Source: Hydra vulgaris (taxonomy: Eukaryota > Cnidaria > Hydrozoa > Anthoathecata > Hydridae). Taken from it: 64,000 nt of DNA. The position numbers were made by a program, and so were the translations under genes. The notes under the pieces were generated by a model. It saw only the letters and a program-made list of their open reading frames with translations. It made no database searches and was not told where the DNA came from. The stretch lies in NCBI RefSeq assembly GCF_038396675.1, contig NC_088926.1:2311001-2375000 (forward strand). The letters are read 5' to 3'. Below, in pieces: positions 1 to 64,000 of the stretch. Position 1 is the stretch's first letter; each line of letters starts with the position of its first letter.

Positions 1-1724
1 CTTGTTTTCAAATACCTTTTTCCTTTTTCAAGGGCAGCTTCGAGAGATTTAGAACTAAATCTTTGTGCCAATTTTTGTAATGCTTGAAAACCATTCATGC
101 CTGAAGCAGTAACATCATCTAATCCAGCTAAGCTTTTTTGACTTGAAGGTTTTATTGCATGCAAGACTTTCCACAAACTTGAATCAGATAATGGTATATA
201 ATTGTTTTCACTACAACTTTTTTGATAGAACATGATAGCGTGGCTATATTTTGTCGTCAGTATTGCATGCACTATCTTTTGTTCTTCACCGCTGTCGTAT
301 TTTAATTTGGTTATTCCATAAGCAACATCATGCAAAATACCGCTTGTAAATATAAAGTCTAAGAAATGTTCACACTTCGTTTGATCAAGACTAGATCGGA
401 CGAATACTTTCTTCTCTGGAAATGCCAACCCTTTATGAGATGCATGCCATTTTCTTGCTGTTTCTATACGATGTTTGGTACACTCAAATGTGTTCATTAT
501 AAACTTTTTGGTATACTTGGTATGGTCTAATAATGAGAGGATAACTAACTTTCCCATGGAATTACTTTGCTTATATACTTTCTGAGCACGAATAATTTCA
601 ATTGGGAGAGGGCTATTTATTTCATCAACATTTTTACTGTTAAGAAAATCTATAAGTATTTCCTCTTGTCCAGGAGCAACAGCTTCCGCAAATTTTTTCT
701 TTAATAAGTTTTCTAGGCGAACATACTTGCGTTTTAACTTATCTTTAGTAGTATCTTCCAGATATTCGAACTTCCTTTTTAATCTAAATTTTATTGGACT
801 TGCATTAAGAACCTCAGTTACACTCTCACGGCTTCTTAGAGATTCGTCCAAAATCTCCTGTGAAACATTAATTTCACCGGGATCAAATTCTTCATCTGGA
901 GTAGCAGTTGTCATATATGTTTGTTCTTGTTGTGTTTGTGTTTCTGTACATAAATTGGTGTTTTCGTTGACTCTAGATAAAGCAGTTTCTTGCTTTAAAT
1001 GGGTAAAACACAGCATTGCACCAACTGAAAATACTTCATTGTATCGCTTTGACATTGATATGACGACATGTATTGGTGACGCCCTTAAAGCGGGAGATTT
1101 TTTTCCTTTTATATTTAGATGGTGAGGATGAAAGCATGTTTTTGGAGGATTCCATGCAATGCCAAACGTGTACCGGTGAAAAGCACATATTTGTTCATCC
1201 TTTTCAAGATTTCTTTTAAGTCTATTTGCAATAAGTCCATTTTCTTCCCAAATATTATTATCGTTTAATCGCATGACCTAAAAACAATTTTTTAAACAAT
1301 TATTAAGTGTGTCATTTAAAGCATTGTTTATAATCTGACTCTTCACGAAAAATGTTTACATGTTTGAAATACATTGTTGTTATTATTAAAATACAATATT
1401 GCAAGAGTGTGATTAATTCAGTGATTATTTATTAAAAGAGTGAGGAATTAATTAAAAGAGCTATTTTTTTTTGTTTAAAGAACTTTGTCTCAAAATCTTA
1501 TTGCAGAGAAGTTATAAAGTATGTAATTATAAAAATTATATTACAGTCTGCGTAAATTTAAAATACATAATTACCTTTAAGTTGATGAGGTGTTTCTTAA
1601 CATCAACATCTCCCAGCTGATGAATGTAGAACATTTTGTTTATAATTTTATGTTTTTTGAATGATCCACAATTTCCTTTTGAAAAGCAACAACAGTTTTC
1701 ATAAAAATATTTGTTTTGTTTCAT
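1..1724 (-). CDS. Two-exon gene of unknown function, 3' part beyond window
   Basis: Seen: reading the minus strand, a first exon 1724-1575 starts at ATG and ends AACTTAAAG|gtaatt, a good 5' splice site. A 297-bp intron follows (1574-1278, ending in a T-rich tract and ttttag). Exon 2 then stays open without a stop from 1277 to the window edge, about 425 codons. The splice is phase 0. The first exon is Cys-rich (ENCCCFSKGNCGSF) and exon 2 begins with a Cys/His cluster (ICAFHRYTFGIAW, then PPKTCFHPHHL) that could bind zinc; a charged Lys-rich middle follows (KRKFEYLEDTTKDKLKRKY). A T-rich tract ending in ag lies just before the first ATG, so that exon may also be internal. I do not recognise the family. 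Long intact frames plus splice signals in a decayed transposon landscape argue for a real or recently active gene; a domesticated transposon protein is possible. Confidence 0.6.
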
Positions 1725-2834
1725 ACTCAACTAAAAACAAGTTCTATTTATGCAGTACCTATTTCTCAATAGCAATGATAAAATATCTACTCTATTTATG
1801 CAAATTTTAAAGATCGTTAAAATAAAGTTAAGACATTTTTATGGTAAAGTAAACAACCGCCCACTAACTTGTTTCTCCACAATCGTGATATCAGCGATTC
1901 TTCTTCCATTCGATCACCACAAGTTATTTGGTTATGACGTAAATTTAAATAATTCACTTCTGATCATGTATTGTTTTTTATCATTATTTATTTCAATTGT
2001 TATGATTTCTATATCATAGCCAGAAACGCTTAAATTTTTTCTTAACATTACGTGCAATGTTTCGTGTAATGCTAAATGCTAATTTTGGATGATAGAAATT
2101 TTATTGTGAGCGAAAACCTCATCTGTGTGTCCAAAAAAATATCTCTTCGTACTTAATCATTTTTAACAATTTGTACCTTTATTTTTAACTTAATATCTAA
2201 AGATCACACGAATTTTTTTTATTATTATGTTAGGACCTTTTTGTATTGACAGTTGGATATGTTTACATTTTTACAAAACTAAGCGCCTCTGCCGTAATGG
2301 TTCATTTTGTAAGTATACTAAAACATTTTTTTCCAATTTCAAGCCTTTATATATTAATAGGCCTTAGGTATCACATAACTTTCTTTGCATTTTTAGACTC
2401 AATACCTTTGATAATTTCAAATCCTAAAAGAAAAATTGTGTGCAACACTTCGCCGCTAGAATTAACTCCGATTAAAAATTGACAAAAGTGATTGATTTTG
2501 TACTTTTGAACTATGATAATTAGCCAACCGCACAGTGTCACGCAACTTTTTTATATTTTTTGGAGAGAGCTTTTGGGTTACGTCTGATATTAACTACAAA
2601 AGCTATGTGCAACTTTTTGCCTTGCCAAAAAAATGGGTTCAAAGGTGGCAAAAACTAAATTTTTAAAAAATTTTTAAAAAAATCTCAAAAATTTAAGCCC
2701 AGATTCCGAGTGAACGAAACATTTTTGAAATTTTTTTTTCCCCAACAGGTTTTTTCTATATTCTGATCAATATATAAAAAATTCAAGCAATTTGGAGGAG
2801 GTCACTTCCATTGACTGCCTGATTCTTACAAAAA
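1725..2834. other. Unassigned AT-rich sequence upstream of the left gene
   Basis: No recognisable coding sequence. Short open frames are AT-rich and without family features. The stretch may hold the promoter of the minus-strand gene to its left, but no specific element can be supported. Confidence 0.4.
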
Positions 2835-3539
2835 ATGACTCTTAACTCGCAAAAAGTGAAAATAACTAAGCGAATCATTAATGACGTCATTAACGACGTT
2901 TCTATTGAACTTTTTAATCAATCTTTATCTTCTGAAAACTGGGATAATATATTACAAATAAAAAACACTAACAAAGCCTATGACAATTTTCTTCAAATAT
3001 TTCAATATTTCAATATTTAATATTTCAATTAAAAATTATTAAATCTAATATGAATTTGAACCCATGTATAACTAACAGAATATTAAAATCATCAAAAAAC
3101 AAACAACTTTAGTACGAAAAATTTCTTAAAAAAAGAACATTTGATAATGAATCCAATTATAAAAACTATAAAGGTATTTTTGAGCTAGTTATAAATCGTT
3201 CAAAGAAAATATTTTATTCAAATCAATTACTAAAATTCAAAGGCGACACTCAGAAATAGTGATCGACCGAAAACGAAATTTAAGCCGAAACCGAAAGTAC
3301 AGAAATTTCGGTTCAGTAAAGCCGTAGCCGAAACCGAAACCGAAATTTCGGCCGAAATTTGAAAATGAATGTTTAAAATCCCTGAACCTTTTATGATCAC
3401 CGAATTAAAGCAAAAAAAAAACTTATTTACATATATCAAAGCAATCACCATGTAACATAGTTTGATAAAAACTATAATATGTCAAGACATTTTAATAATT
3501 AAAGGTAATAATTGAAGTATTTTCTCTGCGAAATACATT

Positions 3540-3690
3540 TTTTTTCATGTTTACTGGCAAAAGTCTGTTTCTTTCGTTTGAAAGAATTTCTCCAGCAGTT
3601 AAAAACAACCTTTTAACTTCGGCAGATGTTGGTGGAGGTCTAAGGAATCTCTTTGCTATTTTTGCTAAACCAAACTTTGCTTTTAGTGTT
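3540..3690 (-). pseudogene. hAT transposase C-terminal dimerisation domain remnant
   Basis: Minus-strand translation gives LAKIAKRFLRPPPTSAEVKR followed by LFLTAGEILSNERNRLLP. This is the conserved C-terminal hAT pattern (SxxxERLFSxAGxIxxxxRxRLxP). Only about 50 residues survive; the rest of the transposase is missing, so the element cannot move by itself. Confidence 0.75.
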
Positions 3691-3715
3691 ATTTTCTAAT
3701 ATAAATCTATAAACC

Positions 3716-3909
3716 TTTTTTTTTTTTTTTGTTATTTAGGTGCCCAAAGAAGACCTATAGGTTTTGTCACAGAGCACCGCGGAAGCACATTTAACCAGGA
3801 AGTTCACGCCTCCTTCATTACCGTGATGCAAAAATATATCCGAAGCTCGTTTCGAGCCTGGATCTCCTGATTACAAGGAAACCGCTCTGACCACTGCGCC
3901 ACGGTAGCA
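3716..3909 (-). mobile_element. tRNA-derived SINE, copy 1
   Basis: On the minus strand the head reads GCTACCGTGGCGCAGTGG (box A-like) and about 40 nt later GGCTCGAAACGAGC (box B-like), then a body shared with 44921-45116 (TCACGGTAATGAAGGAGGCG; GCGGTGCTCTGTGACA) and a poly(A) tail, visible as the T run near 3716-3730. Related sequence is at 16113-16260. It interrupts the hAT element. Confidence 0.85.
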
Positions 3910-5141
3910 CAGGAAACTTTAGACCTTCTTTGAAGTTTAAATCAATTTTTGAGATTTATAGGACTGCCGGTAGTTGTGTTGCTTTTTCAGTTAGGATATT
4001 TTTTAGAGTAAACCACTTCTTAAATGTGATGAAAGTCCGCTAAGTGATTGAAGTTTTGGATCGTGCGATCCACGAAATATTTTCAAATTGCAAGCTCCGT
4101 ATTTGAAATCACTAACTGTCACGGTAAAATGATACCATAAACCAGTTTTTTATCGATTGTTTTCAATTGTAAAATTTAGCACTGAGAAAATTTTGATGAA
4201 GCTATTGGTTTGGGTTGCTTTACTTAAATGTTAATTCATTTTAAGAATGATTTAAGAAGAGTAACTTAAAACTATTATGTAACGTGATTTCAATTAAAAT
4301 TTTTACAATTGTTATAATTAAAAATTGATTTACTAACAAAAGATTACAATTAGGAAACCGTCATGATCCCACTCTATATTAAAACTTAAAAAAATCTTTT
4401 AAAAGTTTCGGTTTATTTCGGTTGCGGTTTGAACCGAAATTTCGGCCGAAACAGGAAAAGTAAAAAAATTGTTGAAGCAGAAATTTCGGTTTCGGTTTCG
4501 GCCGAAGCCGAAAGTTTCCGTTCACTACTCAGAAAACCTGGAATGTCATTAAAGAATTAATTGTTAAAAAATAGTTACTTTTTAATTTTTAGAATTAATT
4601 GTTAAAAAAAAAAACTACTTGTCTTCCAAAAACAATAAACTTTAATGGCGTTGATAACTTAATGAATCAAAAATTGCAAAAACATTTGATCAAGTTTTTG
4701 TTAGTGTAGGATCAAATTTTGCCTTAAAACTAAAACTTGGTAAATTTAGCGAAGAGTCATATTTAACTGCTAACAATACAATAATGACCAAAAATAAACT
4801 GACTAAAAATGTGTTATTAATTGCTTTTCTAACGTTAAAACTAACCAAATGATTAGGTGTTGATGAAATAAGCAGTAATGTTGTAATAAAACCTATGCAT
4901 TATTTAATAACACCACTGCGATACGATGCCAAATATTATTAAAACACTATTTAAAAAAATGCAGCACAAATATCTTACTAGGCATGCAAACAATAATTAT
5001 ATTCAAGCTAAAACTTACTTTGAAGCCACTAAGTTTTCTATCACAGCTAGAGGCCCCCAACTATGGAGTATAGTAGTTAAAAATGACATCAAATTATTTT
5101 ATAAGACAAAATTATTCGAAAGCTCGGTACGTTCCATGTAG

Positions 5142-5530
5142 CGCTCACAGTCTGAATATGGCTGGTGTGTACGCAGTTGAATCAGCCATTGAGATCAAAG
5201 TATTTTTTAAAAATGTCAAATCTTGATACGTATTTTTTAGTGAAAGTCTTGCCCGATGGAAGATCTTCTCTGAAGCGAAAGGAATTTAACTGCATAGAAT
5301 TTCTATAACAAGATGGAGCTCTCGTACCAACTTGACCAAACTACTTGCCGAGAGGCCGAAAGAAATGTTGGCAGCTCTTAAACATGTCACGAAAAATCTG
5401 GACTTGATAAGCGAGCAGCTCAGCCATACAAGAGACAAAAAAAATGATTTTTATCTTTTAAATTTGTGTTGCCAGTTTACGATTCAGTACAAAACCTTTA
5501 CTATCATTATAATATATAACCCTTACTATC
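5142..5530 (+). pseudogene. hAT/ZMYM-type transposase, upstream part of a split gene
   Basis: Plus-strand frame includes ISITRWSSRTNLTKLLAERP then ALKHVTKNLDLISEQLSHTR. The TRWSSR motif is characteristic of the ZMYM-type hAT transposases. It stops abruptly at 5531 at the boundary of LINE2. The downstream part of this transposase is at 33797-32796 on the minus strand; the two become collinear once the inversion between the LTR elements is undone. The N-terminal end and its terminal repeat are not found. Confidence 0.6.
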
Positions 5531-6494
5531 AAGGTAAGACGGAAATAGGTCTGTAGTTGGAAATATTAGTTTCGTCACCAGATTTAAAAATTAGAGTGAT
5601 TACGGCAACTTTAATTTTTTTTTGCACAACACCTAGTTTTAATGAAAGGTTAAAAATATGAAATAATGACGGTTTAATGATACCGAAAACTGACTTAAAA
5701 ACATTTACACTAACTTTGTCAATGCCCGCACTTTTATTACTTTTAAGACTATTAAAAGTATTCCTTATCTCGCTTAGATTTAAATTAGATACTTCCATAA
5801 GAGTATTACACGGTTTAATATAAGATTCAAATTCTTTGGTACTTGGCGGAATTTTACTCGCCAAGTTCGGCCCTACTTCTAGAAAAAATTAGTTTAGTTT
5901 TTCAGCTATTTTAATATCATAAATCATTTCCCTGTCAATTAAAAGCTTTTGGGGGAGATTATTTTTTACACATTTATTTTTACCATCTATTTGTTTAATT
6001 ATGTTCCACGTATTTTTTGGGTCGCCGTTGGTTTTTTCCAGCAACTTGGCATAATAAATTTTTTTAGAGTGTTTTTTTGTTTTTTAAAAGTTTTTATAGT
6101 TTTTGTAGTTTATTTCATTTTTATATGTTTTATGCCTTAATTATTTGATTGTTAAACTAGTTTTGGTTTAAAAACTGCTTAAATAAGTTTTAAATTTTCT
6201 AAAACTACCAGATGATTGTCTATAAATAGAATTAATTACAATATTTTTGGTGGTTTTGTTTATAATTTCTATGCACAGCGACTCATAATCTGTTTCATTA
6301 TTGATTTGTGGACAAAAATACTAACACCACCACCAGCGTAATTAAGACGCGGTTGGTGAACTGATACGTAATTACTTAATTCAAAATTTGAATTTTTTCC
6401 GTTTGTTTTAAGCCAAGTTTCCGTGATACAAATTATTTGAAATTCGTGGTTTAGTTGATGCAATAAGAGTTTAAGATTTTCAAAAGTTTTGTTA
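5531..6494 (-). pseudogene. LINE2 middle segment: endonuclease start to reverse transcriptase start
   Basis: Minus strand: endonuclease start (NKTFENLKLLLHQLNHEFQI then CITETWL at 6490-6400; GGGVSIFVHKS near 6320), then a deletion removing most of the endonuclease, the linker (KNTWNIIKQIDGKN near 6010), and the reverse transcriptase start (KSNKSAGIDKVSVNVF near 5740; NYRPISVLP at 5560-5536). It ends at CAAGG (5531-5535), a 5-mer that also begins the LINE2 3' segment at 35461-35465. In the restored arrangement this is the outer end of the inverted 5' part of a twin-primed insertion. Confidence 0.8.
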
Positions 6495-6516
6495 CAGGGT
6501 TTATGCGAAATATAAA

Positions 6517-6680
6517 ACATTTTTTAAGAAAATATAAAACATTTTTTAAGAAAATATAAAACATTTTTTAAGAAAATATAAAACATTTTTTAAGAAAATA
6601 TAAAACATTTTTTAAGAAAATATAAAACAATTTTTAAGAAAATATAAAACAATTTTTAAGAAAATATAAAACATTTAATT
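6517..6680. repeat. 22-bp tandem array, left end of the Tc1-type element
   Basis: About seven head-to-tail copies of a 22-bp unit (ACATTTTTTAAGAAAATATA plus AA), the last copies slightly diverged. The same unit in inverse orientation forms the right array. Confidence 0.9.
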
Positions 6681-6841
6681 ACGTAATTACTCCTTAGCAC
6701 TTTGGAATTTATGAGGTTTATTCATAATCATATTTTTATCCAGAGAAAACTTTTTAAATGCAATACATGTGTTATCATGCCTTACTATGCTTATAATTAA
6801 AATATATTATTCAAGATTTATTTTGTTGTTTTAACTGATAA

Positions 6842-7852
6842 ATGGAAAATGAGAGAGAAAGGAAAAAAAGACCACTTATTACAAAGGATATTGTAAGAAC
6901 CATAAGAAAGTCAATTCTAAAAGAAATGAAGTTAAAAAAAATAGGGGAAGAAGTTGAAATATCAGTTTCTGCAACACGTTCTATTTCTGATAAAATCAGT
7001 AAAGGACTTAGTGATGATGAAATCACATCAGTAAAAAAAGGAAGGCGCAGCTCTTATGACGAGACGCTTAAATCTGAAATTCGATTGTTAATTGAGCATG
7101 ATCCATCTCATACTTTAGCATCATTGAGAAACATTCTTATTGAAAGGAATATTAATGTATCTATACCAACAATATCTAAGTATTTGAAGTCGATGGAGTT
7201 TACTAGAAAATGACTTACATTAGTACCAAAAAAAAGAAACTTGCCGCAAAACGTTGATTTAAGACAAAGTTATTGCTGGACTATTAATTCGATTCCTGAC
7301 AATAACTTAGTATTTCTAGATGAAACAGGCTTTAACTTACATACTTCTAAGCAATATGGCTATTCTATAAAGAATACAAAATGTTTTGTTACAGTGCCAG
7401 CAAATCGTGGAAAGAATGTAAGTCTAATGGCCGCTATAACAGTTAATGGTATTCTAAGCTTTAAGATAGTGGATGGTGCCTATAATGGCGATATTTTTTG
7501 TGATTTTATAACCAATAATTTAAGACCGTATTTCCAAACAAATCCTCATTTTGTACTAGTATTGGATAATTGTGCATTTCATCGTCGAAGAGATGTAATC
7601 AATTTGCTCGGCCAATCCAATGTTTCAGTTTACTTTTTGCCACCTTATTCACCGCAATTGAACCCGATCGAGGAATACTTTAGTTGTCTTAAAGCTAATT
7701 ATACTTCTATAAGGCCGTTTCCAAAAACCAGCAATGAAGTTAAGGCTACTTTAAATTGGCTTATACCGACAATTGGCATTGATTTTTGTGGTTGGTATTG
7801 TAATATGAGAAGATGGGATTTGAAAGGCATAGCAAGGCAAGAGTTTTATTAA
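6842..7852 (+). pseudogene. IS630/Tc1-type transposase (DD34E) with one in-frame stop
   Basis: One frame with a single TGA at 7211-7213. The first part (123 aa) is basic and helical with two helix-turn-helix-like regions (KIGEEVEISVSATRSISDKI; SIPTISKYLKSMEF). The part after the stop is a DDE_3-like catalytic domain: FLDETGF, VLDNCAFH and YSPQLNPIEEYF carry D, D and E, with 34 residues between the second D and the E. All three catalytic residues are intact, so the stop is the only visible lesion. Total about 336 codons, normal for the superfamily. Confidence 0.88.
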
Positions 7853-8094
7853 AGTGGATACTTTGTTATTTATATTATATCTTTAAATATAATGAGTTTT
7901 AGTTATATTAAAAAAATACACTTTATTATTTAGAAATTTATGAATAACTTTATACATCATATATGCACTCTTAAATAACTAAAATGTTTTATATTTTTTT
8001 AAAAATTGTTTTATATATTTTTTTAATGCTTTATAATTTTATAAATTTGTTTTTTATTTTCTTACAATTTGTTTTGTATTTTATAAAAAAATGT

Positions 8095-8325
8095 TCTATA
8101 AATTCTTAAAAAATGTTTTATATTTTCTTAAAAAATTTTTTATATTTTCTTAAAAAATGTTTTATATTTTCTTAAAAAATGTTTTATATTTTCTTAAAAA
8201 ATGTTTTATATTTTCTTAAAAAATGTTTTATATTTTCTTTAAAAATGTTTTATATTTTCTTAAAAAATGTTTTATATTTTCTTAGAAAATGTTTTATATT
8301 TTCTTTAAAAATGTTTTATATTTCG
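8095..8325. repeat. 22-bp tandem array, right end of the Tc1-type element
   Basis: About ten copies of the complementary unit (TTTTATATTTTCTTAAAAAATG-like, 21-22 bp), with single-base variants. Together with the left array it makes long inverted repeats of unequal length. Confidence 0.9.
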
Positions 8326-8336
8326 CATAAACCCTG

Positions 8337-8389
8337 TAATACCTCGAATGTTTACATTTAATATAGAAAAGTTATTTTTGTTTTTACAG
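8337..8389 (-). pseudogene. LINE2 ORF2 sliver between the Tc1-type element and the LTR element
   Basis: Minus strand encodes KNKNNFSILNVNIRGI, the conserved start of a LINE endonuclease domain. Its upstream neighbour in the protein (ESTQRLC) lies at 36575-36595 on the plus strand, next to the second LTR element; both carry the 4-bp ACAG/CTGT at the LTR edge. Confidence 0.8.
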
Positions 8390-8645
8390 TGTAATTCCGG
8401 AAAGTTCTAGAACATTTAATGACGTTCGAGATTTAATAGCTTTAATAGATTTTACCAATAATAATTGTAAATATGTTTTTGCGGTGATTTATGACGGTGT
8501 TTTGAAGGATATTTTAGGAAAAGCATAGAGTATATATATTGAGGAAAAAATTGTAAATAGCAGAGTTTTAGTTAGGAGAAAAGATTATCGTTTATTGATT
8601 TAATTTATCTGTTTATTGATTTGTTGATTACGAGAAAAAACTACA
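8390..8645 (+). repeat. 5' LTR of copy 1
   Basis: Begins TGTAATTCCGG, ends AAAAAACTACA. Differs from its own 3' LTR at four sites (TGTAAT/TGTATT, TAGATTT/TAGTTTT, AAAAAATTG/AAAAATTTG, TTATCG/TTATTG). At all four it matches the 5' LTR of copy 2 instead. A TATATATATT sequence inside could be the promoter. Confidence 0.92.
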
Positions 8646-8657
8646 AGCTAACCGGGC

Positions 8658-9257
8658 ATGGAACCAAGTATGAGATTATTTGATATGTTTGAAACGTATG
8701 ATGGCACTTCGGATACTGCTGTTTGGATTCAACGAACGAAAGTGATTTCTGAAATTCAGAACTTAAAGCTTGAATTTCTTTTTCCGATTCTTCTCAGAGA
8801 AGCTGCTTATGCAGTGTACGATGCTTTAACCGCGGAAGATAAAAAAGATGTTGTGGAAGTCGAGCGTGTGTTATTAGCGGCGTTTTCTGTAGATGCCTAT
8901 ACTGCATATGAACTGTTTACAAAACGAAAACTATGTGACGGAGAAAAAGCCGACGTGTTTTTGGCTGATTTAAGACGATTAGCCTATCTTGCTAAATTAT
9001 CAGAGGAGTGTGTGCGTTTGGCGTTTGTTGTGGGTTTGCCAGAAGTTTTATCATCAAGATTTCGAGCCGTAATGGACCCGATTGATATAATGTTACCCAG
9101 AGTGAGAGCTGCTTTGAACTGTGCAAATGTGTTTGACAGTGACGCTGTTGGCGCTGTATCTAGACGCCATGCTACAAAAACCGCGAGGAATCTGCGCTAC
9201 CTCGCTCCTGAACAACGGTGGAATGAGCGCATTATCTTTTATTCGTTTAAAAGTTAA
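8658..9257 (+). CDS. gag-like protein of LTR copy 1
   Basis: 199 aa, helical and charged, beginning MEPSMRLFDMFETYDGTSDT, like the capsid region of gypsy-type Gag. No CCHC zinc knuckle is seen, so the nucleocapsid end may be lost. The ATG lies only 12 nt after the LTR, leaving no room for a usual leader; a TGG-starting primer site, if present, would overlap the gag start (TGGAACC at 8659). It overlaps the next frame by 137 nt in a different phase. Confidence 0.75.
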   Translation: MEPSMRLFDMFETYDGTSDTAVWIQRTKVISEIQNLKLEFLFPILLREAAYAVYDALTAEDKKDVVEVERVLLAAFSVDAYTAYELFTKRKLCDGEKADVFLADLRRLAYLAKLSEECVRLAFVVGLPEVLSSRFRAVMDPIDIMLPRVRAALNCANVFDSDAVGAVSRRHATKTARNLRYLAPEQRWNERIIFYSFKS

Positions 9258-10620
9258 CGGTATGGTTGCGACAGCTTTAGTGGACACAGGATGTTCGAAG
9301 ACGATTTTGAATAAAAAATTTCTGCCCAAAAGTCAATGTAGGTACTCAAACTCTCAAAAGGTAGTAACGTTTGAAGGAAAAGTTCATCAGTGCACTGGGT
9401 CAGCGGTCGTGATTCTTGAGGTTGATGGCATTAAAGCACGTGATGAAGTTATTTTAGTGGACTTCCAACCGTTTGGAGTTGATATGATGCTCGGAATGAG
9501 TTCCATTAAATTACTAGGAGGAGTATCCATTTCTCCTTTGGGAAAAGCGAAGTTCGGATTGAGTTACTGTGGAGCATCGGCTTTGAACAAGGACAAAGTT
9601 AAGAAAATCGAAATAAAAAAGAAAGATCACGAAGCAGTTTTTAATGGTGTTGAATGGAGAGTCAAATGGAAATGGAGAGATGGAGAAAGCTCCGACCGAT
9701 TGCGCAATAAAGTGGCACAGTACGGAATTCCACAACACGCTAGAGCAGACTATGAAAACGAACTACAGGATTGGATTGATCGGAAGTGGCTGTTAGAGTA
9801 TGACGAAAATGAACTGGGGCCGCCCAAAGGGCAGATTCCTTTAATGGCTGCCATTCAGAGAAACAAAGACCACAAAATCCGACCTGTTCTGGACTGGAGA
9901 GAAGCTAACGATTTCATTGAGACATACACGAGAGATGCAGATGTGTGTGTAGAAAAGCTTAGAGAATGGAGAAGAATGGGTAACAAACCAGCAATTATTG
10001 ATTTACGCAAGGCTCATCTTCAACTAAAAACTGATAAATCTCTTTGGCCCTTCCAAACAGTGGTGTTTCGAAATAAAAGGTATTGTTTGACACGACTTGG
10101 TTTCGGATTGAACGTTGCGCCAATGATCATGAAATCCGTTGTGAGTGCCGTCATTGATCAAGACGAATTAGTGAAGAGTGGAACGTCCGCTTATGTTGAC
10201 GACATTTACGTAGACGAAAGTGTGGTGAGTCTTGTTTATGTCAAGAGGCATTTTTTAAAATATGGTTTAGAAAGTAAAGAAGGTGAGCAGATTGGTAATG
10301 ATGGAGTTCGTGTGTTAGGATTGTGTGTGCGCAAGGTTGGTAACAAACTGATGTGGTCCAGAGGGAATCGAGTTGATGCTATCTCGCAAAAGTTAACCAG
10401 GAGAGTTGTGTTTTCAATTTGTGGACAGTTGGTAGGACATTTACCCGTGTGTGGTTGGCTGCGAGTGATTTGTAGTCTCTTGAAGAGGGAAGCTGTCAGT
10501 CTGACGAAGGGTTGGGACGATGAAATTTGTGATGAGAACGTTAAGTGGGTGCTTAAAAAAGTATTTGCTGAGGTGGAACGTTGCGAGCCTGCTTGTGGTG
10601 ATTGGGCATGTGTGTGGTGA
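9121..10620 (+). CDS. Protease and reverse transcriptase of LTR copy 1
   Basis: 499-aa frame. Aspartic protease active site ALVDTGCSKT at residues 52-61. Reverse transcriptase follows: PVLDWREAN (255-263), IDLRKAHLQL with the first catalytic Asp (D294), LTRLGFGLNVAP (323-334), and YVDDIYVDE (358-366) with the catalytic Asp pair. The frame ends at a TGA while RNase H continues in another frame, so a frameshift separates them. The same protein is predicted, residue for residue, from copy 2. Confidence 0.88.
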   Translation: MQMCLTVTLLALYLDAMLQKPRGICATSLLNNGGMSALSFIRLKVNGMVATALVDTGCSKTILNKKFLPKSQCRYSNSQKVVTFEGKVHQCTGSAVVILEVDGIKARDEVILVDFQPFGVDMMLGMSSIKLLGGVSISPLGKAKFGLSYCGASALNKDKVKKIEIKKKDHEAVFNGVEWRVKWKWRDGESSDRLRNKVAQYGIPQHARADYENELQDWIDRKWLLEYDENELGPPKGQIPLMAAIQRNKDHKIRPVLDWREANDFIETYTRDADVCVEKLREWRRMGNKPAIIDLRKAHLQLKTDKSLWPFQTVVFRNKRYCLTRLGFGLNVAPMIMKSVVSAVIDQDELVKSGTSAYVDDIYVDESVVSLVYVKRHFLKYGLESKEGEQIGNDGVRVLGLCVRKVGNKLMWSRGNRVDAISQKLTRRVVFSICGQLVGHLPVCGWLRVICSLLKREAVSLTKGWDDEICDENVKWVLKKVFAEVERCEPACGDWACVW

Positions 10621-11086
10621 TGAGGGAAAAGTGTGGGTTGATGCCAGTTCTTTAGCGATGGGTGCTCTTATTCAAGTTGGGGAAACTACTGTGGAGGATG
10701 CAACATGGCTGCGAAAAGAAACGTCTGATATTCATATAAACATGGCAGAATTAGACGCTGTGATACGTGGAATGAATATGGCTCTGATGTGGAAGCTGAA
10801 GAAAGTGACTGTTTTTACCGACTCCGTGACAGTATTCCACTGGGTTTCTGACGCCCTTACAGGAAAATCAAGGTTGAGATCAAAAGCGACGGGTGAAATG
10901 CTGATTCGAAGAAGACTGAGCGTGTTGCAACAGCTAATTGAAGAATACAATGTTAGCGTTGAGGTAAAACTTATTCCTTCTAAAGATAATTTGGCTGACG
11001 CATTAACAAGAGTTTGCAGCAGATGGCTCAACAAACTGACTGTGCCAGAGTGTCGGAATAGTTGTCGGAATAGTTGTATGGAATAG
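10520..11086 (+). CDS. RNase H of LTR copy 1
   Basis: Frame shifted relative to the reverse transcriptase. Catalytic acidic residues are visible: VWVDASSLAMGALIQ (D41), INMAELDAV (E77), VFTDSVTVFHWV (D101), SKDNLADALTR (D160). The real domain starts near residue 35, where the overlapping reverse transcriptase frame ends. Confidence 0.85.
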   Translation: MKFVMRTLSGCLKKYLLRWNVASLLVVIGHVCGDEGKVWVDASSLAMGALIQVGETTVEDATWLRKETSDIHINMAELDAVIRGMNMALMWKLKKVTVFTDSVTVFHWVSDALTGKSRLRSKATGEMLIRRRLSVLQQLIEEYNVSVEVKLIPSKDNLADALTRVCSRWLNKLTVPECRNSCRNSCME

Positions 11087-11099
11087 TCGTAGCTACGAA

Positions 11100-12185
11100 G
11101 GCTATTTCCGATATACACCTATACGATATACAGAATCTATTTCCGATATACACCAAAGAACTGGACATTTCGGAGTGAATCGAACGTTAAACTTTGTTCG
11201 TAAAGCAATTCCGACTGCTACTGAAAACGATGTTCGAAATGTGATAAAAAGTTGCGAACCATGTCAGTCAATAGATCCAGCGCCAATACGGTGGGAAAAA
11301 GGGAAAATGGATGTTGAAGGAAACTGGGAGAGATTGGCCATGGACATCACGCATTATGGCACTGACAAGTTTTTGAGTCTAATTGATTGCGGACCTTCAA
11401 AATACGCGTTGTGGCGACAATTATCAAGCTCATACGGAAGTCTTGCCATAGTCCGAATACTCCGTCTTATTTTTCGTGAACGTGGAGCACCGTCTGAAAT
11501 ATTGACTGACAATGAGCCGACATTTAAAACTAAAGAGATAAGGAGTTTCCTTGATAGTTGGGGAGCACAAATTAGATTTAGAGCCGCTTATTATCCTGAA
11601 GGAAATGGAATTGTAGAAAGAAACCAACGTACGATCAAGCGAATAGCAGAACGATCGAAAATGTCGATACCGGAAGCACTATATTGGTACAATGTCTCAG
11701 CCGACAAAAATGGTGCAAGTCCGATGGACAAAATATACAGTTATACCATTGGTGTGAAAGGATTGGGAAAAGAGAATCTTCCTGCACAAAATGTCACGAA
11801 CAAGAGGTTTTGAATCGGCGATAAAGTCTGGCTGAAACCACCAAATGCGAGGTGCTATACAAAGTGGCAACCAGCTACGATAACTCGGAATGCGTCGAAA
11901 CAAATCGTAGAAGTGAACGGCATTCCGCGTCATGTGAAACACGTTAGACCTCGAAATGATACTCAGTCCTGCATTATCCCTGATGTGGAAATAGAGATGA
12001 ATACTGAAACTGGTCTAGAGAACGCTAAAAATCAAGGAGAGCAAGTTAAAGATGTATTAGAGACGAACGAGGAAAATGTCGAAGCTGAAGATAGACCCCA
12101 AGAAATCGACATGCTTTTGCGACGGAGTGGTCGGGAACGGCGCATGCCTTCGAAATACTTTGATTGCTATTTGGATGATCCGTAA
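11100..12185 (+). pseudogene. Integrase of LTR copy 1, with in-frame stop
   Basis: HHCC zinc-binding N-terminus: HQRTGHFG near 11155 and KSCEPC at residues 25-30 of the frame starting at 11175. Catalytic core DD35E: AMDITHYG (D57), LTDNEPTF (D112), NGIVERNQ (E148), 35 residues between the last two. A TGA at 11811-11813 interrupts it; the same frame goes on with IGDKVWLKPPNAR (a gypsy-type C-terminal domain) to the stop at 12183-12185, just before the polypurine tract. Confidence 0.88.
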
Positions 12186-12190
12186 GGATC

Positions 12191-12199
12191 AAGGAGGAG
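12191..12199 (+). promoter_or_regulatory. Polypurine tract of copy 1
   Basis: AAGGAGGAG directly before the 3' LTR start TGTA; expected site for plus-strand priming. Confidence 0.8.
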
Positions 12200-12455
12200 T
12201 GTATTTCCGGAAAGTTCTAGAACATTTAATGACGTTCGAGATTTAATAGCTTTAATAGTTTTTACCAATAATAATTGTAAATATGTTTTTGCGGTGATTT
12301 ATGACGGTGTTTTGAAGGATATTTTAGGAAAAGCATAGAGTATATATATTGAGGAAAAATTTGTAAATAGCAGAGTTTTAGTTAGGAGAAAAGATTATTG
12401 TTTATTGATTTAATTTATCTGTTTATTGATTTGTTGATTACGAGAAAAAACTACA
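12200..12455 (+). repeat. 3' LTR of copy 1
   Basis: Begins TGTATTTCCGG, ends ACTACA, followed by ATTTAAAACTGG, LINE1 coding sequence. Matches the 3' LTR of copy 2 at the four sites that separate 5' from 3' LTRs; the two 3' LTRs differ at one site (CGAGATTT here, CGATATTT in copy 2). Confidence 0.92.
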
Positions 12456-13940
12456 ATTTAAAACTGGAGACACGGCATTGCTAACCAATTATAGACCTAT
12501 CTCAATTCTTCCAGTGTTTTCCAAGCTCCTGGAAAGAATAATGTACAACAAACTTTATAAATATTTAGCAGACAATAAAATTCTAAGTGAATGTTAATAC
12601 GGCTTTCAAATTAATCATTCTACGGAACACGCAACCTTAGACCTAATGGACAACATTAGCTCGTCATTTGATAAAGGAAAATTTGTATTGGGAGTTTTTA
12701 TCGATCTTACAAAAGCTTTCGATACTGTTAACCATAAAATTCTGCTCGAAAAAATGAGAAAATACGGTATAAAAAATCAAACTATTAAATGGTTCACTAA
12801 TTATTTAAATAACAGGCAACAATGTGTTATTATAGACGGTATCACTAATACGGAGTTATTAAAAATCAAATGCGGTGTCCCGCAGGGATCTTTTCTTGCA
12901 CCTTTATTATTCCTTATCTACATTAACGATCTTCCTAAAGCCTCTACAAATCTCATCTCGATTGTATAATGTTTGCAGATGATACCAATCTGTTCTATTC
13001 ATCTACCTCTATCAATGACCTCTTTGATAAAGTCAACTTTGAACTTCAAAATCTTAAAACATGGTTCAGTGCTAACAAGTTATCATTAAACGCGCAAAAA
13101 ACTAAATATATTTTATTTCACTCAAAGAAACAGAAGAACAAACTACCATCAATTCTACCGACACTAAGTATTGACTACAAAAAAATTGAAAGAACCCAAA
13201 TAATTAAATTTCTTGGTGTGATTATTGACGAAAATGTTTTATGGACAGCTCATATAAATGCCATCAATACTAAAATATCTAAAAGTATTGGTATACTTTT
13301 TAAAGCTAGACCATTTTTATCGCAAAAAAACCTAAAACTTCTTTACTTTTCCTTTATACATAGTTATCTCACATATGCCAACATAGCCTGGGGAAGCACA
13401 CACAAGACAAAATTAATATCTCTTTATCGACGACAAAAACATGCTTCTAGAATAATACATCATAAAAACAAACTGAACCACGCTAAACCCCTATTAAAAG
13501 AAATGAAAGCACTAAACATTTACCAAATTAATATCTATGCTAACATTTTGTTCATGCTTAAATACAAACTAGGATTAGTTCCAAACCGATTCACAGGAAA
13601 CTTCTTTCAATCTAATATCAACAAATTTAACACAAGAGCAACTGGTAACTTTATTGTACCCCTGAAAAAAAAAAAAAGTTCTCAATTTTCTATTTCTTAT
13701 CGTGGCCCATATTTATTCAACAAATTAATTCCGAATTATACCTCGATTTCTCTCCCAGGCAACATAACTTCTTTAAAGTCGAAACTCAAAAATCATATTC
13801 TTAATATGGATAATTACCTAGAAATGTTCTAGTTCTGATGGTAAATCAAAACTTACGCTCAAATTAAAATAATCAGCAATCAAATACATATGGAAAATGT
13901 AAATTTTTGTTCAACAAATAAAGCTAGTATTATTATTATA
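12456..13940 (+). pseudogene. LINE1 3' half: reverse transcriptase and C-terminus
   Basis: CR1/L2-type reverse transcriptase, plus strand, starting abruptly at the LTR edge with FKTGDT. Motifs: NYRPISILPVFSKLLERIM, VFIDLTKAFDTVNH, GVPQGSFLAPLLFLIYINDL, MFADDTNLFYSS (catalytic Asp pair, about 12980). Lesions: a TAA near 12597 and a frameshift near 12965. The C-terminal region has SFIHSYLTYANIAWGS. It ends in an ATT-type tail near 13930. The 5' half is at 43230-40662 on the minus strand; the break falls inside the peptide IPIF|KTGD, and both sides carry ATTTA. Confidence 0.9.
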
Positions 13941-14354
13941 AACCTCAACACTAACACAAAACATAGTTCAATTAAAAAGAAAAGAAAAAAAAGTTTGCAA
14001 TAATAACATGTAAAACATTTCTTTAATGAGAATCACATTGTTTATATGTGTGCTGTACGCAATACCTCAATGATTTCGATGATAAGACTAATCTCAGTCT
14101 TCTACGAGTTCCCTACAACAACAAAACCCTTCTTATCAAGTCATAGCATACCTAATTATTGCTTCCTATATTTAACGGTATTTTGTAAAATGTATTTTTT
14201 TTTTGTTTAGGAAGTACAGTTTCTTTATAATATTGCAGTGTAAAAAATTTGTAATTGATATGTAGTTGTGAAAATTTAAAGAAAAAAAAAAAGAAAATAT
14301 TCAGTAGTTTTTTATAGCATTTTCAAAAAAAAAAAAGTTATTTGGCGGACCCGT
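13941..14354. mobile_element. Terminal piece of the DD41D mariner
   Basis: Ends in the inverted repeat AAAAGTTATTTGGCGGACCCGT (14333-14354 region), matching the opposite end at 44490 (ACGGGTCCGCCATCTAAC), with TA next to both. The stretch between the LINE1 tail and this repeat has no recognisable gene and may include mariner 3' sequence or other debris. Confidence 0.65.
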
Positions 14355-15330
14355 TATAAGCACAAAAATTTCTAAAAACATGGGGATCCTATATAAATTA
14401 TGAATCTATCTCAATAAGAAAGTCTTAATCCAACTTTATCACTCATTTATACACAGTTATTTAAATTATGCCAATATTGCTTGGGGAAGTACAGAAAAAA
14501 GTAAGTTGCAACGTCTTTATCTCCGTCAGAAACGAGCAATCCGTATAATTAATTATGCAAATCGCTTTTCTCATTCGAAGCATTATTTTATTGAAATGAG
14601 AGTTCTGAATATATACGAGTTAAATGTATCTATTATTTTATGTTTTGTATATATGTTGATAAATAACTTATACCTTGCTGTCTTCAAAGATCTTTTCTCT
14701 TTTAAACCAATCAGTAAATATATTTTGAGAATTAATAACTTTTTAAATGAACCTTTTTGTCAAACAAACTTAAATCAATTTGGTATTACCTATCGAGCGC
14801 CACACTTTTGGAATAAAATTGTTTTGCCGAATTTTAACTTTGACGTACCTATTACTTTTTGCCTTTTTTTAAAAGAACTGAAAAATCTCATTCTTTCATT
14901 AGATAATATATTTACTTATTACTAGTAGTAAAATATATTTTAGTCTACTTTTTTTGTTGTTTATATACATGTTTACGTTTATAGAAGTTTATTCCTACTT
15001 ATTTTATTTATTGTTCTTATACTTTTTACTTTTTATTTTATATGTTGGTTTACTCCTGTATAAAATTCTGATGAGAAGATCCCCTTGATCTTTCTTCAGA
15101 CACAGATTATTTACCTTGCAATTTTGTAAAAGTTAATTTTTTTTTTATCTTATCTTTGTTAAATGCTTATTTAAGGTTCTGACGACGAAATCTTTGCGAT
15201 CTTCTTTCAGATACCTTGATTATATTTGTTATATTTTCTATCATTGTAAGTTTATATTACTATTTTTATTATTGGTTATTTAAAGATGTACAACGATTAA
15301 CAAATGTAAACCCAAAAAAAACAAAAAATA
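14355..15330 (+). pseudogene. LINE4 3' end: ORF2 C-terminus and 3' UTR
   Basis: Begins at the TA next to the mariner end. Encodes STKISKNMGILYK, SFIHSYLNYANIAWGSTEKS and YRAPHFWNKIV, the C-terminal region of LINE ORF2, ending at the TAG/TAA near 14925. The UTR has two similar imperfect stem-loops (15068-15099 and 15179-15210: CTGATGAGAAGATC...GATCTTTCTTCAG). The upstream half of LINE4 is at 47507-44493 on the minus strand, joined by reading WNRHIDYISTK across the TA. Confidence 0.85.
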
Positions 15331-15486
15331 GCTTTGTAGTGGGCGGGTAGCCTTTAGGCTATGTAGTACCTGTAAACTATATAGTGGGCTTTGTAGTAAT
15401 ATTTTCTAAAAAGAATAAAAAATAATTAAATCTATTTTAAAGCATCTATTTAAAACTCATTCTTCCTATATGGATTTTATGTACAA

Positions 15487-16112
<626 letters not shown>

Positions 16113-16260
16113 AGCTGCAGCGCAGTACTTAGCGCACTTGCCTTAGAAGCTGATCCCTGGTCCAACGCCACCTCTGGACAAGTTTTGTAACATTGGTAAG
16201 GAAGGAGGCGTTAATACTTTAAATAAGCACCTTTGAGAATCTCCTTTCAATAAAAAATCG
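16113..16260 (+). mobile_element. tRNA-derived SINE, diverged copy
   Basis: Head GCTGCAGCGCAGTACTTAGC (box A-like), box B-like CCTGGTCCAACGCC, then GGTAAGGAAGGAGGCGT, a body shared with the SINEs at 3716 and 44921 (there on the minus strand). Confidence 0.65.
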
Positions 16261-16734
16261 TGCTCAGAAATATGCGTAATTTAGAGTAAAGATTATCAAT
16301 ATGCTGAACACATAGTAGAGATTAACAATATGCTTAAAATAGGTTTGTTATTGTGTTTTTTTTTACCAAAATATGAACTTTAATATACTTATAAGCGGTA
16401 AGCTTTAAAAGGAAAATTTAATGTTAACTATCTTGTTTTTTGTTGGCAATGGTTGTGTCAGTCGATAAAAGGAATGTGTCAGCCGAATAGAGAACTTATG
16501 AATTCATGTAATTCATTTTGATAGTTTAACTTTTGTATACTTTTTTTATTTGACGTAGAATTTTCAGAAATAACAAAACAAATAAATTAGATTTATATAT
16601 ATCAGAACAACAAATACACGATGTAGAAGACATTTTTTTCTTAAAAAAAAATACGTTTTAAAGGTCATTTGTTTTGAAAAATTAAAATTAATACTTTTAA
16701 TTGAATCGTAATTAATACTTTTTAATTAAACAAC

Positions 16735-16925
16735 ATTAGTTTCTCCGCGCAGCAGCCTTGATCGGCAAGGTTCGTGTTTCGGAGTTAAAGAGTTGAGAGA
16801 GGGTTGCACCACGAATAACGACTAAAAAAAAAAAAAAAAAAAATATTAAAAAAAAAGAGTATCTTCCTCGACTATAGTGGCCCCCTCGGGCCTTGGGGAG
16901 GTGAATAATCTAAAAAAAAAAAAAA
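16735..16925 (+). mobile_element. SINE-like repeat family 2, copy A
   Basis: Begins TTTCTCCGCGCAGCAGCC, contains GGTTCGTGTTTCGGAGTT (box B-like) and GAGTTGAGAGAGGGTT, two A-rich tracts, and CCTCGACTATAGTGG...CTTGGGGAGGTGAAT. A second copy lies at 48935-49085. Dispersed copies with A-rich tails suggest a SINE; no transcription evidence. Confidence 0.7.
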
Positions 16926-17030
16926 AGCATAATAATGTATTTAAATAAAGATAATATATTTATGACTTTTATTTGGTTATTACTTTTATAAGAAAGAACT
17001 CTAAGTGAGATATCGTTTCTTAAAATGCAT

Positions 17031-17081
17031 TTTGTGTAAAATGTAATTGAAATTTTTTATTTCAATTACATTTTACACAAA
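17031..17081. repeat. Perfect hairpin, 22-bp arms, 7-nt loop
   Basis: Left arm 17031-17052 begins TTTGTGTAAAATGTAATTG; right arm 17060-17081 is its exact complement. Confidence 0.95.
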
Positions 17082-17149
17082 GTTCAAGAAAATTGTATTT
17101 ATTTGTTTTGTAAAATAGTAAAAAAAAAAACTTTTTAATGTTTTTGGGT

Positions 17150-17900
17150 TGTTCGCCAATTAATGTTGGGTTTTTCATATTTTTTTTAAGTGAATTTATT
17201 TATATTAACAAAAACATTATTTGTTCATATATAACCATTTTGTTGGATTAAGTTTTGCCATCTTTCGGTAAGTTGAAAAACTCAACGTTTGAAGAACCCT
17301 TGCTTTTTAGAAGCTAAAAACTGATTCAACTAATTTTTTAACATCCGGATTGGAAAATAAAGTTTTACCACTCAAATAGTTTTGAATGAAGCAAAACAAA
17401 TGATAATTTGATGGTGCTAAGTCAAGGCTATAAGGTGAATTCGGAATCAGTTCCTAATTGAGTTCTTTTAATTTTTGACGGGTTACCAAAGGGTTTTGCG
17501 ATGGGTTCAGAGCTATTTTTCTTGCTTTCTTTGTTCAATTTCGATAATTCAGTTTTGAATCAATAGTTTGGTTTCTTAAAAGCTGCTCAAAATAGGCTAT
17601 GTCTTTGTGATCACACAATTCCCAAAGCATAATTTTTTTTTGGGCATTATTGGCTTTGAATATTGGTTGCGGATGCTTGTTTTGCTTGGTCCATGATTGT
17701 TTTTGGACTACATTTTCGTAAACAATCCATTTTTCATCACCAGTTATAAATTTATTTAGAAATATGTTGTTTTGTTTACGATTCAGCGAAGAGTGACATA
17801 TGTTAATGCGTTTAGTAAGGTGGATTTCTTTTGATTCTCGAGCAACTCAAACATCCAGTGTGTTTGCATAACCATGCTGTTGTAAGTGCAAGTAAAGAAT
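17150..17900 (-). pseudogene. Mariner (DD34D-type) transposase remnant
   Basis: Minus strand: FITGDEKWIVYENVV (first catalytic Asp intact), KQNKHPQPIFKANNAQKKIM, then YSLDLAPSNYHLFCFIQN, where the family has APSD, so the last catalytic Asp has become Asn. The middle with the second Asp is decayed, there are several frameshifts, and the N-terminal part is missing beyond LLENQKKSTLLNALT. Confidence 0.85.
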
Positions 17901-18063
17901 TTAATCCAATATGTTTTGCTTCTTTGCATATTAAACATCTTCAAATTGCAAACGTTGCAAACGTAGGACAACCAATATGTGGTGCATCATTAAAATTTCC
18001 AAAACGAAAAAAAGAAAACCAACCTCAAACTGGCGTTTATAAGGCAGTCCTTTCCTTTCAGAA
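17848..18063 (+). other. Open frame, possible exon fragment
   Basis: Reads VCLHNHAVVSASKEF, NPICFASLHIKHLQIANVAN, GQPICGAS and then a Lys-rich tail to a stop at 18065-18067. Spacing of the Cys around NPICFA and GQPICG is faintly like a Kazal-type inhibitor domain, but most expected Cys are absent. It could be a decayed exon of the membrane protein gene just downstream. Not recognised with confidence. Confidence 0.2.
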
Positions 18064-18317
18064 ATAAATAAATAAATTATGCCGATAATGCTCTCTTTGA
18101 ATGTTTTCAACTTAAATTTTAACCAACTTGTTTTTACTCAGTATTTTTTTAAGTTTTTCCAAAGTTTTTATTTTTTTAAACTTGAAACGTCTTTTTTAAT
18201 AAGCTTTTTATCGATTTGCAAAAATTGAAAAAATTATTATTTTTTAACATTTACTTTACGTCATTTTACACTTCAAAACTTTTTACAAGTTATTTATTTA
18301 CAAGTTATCTTATTTAG

Positions 18318-18841
18318 GTATCGCAACGATTGCTGTGATAGTTTTCGTCTATATTATTTGTCTAACTGTCGTATCTTTTCTTAAACGCAATGTAAGTTGT
18401 TTTTAGTTTTGACTTATTTTTTTAATTCAGACCTATAGTCTGTAAAAAAAATTATTGTATGTAAAAAAGAAAATAAGAGAAAGCCATTTCTTCTTTTTAA
18501 TTTAAAAACTAAGTTTTATAAAGTCCGTTAAATACTTGAGTTTGAAAAGAAATATTTTCATAAAAAAATTACGTCATTATGAACAGATCTTTTTTTAAAA
18601 AATAAAATAAAAATAATAAACACGGCCAATTAATGGGTTATTTACCGTATTAATAGGTTAATTACCGTAATAATAGGTTAATTACCGTAATAAAAATACG
18701 CAACTAGCGATGAATAAAATACTGTACTAGTGTCAAAAAAGTAAAATTCATATATATAAATAAATGTAATGTTCAATTAGCTTTTGTTTTTTTCTTTAGA
18801 CAGGTCGACATAACGGTGATAACACAACGCTTCCGGTATAA
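18318..18841 (+). CDS. Last two exons of a single-pass membrane protein
   Basis: Exon 18318-18391 lies between an acceptor (ttatcttatttag) and a donor (AAT|gtaagt) and encodes a hydrophobic helix, IATIAVIVFVYIICLTVVSF, followed by LKRN, a positive stop-transfer. A 408-nt intron ends in a strong acceptor (tttttttctttag). The final exon 18800-18841 encodes TGRHNGDNTTLPV and a stop. Phases fit (phase 0 at the second junction). A poly(A) signal follows 56 nt after the stop. The short cytoplasmic tail implies a type I surface protein; upstream exons are not identified, and a mariner sits upstream. Alternative: chance, but two splice-bounded exons plus TM helix, stop and AATAAA make that unlikely. 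Confidence 0.55.
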
Positions 18842-18896
18842 CCTCGATGGAATAATCATTTTTATACTTAGTTTTAATGTTTAAAAAATTTATTGG

Positions 18897-18902
18897 AATA
18901 AA
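18897..18902 (+). terminator. Poly(A) signal AATAAA
   Basis: Canonical hexamer in the right place after the last exon of the membrane protein gene. Confidence 0.5.
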
Positions 18903-19360
18903 GTCAAATAACGGTTATTTCAATTGCGGTTTAGTTACAGGTTAGATAAGAAAATACTAAATATTAAGTTACTTTATATCCAATCAATTATAAGAATTGA
19001 ATAGCAGGATTTATTTATTTTTAATGCAAACTTTATTTTTTTTTAATTAAATTTTTGATTATGGTGGTATTTGAATACAAAATCTTAGAATTTTTTAATC
19101 GGTAAGCCAATTATTTGACTTTGTAACTATTTAACTTTGTAACTTTGTAAACATATTTACAACTTTGTAAAAAGAGAAAATATTCATTTTTTTTATATTT
19201 CAAATTTTGTTTAAGAGAACTGTATTTCGGTCCGCAGGATCAAAAAAATGGGAAATTCGCTGAGATGATAAATATAACAAAAAGATAAATTTATCTAGAA
19301 TAAGTTATTTTAGTTTAAATAATAATTTAAAATGGCAATAAATTTCGAGCCCAATTAAAC
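18903..19360. other. Unassigned AT-rich sequence
   Basis: No gene or repeat recognised apart from short AACTTTGTAA repeats near 19125-19170. Confidence 0.35.
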
Positions 19361-19362
19361 TA

Positions 19363-19455
19363 AAGGACCTAAGAAGTAAAGGATCTAAAACTGAAAGGAC
19401 CTACTAAAGGCTAAAACTAAAGGACCTAAAACTAAAGGACCGAAAACTAAAGGAC
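19363..19455. repeat. Degenerate CTAAAGGACCT minisatellite
   Basis: About seven copies of an 11-17 bp unit built on CTAAAGGACC, directly before the LINE5 ORF1; may be part of its 5' UTR. Confidence 0.7.
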
Positions 19456-19536
19456 CTAAGAAACGAACACGTGCTCTTCAAGCAAACGGACGCGTTTTTT
19501 TTTTGAAGCGCTTTAACTGAAGAAAAAAATTTTCTA

Positions 19537-20441
19537 ATGAGTTTAGAAGAAACCGATGGTATGTTTAAAAAACACGAACAAACAGTATTAGACATAATCA
19601 GTGGAAATCTGAAAATTATAAAAAAAAGATTGGACAGGCTTGAGACAAATGCTAATGAAAATGTCATAAAAATCAAAAAAATTGAAAAGGAACTAATTGA
19701 AAATGAAATTTTAAAAGAAAAACACCGAAAACTTGAAAATCGTTCACGGAGAAATAATCTACGAATAGATTGTTTATACGAAGACGAAAAAGAAAATTGG
19801 GGCCAAACGGAAGAAAAACTTCATTTATTTGTCAAAAAAAAACTTGGTGTTAAAGATATTGAAATCGAGCGTGCCAATCGCGCAAGACAAAAGAAGGACG
19901 GAAGACCTCGGACAATAGTTCTCAACCTTCAACGGTATAAAGATAAAGTGAAAATATTAAAAGAAGCAAATTGATTAAAAGGAATAAATATTTTCGTTAA
20001 CGAAGACTTTTTACTAGAAACCGTTCCAATCAGAAAAATTTGTTTACAGACGTAAAACAAAGACACTTAAACGGAGAGAATGTTGCGGTTCAGTAAGATA
20101 AAATTATTTGTTTAAAAAATTCTATTTATGAAAACGATAGAAAAAAGTAAACTAATTTACATTCTTAAAATGAATTCTTTAAAACATATATAAAACAACA
20201 ATGGTTGCATTAAATAATTTTGAATCTCTCATGTTTAATTTTTTTTGAAAAAGAGTTTTTTTCCTAGCACGAAAACTCAGACCCCAACAATAACTTTTAT
20301 TGTGAGACTTTTTCAGATATTTTTGCTCATATATTTTTCTAAGCGAAGTAGAAGAGTATCTTTTTAAGAATGTTATTGACAACATTCGAATCGAATTAGA
20401 AATCTCCTTGAAAATGAGATGGAGAATTTCTCCACTTCAAT
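19537..20441 (+). pseudogene. LINE5 5' part: ORF1 and start of ORF2
   Basis: ORF1 (19537-19974) has a coiled coil rich in K/E/I followed by LENRSRRNNLRIDCL and PRTIVLNLQRYKDKVKILKE, the RNA-binding pattern of L1-like ORF1 proteins; it is cut by a stop at 19972. Decayed ORF2 N-terminal sequence follows and breaks at 20441 after GEFLHFN. The frame resumes after the element 20442-27411 with IRSQNCNFEKLLNLLEE. Confidence 0.8.
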
Positions 20442-20460
20442 CCCAGTGAAAAAGCGCACA

Positions 20461-20690
20461 TGGGATACGCGTGGGTTTTTTCCAATGTAACCCATGTGGG
20501 GATTATTATTTTGTCCCATGTGGGTTTCATATGGTAAATCCCACATGGATCCCATATGGTAAATCCCATATGGGATACGCGTGGGTTTCTACCATATGTA
20601 ATCCATATGGGGATTATTATTTTGTCCCATGTGGGTTTCATATGGTAAATCCCACATGGGTTTTATGTGGTAAATCCTGCATGGGATATA
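20461..20690. repeat. 110-bp tandem duplication with CCCATGTGGG motifs
   Basis: TGGGATACGCGTGGG at 20461 recurs at 20571; the two units share GGGGATTATTATTTTGTCCC and CATATGGTAAATCCCACATG. The unit itself is rich in short palindromes (CCCATGTGGG, CCATATGG). Confidence 0.85.
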
Positions 20691-20995
20691 GGTGGAAAAT
20701 ACTATATGTTATAGATCTTAAATGCCACATTTTAATCCAAATGGTATAAAAGTAGTTAATACTAGACAAATGAAAGTCCGAATGCTTCTATGATAATTTT
20801 TAAAATTCTTTTAATTTAAAAATTACTTAAATAGTAATTTAAAATTAATCATCGAAGCTTTCAGAGTATTTGTACTAGGCTTAATTTAATCTGGTATTTG
20901 CTACTTTATCCCATTTGGTATTCAAAATGTGTAGCATTTTTGATCTTTTACATGTGATGTTTTCCACCTATAACCTGTGGGATTTACCTTAAACT
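20640..20995. repeat. Imperfect ~165-bp palindrome
   Basis: 20645-20812 and 20828-20995 are complementary with mismatches: GGTAAATCCCACATGG and ATAGGTGGAAAATAC on the left match complements GTGGGATTTACC and TTTTCCACCTATAACC on the right. Centre near 20820. Confidence 0.75.
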
Positions 20996-21231
20996 ATTAT
21001 GACGAAATTTTATAAAATTAAAAAACGTGTTGCAAAATGAATTTATTTTAAAATAAATGCTATTAATCAATACATCCAAAATGAATATTAAAAACATTAT
21101 TTTTTCATTTGCGATTTACACGCCGTTTTTTGTCGATTGAATTAATTAAATCGCTTCGGCTTGCATAATACCAAGGTTTTTAGTATCTTCTAACTTTCTT
21201 CAAACATTTTCTAAAAAAAATAAATAAATAC

Positions 21232-21235
<4 letters not shown>

Positions 21236-21328
<93 letters not shown>

Positions 21329-21352
21329 AGAGAGAGAGAGAGAGAGAGAGAG
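21236..21352. repeat. (AT)n then (AG)n microsatellite
   Basis: AT run to about 21326, then 13 AG units to 21352. Confidence 0.97.
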
Positions 21353-22199
21353 CAATTTTAATAAGGAACCTTATTAGTCGAGCAATTTTAATTATTAGCC
21401 AGGTTGAAGTCATTAATGACTACAATATTTCACAAATAATTATTTCCTAATTTATTACTTACAATGACTAACGTATTATGGGTAATTGAACACATATTAT
21501 GCGTAATGACCTTGAACCCATGAGGAGAATCCTGAAAAAAAGTGATCAATTAGGATAAGTAGTTAAACAAAAAAACAAAAGCAAAAATGTAAAAACCTAC
21601 TTTTTCAATGATGTAGACGTTGGATGCAAAAATATCTTTACTTTTTCGTCACACACACGGCCTTCTATAATAACAGGCCTTGACATCGCGCAAAATGCCG
21701 TAAAAACTGAAGGCCGATTAAATTTTCACTTTTACTTATATTGATATATTTTTATATTAGGTAGGGTGTAATGGCAGTCTATGTTTTCTAATAATAATCT
21801 CTAGTAAAGACGGAAATATAAAAAGAAAACCAAAAAATTGTTAAAAGATAATCATGTTTTTCGTATTTCAAATTTCATTAAGAATATTTATGTAATATTA
21901 AATAGTATCAATAACAAGCAGAACCATATCAAAGTATATATCTATATATTAGAAAGATAACTGTATTTTTAGTTTTTTTTGCTAAAAATGGTAACAATAA
22001 AAAACACCAACAAAAGTTGATTCAAGTAAAAAAAAAGTTTTATCAATATATCTCAACAGGGTAAATATTTACAAATCCAAACATATTGAGAGACATATAG
22101 GCTAATGAGAAAATAAAAAACATAACAAGTAAATAGCATAATAAATTACAAAACTAATTTTCACATAAATTATGATAGCTTTAGTATTTTGGGAGTGGT
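21353..22199. other. Unassigned AT-rich sequence inside element A
   Basis: No recognisable coding sequence; presumably flanks or end of the P-type element whose terminal repeats I could not find. Confidence 0.3.
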
Positions 22200-24302
22200 A
22201 ATTAGTGAGTAATTCTTTAGCAGTATATTAGAATATACTTCCATATTTATAATAATAATTGGCAGAATCATCATAAATTTTTATTTCGCTTTTTTGCACA
22301 AAGCCAACTACGTAAACTATAGCAACTAATGTAGATTTATTAAATGAGCTTTCAAGATCATGTATATTATCCAGAAGTTCTTTTTCATCAGTAGAAATAT
22401 CTCTAAAACATATGTCACAAGTATGACCATCGATACCATCAACAGGAATGTCAAGTTGTAATTTAGTATGTCGAATATTAATTTTTTCAATTACAGATTT
22501 AGCGTTTATAAATTAAGTACCTCCAGATCCCTGTCGAAGCTTAGAAAAAGCTTTTTCAAGTGGATCTGTTGAAAACCAACCTATTAAGACATACTTTGCT
22601 CCATTACTCAACAAAGTTTCTATGAGATCAATAAAGCCATAACATGAATGCGCTATTGCATTGCTAGTATCTAGCGTAAGCTGTTTTACATGCTTACCTG
22701 TAGGTTTCATAAAATTTGACAGTTCAGCAATATCTCGTAGCAGTTGTAACTGTTGATCACCAACTGAGTGGATTTCTCCGCATAATTTTTTTCTTCATTT
22801 CTAAACCGAATGCCAGCACCAGGTGCTTTGACATTAACAACATTCGAAAAAAAGTTATTTTTTCAATAAATACAGCAGTACCTTCAAATGCTTTATTTTC
22901 AATCTCTGGATGCGTTCTCAATGCAGCTACTGTTTCTTCGCAAAAAACAGACAAACAAAACTTTACAGAATGTCTCTCTATTGGTTTTGGATAAACTGAT
23001 TTAGCTGTAAGTTTAGAGAGTTTAAAAAGACTATTGCACTCAGTTTTATATAAAGTTTCTAAATCACTCCACTTAGCCAAAGCCAGTTATTTATTGTTCA
23101 AAAATTAAAGTTCGTCAGTCTTTTCTGTCAACCAATTGTTTCGTATAGATTTTAAGAGATGCACATAATCATACAATAAATATATACCTGATGTTGTTAA
23201 CCATGGTTTACTATCAACTGTTTTAAACATTCCAAAAAATCTTTGATTTACACGGTTACCATCAGTAATTATTACCAGTGTCTTACTATTTTCAATATTA
23301 TTTATCGTATCAACAATTTGTTGACATTGAGCAAACCGAAATTCAGAAGAACAATTTGCAACAGGTTGAGCTCTACATATAAATTCTGGACCAAAAAGAC
23401 ATTTAATCATAAATGATAAAATTGTTTTAGCTAACTTTTCAGGGTAGTTTACTGCTTGACCAAACAAAGCACCTCTTTGGTTAAGTAATGAAGCTTTGAC
23501 ATAGATCTCATCAATTAGTATTATGGAAGTTATTAGTATTATGGAAGTTCTTTTCAATGGATTTAAATTCATAAAAATACTATTTATGAAACTTAGGTCC
23601 TCCATTGAGCTTATTTTTGAAGTCAATCGTGTTAAAGCTCTTATACTTGGCAACTTGTAGTCAATACACAAACAATCATATAAACTTCGTCGCATAGCAA
23701 AATACTCATATGCTCTACATATAATATCTGAAGTATATAAAAATTCACCAACATTAACTTTCCTCATAGCATTAAGGTATTCGAATAAATAATGGAACAC
23801 CAAGTTTGTACATTTTTGATTGTATGTGTAAACTTTTTTTATTAGGCTGGAAAACAATAACATCGTTATTATCACTTAACAAAGATTGAATATCAACAAA
23901 TATAAGTTCATCCTCTTTTAGAAAATCATTTAACTCATCTGGTAAAATGCTTCGAAAACCGCTTGAAGTTACAGTTTTTCTAACTTTACTTGCTGGTGTG
24001 GCTAAACAACTAGGCGGAATATTTTTAAAAACAGATGGTGGGCTTAAAGGTCATTGCTTCCCATACTTGCTTTCAAAAGGTGCTTCATTTGGCCAATGAA
24101 GTTGACATACTGCTATATAGTCTGTAACAATAAAACCAGTTCTTGGGATAGCTTCACTACATCTTTTTCTCTCCTCTAGATTCTTCGGGAACTTATAAAT
24201 TGATATTTTTGTTGTAGTTGAGTATTGATATTTTTGTTGTAGTTGTAATTGATATTTTTGTTGTAGTTGAAATAGTTCGACTTGCAAAGAGATACACAGC
24301 AT
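22200..24302 (-). pseudogene. P-element-type transposase with THAP domain
   Basis: Minus strand, in order: THAP-like DNA-binding remnant (ISIYKFPKNLEERKRC, AVCQLHWPNEAPF near 24200-24080; the first Cys pair is not visible), a linker (SGFRSILPDELNDFLKEDEL), then a P-type catalytic region (LIDEIYVKASLLNQRGALFG; MIKCLFGPEF; VIITDGNRVNQRFFGMF; SKPWLTTSGIYLLYDYVHLL, ending KSIRNNWLTEKTDEL at 23108), MAKWSDLETLYKTE and VYPKPIERHSVKFCLSVF (23080-22980), and the C-terminal GWFSTDPLEKAFSKLRQGSG (about 22570-22520) followed after a stop by INAKSVIEKINIRH. The order agrees with THAP9/P transposases. Lesions: frameshifts near 23095, 22760 and 23880, a duplicated patch near 23520-23545 and a stop near 22515. 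Not functional. Confidence 0.85.
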
Positions 24303-24929
24303 TTTAAAGGTATTTTATTAAAAAAACTTACCGTTAGTTTGACAATATTATTACCTTACAATGTAATGCCTTGAATTTTTAATCTGGAGTACCACAGTGT
24401 AATTAGGAATAAAGTTTCTGGGTCCAGTATTCAAAGTAATATGATCTAAAGTAATATACAAATTAAATAAAGTGCTTTAAAATGCATGCTGTTATACATA
24501 TAACTCCTGATAGTTAACTATATGTATAACTAGTTATACATAATATTTATTATATAAACTTATTTTTTAAGTTTATGCTTGAACAAATTAGTACCAATTA
24601 ATTCAAATTCAAGATTTAGTTAAAGTTCAAGTTAAAGTTCTTATTTATTCATTGTTTTTGTTAATTTTATATTTATTTGTTCAAATTTATCAGTTAGTAC
24701 TATTTTTTACTACAGTAAGAATGTTTATTATTGTTGAACGTGATTTTATTAGTAACTTAATTTTATTTTCAACATATTTTGACAACACCCTTTATATTTT
24801 AAATGATGACAGCTTTACTTTTCTATTGATGTTAAATTTATTACGTTTCAATAACTCAGATCTTAACTGAATTATTGTAAGCTTTGTAAGGGTTTGTTGT
24901 ATATCAAATGGTGTTGTAAATAAAGTAAA

Positions 24930-24936
<7 letters not shown>

Positions 24937-25018
<82 letters not shown>
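24937..25018. repeat. (AT)n microsatellite, left arm
   Basis: Lies at the inner end of the left fold-back arm. Confidence 0.97.
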
Positions 25019-25021
<3 letters not shown>

Positions 25022-25027
25022 TTTAGG

Positions 25028-25580
25028 CTATGGGATCATCCATAAATGATGCCAGTAGATCGAGGGGCAGTGTGAGTTTAACAATAATTGACAATGGGGA
25101 GGGGATGTTGAGACCAAAATAATGTCAATTAAAAAATTGAATTAAAAAAAAAAGTAACATATTTTATTTAAAAAAAAAGTAAAACAATTTATGCTAGCTA
25201 TGAGCAGGTTTTAGAGGAATTTACACCAACAATGTGGTCTAAAAACTTCTTGCTTTTGTTGCTTAAAACTGTAGAGGATCATAGGAAAAACAATTTAAAT
25301 TCAGAAATTAGCTTGCTTATCTGAAAGAACAATTTATGTTTTTTTTTTTTTACTTTTAGTACTGTTGAGAATAAATGTATAATTGAACCAGAAAAAAATT
25401 GATGGTATATGCATTTTTTATATTATATTAACAATTCAGATATATTATCATAATATGATAACAAAAACTGACATCATTTTCAATGGGAGATGGCAAACAA
25501 TTGACTGAGTTTGATTAAAGGGTGAAGGTGTTCAATAAACGGGTCATCATCTGACATCATTATGCATAGATGACCCTATG
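25028..25580. mobile_element. MITE with CTATGGGATCATC ends
   Basis: Inverted ends CTATGGGATCATCCATAAAT and CATAGGGTCATCTATGCATA (read inward from the right). The 7-mer ATTTAGG flanks both sides (25021-25027, 25581-25587). No coding capacity; duplication length suggests a hAT-like source. Confidence 0.75.
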
Positions 25581-26008
25581 ATTTAGGTAAAATAAGTAAT
25601 CAATTTGCCATATTTCTCTTAAGAAAGTGTAAGAAAAAAGCATTGTTATGCTGAGAACTTACCTATTGAGCAAGCTTTGACCACCTGTTTTATAAATTTG
25701 AGAGACAGAAGTGGAAGTGCGAATCGCAAAAGAACTAATAACAATGCTCAAAATTAATTTTAACTTTGTAGACTAACATTAATATAGTATTTAGAAATAA
25801 TAAATGAAGTTTACATGATTTTTATAATTTGTATTTATTTCCATTAATTATCAGTTGTCAGTCTCCATTTTATAAAATGAATTAAAAAACTATTTATTTA
25901 TAGTATAATAATAATACATAAATACTAGTTTCCTAATGCTATTATCATCACAATGTTAATGGTATTCGTTTTAAAGTGAAATTTTGTATCAATTTTATTG
26001 TTTTAATG

Positions 26009-26010
<2 letters not shown>

Positions 26011-26093
<83 letters not shown>
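26011..26093. repeat. (AT)n microsatellite, right arm
   Basis: Mirror position of the left-arm run in the fold-back element. Confidence 0.97.
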
Positions 26094-26098
<5 letters not shown>

Positions 26099-26660
26099 TT
26101 TACTTTATTTACAACACCATTTGATATACAACAAACCCTTACAAAGCTTACAATAATTCAGTTAAGATTCAATCTGAGTTATTGAAACGTAATAAATTTA
26201 ACATCAATAGAAAAGTAAAGCTGTCATCATTTAAAATATAAAGGGTGTTGTCAAAATATGTTGAAAATAAAATTAAGTTACTAATAAAATCACGTTCAAC
26301 AATAATAAACATTCTTACTGTAGTAAAAAATAGTACTAACTGATAAATTTGAACAAATAAATATAAAATTAACAAAAACAATGAATAAATAAGAACTTTA
26401 ACTTGAACTTTAACTAAATCTTGAATTTGAATTAATTGGTACTAATTTGTTCAAGCATAACCCTTAAAAATAAGTTTTTATAACAAATTATATGTATAAC
26501 TAGTTATACATATAGTTAACTATCAGGAGTTATATGTATAACTATATGCATTTTAAAGCATATTATTTTATTTAAACATTACTTTAGATCATATTACTTT
26601 GAAAACTGGACCCAGAGGCTTTATTCCCAATAACACTGTGGTGCTCCAAATTAAAAATTG

Positions 26661-27194
26661 AAAAGTTTCTGTGAATATCCTGTTTTTGTTCCTCAATGTA
26701 GTTCGTAAGTTCCTTAAGTCTTAAGGACCTTATTATATCTAAAGTTAAAAGTTTTGGAGCATAAAAAAAGTTACAGAAACCCATCTCTATCCTATTTTTT
26801 TCTTTTTTTAATAAAGAAAATTGGGAATTCTTTGACTTTCAAACCTGCATTTCTTTGTGGGACACTGCAGTGTCCCATGCATGCAAAATTGGTTTTTGAC
26901 AACATTTCAACTTGCATCAGTTAATTGTTTGCAAATAATTTACTCAAAATCTAAATTCAAATAACTATTATATTATCCTAATAATACGTCTATTTGCACA
27001 AATCTTAATCTTATTTCTATAAAGAAAGATAAACATTATTCGTGGTACTTACATACTTGCTTGCCATTCTCTATATTAATATAGAATATTTTCACACAAT
27101 ATAAACGTAACGCAATGCAATGTCAATTTAAAAAGTTTTTTTTTTAGTTCTTTTTAAAAAGTTTTTTTTTTAGTTTCCAGCTTTCAAATTAATT
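26661..27194. other. Unassigned sequence with a 20-bp perfect palindrome
   Basis: Perfect palindrome TGGGACACTGCAGTGTCCCA at 26858-26877. A short duplicated AAAAAGTTTTTTTTTTAGTT block at about 27130-27175. The minus-strand open frame 26784-26584 (RSLRLKELTNYIEEQKQDIH) looks protein-like but is not recognised. Confidence 0.4.
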
Positions 27195-27411
27195 CCTATG
27201 CAAATCCCACAGGAAACCCACGTGTTATTTCCCATGTGTGTAAATACCATATGGTTCCCACATGTAACCCAAGTGGGATTACCCACATGGGTTTAAGGTG
27301 ACAAATTTCCATACGGATACCACATGGGAAAATCCGTCCCACGTAAATCCCATCAATCCCACACGGAACCCACGCGGAACCCATGTGGGACGCGGTTTTA
27401 TTTTCACTGGG
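27195..27411. repeat. CCCACATGGG-rich right end of element A
   Basis: Clusters of CCCACATGGG-like words (CCCACATGTAACCC, CCCACATGGGTT, CCCATGTGGGACGCGG) mirroring the left end, finishing in TTTTCACTGGG. Confidence 0.8.
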
Positions 27412-28410
27412 ATATAAGAAGTCAAAATTGCAACTTTGAAAAACTTTTAAATCTTCTAGAAGAAACCAAGAACTTTTTTAATATAATATGCTTAACTGAA
27501 ACGTGGGTTACATCAAAAGTAAAATTTAAGTTCCGCTATTTTAATATTATTTCTTTGGAGAGACAAATAAACAAACGAGGTGGTGGAGTTTAATTTATGC
27601 GCCCGAAACGCTAAGGCTTGTTTTTAGAGGCGATTTGAGCGTTTCTGATAGCGACAATTGAAGTCTGATTAACAATTGAAGTTGAAAACAACCGAACAAA
27701 AAACTTATTGATTAGCAGTTGTTACCGGCCACCTGCTGGCGTGAGTGAACCCTTAGCATGTTTTTGCAAAACATCATTAAATAAGGCGATACCAAAAAGA
27801 AAAAACATATTTTACTTGGGGACTTTAATATGAATTTATTTTTTTCATAGCACATTTTCTGAAACGGGATCAACCCCCCTTTATCAATTGCCCTAGCAGA
27901 GTAACTATATTCTCAGCGACTTTAATCGATAATATTATTTTCAACTGATATTTTTAGTATTTGTATGCAAAAAGGTATTTTAAAAACTGATATAACGGAC
28001 CATTTTCCCATTTTCGTAACAATTAATACATATATAGCTAAAAACATTGACAATAAAAAAGTATTGAAGTAAAGATAGTTGGTCTTTAAATAAATTAACC
28101 TTGATTTATTCAAAGACCAACTATCTTTACTTCATTGGAATAATATTAACATAAATGATAATGCCAACGACATAAATGAAACTTTCTTCAAAACTTTCTA
28201 TTCTGTATACGACGCTAACTTTCCCATAGTTGAAATAATAGCAAAATCTAAGAGTTCTCATTGGATTACCTAGGGGTTAAAAAATCTTCCAAAATCAAAC
28301 TGAAGATATATATTAATTTTCTCAAAATAAAAATAACTGCAAACGAAAAAATTTACAAAAACTATAAATATTTATTTGAGAAAATTCGTAAAAACTTAAC
28401 AAAATATATT
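27412..28410 (+). pseudogene. LINE5 endonuclease segment
   Basis: Plus strand: IRSQNCNFEKLLNLLEETKN then IICLTETWV, GGGV near 27590, CYRPPAGVSEP (27725-27760), GDFNMN (about 27815), ITDHFPIFVTI (27990-28025), then the linker DLFKDQLSLLHWNNINI (28103-28155) and YSVYDANFPIVE. These are the conserved endonuclease motifs of CR1/L2 LINEs. Frames shift several times. It stops at 28410 where element B begins and continues at 32268. Confidence 0.85.
28065..28134. repeat. Hairpin, 30-nt arms with one mismatch, 10-nt loop
   Basis: Left arm 28065-28094, right arm 28105-28134. The right arm is normal LINE coding (FKDQLSLLH); the left arm is an inverted copy of it. Confidence 0.95.
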
Positions 28411-29812
28411 CAGGGGCGGATCTAGGATTTCCCTCCCCTCCCCTCCCCCATAATCATTCACACAACCCCATCCCCTTTCATGCACTACTTCTGTCGTGTG
28501 CCAAAGAAACACCCCCTACCAAATCATCGATTGAGAATTTTTTCCCATCTACCCGAATTCATACTTTCAAAAAATTCTCACTTCACCTTATTTTAATGAC
28601 CTCTCTCTCTGTTTACTTTGCACACTAGAGTTTTATGGCAGTCAAATTTTTTTAAATTATGTATGTTAAAAATTCTTACCAAATTTGGGTAAATATTTTT
28701 TCTATAAAAAATATCCATAAACTTAAATTGAATTGAAATTATACCTATATCTCATTTTTGATATCTGAACACAAATAGTACAGTCAAATTTCTATTAATT
28801 GAGTATAAACTAAATTCAGAATATATGCTGATGCTCCACCTCCACAGTATAAAGGTCGAAAGAGCATCTGGCTGGGGGGGGGGGGCATTTGTTTAAAACA
28901 TATGAACCATGTCAAGGTTCTTATGGTTTCTTTCTTTTCATGTGAACGATTTGTTAGGCACAACAATTGAAAGCATATGACAGAAAAATACACCATCAAT
29001 TAGCAAACTGATTTTCCCTGCACATTTTTATTCCTGAATTACATATAAAATATAATATATTATGGCAATGTGCAGTAGTGAATCAAGAATTTTTGGGGCC
29101 CAGGGCTGAATTAAAGCTGGAGACTCTTTCCTTGATAAATCAAAAAATTTATTTTCAGAGTTTCTTTTAATAATATATTTTTTTATGAGCAGAAGCCTCC
29201 AAAACTGTGGGACCCAGGGCTATAGCACTGGCAATGTAACGCCATAAGGAAATATCGAAATGTTTTTAAAACTTTGAGAAGTTTTAAAAAAAATATATCT
29301 ACTGAGCACAATCCACATCATTAGATAAATAACAGATTTAGAAAATGCGATTTTTGAAACATTATTAAAAGTTTTTACTTATCACTGCTAAATATACCAT
29401 TAGATTTTGGATGTTGGAATAAAATGTTGCATTAACATACAATTCTATTGAAGTAAGAACCCATAAAACACCAACTAACAAAAACTTTTATACTTAACAA
29501 TAGTTTAATACTAAATGCTTAACTATGGTGGCAGTTACAAAGTTTGATCTAAAATAAATTCAAATAACACAAACAAAACATTTAAAAACAAACTTTACAA
29601 TCCAATAGAATTTTTTCTTTCAATAAATAAAGGTAACTCGCAGGTAACACATTACAAATAACTGAACCAATAAAAAACACAACTTTAAGAGGGTGCTTAA
29701 AACTTCTAAATTTTGGCACCAACCACCAACTGTATAATTTAAATAAAGTATGCCTGAATAATAAAAAATATATATAACTGACAGTTATTGAAAATCTTTA
29801 TTTAAAAATATT

Positions 29813-29990
29813 TTTACACATAAAAACATCACAACAGCAATATTACGAAACTATGATAGCAGTTTGTACTTTACTAAGACAAGCATATGTTTTTAAAGTA
29901 ATACTATACAAACGTATGCTTGTCTTAGTAAATTACAAACTGCTAGCATAGTTTTGTTGTATTGCTGTTGTGATGTACATATATCTTTTT
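29813..29990. repeat. Inverted repeat pair (copies A and B of a ~90-bp unit)
   Basis: CATCACAACAGCAATATTAC and AGACAAGCATATG on the left recur as complements on the right (CATACGTTTGTATAG centre; TTGCTGTTGTGATG). A third copy in copy A orientation is at 31345-31440, beyond the pogo-like element. Confidence 0.8.
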
Positions 29991-30017
29991 TATATTGATA
30001 TATATATTTTTTTTATA

Positions 30018-31301
30018 GGGTAGGGTGGGGTAATATGAATTGTTGGGGTAATATGGATATATTCAATAAGGATGCATGGAGTAAGTTATCTCTAAATAAT
30101 GCAAAAACCTGAAAATTACCAACAGTTTATACACATAATTAGTTGTTTTTTTTTGTATTAATATTTGATTTACACGAACAGTTAATATGTAAAACATTTT
30201 ATTTTGAAAAAAATATAAAACATTACATTTCAAAACTTCTGTCTGCAGACTTATACAGTAATATTACTTATCAAAGAATAATGATGTAAATTTATTAGTT
30301 GGACCATGATGTAACAATATGTAAAATTTAATTTATAAGTTCTCCAACCTATATTGATAAATAAACAAAAACTAAAATGGGGTAAAATGGATATATATAA
30401 AATATGTAAAATCCTATTAACATTATAGAAGTTTGTTACAAAATCATAAGCTACGTGACATTTATTTATATACTTATGCTCACTTTTGCTTTTAAATTTA
30501 ACATTTTTCAGTTACATAAAATAGTTTTATATAATGCTACTAAACTACTTACATTAAGATCATAGTTCAAATTTGTTTTCCCTGAATAGCTAGGGTAAAA
30601 CTTTAACTCCCATTTAAATATTTTATATTTTATTTTTGTATTCCTTATTTTATTTATTTTATTATCATAATTTATTTTATAATTAAATTTTATATAATTA
30701 AAGCTAACTTTATAATATTTTAGATAAAGTAATAAGACTGAAATAAATTATCATGCCTGAAATAAAATATCAATGCAAGACTATTGGCACATACAATCAA
30801 AGCAAATTAATGACTGCCATACAGCTTGTTAAGCAAAGGGAGTCAATATACAATGTATCAAAGTCTTCCGGCCAAAAAGGGCAAAGTTTTAACACCTCAA
30901 AATGTTATCGCAAGGTTGCAAGAAAAAGAGAAGAATAAAACTAAAAAGAAGACCTTATCAGTAAGAAAAAGAAAACTGCTAGTCATAACGAATACAGTTT
31001 GATCTTTTAAATTCATGAAAAGCAATAAGTGTGATATATGTCTCAAATATAATATGAGTATCTTATATACGTATTACCCCACCAGTGGGGTAATATGGAT
31101 ATATGAAAGGTGTTATTAAAAAAGGATTAGTAAGTTAGTTACTGAAAATATATTTATGTTCTACTCATTGTGAAGTTGTTGTATACCCTGAATGTAAAGA
31201 AAAATAACAAAAGTTTTTATGGTGGTTATAAACTTAATAAAATAAGTTATGTAAAAAAAAATGTATAGCTAAAATTCTATCCATATTACCCCACCCCACC
31301 C
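30018..31301 (+). mobile_element. Pogo-like element, non-autonomous, inserted at TA
   Basis: Inverted ends GGGTAGGGTGGGGTAATATG and GGGTGGGGTGGGGTAATATG (from the right), flanked by TA (30016-30017 and 31302-31303). The words GGGGTAATATGGAT recur subterminally (30042, 31082). Only the N-terminal part of a transposase remains. Confidence 0.85.
30753..30938 (+). pseudogene. Pogo transposase N-terminal helix-turn-helix remnant
   Basis: 61 aa, MPEIKYQCKTIGTYNQSKLM then AIQLVKQRESIYNVSKSSGQ, like the psq-type helix-turn-helix that starts pogo/Tigger transposases (AI..VK.GE.SI..ASK.YG). The catalytic domain is absent. Confidence 0.6.
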
Positions 31302-31344
31302 TATTTTATAAATGTATAAAAAAAAGTCTATATAGAAAATATAA

Positions 31345-31440
31345 ACATGTTTACATATACAAACATAACAGCAGCATTATCACAAAGCTATGCTAGCAGT
31401 TTGTAATTCACTAGGCCAAGCATATGTTTTTATGTTACAA
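31345..31440. repeat. Third copy of the ~90-bp repeat unit
   Basis: Shares AAGCTATGCTAGCAGTTTGT and AAGCATATGTTTTTA with 29850-29900. Confidence 0.75.
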
Positions 31441-31687
31441 AAAGAGAAAACAAAGTATTGTTTACTTTTTGCAAATTCATAAAACTGAAAATAAAGCAAC
31501 AAATTATTTTTACTGAAGATAATTGTTGCTTTGTTGCATAATAGTATAAAGTAAATAAAGCATTATAAACGGTTAAAAGCTTTCTAAATAGGTACAAGTT
31601 TATCCAATTTCGAGCTTTTGATGTTTGTTTCTAAAAAGAAATTTTGCTTAAGATAAATACAGGTTTTCTTCATACAGGAAGCATAAA

Positions 31688-31732
31688 AAATTTGCGAGAA
31701 GTTGTCTTGAAAAGACAACTTCTCGCAAATTT
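31688..31732. repeat. Perfect hairpin, 21-bp arms, 3-nt loop
   Basis: AAATTTGCGAGAAGTTGTCT(T) at 31688-31708 and its exact complement at 31712-31732. Confidence 0.95.
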
Positions 31733-32267
31733 CATTTAATAAAGCTACATCATTTTGCTCTAAAGCCATTCGTACATAATAACAAATGTCAGACATCGTA
31801 AATAGAGCACTTTAAGAACTTTACACATGCTAACTGCAAAACCCTTACGCAATTTATCGGCTTATTTAACTATTTTTTTCAAGTTGCACAATTAATTTCC
31901 AAACTTTTTATTTAGATCCAGATCAAATTTGGCGGATTGACCACTTAGTTCTATACTACTTTAGGCATAATTTATTTTTCATTAGTTAAAGTGATAAAAA
32001 TACACACCTCGTACCGAGATTAGATAAGGCAAAACTTATTTTGCCTAATGCATGAAAAAGCCATTTGCCTGATCATAGTTTGTAACACTCTCGCACTTAT
32101 CGTAGTAAAGTTATCGTCAGCAACGCCAAAACCATTAATAATAAAAAATCCCCGATGGAACTTTAAAATGTAAAGTAAATTATTACATATTAATTTACAT
32201 CTTAATAATAATATAATATTTCTCCATAGGCTGTTACCTAATATGCCGAACCCTAGATCCGCCCCTG

Positions 32268-32795
32268 ATAATACTTGAAATTAATTAACAAATTCAAAAA
32301 TAACACTAAGAGCATTTAGGAAATAATGAAGGAAATTACAGGAAAACAAAAATCATGCTTTGATTTTTGGCCATAAATGATTAAAATTGATGACACTAGT
32401 ATATTTGAACCAAAAGCTACATCACATGAATTTAACAAATTTTTTACTAAAATAGGTCCTAAACTATCAAATAAGATTCATACCACCAGAATTTTTTTTA
32501 ATAACTTCTTATACCCTTGGATAAATGCATATGCTCTGATGAGCTCTTCTCTGATCTATCAATTGAAGAAGTTGAAAAGGCGTTGACTAGTGTGAAATGT
32601 GGACAAGACTATATAAATGGAAACATGACTATAGATTGCTTTTAGCAACTAAAAGATGTTCTTTTCAAAGTTTTCAATGTCTTAATTAAACAAGGAGTTT
32701 TACCAGAAGAAATAAAAATTTCCAAAGTTACACCTAATTATAAAGAGGGTGACCGATCCCAAATAACTAATTATCGCCCATCCCTGTGCTCTCTG
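32268..32795 (+). pseudogene. LINE5 reverse transcriptase start
   Basis: Plus strand: LKLINKFKNNTKSI, EIMKEITGKQKSCFDF, SHEFNKFFTKIGPKLSNKIH and near 32760 NYRPS, the N-terminal part of a LINE reverse transcriptase, with stops. It ends where a hAT terminal repeat (CAGGGCCTTCGAGAACG) begins at 32796; GCTCTCTG (32788-32795) is a candidate target duplication but its partner is not in the expected place. Confidence 0.75.
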
Positions 32796-33797
32796 CAGGG
32801 CCTTCGAGAACGTCAATGGCGCCCGAGTCAAAAATGAAGAGTGGCGCCGTTAAATCAAAGCAAGAAAATAAAAGTTTAAAAGTTTAAAACTTTTAAAGTT
32901 TTGTGAACGCAGCAATTATTTATTTCTGATACAGTACATTGGATTTTTGCGTTACTATTAATTCTCTGGATTGAGAAACGGTTCCTAAATCAAAGCTGTC
33001 ATATGAATCAAAACATTAGTTTTAAAACTATTAAAAAAAAAAATCAACAAAATCTTCAAGAAAGGTAAATAAGGCGTTTAAAAATGAACTTTTTGAGCTA
33101 TTCTGGCCGTCCAAATATTGGTGACATTGTCGTAGCTCGTCGTAGTTTTATCCAAATCTTCTTTAATCAAAATGGTCAAACGGTGAGAGTTTTTTACAAT
33201 TTTTAGTTTACTAAAGGATTGTTCACCCTCAGGAACTGACTTAGGAATAGTATTGAAAATCCGGGGCGCGATGCAAATGCATAGAAAAAGGCGCTCAAGC
33301 TTCTTCTAAGAGAATCGATCAAGTTGCTGCATTAGATTTTCATGCTTGAAAACTGTTTTGCGGGCATTGTTAAAACGACAAACTTCTTCAATGAGAACCT
33401 TTTTATTCATATCTCTCGGATAAAACCATGTAAGTTCTTATGCTTTATTTTAAACGGAAAGATCATCATTATCCAACAAGACGTATGAAATTATATTGCC
33501 AACTATCCTTCTCGTCTCAAATCTGAATTAAATCGCTGGATCAGACCAACCTTTAAAAACGTTCACTTTAAATTCTTTTGTTTTGCTGTGGTGGAAATGG
33601 GCTGTTGATACCTCGTCATGAAAGTGCTTTAGTTTAAGCTTTCTTTTAGTAATGAGTTCAGTTTCGAATCCTAGCGGTCCAACTACAACTAAAGCCTCTT
33701 AGAAAATTTGCAACCAAGAGCCCCTAATCAGTTCGAGATCTTCCAGCTGCTGTTCAATCAATGATAATGGCTGCAGATTGTAGAAGACAACTAACTT
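32796..33797 (-). pseudogene. hAT/ZMYM-type transposase, downstream part, and terminal repeat
   Basis: Minus strand from 33797: LIEQQLEDLELIRGSW, GFETELITKRKLKLKHFHDE, EFKVNVFKGWSDPA, then the C-terminal hAT dimerisation motif PEGEQSFSKLKIVKNSHR and TTTSYDNVTNIW near 33230-33110. The element end CAGGGCC is at 32796. The upstream part (TRWSSR) is at 5142-5530; the two are collinear after undoing the inversion, with LINE2 inserted between. Stops and frameshifts make it a pseudogene. Confidence 0.75.
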
Positions 33798-35465
33798 TTT
33801 AAATTTTTTATTTTTTTATTTTTTTTTTACTCCTTCATTATTATTATTGTTTGCCGTATATTAAAATTTACAATGAAATAAATCGTGTTAATAAATAAGA
33901 GAGCTGGAGCAAGCAGAAGGCATAAACTGTCTAATCATTGACCCCATTTACATTGAAAAAGTCGTCAGTTTATATACAAAAATGAAAAGTAGCTAAGTAC
34001 ATAATAAGAATTTTACACACGTTAGTTACAATATAAATGTAAATATAATATAAATATTAGTGTTGAAATATAACGCAATATATCAATTTAACATTAACAA
34101 CAATATAAAAGTATTAAAAAATTAAATAAAAATAAAACTGCAACAAAAGTAGTATTTATTTTAAAAGAGATATTTTAAATCAAAGTCATTTTGTAATTAG
34201 AGAATCTTAAGAATAAGCGATGTTTTGAACATTTATTTTTTTTTGTAATAAATTTTGAAAAGTGTTTCCATAGAAACGGTCCACGGTATTAGACTTGGTA
34301 AGAACTTAGTTTTAAATTAGTTTTTGGTTCAATAAAGTTGTTAATTGAAAATTTAGTAGGATACTTGTGCGAGATTTCACTAAAGTAAGACCGAAATACA
34401 ATAGAAGAAAACCCATGTTTTATTTTAAACATGAATTATTTAAACATAGAACTTGGTGTATATTAAGTTTATAGATACTTAGGGCACCAAGCTTCCTTAA
34501 AAGAGGTTCGCAATGAAAAGTTCTGTGTGCACCAAATACAATCCTGCATGCGTGTTTTTGCTTACTATAAAGTTTTTTTAATTTACTATAATTAGTACTA
34601 TCCCATACAATATTACAGTAAGAGATAAAACTATGAATAAATGAAAAGTATATTTTTTTCAAGGAAGTAGTGTTAAGATATGGTTTAGTTTTATATAATA
34701 TTGAAATATTTATTGAGATTTTATTTTCTATGCATTTTATATGTGGTTTCCATGACAAATTTTCTTCTAGTAGTACTCCTAAAAAATTAACGATTAGTTT
34801 CCTTTTAATAAATGTTTTATTGAATAAAAGATTAGGTAATTTTAGAGGAACATCATCACCTTTACTACGTTTGGAGAATAAAGAATAAAATAAATTTAGT
34901 TTTTTCTACATTTAACGAAAGCCTATCACTTGTAAACCACTCGTTTATTTTTAATAGTTCTTCATTAAATATATTAAAGAGAACTTTTATGTTTTGTTGG
35001 AATAAAAAAGATTGGAGTCGTCTGCAAACAATATAACATTTAAATATTTGATGCTAAGTACAAATCATTTATATACAATAAAAATAATAATGGTCCTAAG
35101 ATTGAACCTTGGGGCACACCACATGTAATGTGTTTTTTCAATTTTTTTATAAATATTACATTGTGACCTGTTCGCAAGGTAATCTTCAAACCAAAGTATG
35201 TTTTTATTTCTTACTCCATAGAGTTCCAGTTTTTTTATAAGTATTTTATGGTTAACAGTGTCAAAGGTTTTTGACAGGTCAATAAAAACTCCAAAGGTAA
35301 AATAGTCATTATTGAATGATACATGATTAATCAGTTCAGTTACCGCATGGTAGTTGAATTATCTTTTTTAAACCCAAATTGTTTACTGTACAGCAAACTA
35401 TTTAACATCGAATAGTTATAAAGTCTGTTGTACATAATTCGTTCCAATAATTATGAGAAGCAAGG
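33798..35465 (-). pseudogene. LINE2 3' segment: reverse transcriptase to tail
   Basis: Minus strand starts at CCTTG (35465-35461) and encodes LLERIMYNRLYNY, VFIDLSKTFDTVNHKIL, a CGVPQGSILGPLLFLLYIND region, FADDSNLFYSNK, and the C-terminal SFIHSFISYCNIVWDSTNYS, ending in ATACGGCAAA and an A/T-rich tail near 33798. The same 3' end type occurs at 62020 (LINE7), so both are one subfamily. It lies head to head with the LINE2 5' segment at 35466, as in a twin-primed insertion. Confidence 0.85.
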
Positions 35466-36595
35466 GTATCTTTGACACGGAGGTAAACGGACATGTTTCT
35501 GCGGCGTGGTTGTTTTGAAAATTTAAAAAAAAAAATTTGTTTTTTTAAATTGTTTGCAATTATTTAAATAAACAAATATACATAAATATATATTTTTAAA
35601 TAAAGACATATTGGTTAATTATGGCTATTACAATGGATCAAGTAAAAAAAAACAATACAAAAAATGTTTAAAGAATTTAACAACGAAATAGACGAAATGA
35701 TGAAGCAACATGAAAAAAAACGTGTTAAACATATTAAGCGCCAACACGAAAATTATTTACGATAGATTAGATAAAGTATATCTAAAGGTTAATCATCATG
35801 CAAAACAAATAAAGATAATAGAAAAAGACGTAGAAGAAATCAAAGGAAGCTTAAATTTTCACGAACACCTTTTTAAAGAAAAAATTAAGACAGCTATTAC
35901 TTCTCAGGAAAAAAAATAAACATCTCACATCGAAAAGCAAAATCATAATTCCGACTATTTTAAAATAAAAGTAAACTAAGAGAGATGGAGAATAGATCTC
36001 GCAGAAATAATTTAAGGGTCAACGGGTTAAAAGAAAACGAAGGTGAAACGTGGATTGACAGCGAATTAATAGTCTGTAAAGTTTTTAAAGAGCATTTGGG
36101 GTTAACAAATATTAGGATTGAAAGAGCTCATAGAACTGGTCAGAGAGATTTAAACAAACCAAGAACAATTGTATTAAAACTAATAGATTATAAAGATAAA
36201 GTTGAAATTCTAAAGAAAACATATCAATTAAAAGGTAAAAATATTTATATTAATGAAGATTTTTGTGCCAAAACTGTCACCAATTAGGAAAGCTCTACGG
36301 GATCAGATGAAAGTTGAACGAGCGGCTGGAAAATATGCATTCATCTCTTACGATAAGTAGATCATTCGAACAAAAGTAAAATATTATTTTCGTAACATAT
36401 TTATTTACTACAATTTTATTTTACTTTCTATATAATACTTTGTTTAATTAATTATTTTAAATTTTACTTATAAAAATGGAGGTCAAATTTTAATTTTATT
36501 TTAATAATGAGAATGCTAGTGATGATAACTATTTTAATAGAAAAAATTTAGAAAGCGAGAATTATACAATTTCTGAATCTACTCAACGTCTCTGT
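35466..36595 (+). pseudogene. LINE2 5' segment: 5' UTR, ORF1, ORF2 start
   Basis: ORF1 in two pieces (35620-35920, 35985-36287): coiled coil, then MENRSRRNNLRVNGLKENEG, ERAHRTGQRDLNKPRTIVLK and YINEDFCAKT, typical of L1-like ORF1 proteins. ORF2 starts near 36500 (ENASDDNYFNRKNLESENYT) and stops at the LTR edge after STQRLC. Continues at 8389-8337 on the minus strand. Confidence 0.85.
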
Positions 36596-36851
36596 TGTAG
36601 TTTTTTCTCGTAATCAACAAATCAATAAACAGATAAATTAAATCAATAAACAATAATCTTTTCTCCTAACTAAAACTCTGCTATTTACAAATTTTTCCTC
36701 AATATATATACTCTATGCTTTTCCTAAAATATCCTTCAAAACACCGTCATAAATCACCGCAAAAACATATTTACAATTATTATTGGTAAAAACTATTAAA
36801 GCTATTAAATATCGAACGTCATTAAATGTTCTAGAACTTTCCGGAAATACA
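36596..36851 (-). repeat. 3' LTR of copy 2
   Basis: Same four 3'-type bases as the 3' LTR of copy 1; private difference CGATATTT. The polypurine tract lies at 36852-36860. Confidence 0.92.
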
Positions 36852-36865
36852 CTCCTCCTTGATCC

Positions 36866-37951
36866 TTACGGATCATCCAAATAGCAATCAAAGTATTTCG
36901 AAGGCATGCGCCGTTCCCGACCACTCCGTCGCAAAAGCATGTCGATTTCTTGGGGTCTATCTTCAGCTTCGACATTTTCCTCGTTCGTCTCTAATACATC
37001 TTTAACTTGCTCTCCTTGATTTTTAGCGTTCTCTAGACCAGTTTCAGTATTCATCTCTATTTCCACATCAGGGATAATGCAGGACTGAGTATCATTTCGA
37101 GGTCTAACGTGTTTCACATGACGCGGAATGCCGTTCACTTCTACGATTTGTTTCGACGCATTCCGAGTTATCGTAGCTGGTTGCCACTTTGTATAGCACC
37201 TCGCATTTGGTGGTTTCAGCCAGACTTTATCGCCGATTCAAAACCTCTTGTTCGTGACATTTTGTGCAGGAAGATTCTCTTTTCCCAATCCTTTCACACC
37301 AATGGTATAACTGTATATTTTGTCCATCGGACTTGCACCATTTTTGTCGGCTGAGACATTGTACCAATATAGTGCTTCCGGTATCGACATTTTCGATCGT
37401 TCTGCTATTCGCTTGATCGTACGTTGGTTTCTTTCTACAATTCCATTTCCTTCAGGATAATAAGCGGCTCTAAATCTAATTTGTGCTCCCCAACTATCAA
37501 GGAAACTCCTTATCTCTTTAGTTTTAAATGTCGGCTCATTGTCAGTCAATATTTCAGACGGTGCTCCACGTTCACGAAAAATAAGACGGAGTATTCGGAC
37601 TATGGCAAGACTTCCGTATGAGCTTGATAATTGTCGCCACAACGCGTATTTTGAAGGTCCGCAATCAATTAGACTCAAAAACTTGTCAGTGCCATAATGC
37701 GTGATGTCCATGGCCAATCTCTCCCAGTTTCCTTCAACATCCATTTTCCCTTTTTCCCACCGTATTGGCGCTGGATCTATTGACTGACATGGTTCGCAAC
37801 TTTTTATCACATTTCGAACATCGTTTTCAGTAGCAGTCGGAATTGCTTTACGAACAAAGTTTAACGTTCGATTCACTCCGAAATGTCCAGTTCTTTGGTG
37901 TATATCGGAAATAGATTCTGTATATCGTATAGGTGTATATCGGAAATAGCC
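36866..37951 (-). pseudogene. Integrase of LTR copy 2, with in-frame stop
   Basis: Same zinc-binding HHCC, DD35E core and premature TGA (at 37240-37238) as copy 1. The C-terminal part reads on to 36866. Confidence 0.88.
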
Positions 37952-37964
37952 TTCGTAGCTACGA

Positions 37965-38531
37965 CTATTCCATACAACTATTCCGACAACTATTCCGACA
38001 CTCTGGCACAGTCAGTTTGTTGAGCCATCTGCTGCAAACTCTTGTTAATGCGTCAGCCAAATTATCTTTAGAAGGAATAAGTTTTACCTCAACGCTAACA
38101 TTGTATTCTTCAATTAGCTGTTGCAACACGCTCAGTCTTCTTCGAATCAGCATTTCACCCGTCGCTTTTGATCTCAACCTTGATTTTCCTGTAAGGGCGT
38201 CAGAAACCCAGTGGAATACTGTCACGGAGTCGGTAAAAACAGTCACTTTCTTCAGCTTCCACATCAGAGCCATATTCATTCCACGTATCACAGCGTCTAA
38301 TTCTGCCATGTTTATATGAATATCAGACGTTTCTTTTCGCAGCCATGTTGCATCCTCCACAGTAGTTTCCCCAACTTGAATAAGAGCACCCATCGCTAAA
38401 GAACTGGCATCAACCCACACTTTTCCCTCATCACCACACACATGCCCAATCACCACAAGCAGGCTCGCAACGTTCCACCTCAGCAAATACTTTTTTAAGC
38501 ACCCACTTAACGTTCTCATCACAAATTTCAT
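37965..38531 (-). CDS. RNase H of LTR copy 2
   Basis: Residue-identical to the copy 1 frame, with the same four acidic catalytic residues and the same frame offset from reverse transcriptase. Confidence 0.85.
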   Translation of the reverse strand: MKFVMRTLSGCLKKYLLRWNVASLLVVIGHVCGDEGKVWVDASSLAMGALIQVGETTVEDATWLRKETSDIHINMAELDAVIRGMNMALMWKLKKVTVFTDSVTVFHWVSDALTGKSRLRSKATGEMLIRRRLSVLQQLIEEYNVSVEVKLIPSKDNLADALTRVCSRWLNKLTVPECRNSCRNSCME

Positions 38532-39930
38532 CGTCCCAACCCTTCGTCAGACTGACAGCTTCCCTCTTCAAGAGACTACAAATCACTCGCAGCCAACCAC
38601 ACACGGGTAAATGTCCTACCAACTGTCCACAAATTGAAAACACAACTCTCCTGGTTAACTTTTGCGAGATAGCATCAACTCGATTCCCTCTGGACCACAT
38701 CAGTTTGTTACCAACCTTGCGCACACACAATCCTAACACACGAACTCCATCATTACCAATCTGCTCACCTTCTTTACTTTCTAAACCATATTTTAAAAAA
38801 TGCCTCTTGACATAAACAAGACTCACCACACTTTCGTCTACGTAAATGTCGTCAACATAAGCGGACGTTCCACTCTTCACTAATTCGTCTTGATCAATGA
38901 CGGCACTCACAACGGATTTCATGATCATTGGCGCAACGTTCAATCCGAAACCAAGTCGTGTCAAACAATACCTTTTATTTCGAAACACCACTGTTTGGAA
39001 GGGCCAAAGAGATTTATCAGTTTTTAGTTGAAGATGAGCCTTGCGTAAATCAATAATTGCTGGTTTGTTACCCATTCTTCTCCATTCTCTAAGCTTTTCT
39101 ACACACACATCTGCATCTCTCGTGTATGTCTCAATGAAATCGTTAGCTTCTCTCCAGTCCAGAACAGGTCGGATTTTGTGGTCTTTGTTTCTCTGAATGG
39201 CAGCCATTAAAGGAATCTGCCCTTTGGGCGGCCCCAGTTCATTTTCGTCATACTCTAACAGCCACTTCCGATCAATCCAATCCTGTAGTTCGTTTTCATA
39301 GTCTGCTCTAGCGTGTTGTGGAATTCCGTACTGTGCCACTTTATTGCGCAATCGGTCGGAGCTTTCTCCATCTCTCCATTTCCATTTGACTCTCCATTCA
39401 ACACCATTAAAAACTGCTTCGTGATCTTTCTTTTTTATTTCGATTTTCTTAACTTTGTCCTTGTTCAAAGCCGATGCTCCACAGTAACTCAATCCGAACT
39501 TCGCTTTTCCCAAAGGAGAAATGGATACTCCTCCTAGTAATTTAATGGAACTCATTCCGAGCATCATATCAACTCCAAACGGTTGGAAGTCCACTAAAAT
39601 AACTTCATCACGTGCTTTAATGCCATCAACCTCAAGAATCACGACCGCTGACCCAGTGCACTGATGAACTTTTCCTTCAAACGTTACTACCTTTTGAGAG
39701 TTTGAGTACCTACATTGACTTTTGGGCAGAAATTTTTTATTCAAAATCGTCTTCGAACATCCTGTGTCCACTAAAGCTGTCGCAACCATACCGTTAACTT
39801 TTAAACGAATAAAAGATAATGCGCTCATTCCACCGTTGTTCAGGAGCGAGGTAGCGCAGATTCCTCGCGGTTTTTGTAGCATGGCGTCTAGATACAGCGC
39901 CAACAGCGTCACTGTCAAACACATTTGCAC
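38431..39930 (-). CDS. Protease and reverse transcriptase of LTR copy 2
   Basis: 499 aa, residue-identical to copy 1: ALVDTGCSKT protease site and YVDDIYVDE reverse transcriptase site, same terminal stop. Confidence 0.88.
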   Translation of the reverse strand: MQMCLTVTLLALYLDAMLQKPRGICATSLLNNGGMSALSFIRLKVNGMVATALVDTGCSKTILNKKFLPKSQCRYSNSQKVVTFEGKVHQCTGSAVVILEVDGIKARDEVILVDFQPFGVDMMLGMSSIKLLGGVSISPLGKAKFGLSYCGASALNKDKVKKIEIKKKDHEAVFNGVEWRVKWKWRDGESSDRLRNKVAQYGIPQHARADYENELQDWIDRKWLLEYDENELGPPKGQIPLMAAIQRNKDHKIRPVLDWREANDFIETYTRDADVCVEKLREWRRMGNKPAIIDLRKAHLQLKTDKSLWPFQTVVFRNKRYCLTRLGFGLNVAPMIMKSVVSAVIDQDELVKSGTSAYVDDIYVDESVVSLVYVKRHFLKYGLESKEGEQIGNDGVRVLGLCVRKVGNKLMWSRGNRVDAISQKLTRRVVFSICGQLVGHLPVCGWLRVICSLLKREAVSLTKGWDDEICDENVKWVLKKVFAEVERCEPACGDWACVW

Positions 39931-40393
39931 AGTTCAAAGCAGCTCTCACTCTGGGTAACATTATATCAATCGGGTCCATTACGGCTCGAAATCTTGATGA
40001 TAAAACTTCTGGCAAACCCACAACAAACGCCAAACGCACACACTCCTCTGATAATTTAGCAAGATAGGCTAATCGTCTTAAATCAGCCAAAAACACGTCG
40101 GCTTTTTCTCCGTCACATAGTTTTCGTTTTGTAAACAGTTCATATGCAGTATAGGCATCTACAGAAAACGCCGCTAATAACACACGCTCGACTTCCACAA
40201 CATCTTTTTTATCTTCCGCGGTTAAAGCATCGTACACTGCATAAGCAGCTTCTCTGAGAAGAATCGGAAAAAGAAATTCAAGCTTTAAGTTCTGAATTTC
40301 AGAAATCACTTTCGTTCGTTGAATCCAAACAGCAGTATCCGAAGTGCCATCATACGTTTCAAACATATCAAATAATCTCATACTTGGTTCCAT
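39794..40393 (-). CDS. gag-like protein of LTR copy 2
   Basis: 199 aa, residue-identical to copy 1, again starting 12 nt inside the LTR and lacking a visible zinc knuckle. Confidence 0.75.
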   Translation of the reverse strand: MEPSMRLFDMFETYDGTSDTAVWIQRTKVISEIQNLKLEFLFPILLREAAYAVYDALTAEDKKDVVEVERVLLAAFSVDAYTAYELFTKRKLCDGEKADVFLADLRRLAYLAKLSEECVRLAFVVGLPEVLSSRFRAVMDPIDIMLPRVRAALNCANVFDSDAVGAVSRRHATKTARNLRYLAPEQRWNERIIFYSFKS

Positions 40394-40405
40394 GCCCGGT
40401 TAGCT

Positions 40406-40661
40406 TGTAGTTTTTTCTCGTAATCAACAAATCAATAAACAGATAAATTAAATCAATAAACGATAATCTTTTCTCCTAACTAAAACTCTGCTATTTACAA
40501 TTTTTTCCTCAATATATATACTCTATGCTTTTCCTAAAATATCCTTCAAAACACCGTCATAAATCACCGCAAAAACATATTTACAATTATTATTGGTAAA
40601 ATCTATTAAAGCTATTAAATCTCGAACGTCATTAAATGTTCTAGAACTTTCTGGTATTACA
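40406..40661 (-). repeat. 5' LTR of copy 2
   Basis: Begins (element strand) TGTAATACCAG; differs from the copy 1 5' LTR only at two sites within the first ten bases, and shares its four 5'-type bases. Confidence 0.92.
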
Positions 40662-40854
40662 TAAATATAGGTATAATATTCGCAATTTTTAATTTGTACG
40701 GAACAACTCTAGTTCTAATTGATGACTTGAAAACATTAAATAAAGGATCTGCTACAATGGATAAAATATCATATACTACTTTGCTGGAAATGTCATCGAT
40801 GCCCGGAGCTTTGTTCTTTCTGATTGATTTTTTTGCTTCTTCAAATTCCTTCAA
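40662..40854 (-). pseudogene. LINE1 reverse transcriptase start
   Basis: Encodes IRKNKAPGIDDISSKVV and YKLKIANIIPIF, the N-terminal part of a LINE reverse transcriptase, cut by the LTR element at 40661. The next residues, KTGD, begin at 12457. 40855-41141 is linker with frame breaks. Confidence 0.88.
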
Positions 40855-41141
40855 TTTTAGGTCACTCTCAGAAAATGAACTAGCATGTTCAGTAAAATAG
40901 TTCTTAAATGAATTGTTCGAGTTGTTTATCTTGGATGCCAGGTTAGGACCGATATTTACAAAAAACTTATTAAATTTCTCGGAGATTAAATTTCTCGGAG
41001 AGGAGTTTCTTTATCTGTATACTCAATTCCATTTTCCACAATTCTGGAGGGTAACAATTCGGATTTAGTTTTGGTTTTTCCGATAATATCGTTCATAATT
41101 TCCCATGTTTTTTAATGCTACCATTGTGTTTTTGTAATTGT

Positions 41142-42384
41142 TTAGAATAATAGATTTATTTTTAATTTTTTCAAAAAGGTTTTTGTATGTTTATAGACAG
41201 TAAGAGTTTTTTCGTTTATATTTTTTAAATATTTAATGTATAGTTTTTGTTTTTTCTTTGACGATTTCTTTATTCCGTTAGTTATCCATGGACATTTCAA
41301 ATATTTAATTTTTATTTCTTTTTCAATACTTGGAAAGTGTTTATTGTAGTGCTCAAGAAAAATATCAATAAATATATTATAAGCAGTATTTGTAAGTCCT
41401 CGGTTGCATTGTTGATAAACATTTGACCAATTTGTTTTTAATAAAGTTTCTTTAAATTTTTGAATCGAAGGTTTGTTAATTTTTCTTTTATATGTTTTAA
41501 TTTTTGAATTATTTAATGAGGAAGAGTTTTGAGTAAGTGAGAAGAATATTGGAAAGTGGTCTGATATATCAATTTTAAATATTCCTGTTTTTAAAGATAT
41601 GTCTAAAAATGAGTTGGTCAGTATATTATCTATGGCTGTAATTGAGGTTGAAATGACTCTGGTGGGTTTATTAATTAATGAGAATATACCGAGCTGAAAC
41701 AAATTATCAAAGAAAATTTTAATGTTATTGTTTTCATTGTATTTTAAACAATCTATGTTCATGTCTCCTATGCAAAATATTTTTTTTTTTTCATTGTTGA
41801 GTTTTATAAAGATTTGGTTCAGATAGTTAGAAAATTTGATAATATTGCCATCAGGTGGCCTGTAACAAGTAGTTACTAGAATGTTTTTTTTATTTTTATT
41901 GATTATTTCTATGGTGAAGGCCTCATTGTCGGCATCGGAGAACGAGAGGTCGTTTCTAATTTTTTTTAAGATCATTCCGAATATAAACTAAAATTTCTCC
42001 TTCTCTTTTGGGTATTTTCCTTTCAAAAGAAATCATGTGGTAGTTAGTAATTTGAAGGTTTGAATTTGCTTGAGAAAATTCGTCAGTACACCACGTTTCT
42101 GTAATACAAATCATGCTGAATGAATAATTACATTCTAAAAGAAAACTTTTCAATTTGTCGATATTTGAGTTAATACTTCTTATGTTTTTGTAAATAACTG
42201 TAAAATCTTCATTACCTTGTTTGAATTGGGATATAAAAGTATCAATTTCAAAATATTCTGTATTACAACATTTTTCGTTGAATATTTTTTTATCTGCGTG
42301 ATAAAAATCGTTAGGTAAAATATTATTTGCGGTTTTAAAATAATCGGAGTAATGGGTTTCAAACTCTATTGTTTCGATTGCCAT
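41142..42384 (-). pseudogene. LINE1 ORF2 N-terminal part and endonuclease
   Basis: Two overlapping frames (42384-41956, then 41975-41142). Endonuclease motifs: VIYKNIRSINSNIDKLKSFL, MICITETWC (catalytic Glu), TTCYRPPDG, IFCIGDMNIDC, ITAIDNILTNS, IDISDHFPIFF (catalytic Asp-His). All key residues are present; one frameshift near 41970 separates the Glu motif from the rest and a second lies after 41142. It is the best preserved LINE endonuclease here. Confidence 0.9.
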
Positions 42385-42449
42385 TTTGACGGTTTACATA
42401 ATTTAATTACAAAGATTGCGGTTTTTTTTTTTTTTTTGCAAACACTCTC

Positions 42450-43190
42450 CTATTTACGAAATTCTCTGACAAATATTTTATTATATTTGATAATAGCGTA
42501 TTTACCTTCTTTGCGTAGCCGTTTGACTTCTTCCGAAAGCTTTTTCCTGATCTCCATTGTTTCATTCGAGAAGTCTTCGTTAATGAAAATACCCGTTCCC
42601 TTGAGTTTTTTTGCTGATGTTAATATTTTATTTTTATTTTGAAAGTCTAATAATTTAATAACCATGGTTCGTGGAGATTTATCTTCTCTTATTTTCCCGA
42701 TACGATAAGCTCTTTCAACTATTATTTCCTCGGAGGTTTCCAGCTTTTTTATAAATATATTTTTAAGCTTATTTGCACGATCATTCCAAGTTTCAGTGGG
42801 CAGCTCAGTTAATCCATCAATTCTTAGGTTATTCTGTCGTGAACGTTTTTCCAAGTAATTAAATTTGTTTTTTAAATTGCCAATTTCGATGTCTAACAAA
42901 TTGTTTGTTTGTAATATTATATTTAAAAAGTTTTCTTCCTGAAAGTTAATACTTTCCTTTAAATCACTGATGTCTTTTTCAACAATTACAAGTTTCGATT
43001 TGTTTTTATTAAAATCGTTTTCAAGTTGGTCAAGTCGATCGGTTATTATTTTTAAGTTCGCACTTAAAACATCGGTAAATATCTTTTCCTGATTTTTTAA
43101 AAGTATAGCAGTTTCAGTTAAAATGCCTTTTTTTTGCTCATCAAGTTTGGTGCTTATTAGTTTTTCTATATTTTTCATCATAACTTCCAT
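42450..43190 (-). CDS. LINE1 ORF1 protein (L1-type RNA-binding protein)
   Basis: Intact 246-aa frame. N-terminal two thirds is coiled coil (residues about 1-110, heptads such as ITDRLDQLENDFNKNKSKLV). Then LEKRSRQNNLRIDGLTELP and SPRTMVIKLLDFQNKNKIL (RRM-like), and a basic C-terminus with IFINEDFSNETMEIRKKLSE. This is the plan of L1/CR1 ORF1 proteins, which trimerise and bind LINE RNA. Starts at the first ATG after a short 5' UTR that abuts the mariner. Confidence 0.88.
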   Translation of the reverse strand: MEVMMKNIEKLISTKLDEQKKGILTETAILLKNQEKIFTDVLSANLKIITDRLDQLENDFNKNKSKLVIVEKDISDLKESINFQEENFLNIILQTNNLLDIEIGNLKNKFNYLEKRSRQNNLRIDGLTELPTETWNDRANKLKNIFIKKLETSEEIIVERAYRIGKIREDKSPRTMVIKLLDFQNKNKILTSAKKLKGTGIFINEDFSNETMEIRKKLSEEVKRLRKEGKYAIIKYNKIFVREFRK

Positions 43191-43230
43191 TTTCTAAATA
43201 ACTAATCCCTCGATAAACACGTCTTGCTCG

Positions 43231-44490
43231 TTCAATGCCGCAGGTAAAAAAAACAAATGCCTCTTTTTATTTGAAAGTACAATCCTTCCGGTTAATAATG
43301 GAAAATAATTTCATTCAAATGGCTGCCTCGGCTGGCCATGCAGTAGCCTACACGATCGGTCCAATTTTTAAGCACATTATCGATTGTGTGCAGCTGTATT
43401 TCACCAATGGCTTCACGAATATTGTCCTTTAAAGCGTCAATTGTCTCTGGCTTGTCGGCGTAACACTTATCTTTGAGGGCACCCCACAAATAATAGTCCA
43501 ACGGTGTCAAATAGCAGCTCCGAGGTGGCCAAACGACATCAGCTCTGCAGCTGATAATGCGATCTTCAAAAACAGGGCGCAAAACATCGAGTGTAGCTTT
43601 GGCTGTGTGGCACGTAGCGCCGTCCTGTTGAAACCAAATGTTGCCAATATCCTCCTCTTTAATTTTTGTGAACAAAAATTCGGTCAACATGGCCCGATAA
43701 CGATCGCCATTGACTGTAACGGCCACTCCTTGCTCATTTTCGAAGAAAAATGGCCCAATTATGCCTCTGGACCAAAATCCGCACCAAACAGTGACTCGTT
43801 TTGGGTGCATCGGCTTTTCAATGTATGCGTGCGGGTTTTCTGTGTCCCAAATGCGACAATTTTGCTTGTTTACATACCCGCCAAGATCAAAATGAGCTTC
43901 ATGTGAAAAGATGATTTTTTTGGCAAAATCGGCATCTTCTGTAAGTCGATCGCAGGCCCACTTAGCGAAGCGAAAACGCATTGGGTGGTCAGTTGGCTTC
44001 AACTCCTGAACCAATTGGACTTTGTATGGCGTCATACCAAGGTCTTTATGCAAAATTCGTCTCAATGATGTCTCCGAAATGTTCAATTGTTGAGAACGAC
44101 GGTGAATTGATGTTGATGGCGCTTCACGCACATTTTCTGCCACAGCAGCAATATTCTCGGGTATACGCACTGTCTTTGGCTTTTCACGCTTTGGTTTATC
44201 GATGAAGATGCCAGTTTCTTTCATTTTTTTCACAAGATAACGAACATACGGAGCTGACGGTGCTTCTCTTCTTCCAAAATCCGTACGCAATTTCCGCACA
44301 TATTCTGCAACATTACCATGATTTTCAAAGTAATGTCGCAATATTTCCCAGCGTTGTTCAAGCGTATACACAACCATATTCGTTCAGCGGAAGGATAAAA
44401 CTAATTATCTGTCAAATCAGACATGAGCTAAGTGTTACCATTCACGAAATAAGCACTAGTTGAAAAAAAAAAGTTAGATGGCGGACCCGT
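43231..44490 (-). mobile_element. DD41D mariner, main part
   Basis: Inverted terminal repeat ACGGGTCCGCCATCTAAC begins at 44490 (minus), next to TA (44491-44492). The matching other end is at 14354. LINE1 inserted near its 3' end; that boundary is only approximate. The mariner itself interrupts LINE4. Confidence 0.8.
43292..44377 (-). CDS. Mariner transposase, full length but first catalytic Asp replaced by His
   Basis: 361 aa, uninterrupted. N-terminal double helix-turn-helix (ILRHYFENHGNVAEYVRKL; SETSLRRILHKDLGMTPYKV). Catalytic region: IIFSHEAHFDLGGYVNKQNC where the family has SDEAHF, so the first Asp is His159 (codon CAT at 43903-43901); second Asp D252 in WFQQDGATCHTA; third D294 in YLTPLDYYLWG, with 41 residues between. 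That spacing fits the DD41D (rosa-type) group. An open frame with a dead active site could be recent decay or retained binding function. Confidence 0.9.
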   Translation of the reverse strand: MVVYTLEQRWEILRHYFENHGNVAEYVRKLRTDFGRREAPSAPYVRYLVKKMKETGIFIDKPKREKPKTVRIPENIAAVAENVREAPSTSIHRRSQQLNISETSLRRILHKDLGMTPYKVQLVQELKPTDHPMRFRFAKWACDRLTEDADFAKKIIFSHEAHFDLGGYVNKQNCRIWDTENPHAYIEKPMHPKRVTVWCGFWSRGIIGPFFFENEQGVAVTVNGDRYRAMLTEFLFTKIKEEDIGNIWFQQDGATCHTAKATLDVLRPVFEDRIISCRADVVWPPRSCYLTPLDYYLWGALKDKCYADKPETIDALKDNIREAIGEIQLHTIDNVLKNWTDRVGYCMASRGSHLNEIIFHY

Positions 44491-44920
44491 TATAATCAAT
44501 ATGGCGATTCCAAGTAATGTTTTCCATCAAGATAAACACCTAAAAATTTTATTACAAAAAAAAATCTCTTTTTATTTCCTTTTGATTAATAAAGATTTGA
44601 GGTAATTTTGATGGGAGAAATCGCTTTTTTGTAATCGAATGAAATAAAACCTATTTTGTTTTATTAGTATTCAAGGTTAACTTATTACACTTGAACCAAT
44701 TAGATATATGTCTAAGTTCTTTGTTCACTGTTTTAAAAAGTTCAGCGATTTCATAGTTAGAAAGGAATAATCTTTGTATCATCTGCATACATAATGCTCG
44801 TTAGTTTTGAAGCTTTATTTAAGTCGTTTATATAAATTAAAAAAGGAGAGGTCCAAGTATTGAACCTTTTGGGACTCCACAAGTTATATCAAGAAAAGTG
44901 GGTTGATAATCATTGTTAAT

Positions 44921-45116
44921 TTTTTTTTTTTTTAAACTGTTATTTAGGTGCCCCAAGAAGACCAAACGGTCTTGTCACAGAGCACCGCGAATGTCCATTT
45001 AACCAGAAAGTTCACGCCTCCTTCCTTACCGTGACGCGAAAATATGTCCAAGGCTCGTTTCGAACCTTGATCTCTTGCTTATAAAGCAAGAACTCTAACC
45101 ACTGCGCCACGGCCGC
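44921..45116 (-). mobile_element. tRNA-derived SINE, copy 2
   Basis: Minus strand head GCGGCCGTGGCGCAGTGG, box B GGTTCGAAACGAGCC, body CACGGTAAGGAAGGAGGCG and GCGGTGCTCTGTGACAAGAC, long A tail. Interrupts LINE4. Confidence 0.88.
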
Positions 45117-45656
45117 AAATTGTACACTTAGTTTTCGGTTAGATAGCTAACTTTTAAACCATTTTAAAATTTTATTTTTTACTCCGTAGTATTTGAGTTT
45201 GTAAATCAAAATATGGTGATCGACCGTATCAAAAGCTTTTAATAGGTCAATAAAAATTTGTAATGTATATTGTGATTTTTCGAATGATTTTGAGATTTCA
45301 CGTACAAATTGCATGTTCAGTTGAGTGATTTTTCTTGAAACCAAATTGATTGATGTAAAGCAAAATATTATCATGAAAATATTTTATATTCTGTTGAACA
45401 TAATTTTTTCTAGAATTTTCAAAAATGTGGAGAGAACAGAGTTAGGGCGATAATTACTGATTTCAGATTTGTCCCCTTCTTTAAAAATAGGAATAATTTT
45501 TGCAATTTTTAATTGTTCTTATAAATTCTTTCGCTTGAAGCTGTTTTTGCTTTTAAAAAATTTATATAATAATTTTGTTTTATTCTGGATCATTTTTTTA
45601 AACCTTTAGTAACCTGGGAGTATTGATATTCTTAGTTGTTATTGTTTTTTCTACTA

Positions 45657-45830
45657 CAGTAGAATCTCTCTAATTCGAATTGTATGGGGAAAAATAAAAG
45701 TTCGAATTAAAGAAATTTTCGAATTATGGAAAGTTGATTTTTCTTAAACGCATTTCACGGTGACTTTGCATTTAATCGAATTATGGAGGTTTTCGAATTA
45801 AGGAGATTCGAATTTAGAGTGATTGTACTG
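45657..45830. mobile_element. 174-bp pogo/Tigger-type MITE
   Basis: Inverted ends CAGTAGAATCTCTCTAATTC and CAGTACAATCACTCTAAATT (from the right), flanked by TA (45655-45656, 45831-45832). Subterminal TTCGAATTA repeats. No coding capacity. Inserted in LINE4. Confidence 0.88.
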
Positions 45831-45903
45831 TATTCGAAAATTAACTTCATAAACAGAAAAAAAATGTTTTGAAAAAAGTTTCATAGACGTTTTTTAAAAA
45901 CAT

Positions 45904-45940
45904 TTTTGATGATAACGCATTATTTGCGTTATCATCAAAA
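45904..45940. repeat. Perfect hairpin, 16-bp arms, 5-nt loop, in LINE4
   Basis: TTTTGATGATAACGCA at 45904-45919 and complement at 45925-45940. On the LINE strand the first arm encodes NFDDNA; the second is its inverted copy. Confidence 0.95.
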
Positions 45941-46816
45941 TTTATGTTTTTCCAATGCAGTAATGATAGTTGGTCTTTAAATAATTTAATATTAGTCTCA
46001 CTATTAATGCATTTTCTTATTACTTTTTTGGCATTAATGTTTCTCTCTGGGTTTGTTTTATTAAGTTTCAGGAATATAGGAAAATGATCTGTTATATTAG
46101 TTTTTATGATACCTATTTGTATATTATTATTGAAAATATCAGTAGTTATAATATTATGTAGTTATAATATTATCTAGTAGTTATATTATTATCTAGAGTT
46201 GCTGTGTTTATTGTTACTCTAGTGTGTCGATTTATTAAAACTGACCCTGTTTCAAAAATTGCATTATAAAAATTCTTAATTTTATGGTCGCCATTATAGA
46301 GAAAACAGTTCATATTTAAGTCTCCGACTATATAGTTTTCTTTTTTATCATTGGTCCCTTTTTAATGATTTGTTGTAAGAACATGCTCAGGTTTTCGCTC
46401 ACGCCGTCAGGTGACCGATAACAACAGTTTAATAAAATGTTTTTAGTTTGATTGATTGTAATTTCAATAGTTACAACTTCTTTATGACTGTCAAAAACGC
46501 TCAAATTATTCTTAAAACAATACTCAAAACTTCCGTGAACATAAACTAGTACTCCTCCGCCGCGCTTACTTGTTTTTCTCTCCTAATGAAATTATATTAA
46601 AACGAAGAATATTAAAATTACAACTTATTTCATCTACTGTGATCTAAGTTTCAGTTAAACAAATTATATTAAAAATGTGTATAGTTTCTTCTAATAGATT
46701 TACAAGTTTTTCAAAATTGCATTTCAAACTTCTTATATTGAGGCGGAGAATTACAATTTGATTATTATTTTTTTCGCGAACATTCTTAAAAAGAAACCCT
46801 TCTAGTTGGCTAGAAA

Positions 46817-46860
46817 AGTGATACAAACAATCGGATTTTTATCCGATTGTTTGTATCACT
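46817..46860. repeat. Perfect hairpin, 20-bp arms, 4-nt loop, in LINE4
   Basis: AGTGATACAAACAATCGGAT at 46817-46836 and exact complement at 46841-46860. The LINE-strand arm next to YHFSSQLEGF reads as normal protein. Confidence 0.95.
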
Positions 46861-47507
46861 GCATTATTTCATATTTATTATATCATGCAGTATTTTTACT
46901 GCAATAAAAATTATTTTCAGGGTCTAGGTTTTCTTCTGGAGAAAAGAGTTTTGTTTCATATAAATTAAAAAAAAGGGATTCAATGTTATTAGTCATAGCC
47001 ATGGTAATAAATGGAAAAAACAAACAAAGGATTTCTTTTTAGGAGTGCTAGTTATTTGTTAAGATTGATTTTAGAATTATTATTAAGATAAATAATTTTG
47101 TCATATCTTACCTTCACATTTTCACCATTTGAGCGCCTGTCTTTGTTTAACTTCCGCAAATAACTTTTTCCAAATAGCAACAGTCTCACGAGAAAGGTCT
47201 TCGTTAATGAAGGAATTCGTGCCGTTTAGTCAATGAAATTATTTCAAGATATTTTGTCTTTGTATTACTGCAGGTTAAGTACTATTGTCCTCGGGCGCTC
47301 ATCTTTCTTCAATCCAGTGCGGTGGGCGCGTTCAATTTTGATATTTTTCAGTCCAAGTTTTTGCCAGAAGAATGCGTGAACTTTTTCTTTAGAGTCCCCC
47401 ATAATTCTTGCCCCTTTTCATCAAGTCCATCGATTCGTAGGTCATTTCTTTTTGATCTATCTTGGAGTTTTCGTTGCTTTTCCTTCATAAATTTTTCTTT
47501 ATTAGTA

Positions 47508-47990
47508 GGGGAGAGTGGTACTGAATGGACCACAAAATTCGCCTTTTTTATAAACTCAATATTTTCTCATATTGACAATAACTATGGCGAATATATTAAA
47601 TCAAAAGACAAGATTGATATCTTAACGAACTATCCTTAAAAGTTGTAAAACATTGCGCTAACAGAACATAGTTAAAATGTGCGACAGATGCGACCCGTAC
47701 CAAATTGTTTAGTGGTCCATTCAGTACTTTTGCTTGTACTGAATGGACCACAAAATAAGCCTTTTTTATAAATAAGATCAATATCTATATTTTTAAAACT
47801 ATGGTAGATAAATTAATTCAGAAGGAAAGATTGATATTTTATCTAACTATCCTTGCATATTGTATACTATTTTGGAAGTTGTAAGCCACTGCGCAAACAG
47901 AACATAGTTAAAATATACTATAAATGTGACCCATACCAAACTATTTAGTGGTCCATTTACTGCCCTTGCACTGAATCGACCAGCAGTTTA
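47508..47990. repeat. ~220-bp subterminal tandem repeat with a 16-bp hairpin
   Basis: TACTGAATGGACCACAAAAT occurs at 47519 and 47737; GCGCTAACAGAACATAGTTA-like sequence recurs at about 47655 and 47895. At 47712-47751 two opposed copies of the end sequence make a perfect 16-bp hairpin with an 8-nt loop. Confidence 0.8.
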
Positions 47991-48664
47991 GTTGTTTTAT
48001 TTAATGAATAGCAAGTTACACTATGCAAAGTAATTAGGGTGATAAATGGAGCTTAAAAACAAGAAAACGGTATGTTGAGATATTGATATTTCTGACTAAA
48101 AAATTAAAATAAGTTGAATTACTTAATACAATTTTAGACCAATCAGATAGTCAAAGTACAATAATCACAGACATATTGGCTGGCATTATCTGCAATTGTG
48201 CAAGCCTTATGTGCCCAGCTTGCACACTGTCTGCAACGGTACCACACTTCGCTGTCTTGACCCATTTCTTCTCATATAGCACACAAATCATTATTTGATA
48301 TAATATCTTCACAAATATTTAAACAATCTTTAACACCTTTGTCACTTTTTTCAACGCGAATATCATCAGCCTCATCATTATTATATGTCATTAATGGAAA
48401 CTTCAGAGATTTAGAGTTATTTGATTTCAATTGATTTGATTTGGTTTCCTTTGACGTTTATTTGTACCATCTTTTTGTTTTTCAGAAAGGTTTGGTTTTT
48501 TTAAATTTTGTTGAAGTTGTTAATTTCGAAGAGCCTCTTTAATTGGAATATCAGATTGAATCGAAGAGGAGAGCTTTTTAAGAGCACCTTTGGGTTTTCC
48601 TAAACGAGCGTATACTTTCTACATTCAGGGTATTGCTTACATTTTTGTTGACTTTAACATTTCT

Positions 48665-48870
48665 ATTTATTTCTATTAAAACTGTATTGATGTTGAGTGT
48701 TTCAGGATTGGATTTGTTTATTTCTACTGAAACTGGATCGATGTTGAATGCTTCATGATTGAGTCTGTTGATTTCTACTGAATATGGATTGATGTTGAGT
48801 GCTTCAAAATTAGGTTTATTAATTTCTATTGAAACTGGAATAATGTTGAGTCTTTCAGGATTGGGTCTGT
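48665..48870 (-). repeat. 60-bp minisatellite encoding 20-residue repeats
   Basis: About four units; on the minus strand they read ...ERLNIIPVSIEINKPN, EALNINPYSVEINRLN, EAFNIDPVSVEINKSN, ETLNINTVLIEINR. The frame stays open through the array (48901-48578) despite base changes. Confidence 0.85.
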
Positions 48871-48934
48871 TTGTAATCTGAGATAAAAAAAAAATACTCA
48901 TCCTTCCATCAATCAGGTTGAAATGGACTTATAC

Positions 48935-49085
48935 TCGTTTCTCCGCGCAGCGGCCTTATTCGATTAGGTTTGAGTTTTGGAGTTATAGACTTGAGAGAGG
49001 GTTATACCACAAATAAGTAGCCTCCTCGTCTATAGTGGTCTTCTCGGCCTTGAGGAGGTAAATTAACAAAAAAAAAACAAAAAAA
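48935..49085 (+). mobile_element. SINE-like repeat family 2, copy B
   Basis: TTTCTCCGCGCAGCGGCCTT, GGAGTTATAGACTTGAGAGA, CTATAGTGGTCTTCTCGGCC, then an A-rich tail; aligns with 16735-16925. Splits the pogo-like transposase. Confidence 0.75.
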
Positions 49086-50193
49086 AAAACAGATGCTGAA
49101 AAACCACTAATGATGCTAACTGGCATCAATACTTTTGTCCAAGCCTTTCCAGAAATTTCTGCAATGTCATAGATAGATTTTCCTGGATGTGTTACCAACC
49201 GGCTATCAATTTCACGATTATAATGACGTTTGAATAGTCCATAAACTGCTTTATTGCAGTTTGTGTGATATATGAGGTGAGATTGTCAAAACAGTTACAC
49301 CATTATCTGATGCTAAGTCAGTGAAGTTAATCGGCATATGTGTCTCATGGTTATCTAGTATCAAAAGCACAGGGTTTGCCTTAGATGGTCAAACACTTTT
49401 TATACAGAACCAGGAATTGAATTTCGCAGAAAATAATCTTTAAAATGAACACGTGGAAAAATGTAGAGTGGTGTTGTCGATGATCCGCTTGCATTTACTG
49501 CATTGCACATTGTAACCAAGATACCTCGTTCTGCACTTGTAACAGACTCAACTTGCCGCTCCCCTCTCTTTGCTAAAACATGCTCTGGCACTTGTACAGT
49601 TGTAACACTAGTCTCATCAACGTTTCATATATCATTCGGTGAAAACTTGTATTTAATCAAAACTTTATGCAAATTATTATATAATATTTCAACATTGTGT
49701 TTGTTGAATGCTGACATTCGACCAATAGATGCTGCCTTTGATTTTCTTATAACCAGTTCTGGATGACGGCTTAAAAACACTCTAAACCAATCTACACTAG
49801 CATGTTTATTTGTTTCCCAAGGTTTAGCAGAACCTAGACGGGAATGCGGTAATTTCTTCTCAAGTTTGAGAGCATGTTCAAACGTTAGTGCTCTTAGCTT
49901 AATAGGACTTAAACCATATCACATTTTTGCAGAAACTAAACATTATTGAACCAGCTCATGTTCCTCTGATACTGAAAAAATTGAACTGTTACTTTATGGA
50001 ACACATAGCAATTTATTTAAACCGTCTAGTGATAGTTGAGCTTCTATAATTCTTCTCTTAAGAGTTGAACGTTTGACTCCAAATACTCAACAGCTTTTCT
50101 TTTAGATAAAGTTTTTGTCAAAGCATTCTCAACTGCTTGGATCATATTATTGGGATCCCAATCACCTTTTACTGGTGTTACTTTACGATGTCT
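49086..50193 (-). pseudogene. Pogo/Tigger-like transposase remnant
   Basis: Minus strand starts MRHRKVTPVKGDWDPNNMIQ with a psq-type helix-turn-helix (AVENALTKTLSKRKAVEYLE), later a decayed DNA-binding part, then RQVESVTSAERGILVTMCNA, GSSTTPLYIFPRVHF, the DDE_1 core region (49560-49410), and HPGKSIYDIAEISGKAW at 49190-49140, which leads into the SINE-like insertion. Stops and frameshifts throughout. Confidence 0.75.
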
Positions 50194-50257
50194 CATAATC
50201 GTTCTGAAACGAATAAAACTTGCTTATAACCATTTTATAAAAAAAAAATCATCAGTG

Positions 50258-50263
<6 letters not shown>

Positions 50264-50342
<79 letters not shown>
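50264..50342. repeat. (AT)n microsatellite
   Basis: Uninterrupted AT run upstream of the pogo-like transposase. Confidence 0.97.
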
Positions 50343-50348
<6 letters not shown>

Positions 50349-50820
50349 CATAGACAAAATTATACATTTTATACATTTTTTTATTACAAGAAACCTAGAC
50401 ATTTGATTAAGTCTAATTATATTCGTAATGTTTCTCGATGTTTTTTAAATTTTTTGATACTCAAGTTTTTTACTTATCCTTACTTCTTATTCGTAATAAT
50501 TATCCTTCATTCAATCTGAGAAGTTAAATAATAATAACTTAAATAATTTAATATATCGTAATAATATTACGACATGTCAAATTATTCAAATAATGAAATA
50601 AACTACAAATTAAACTTATTACCTAGGCATGTAAATAAGTAGATTGCTAAAGTCTTTGTTAACCAAAGTTTTATTTCAATTTATTTCCTAGCTCACACTT
50701 CCATTGTTTATATTTTATTTTTGTAAGTAACGTACTGAGGCGCGGTAAATACTCTTACAGAAAAATGAACCGGTCCATTCAGTCCAATCAATGGTGGTTC
50801 ATCCAGTACACTAATCAAAA

Positions 50821-52899
50821 TGCACATGTTACCCATATAACTAAAACAATCAGCAAATCATAGAACCTTCATTCTAATGTTATACAAAGTAAAAAATATA
50901 TATCTATAACATTATTATTAATTATAGTTAACTTTACCTTAAAAATTTAGTGTAAATTGAAATAAATTAAAAATATAAAAAATTACTTTTGTGTTAAAAA
51001 AAGTACAAAATAAAAATATAAATGCATTATTATGAATAAAGTTAATAAAAAAATACTAAAGAGACTTTGAGTATATAAAATGTATATGCAATCAAAAAAA
51101 AAGAATTCTCTAAACATTTTGTTTAACATTTTTTTTACTTAGTTTTACTGCCATAGTATATATACGTGATAAAATAGAAATAAATTTTTCTTTAGATTAA
51201 AATTGCATATTTTTCTAAATGTAAAGTACAAATCCAAAAGCTATGATAGAAGATGCTACAACATAACTTGTTATTAATAAATTTTTATAAAATATTTGAT
51301 GCTAGTGTTAGTGAAGTAAAGACAAAAGTTGCAAAAACTACATAGCTCACTATATAGCTTTGAAATAGTCCAATATATATGTACCAAATAGCCCGCGGGG
51401 CTATTTGGTACATGTATATTGGACTATTTAAAAGCTGTTATATAGATACTACATAGCCCACTCATAACTACTACATAGCTACTACCTACGCATGTGCCCG
51501 CTCCATACCAATTTTTAAAAAGTAATAAAAATACAATTGGTGTTAAAAACAAAATATATTACGCTAACTAGTGATGTAAAAGCAAAAAATAAAAAAAACA
51601 ATTTAAATTAAAAATAATAATTTCAATTATTTTTTTTTAATTTACCTGATTTTTGAAATATTAATTCAAAAGTTGTACACGTTCATTTGGCGTCAAAAAA
51701 CGTTAAATAAATTACAATGGCGTTTTTTTTTTCCAATAAAACGAAGATTAGTTTCAGATTGATTATAATTAATGTTCATTTATTACTTTTTTTTATGTAA
51801 CAGTTTTTGAGTTCACCTCGGAAAACAAAAATGTCCGCAGACAAACAGATAACCGCTACTTTTTTGTAAAATAGTACTATTTATAATCCCGCGCAATCGC
51901 GGAAAGAATCAGTTGATGCTTTAATGGGGAGAAGAAGTACTTATGCTGTGGTTACTTTTTGTTCTCTTCAATTTCCTAAACAAATTAATTTATTAAAATC
52001 ATCAATTTACAATTTTAGTACTTAATAGAAACATTTTCCTAACGAATTTTTAAAATATTTTCCAGCAATTTAAAAAAAAAAGCTTGCTAAACAGCAGAAT
52101 TAGGAACAGTGGATTAGAGCCGGCCTTAGGTAATTAGAAACCCTAGGCAGAGTGAACTTGGTGAACCGAATAAAAAGATAAAAATAAATTACTAACCACG
52201 CGCAAAGAGGTGAATCTAGCAAAAAAATACACGCGAGGGTTTGCTGGACGGAGGTTCATCCATTGTCTCTTTTAAATGATTAAACCAAAAAATTATTAAT
52301 TTAATTCTGGTGATTCTAAATACATTTCATATACATTATATGCCAAAGATTTCGCAGAAATCAAGTTTTTTAAAAATTTCACATTCACACAGATTTCATA
52401 AGCGTTCAACAAAAATCAACTATTCTCACTTTTATGGCAGCAAAGTCTTAAGTTAATTGTGAATATCTTTTATCATTTAATTGTGAATGCTCGGATTGAC
52501 GTTGGCTAGTTTATTTGAACCATAAAAATGCTGTGTTTTGTTTTTGCAACAATGGGAACAAATGACTACGATTTTATGAATATGTAATAATGGGAAAAGT
52601 AGAAATCAATAAAATAAATTAATAAATTTTTATCATAACTTTCTAAAAAAAAGTACCACATAGAAATGCCGCTATTTAGAACTCTCATCTTGCGGATACT
52701 TTGTTTCTAAATCACAAAGTGGTCCATTTTGGACCAAGTAAATTGCATTCTTTATCACCAAGCCCGTACCATTGCAATCGATATTTTGACTCTTATTTGT
52801 ATCGCTCTAACCTGTATTTTTCGTACCCATAATTTTTTTGTGTAATTAACCGACCCATTGACCACTTATTTTAAAGCTCTCTGACTACTCTAACCACAC
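50821..52899. other. Unassigned AT-rich sequence
   Basis: No coding sequence recognised. It contains the hairpin at 51363-51429 and CTACATAGC/CTATATAG words around it. Confidence 0.35.
51363..51429. repeat. Hairpin, 32-nt arms with one mismatch, 3-nt loop
   Basis: Left arm 51363-51394 begins AAATAGTCCAATATATATG; right arm 51398-51429 complements it with one change; loop GCG. Confidence 0.95.
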
Positions 52900-53565
52900 A
52901 ATTAATGAGAATAATTTTGTATCCGTTTTGGAAACGTATTTGCATAATGCATTTTGTGAACGCCTCCTTCTCCGCTTTGAAGCTGAAGATGTTTTGGTAG
53001 ATTCATTTTATGCCTTTTCTAGACGATGGCAATCTCCATTTGTTCTTTAACTAGAGAAACCCATTCTGTTTTTTTTCAGATTTTTTTTTCTTAAAATTCT
53101 GCTGACGACTGCTCTTTTTGAGCAATTGTTTAAAATCTCCATTAATTTAATGAACTTTTGAAACTTCAGATAATTAAAGAATCTAATCCTCTGTAAGATT
53201 CTCTGTACAATGGTGTATGTATGCAATGGAGGTGGGTTCTCCTTCTGTTCCAAATAAGGTTTTTTAATAAACATTAGCATTAATAAACAAGCCTTAACTC
53301 TGTCAGGCTTAGACTCATCATTACTATTTTTATCAATACCTATGAGAACCATGGCCAACTTCTCCATCTCTTTAAAATGATTACTATCCTTTGAAGCTAA
53401 AACCATCACTACTAAAGCTAGATCAAGTTACCAAAAATAATTTTTTCAAGACTTCAAAGCTGTCTCGGCGGCAAGTTCAGTTTTTTCATAATGGCACATT
53501 TGCCAATAAAAACTCTAATCTTAAAACTTTATTTTAATAAAATTCCAGTCAACATTTAGCATAAC

Positions 53566-53568
<3 letters not shown>

Positions 53569-53652
<84 letters not shown>

Positions 53653-53680
53653 TATATATATAAATATATATATATAAAAC
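53569..53680. repeat. (AT)n microsatellite with AAATATAT variants
   Basis: Long AT run, interrupted at its right end by AAATATAT units. Confidence 0.97.
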
Positions 53681-54896
53681 ATTACATATAGAGATAAAAT
53701 TTCGACACGATATTTATTAGTTTTAGAAAACAATTTATATTTATCCCGAAAGCAGCAAAAATAGAAAACGCACAGTTGTGGAACCATGAGGCATAGAAGA
53801 TTGCAATAAAGTCAGCTATCTTGTTGATCTCTTTACAACAATCTCCTCCTTTGCGGAACGTCCAAATTACACATGAATTCGGGGTTTAACTTTCGAAATA
53901 CCAAAAAACAATAACATTAATTAAGAATTTTTACTTACCTCGCTGTTCCGAAGAACGTTCCTATTCTTCAGTATTGTGCAAGTCTGCAAAGCTAATTTAG
54001 CCTGCGCCTCCAACCAAGCTGCTTGAATTTTTCTGTAATCAAGTGTAGAGATAACATCAACTTTTAGTACAGCAAGCAACTCCCACTTCTGCTTAAGGGC
54101 TTTGATAATATGGTTTTCAGGTCCAATACTCTTATCAATGTGCTTCTTCAACATGGTTCATACAAGCTAATAGGAGCAATGGTTGGTTACAAGGCTTTCC
54201 TAATCTAGTACACGCACCTTTAGACGTTCAGTATTGAAAGCTGTAGTGTTCGAAAAAATTATATGAACATAAACAAGAAGATCAAAGAAATTTAAAATAT
54301 TTTTTATAGCTTCAAATTGGGCTTCTCCAATTTCATTATCTAAACCTGGAACTGCTAGTAGATGACTCTCACCATCATGATGAATAGTACACAGAGCCTG
54401 ACCTTTGTTTCACATACATTGGTCGGTTTCTATGATTCTTTAACTTTGATCAACAAGTTGACTCTGGTTAAAGCTGCATCCGAATATGTTATCCTACTAG
54501 AAATTCGTATTGCTCAAGTTAAAAATAAAGTTAAATTACTTATATCACCACCTATATTTTCAACAGGAGAATGCAATGTATTGCATTGATGTGAGCTCAT
54601 ATTAACTGCAGTTCTAACTGCTACATAAAATACCTTAAGAGTTGTTAACATACAACTATTATAACTAAACTTTCTTCTGCGAGATTTACAGATCTCAAAA
54701 TCTAGATCATCATTATTATCATCAAAGCATAAATTATTTTCCTAGAACATTTTATAGGATATGTTAAGTGTTAAAGGTTCTTTTATATTGGCATTAGTTT
54801 TAGACTACAAGAGAATCTTTCTCCATTTTGAAATCTTATAAACTTTTGCAAACCGGCATCTTGGATCATCTTCCTGGCATTCATTTGATCTTGAAT

Positions 54897-54955
54897 AAAC
54901 TGTGTATCTTCTTCATTGTACCCTAAATGGGTACAATGAAGAAGATACACAGTTT
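54897..54955. repeat. Perfect hairpin, 27-bp arms, 5-nt loop
   Basis: Left arm 54897-54923 begins AAACTGTGTATCTTCTTCAT; right arm 54929-54955 is its exact complement. The minus-strand frame through one arm reads GYNEEDTQFIQDQ. Confidence 0.95.
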
Positions 54956-54980
54956 TTTTTATCAAACTTTATGCTTTTTA

Positions 54981-56079
54981 TAAGAAGTTCCGTGATTTCT
55001 CCAGCATAAACTAAACCTATAAAAAGTTGATAATTTTATTTAAATATAACAACGATTCTTTAGGATCATGCTCTATATGTTAAAATTAATGAATGTATAT
55101 ACCAAAAAGATACTTAAATGAATGTTAGAATTTAAATATCTACCAAATAAAGATATAAAACATTATCTTATCATCTACGGGTTGTTTAAACTTGTCTCTA
55201 AATACCTAATACTCAAGCTACCACGTTTACAGTTTAAACATTTTAAAACTGTGACAATCTAAAAGTAATTGCATAATTTGTTGTCATATTAATTTATTTT
55301 TTTGAATAAACTTTAATTGCTTACATAGGATCTAGACTGACCAGAAACTTTTCTAACCTGTGCAAGAAAAGAGCCAAGAATTATTTAAAAAAACATATTT
55401 TCATTAATTTCAAGTAGTTTTACGTGAAATATACTAAATGTTATTTAAAAGCAGGATACAAGTTTTTACCAAAAGTTTCACTTAAAAGCCTAAAAAAAGG
55501 TTTTTTAAAAAAAACAGGTTTTTATTAATTTTATAAAAAATGGCGCGAGCACATGTCACCGTTAAAAATTTTTTCCAAAATCTTCTTAAATTATCAAAAG
55601 CATATACTTTATGGTTAGTGATAGTCAATAGTTTTTGATGGAAGTCGATAACCTTTGATTAAAGTAGTCAAGCAATTTACTGCTGAACATGCGCAAACAC
55701 ACTCTACTCAGACGAGCATTTTTCTGATCTGGTAGAAGGTAAAAAAAATCCGCTAAAATTCTAAAAGTAATTGCTTAATTTGTTGCCATATTAAATTTTT
55801 TTTTTTAATAAACTTTATTTACTATCATAGGATCTAGACTAACCTAAAACTTTATATCCCAATGCAGAAAACTAAAGCTGAAAGAGCCAAGAAATATTTA
55901 AAAAGACATATTTTCAATAAAAAAATTCATTCAAAATATGTCTAATAAAATTAGTCCATAAATACACCATAGACAGATTGCTCGGAAAGAATTAAAAAAA
56001 GAAAAGTATTCAGGTATATTAAAACCTACATGTTAAGTTTTTGGTTTCTAATTTTATATAAAACAGTAAGTTTTTTCTT
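54981..56079. other. Unassigned AT-rich sequence
   Basis: No gene recognised. A ~60-bp word (AATTTGTTG.CATATTAA...ATAAACTTTA...ATAGGATCTAGACT) occurs twice, near 55275-55345 and 55780-55840, as a dispersed duplication. Confidence 0.4.
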
Positions 56080-57372
56080 AAAATATAAAATATTATATTT
56101 TTTATTTTTATTGGTGACCATGGTACAGAAGAACTGATTGTGCTGCATTGAAGGCTAAATCAAGCCCAGGAAAGAATTTTCAAATGTTATTAAAAAACTG
56201 TCAAAAATCCAATTCTAGCCAAGAAAAGTATTGTAAATACAACCCCTTATTCTGTAATGATTAAGGCCAAAAAGGCCCTTGCGTTAAAGATAAATTGTGA
56301 TCACAGTGATTCACAATATCAATGCTTAGAAACTCTTCACTAAAACAGAGTGCCGAGATATATAGTTCAGTCAAATTGATTTTGATGCAAAATCCGAATG
56401 TTATTCAAAAAACTTGGAAATTTCAAAAATATTTGTCAAGTGTTCTGTTCAATCAATGGCGAGCCACACTTTATTAAGAATAATAAACATATCTAGCACA
56501 GACAGGGCCGTCCCGAGGGAGGGGCGGGGGTAGGGGTGTCGAACCCCCTACAAATTTTTTTAGTCGGCAAAAAACAGATATGTCTCTACCCCCTCCCCCC
56601 CTCCTCCATAAAAATCTCTTTGGGACGACCCTGAGGTCAGATGTCTAGATGGATTAGAAGCAACCGGAAAATTCTATCTGAAAGCTAGAATGAATAGCGC
56701 CTCATTTCAAAGTGTATAAAATTAAAGATTTGATGAATTAGATGAATTTAAGCTGAATAATTAGATGGTAGGGAGCAAATAAAAAATTCTTTAAGATTTA
56801 GAGCTTGAAACCCTCTTCTCTAACCAGAAAGCAAAGAAAAAACAAAAAATTGAAATGACCATGTTGGACGGCAAGGCAATGAATGCTATAACAGATATTA
56901 ACTCAATACATTCAAGCATTGTTTGTTCTGCCAATCCTAGTAAAATGAACGCGCTGAATATAATCAGAGAAAAAGTATGCAATGAGCAAGCTCTAGCTTT
57001 AGGACTACCCACGCTGCATTAGTGGATACGAATTTTCGAACTCATTCTACACTTGAGGTATAAAATAAATACTAAAAGATACCAGTCCCGGTCTGCAGAA
57101 GTTGAACTGTCTTTAAAAGCTCGGAAAAAGGAAATAAAGAGTTTAGAGAGGAGTTAAGCTTAGTGGTTGATACTCCTAAGCAGAGATTTCGAAATACCAA
57201 TACAGGAAATACTGAAAGAAAAGCATTTCTTGAAACAAAATCTTACTATGAAATATTAGAAGTTAGCTTGAACATCTTTGTAACACTCAGAAACATAATG
57301 AATGCAATTTGCAGGGGATTCCACCTAAATTTGGATGCTTTTGAAACATACTGCTTTGAAACTTCCGAGTAG
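56080..57372 (+). pseudogene. Fragment of an unclassified multi-copy protein family
   Basis: Plus strand with frame breaks: KSKNSNSSQEKYCKYNPLF (about 56200-56250), MTMLDGKAMNAITDINSIHS then IVCSANPSKMN and ALALGLPTLH (56855-57020), and GNTERKAFLETKSYYEILEV...ICRGFHLNLDAFETYC (57200-57355). From memory this order (DGK...C.VC.A.P..MN...LG...LH.WIR; GNT.R.F; ...E.F..YC) belongs to a widespread invertebrate family of unknown function, probably transposon-associated. A MITE interrupts it. Confidence 0.4.
56503..56633. mobile_element. 131-bp hAT-like MITE
   Basis: Ends CAGGGCCGTCCCGAGGG and CAGGGTCGTCCCAAAGAG (from the right). Flanking octamers AGCACAGA and AGGTCAGA agree at 6 of 8 positions. The interior is C/G-run rich, unlike its surroundings. 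Confidence 0.8.
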
Positions 57373-57479
57373 AAACCCATAAAATTATTTTAAAGAAAGT
57401 TGATAAATGGTCCAACACAGAACAAACAAAAAACTGTTGATTTAGAGGAGCAGACGCGACAATTTAAGAATTAGACGCA

Positions 57480-57900
57480 ACAATTTAAGAATTATGTTGA
57501 TTTAGAGCAACCGACGCAACAATTTAAGAATTGTGGGAGTTAAAGAAGAAGCAAACAAAACAAATAAATATCTATTAATAGAAATTAAAGTTTTTATTAT
57601 TGAGGACCTCAAAATAAATGAACGTACTACAATAGAAAGTGATCATTGAATCGGGAAGACAATAAAACAAGAACAAATGTTTGCAAAGTACTTAACTGGC
57701 AAGCTGGCAAGGAAAAGAGACTGTTCTGGCAAACGCTTTCAAATTGAATGGAAAAAATATTTTTAATAACAAAGATTTCGGCTGTGAAGCTACATGAATA
57801 TCCAGAGAACTTTTTGATTGAGCTAAAATACATGGAAGTAACGGAAAGTGATCTACAACCGCTTAGTCGTCAGAGAAATGCCAGTTGAGAGTAAAGCTGT
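57480..57900 (+). pseudogene. LINE ORF1 C-terminal fragment
   Basis: Decayed frames give NLRIVGVKEEANKTNKYLLI-like text, IEDLKINERTTIE, then NAFKLNGKNIFNNKDFGCEA-like and ELKYMEVTESDLQP: the RRM-like and C-terminal parts of an L1-type ORF1 protein. Frameshifts between each piece. Confidence 0.5.
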
Positions 57901-59399
57901 TGAGAAGAAAACTTAAGTAAGCATTTATATATATTTTTTGAATTTTTTCATTTTATTTTTGCTTAATGATAAAAAAAAATACGTTCCTCTAAAACCGATT
58001 TATTATCTCATATCTTCTAACTTAAATAACTCTAACAAAGACTAAATAACAAATACCACTTTATAAAAAAAATTTAGATGCAAAATGCCTCTACAATGAA
58101 TTCTATAAACCAGATGAGTTTGATACAAAAAAAGTAAAAAAAAAAATATCTGCATTTAAAGTGTAATTATGCATTTAAAATGTAATTATGCGATCATAGT
58201 CATATTATTTAACTATGGGTTTTATGAAATATCTTGAACATTTCAGGGTGACCAGACGGACATCAAATAATATTAAAATGAGTTTTTCTGATGCATGTTC
58301 TGATAATAGTCGGAGAGAATTAGAAAATATCCTCGAACCCGGTAAAAGTAGAACAAAGCTGAAATTCGGGACATGAGTTGGAAACAGAGTCTAGATTGAG
58401 GTAAAAAAATTGGCTCTTTGATTGCGCCTTGGAAACTGCATTTTAAGGACAATTTGGCGGAAAGTTTGGTCAAATTTGATAGCTTTAAAAAAACTATAGT
58501 TTATATATGATTGAATAGCGAATTTTATGTTGATAAAATTTTAGTTTAAGTTACTTACATTTTAAAAGTGTAAACTTTTTTGATTAAACATTTGATTAAA
58601 AGTTATGTCTGCGCAAAACATTATACTTATTATGCTCGTTGTAAATATTATAGATCTGTTATATATGAAATAAATAGATCTGTTACATATGAAATAAATA
58701 GATCTGTTATATATTAACAAACTAGTTAAAGAGTTTTTAAAAAGTAAGGTTTTCATTGAAGCAGTTCAATCAGAAACAGGTTTATTGCAGAGAGGTATTG
58801 ATACCATTAGGGTTTACAACTATGATGAAACCTCTAGCTTGTAAAGTATGGAGTTGAAGGTACTCCAAAAGTTATTAAAAAATTATAAGAAAAATTAGAG
58901 ATGCAAAGCTCTACGTCCTTTTTTTTCTTTATAGGAGATATAGCATATTTACATGAAAAGGGATCAGTTCCCACATAGCTTCAAAAGAAGCAGGTAAACC
59001 AATTCCAAGTCTCCTAATCTTCACAAATGACAGTGGCAGCCAAGATCAAAATACACTTCTAAGTGCTCACTAAATGTTAGACTGCAACTAAAAAAATAAA
59101 GAATAAAACAGCCACCTGTTGTCCTATTTAATGGTCATTACTTTATAAGTGACAGTAACCTATTGTTATTTATAAAAGTATGTTTTGGAACGTTAACTTC
59201 CTTTCAGGAAGTTAACGTTCCAAAACATACGGTTTCTATCGCAAAGAGATAGTTTCAAAAAATGGTATAATAGAATTAAAATTGCTTACCTCCAAATTCA
59301 AATACTCAAATTTAGTATAATAACTTTAAAATAATTTGAAATAAAAAAAAAAGTTTTTTTTTTATCGAATATTTGGCTAGGCGCACGGGCGAGGTACCA
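57901..59399. other. Unassigned AT-rich sequence
   Basis: No gene recognised. Contains three short ATAGATCTGTTA repeats (58650-58710) and the hairpin at 59178-59230. Confidence 0.35.
59178..59230. repeat. Perfect hairpin, 25-bp arms, 3-nt loop
   Basis: Left arm 59178-59202 begins GTATGTTTTGGAACGTTAAC; right arm 59206-59230 is its exact complement. Confidence 0.95.
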
Positions 59400-62050
59400 A
59401 ACATTCAAACACCATACAAATAATATAACTGATAATCATTCTGCCTCAAAATCTACAATCCAAACGCGACGGATCAATGAAAACTCCTACTTGTACTTTC
59501 GAAATCTCTTGTCAGAAAAATTGATTGGAATCTTATATTACAATCACAATATGCAAATAAGGCGTATGAACTTTTTTTGGCGCAGTTTTGTAAATACTAT
59601 GAATTTTGTAAATACTATGAACTGGCATTTGCAATTAAAAAAATAGTTATAAATTTTAACTCACTTTTCAACCCTTGGATGATCAAAGGTTTACTTAAAT
59701 CATCTAAGAGGAAACAAAAACTTTATGAAAAATATTTAAAACATAAATCATATAAAAATGAAATAAATTACAAAAATTATAAAAACTTGTTTGAAAAAAC
59801 AAAGAAACATTCAAAAAAAGTTTATTATGCTAAGATGTTAGAAAAAAAACAAAAAACACACAAAAAACTTGTGATTAAGCAGATAATTAAAATAAATGTG
59901 CGAACAATAGTTTGCCACAAAAGCTCTTAATTGATGGGAAAATGATCAGTAATAAAGAAACCATAGTTGAAAAGCTCAACAACTATTTCCTTGAAGTTGG
60001 TCTAAAGTTAGCTGATAAAATTCCAAAAAGCACCACAAAATTTGAATCCTATATAAAACCAACCAATATATCTATGAAAGAAGTTAATTTAAATATAAGT
60101 GAGGTGCGTAATGCATTCATTAGTCTGAAAAATTATAAATCTGTTGGCATTGATCAAATTAGCGAAAACTTAGATAAAGCAATATTCGATATCATTGAAC
60201 CATCTCTGTTTCATATTTTTAATCTTTTAATAAAATCCGGTATTGTATCGGAGAAATTAAAAATTGCTAAAATATCACCTATTTTTAAAACTGGCGATGA
60301 CTCAATTATGTCAAATTTTAGACCTATTTCTGTCTTACCATGTTTCTCAAAATTATTAGAACGTATTATGTATGATAGACTTAATAGCTATCTAACCAAA
60401 AACAAAATACTGTATAATAAACAATTTGAATTCAAAAAGAGTCATTCAAAGGATCATGCAGTAATCGAATTAATAAATTATATATCCAATGGGTTCAATA
60501 ATGATTGTTATACACTAGGAGTTTTTATTGATCTGTCAAAAGCATTTGACACAGTTGACCATGACATACTTATAAAAGAAACTAGAACTCTATGGTGTAT
60601 TAAACAATAACCTACTCTAGTTGAAAAATTGCTTGTCAAACAGAAAACAATACAAAGTGTATAAAGAAAATGAAACAGAAAACAAAATTATAACTTGTGG
60701 TAATTGCCAGGGATCCATCTTTGGACCACTATTATTTTTGCTGTACATTAGCGATTTATATTTAGCTTTCAAAACTTATTTTGGATGCTAAATATAAATT
60801 TTATTTTGTTTGCTGACGATTCTAATCTTTTTTACTCAAATAAAAATATAAAAGATCTTTTTAAAATATTTAATGAAGAACTATTAAATTTAATAATTGG
60901 ATTACTTGTAATAAACTTTCATTAAATGTACAGAAAACTAAATTTGTGTTGTTTTATAAACCTAGTAAGAGTAATCACCTCCCTTTAAAATTACCCAATC
61001 TCTTTATGAATAATTCAGTTATTAAAAGAGAATCAAATGTTAACTTCCTGGGAATAATATTAGATGGAAATATATCATGGAAATCTCATATTAAATCTAT
61101 TGAAATTAAAATTTCCAAAAATATTTCTGTTCTATATAGAGTTAAACCATTTCTTAATATCGAGTCTTTAAAAACAATATATTTTTGATTTATACATAGT
61201 TATCTATCCTATTGCAATATTGCATCGGGAAGTAGCAACTATGAAAAGCTTAAAAAGATCTATGGTAAACAAAAACTTGCATGCATAATTATTTTTGCCG
61301 TTAAGAGAACTGCTCATGGAGAGTCTCTCTTAATTGAACTTAATGCACTCAATGTTTTTAAACTTGATATATACCAAGTTATGCTATTCATGTTTAAATC
61401 AAAACATGGTTTGTCTCCTAATATATTTCACTCTTACTTTACTAAAATTTTTTCATAAATACTCCACAAATTTTTCAAATGATAATTTTGTAGTTCCAAG
61501 ATTCTATTTAAAACTCAGTTCATTCCAAATTCAATATCGTGGACCATTTCTATGGAACGAATTTTTTCAAAAAATTATTAAAAATAACATTCTTAAAAAC
61601 GTCTCTTTAGAACAATTCAAAATAGTATGTAAACGTTTCTTATTAGGAAAAAACTTTGATTTAAAATATTTCTTTTAAAATTAGATCATGAGATAAAATA
61701 AGTAAACTGAAAAGGTCTTCACCTATTTTTGTTTTGAAAAAGTCATCACCTATTTTTGTTTTGATTTCCTGACTTTTATTTCCTATTAAAATATGCAATT
61801 ATTGCAAACTTATGCTATTTTAATATCTTATTATATAGTTTGTAATATCTTTGTGGAAATATTTTTATTTTACCTATTTTTATGTTTTAAGTTTTTTAAA
61901 TTGTAGTGACGGATTTAATGTAAACAGGGCTCGGCGATAAGGCAGTAAGTAATGTCTTCTTCCTGCTCCGGCCATTTATCATATATGTAAACAATTTTTC
62001 TCATTGTAAATAGTATTATACGGCAAAAAAAATAAAAAAATAAAATAAAA
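59400..62050 (+). pseudogene. LINE7, 5'-truncated CR1/L2-type LINE
   Basis: Plus strand from the end of the endonuclease linker (FNPWMIKGLLKSSKRKQKLY), reverse transcriptase (KLADKIPKSTTKFESYIKP, SVGIDQISENLD, NFRPISVLPCFSKLLERIMY, GVFIDLSKAFDTVDHDIL, GSIFGPLLFLLYISDLY, FADDSNLFYSNK near 60810), C-terminal SYLSYCNIASGSSNYEKL and QIQYRGPFLWNEF (61535), 3' UTR ending ATACGGCAAAAA at about 62020. At least five frame breaks. Same subfamily as LINE2 (shared 3' end). Confidence 0.88.
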
Positions 62051-63280
62051 CATTCGATGACACTTTTTTTTGTTGAGGGTTATAATCTGCTTTATTAAAG
62101 TGCATATGTTTAACTACACTTTTCGTGTCTTTGTAAAGTTTTATACTAGGTTGTGTCACAACACGCATTATTTGTTGACTGTAACATCAAATTGTTTGCA
62201 CTATACTTATTTAAAAAACTCTTCAAACTGTTTAAAAAGATTACAAAAACCAGCTTATGTAAATTTTGTATTTCCAAGGTAATTTCAGGAATTGATATAC
62301 ATTAACAAAGTACAAATTAATCCAAACTTATTAAAAATAATGTCTTCATTACAATCTGAACTTAAAGCATGGTCTTACTTAAGACAATTATACGGTTGTT
62401 TTTGTTATTGATGTTCGTTCCAAAACTAATTTACTAGAATTAATTAAAAAACTACAAAACAAAAAATTTTTTTAAATGCCCTAAAAAAGATGATAATATA
62501 TAACACAAATCAATTTCTTTTTCAAGAAATATTAGGTCAGTGAAAGGTTAATCCTTCTCATTGAAAGGCTGCTTGATACCGATGGCCCATCACCGGTGTC
62601 TAGTTGCACCGGCGATGATTTATCTCCACTTTGTCAAAATACGATCTATAAATGAAAACGACTAAACCAATTGAAAATATGCACACAAATAAAGGTGCGG
62701 AAAAGTAAAGTCCGATTGTAACTGATTTTGGTTTTTACACGTAACTGTTCGCTTAAATTAGACAAGTGGTGGTCAGCAAACGCAAAACATCATTCTAACA
62801 GAATTTGCTAAAATTCTCTTATTTTTTGCGGGTGGAGTGTATATATTGAATGGCTATTTTTGGTACTGTGATCGGGGGTGACTATGAACAGCGAGGTAAA
62901 GTTGAACACCAGTACTAGTTTTACTAAATGGTGAAGTAGCACATAAAACATATCTAAAAATTGAGACTTTTTTACTCACTTGCCTTAAATATAATGCGTG
63001 GAAGATAATTTTTGGCTGCCCTCAAAACGATCTTTTCCCGCCTTTTCTCCAACGGATGTAAACATTGCAAGTTACGTGGTTTGGACAATAAACTCACTTA
63101 TCAAGGAATATATTATGAACCCCACATCTAAACATCATTAAAGTTGGCTTGCATCACGTTCAGGTACATAATGTTTTAATAAAATAATATTTTAAGGTAT
63201 TGCTTGCCTTTATCCGATTAAAAGCATATTTTAAAATAATATTTTTTTAAATACGAAATTAAGCTTTTCTTTGTTAATTT
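62051..63280. other. Unassigned sequence with a GC-rich near-palindrome
   Basis: CATCACCGGTG (62588-62598) and CACCGGCGATG (62607-62617) pair with one mismatch around an 8-nt loop; local GC is much above background. No coding sequence recognised. Confidence 0.4.
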
Positions 63281-64000
63281 TAGGAACTATGTTACTGAAT
63301 GGAGATAACCATTTGCTTTGTTGGACATAAGACTTTTAGTCAAATCTTATTGTGATAAAGTGAAGATAAATGACGCTCGACTTAAAAATATTATGCCTGG
63401 GGTAGATTGGATTCAGTCTTTCATGAAAATAGTAGAGCCCTGGTAAGCGAAGAAACCCTTAACAAATATTTTGATAATTTGTAACTAGAGTTATACCTCT
63501 AAGGATATACCTCCAGAAAATATTTACAACTATGATGAGACCAATATAACAGACAATCCAGGGTCCAAATCCGTTATTGTTCGTCGTGGCCATGGGAACC
63601 GTGTTGAAAAAACAAGAATATTCAAAGCAGTCGACCAGTTTAATGTTTTCTGGCAATGCTGTTGGAGAGTTTTTGACGCCCATGGTTGTTAATAAAACAA
63701 AAACTTAACCAGGGTTGGACTCAAGGTGGACCACCTGGAACTTTTTATGACATCACTTCTAATGGGTAGTTGGACAGTAGAACATTTACTAGATGGTTTA
63801 TGGAAATATACTTACCTGTTGCTATTTCAAATACCGGAACAACATTGTTGATTGGGGATAATCTTGGTTCACATTTTTCTCCTAATGTTATTGAAGCCAC
63901 AATTCAACATAACATCAAGTTTATAACAATGCCCCCAAATGCAACTCATCTCTGACAACCACTAGATGTTGCTGTATTTAGAGGATTAAAGTAGTATTCT
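63281..64000 (+). pseudogene. DDE_1 (pogo/jerky-type) transposase, runs off the right edge
   Basis: Plus-strand pieces in different frames: MPGVDWIQSFMK (63395), IYNYDETNITDNPGSKSVIV (first catalytic Asp) with RRGHGNRVEKTRIFKAVDQF (63520-63640), GGPPGTFYDITSNG (63730), DSRTFTRWFMEIYLPVA, TTLLIGDNLGSHFSPNVI (second Asp) and ITMPPNATHL (63770-63955), QPLDVAVFRGLK after a TGA. The pattern DET, DN.GSH, PPN.TH..QPLDV is that of DDE_1 endonucleases. Stops at 63480, 63769 and 63953 and frame changes show decay. Confidence 0.8.

What the first reader, a model, noticed from the sequence alone, without database searches (positions are those of the whole stretch)
8390..40661. 24-kb inversion between two inverted LTR retrotransposons, shown by cut-and-restored LINEs and exchanged target duplications
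Seen: neither LTR copy has matching flanks, but flanks match crosswise. Copy 1 right flank ATTTAAAACTGG and copy 2 upstream flank ...CCTATATTTA restore LINE1 as PIF-KTGD in frame with a 5-bp ATTTA duplication. Copy 1 left flank ...TTACAG and copy 2 downstream flank ACAGAGACG restore LINE2 ORF2 (TQRLC-KNKNNFSILN) with 4-bp ACAG. The same flip also rejoins LINE4 and its mariner at a TA (14354/44490), and a hAT transposase (5530/33797). Four independent joins need one flip of 12456-36595. Known: ectopic recombination between inverted repeats produces exactly this. Inference: crossover somewhere in the 4,066-bp elements.
Basis: partly seen in the sequence, partly recalled or inferred. Interest (0 to 1): 0.93.

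Follow-up and report, generated by a model that had tools for sequence, protein, structure and literature searches.

The report
Inversion between two inverted retrotransposon copies
A 24-kb stretch of an animal chromosome has been turned around by recombination between two copies of a jumping element lying in opposite orientation, and one copy has overwritten nearly all of the other; the process is well known, but this example can be read unusually clearly from one sequence.

Summary
Two 4,066-bp LTR elements (8390-12455 +, 36596-40661 -) lie inverted, 24,140 bp apart, and differ at 3 bases. Of 25 copies with both ends, 23 have matching 5-bp target duplications; the two exceptions are these, and theirs match crosswise, ATTTA (5 bp) and ACAG (4 bp). 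Fetched relatives from the same genome read through the crosswise joins: LINE1 10/10, LINE2 9/10, LINE4 9/10, hAT 8/8; 8/8 mariner relatives carry the 3' end that the flip restores. One inversion of 12456-36595 explains all.

New: both copies carry the same four 5'-versus-3' LTR differences and 35 substitutions not seen in 23 others. New insertions have identical LTRs, so one copy's history was copied onto the other. Best reading: recent ectopic recombination with crossover plus gene conversion of about 3.7 kb or more; the crossover cannot be located.

The genome fits the published Hydra vulgaris AEP assembly (inferred). Assembly error is not excluded and would also explain the shared changes. 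A clean new case of a known process (compare Galileo in Drosophila).

The parts
8390..12455 (+). LTR retrotransposon copy 1, 4,066 bp (LTRs 8390-8645 and 12200-12455); ORFs with protease, RT/RNase H, integrase matches
   Evidence: Pfam (RVP, RVT_1 below cut-off, RVT_3/RNase_H, Integrase_H2C2, rve)
36596..40661 (-). LTR retrotransposon copy 2, 4,066 bp, 3 mismatches to copy 1 (5' LTR 40406-40661, 3' LTR 36596-36851)
12456..36595 (.). inverted segment, 24,140 bp, relative to the ancestral order
   Evidence: crosswise target duplications and restored joins
8386..8389 (+). ACAG, left half of target duplication 2 (pairs with 36592-36595)
36592..36595 (-). ACAG on the - strand, right half of target duplication 2; 4 bp where the family has 5
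12456..12460 (+). ATTTA, right half of target duplication 1 (pairs with 40662-40666)
40662..40666 (-). ATTTA on the - strand, left half of target duplication 1
40662..43253 (-). LINE1, 5' part (endonuclease, start of RT); host of copy 2 in the ancestral order; outer limit set by the mariner
12456..14297 (+). LINE1, 3' part (RT and 3' end)
35704..36595 (+). LINE2, 5' part with ORF1 (start of element approximate)
8337..8389 (-). LINE2, start of ORF2 up to the mariner-like insert
5530..6494 (-). LINE2, endonuclease/RT part; joined in relative L086 to 35465
33797..35465 (-). LINE2, 3' part to its A-rich end (outer limit from the hAT border); inverted relative to the 5' part in the ancestral order (twin-priming type)
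6495..8336 (+). mariner-like (DDE_3) element inserted in LINE2, with 22-bp repeats at both ends
33545..33795 (-). hAT-like sequence, right part
43254..44490 (-). mariner element with transposase (363-aa ORF) and 5' terminal repeat
14298..14354 (+). mariner 3' end with terminal repeat; same orientation as the repeat at 44463-44490 today, inverted after the flip
44491..44848 (-). LINE4, 5' part
14355..14954 (+). LINE4, 3' part

Best explanation
Two copies of one LTR retrotransposon family inserted independently and in opposite orientation 24 kb apart, one into LINE1 (5-bp ATTTA duplication) and one into LINE2 (ACAG). Much later the two copies paired as inverted repeats and recombined. A crossover turned the 24,140 bp between them around and exchanged the outer halves of the two target duplications. 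In the same or a linked event gene conversion copied one element over the other across about 3.75 kb or more, so both now carry one mutational history. Shown: the crosswise duplications, the restored joins, the shared mutations. Inferred: the crossover as mechanism, one continuous conversion tract, that conversion and crossover were one event, and that the assembly is right.
For: Crosswise target duplications, with 23 of 23 other copies with both ends normal. Joins restored: LINE1 10/10, LINE2 9/10, LINE4 9/10, hAT 8/8 relatives, mariner 3' repeat 8/8. LINE2's two halves make one 5'-inverted insertion only in the flipped order: in relative L086 5530 joins 35465 directly with 5 bp shared. Copy-to-copy identity 99.93% against 98.2% for the next best pair among 25 copies. 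Four LTR-asymmetric differences shared by both copies; none shared with any of 20 other copies with full LTRs, and at most 1 in any of 190 other pairs. 35 shared substitutions absent from 23 others, from element position 38 to 3848; each other copy alone carries 22-116. Against the 23 others the three differences are all changes in copy 2, two of them in the outermost 10 bp, as expected if the conversion tract stopped short of the end (chance 6.7e-5 for at least two of three within 10 bp of an end).
Against: No reads, second haplotype or related species could be examined. The ACAG duplication is 4 bp where the family makes 5, which needs one lost base. The copies show no chimera pattern of the kind that proved the Galileo crossover, because the copies are homogenised; so the crossover is inferred from the flanks alone. 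Some of the 35 shared substitutions may have been in the source element before insertion (positions 38 and 3848 are the same LTR site in both LTRs). Collapse and wrong traversal of a near-identical inverted repeat by an assembler could also give identical copies, shared changes and swapped flanks.
Confidence: 0.82

Rival explanations
1. Assembly artefact: the true chromosome has the ancestral order, and a near-identical inverted repeat was collapsed and walked the wrong way, which also made the copies look identical.
For: One graph error would explain the swapped flanks, the 99.93% identity and the shared private changes together. Two of three differences lie within 10 bp of unique flank. The published AEP assembly, which this seems to be, used Hi-C scaffolding, Nanopore gap filling and Illumina polishing (passages of PMC12220107).
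Against: The same paper reports contigs from PacBio HiFi reads (23.6 Gb of reads for 1.75 Gb of contigs); reads of usual HiFi length (recalled; the passages give none) span 4 kb and separate copies that are 2% apart. No N in the window, though the paper's gaps were filled, so this does not rule out a filled gap.
Confidence: 0.12
2. Aberrant (hybrid-element) transposition: only one element was inserted; ends from two sister copies were used together and inserted at a second site, giving an inversion flanked by two identical copies with exchanged duplications.
For: Predicts identical copies including shared LTR asymmetry in one step, with no conversion; this is the alternative discussed for Galileo (PMC2775673). 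The second duplication is 4 bp, not 5.
Against: Described for cut-and-paste transposons; an LTR element integrates from cDNA, which would give identical LTRs (general knowledge). Clustering of two differences at the 5' edge fits a conversion boundary better.
Confidence: 0.03
3. Two independent insertions plus a later inversion by end joining, with the elements identical because of a separate earlier conversion.
For: Not excluded by order of events; conversion and crossover need not coincide.
Against: Both breakpoints would have to fall exactly between element and flank or inside both elements at matching positions; homologous exchange does this without coincidence.
Confidence: 0.02

Closest known systems
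Inversion 2z3 of Drosophila buzzatii, made by ectopic recombination between Galileo transposons (PMC2775673; passages and part 1 of section 10 read)
   Same: Two homologous elements in opposite orientation at the two breakpoints, target duplications exchanged between them, terminal repeats more alike between copies than within each copy
   Different: Galileo is a P-superfamily DNA transposon; there the crossover was mapped to 141 bp by chimeric structure and non-inverted chromosomes were sequenced. Here an LTR element, 24 kb, copies homogenised, no non-inverted chromosome seen
Gene conversion among LTR retrotransposon sequences (PMC7251063, abstract and outline read)
   Same: Conversion disturbs LTR-divergence dating
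   Different: By its abstract that work treats converted regions in LTR pairs of plant elements; here whole elements at two sites
Twin priming / 5' inversion of LINE insertions (recalled; listing only)
   Same: LINE2 in the restored order has an antisense 5' part and a sense 3' part with 5 bp shared at the join
   Different: Best described for human L1 (recalled); the clade of this LINE was not tested

Membership tests
Inversion by ectopic recombination between transposable elements | Two homologous elements in opposite orientation at both breakpoints | tested here: met
Inversion by ectopic recombination between transposable elements | Target duplications exchanged between the two elements | tested here: met
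   ATTTA 5 bp, ACAG 4 bp (family rule 5)
Inversion by ectopic recombination between transposable elements | Uninverted flanks rejoin into sequence known elsewhere | tested here: met
Inversion by ectopic recombination between transposable elements | Both elements chimeric between two parental copies | tested here: inconclusive
   copies homogenised, 3 differences, no parental copies available
Inversion by ectopic recombination between transposable elements | Non-inverted chromosomes exist or existed with the two insertions | not testable with these tools
   no second haplotype, strain or relative held
LTR retrotransposon | LTRs starting TG, ending CA, and 5-bp target duplications | tested here: met
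   256-bp LTRs; 23 of 23 other copies with both ends have the duplication; one of them (L033) begins TT
LTR retrotransposon, Ty3-like domain order | protease - RT - RNase H - integrase | tested here: met
   Pfam order; RT match below Pfam's cut-off, superfamily not decided

The most novel reading that the evidence does not exclude
The inversion arose in one step from a single element: integrase, or a transposase-like activity, acted on the chromosomal ends of a resident LTR element and its sister copy and inserted them as a hybrid into LINE2. That would explain the identical copies, the shared LTR asymmetry and the odd 4-bp duplication without gene conversion, and would be a kind of LTR-element transposition not known to me.
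Probability: 0.03. Interest if true: 0.85.

Novelty: new member of a known kind. Interest (0 to 1): 0.36.

Why it matters
It is a small inversion whose mechanism and relative age can be read from one sequence, because nested transposons act as markers for the old order. It also shows that two elements at different sites can share LTR divergence by conversion, so the LTR clock dates at most one of them. Near-perfect 4-kb inverted arms 24 kb apart make a testable site for repeated flipping in clonally kept animals.

Tried and rejected
Independent retrotransposition as the whole explanation of two near-identical copies: rejected, because both share four LTR-asymmetric differences.

Placing the crossover: not possible; only three sites differ, all changed in copy 2.

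The shared deletion as strictly private: weakened. Both copies lack 157 alignment columns at element position 795 that at least 18 of 23 others fill, but this stretch varies in length among the others.

Finding an alternative haplotype or species: no eukaryote collection is offered by the tools; I searched only the window's own genome. Species is inferred from size, chromosome number and composition against PMC12220107 (passages read), not tested by sequence.

Literature: searches for transposon-borne inversions with exchanged duplications, LTR conversion, twin priming, and Hydra assemblies and inversions; no title in the listings, which were capped, reports this locus. 'Inversion' occurs 0 times in the main text of PMC12220107.

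Rows dropped: of 31 other family copies fetched from the top of a capped list, 8 lacked an end and were left out of the end, LTR and private-change comparisons (L025, L029, L030, L031, L032, L034, L036, L039). Three more (L010, L013, L022) with broken 5' LTRs were left out of the LTR-asymmetry count: with them in, L010 and L022 gave a shared count of 21 and L022 shared 2 with copy 1, from letters past the break of the 5' LTR.

Full report
What is there. The window is G000:C7:2311001-2375000 of a 911.5-Mb genome in 15 contigs, 30% GC, no N. Size and number fit the AEP haplotype of Hydra vulgaris, reported as 912 Mb in 15 chromosomes (PMC12220107, passages read); this identification is inferred. 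Two LTR elements of 4,066 bp lie at 8390-12455 (+) and 36596-40661 (-) and differ at three positions, 7, 10 and 3851 of the element. Their ORFs match aspartyl protease, RVT_1 (below Pfam's cut-off), RVT_3/RNase H, Integrase_H2C2 and rve in that order (copy 1 scanned).

Flanks. Copy 1 is flanked by TACAG and ATTTA, copy 2 (on its own strand) by ATTTA and ACAGA. Of 25 family copies with both ends, 23 have identical 5-bp duplications, and the two exceptions are these. The copy-2 left and copy-1 right flanks share ATTTA; the copy-1 left and copy-2 right flanks share ACAG, one base short of the family rule. Among 600 ordered pairs of different copies, 5 match crosswise over 5 bp and 9 over 4 bp, this pair counted in, so both matches in one neighbouring inverted pair are not expected by chance, and the host sequences settle it.

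Joins. I asked whether relatives elsewhere in the genome read through each crosswise join, picking them from the best matches of capped lists (39 others each for LINE1, LINE2, hAT and LINE4). LINE1: 10 of 10 fetched align through with no gap near the join, with a single ATTTA and 95-97% identity; eight cover the whole 395 bp compared, two end 30 and 89 bp past the join. Joined to its present neighbour, the same left flank aligns only over its own 100 bp in all 10. LINE2: 9 of 10 run 36595 -> 8389-8337 and then jump to about 6490, which also delimits a mariner-like insert at 6495-8336; L058 has one extra base at the join, and L057 is itself rearranged. The same flank joined to its present neighbour aligns over its own 100-101 bp only in all 10. 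LINE4: 9 of 10 run 44848-44491 then 14355 with a 2-bp overlap, as the TA duplication of a mariner would give; L079 shows only the second part. Mariner: the ends near 44490 and 14354 carry the same terminal repeat in the same direction today, and become an inverted pair after the flip; 8 of 8 relatives carry the 3' repeat about 55 bp past the 43254 equivalent, the joining row being visible for 6 of 8 because the output was cut.

One more sign. LINE2's RT half (6494-5530) and its 3' half (35465-33797) are one element: in relative L086 they join directly at 5530|35465 with 5 bp shared, and in L087 nearly so (5556 and 35468, 11 bases apart) (two relatives fetched). Today both halves lie on the same strand in the wrong order. 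In the flipped order the 5' half is antisense and the 3' half sense, ending A-rich at the hAT border: the usual shape of a 5'-inverted (twin-primed) LINE insertion (label recalled). So the restored order makes sense of this element too.

The copies share one history. New LTR insertions start with identical LTRs (general knowledge). Copy 1 has four LTR differences (positions 5, 60, 161, 200), and copy 2 has exactly the same four plus three of its own. None of copy 1's four is shared as an asymmetric difference with any of 20 other copies with full LTRs, and no other pair of 190 shares more than one. The pair also shares 35 substitutions absent from 23 others, spread from element position 38 to 3848; each other copy alone carries 22 to 116. 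Identity is 99.93%, the next best pair 98.2%. So one lineage's changes sit in both sites: one copy was overwritten by the other, or the sequence was doubled by the assembly. The recipient could have been a full copy or a solo LTR; the data do not say.

Relative age. 35 shared changes in 4,066 bp (0.86%) against 3 differences between the copies (0.07%), all changes in copy 2 by comparison with the others, put the copying late, at a few per cent of the age of the older insertion, if rates are equal. The 0.86% is an upper figure, because some of these changes may have been in the source element (38 and 3848 are one LTR site in both LTRs). Copy 1's LTR divergence of 4 in 256 (1.6% between LTRs, about 0.8% per branch) agrees with it. 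Two of the three differences lie in the outermost 10 bp (chance 6.7e-5), which suggests that the tract ended just inside the 5' edge. If there was one tract, it runs at least from position 60 to 3815, the outermost asymmetric changes shared by the pair and absent from the others.

Mechanism. Ectopic recombination between inverted repeats gives an inversion with exchanged duplications, and conversion alongside a crossover homogenises the arms. The Galileo study of Drosophila buzzatii uses the same signs, exchanged duplications and repeats more alike between copies than within them, and notes that a hybrid-element insertion would instead give identical copies (PMC2775673). Here the copies are nearly identical, so that alternative must be named; but it belongs to cut-and-paste elements, and conversion explains the same data with known steps.

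Artefact. The apparent source assembly used HiFi contigs, Omni-C scaffolding with 3D-DNA, Nanopore gap filling and Illumina polishing. A collapsed and wrongly walked inverted repeat would explain the swapped flanks and the shared changes together. HiFi reads should span 4 kb (length recalled), so I put an assembly flip at about 12%. Without reads or the 105 haplotype this cannot be closed.

Verdict. As a kind it is known; as an example it is unusually complete. Interest 0.36.

Noticed in passing
5530-6494, 8337-8389, 33797-36595: LINE2 is one 5'-inverted (twin-priming type) insertion inside a hAT-like element once the flip is undone; relative L086 joins 5530 to 35465 with 5 bp shared
   Followed up: yes
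24371-25018 and 26010-26662: An inverted repeat of about 650 bp at 95.4% identity, about 1 kb apart, inside the inverted segment, with (TA)n at the inner ends and matching 90-92 aa ORFs
   Followed up: no
6508-6676 and 7981-8339: 22-bp tandem repeats in opposite orientation at both ends of the mariner-like element with a DDE_3 ORF
   Followed up: no
element position 795 (window 9184 and 39867): The LTR family varies in length at this point; both window copies lack about 155 bp that at least 18 of 23 others have
   Followed up: partly
15488, 21218, 24934, 26010, 50260, 53570: Several near-identical simple-repeat arrays of about 80-110 bp, which read as (TA)n, in the window
   Followed up: no
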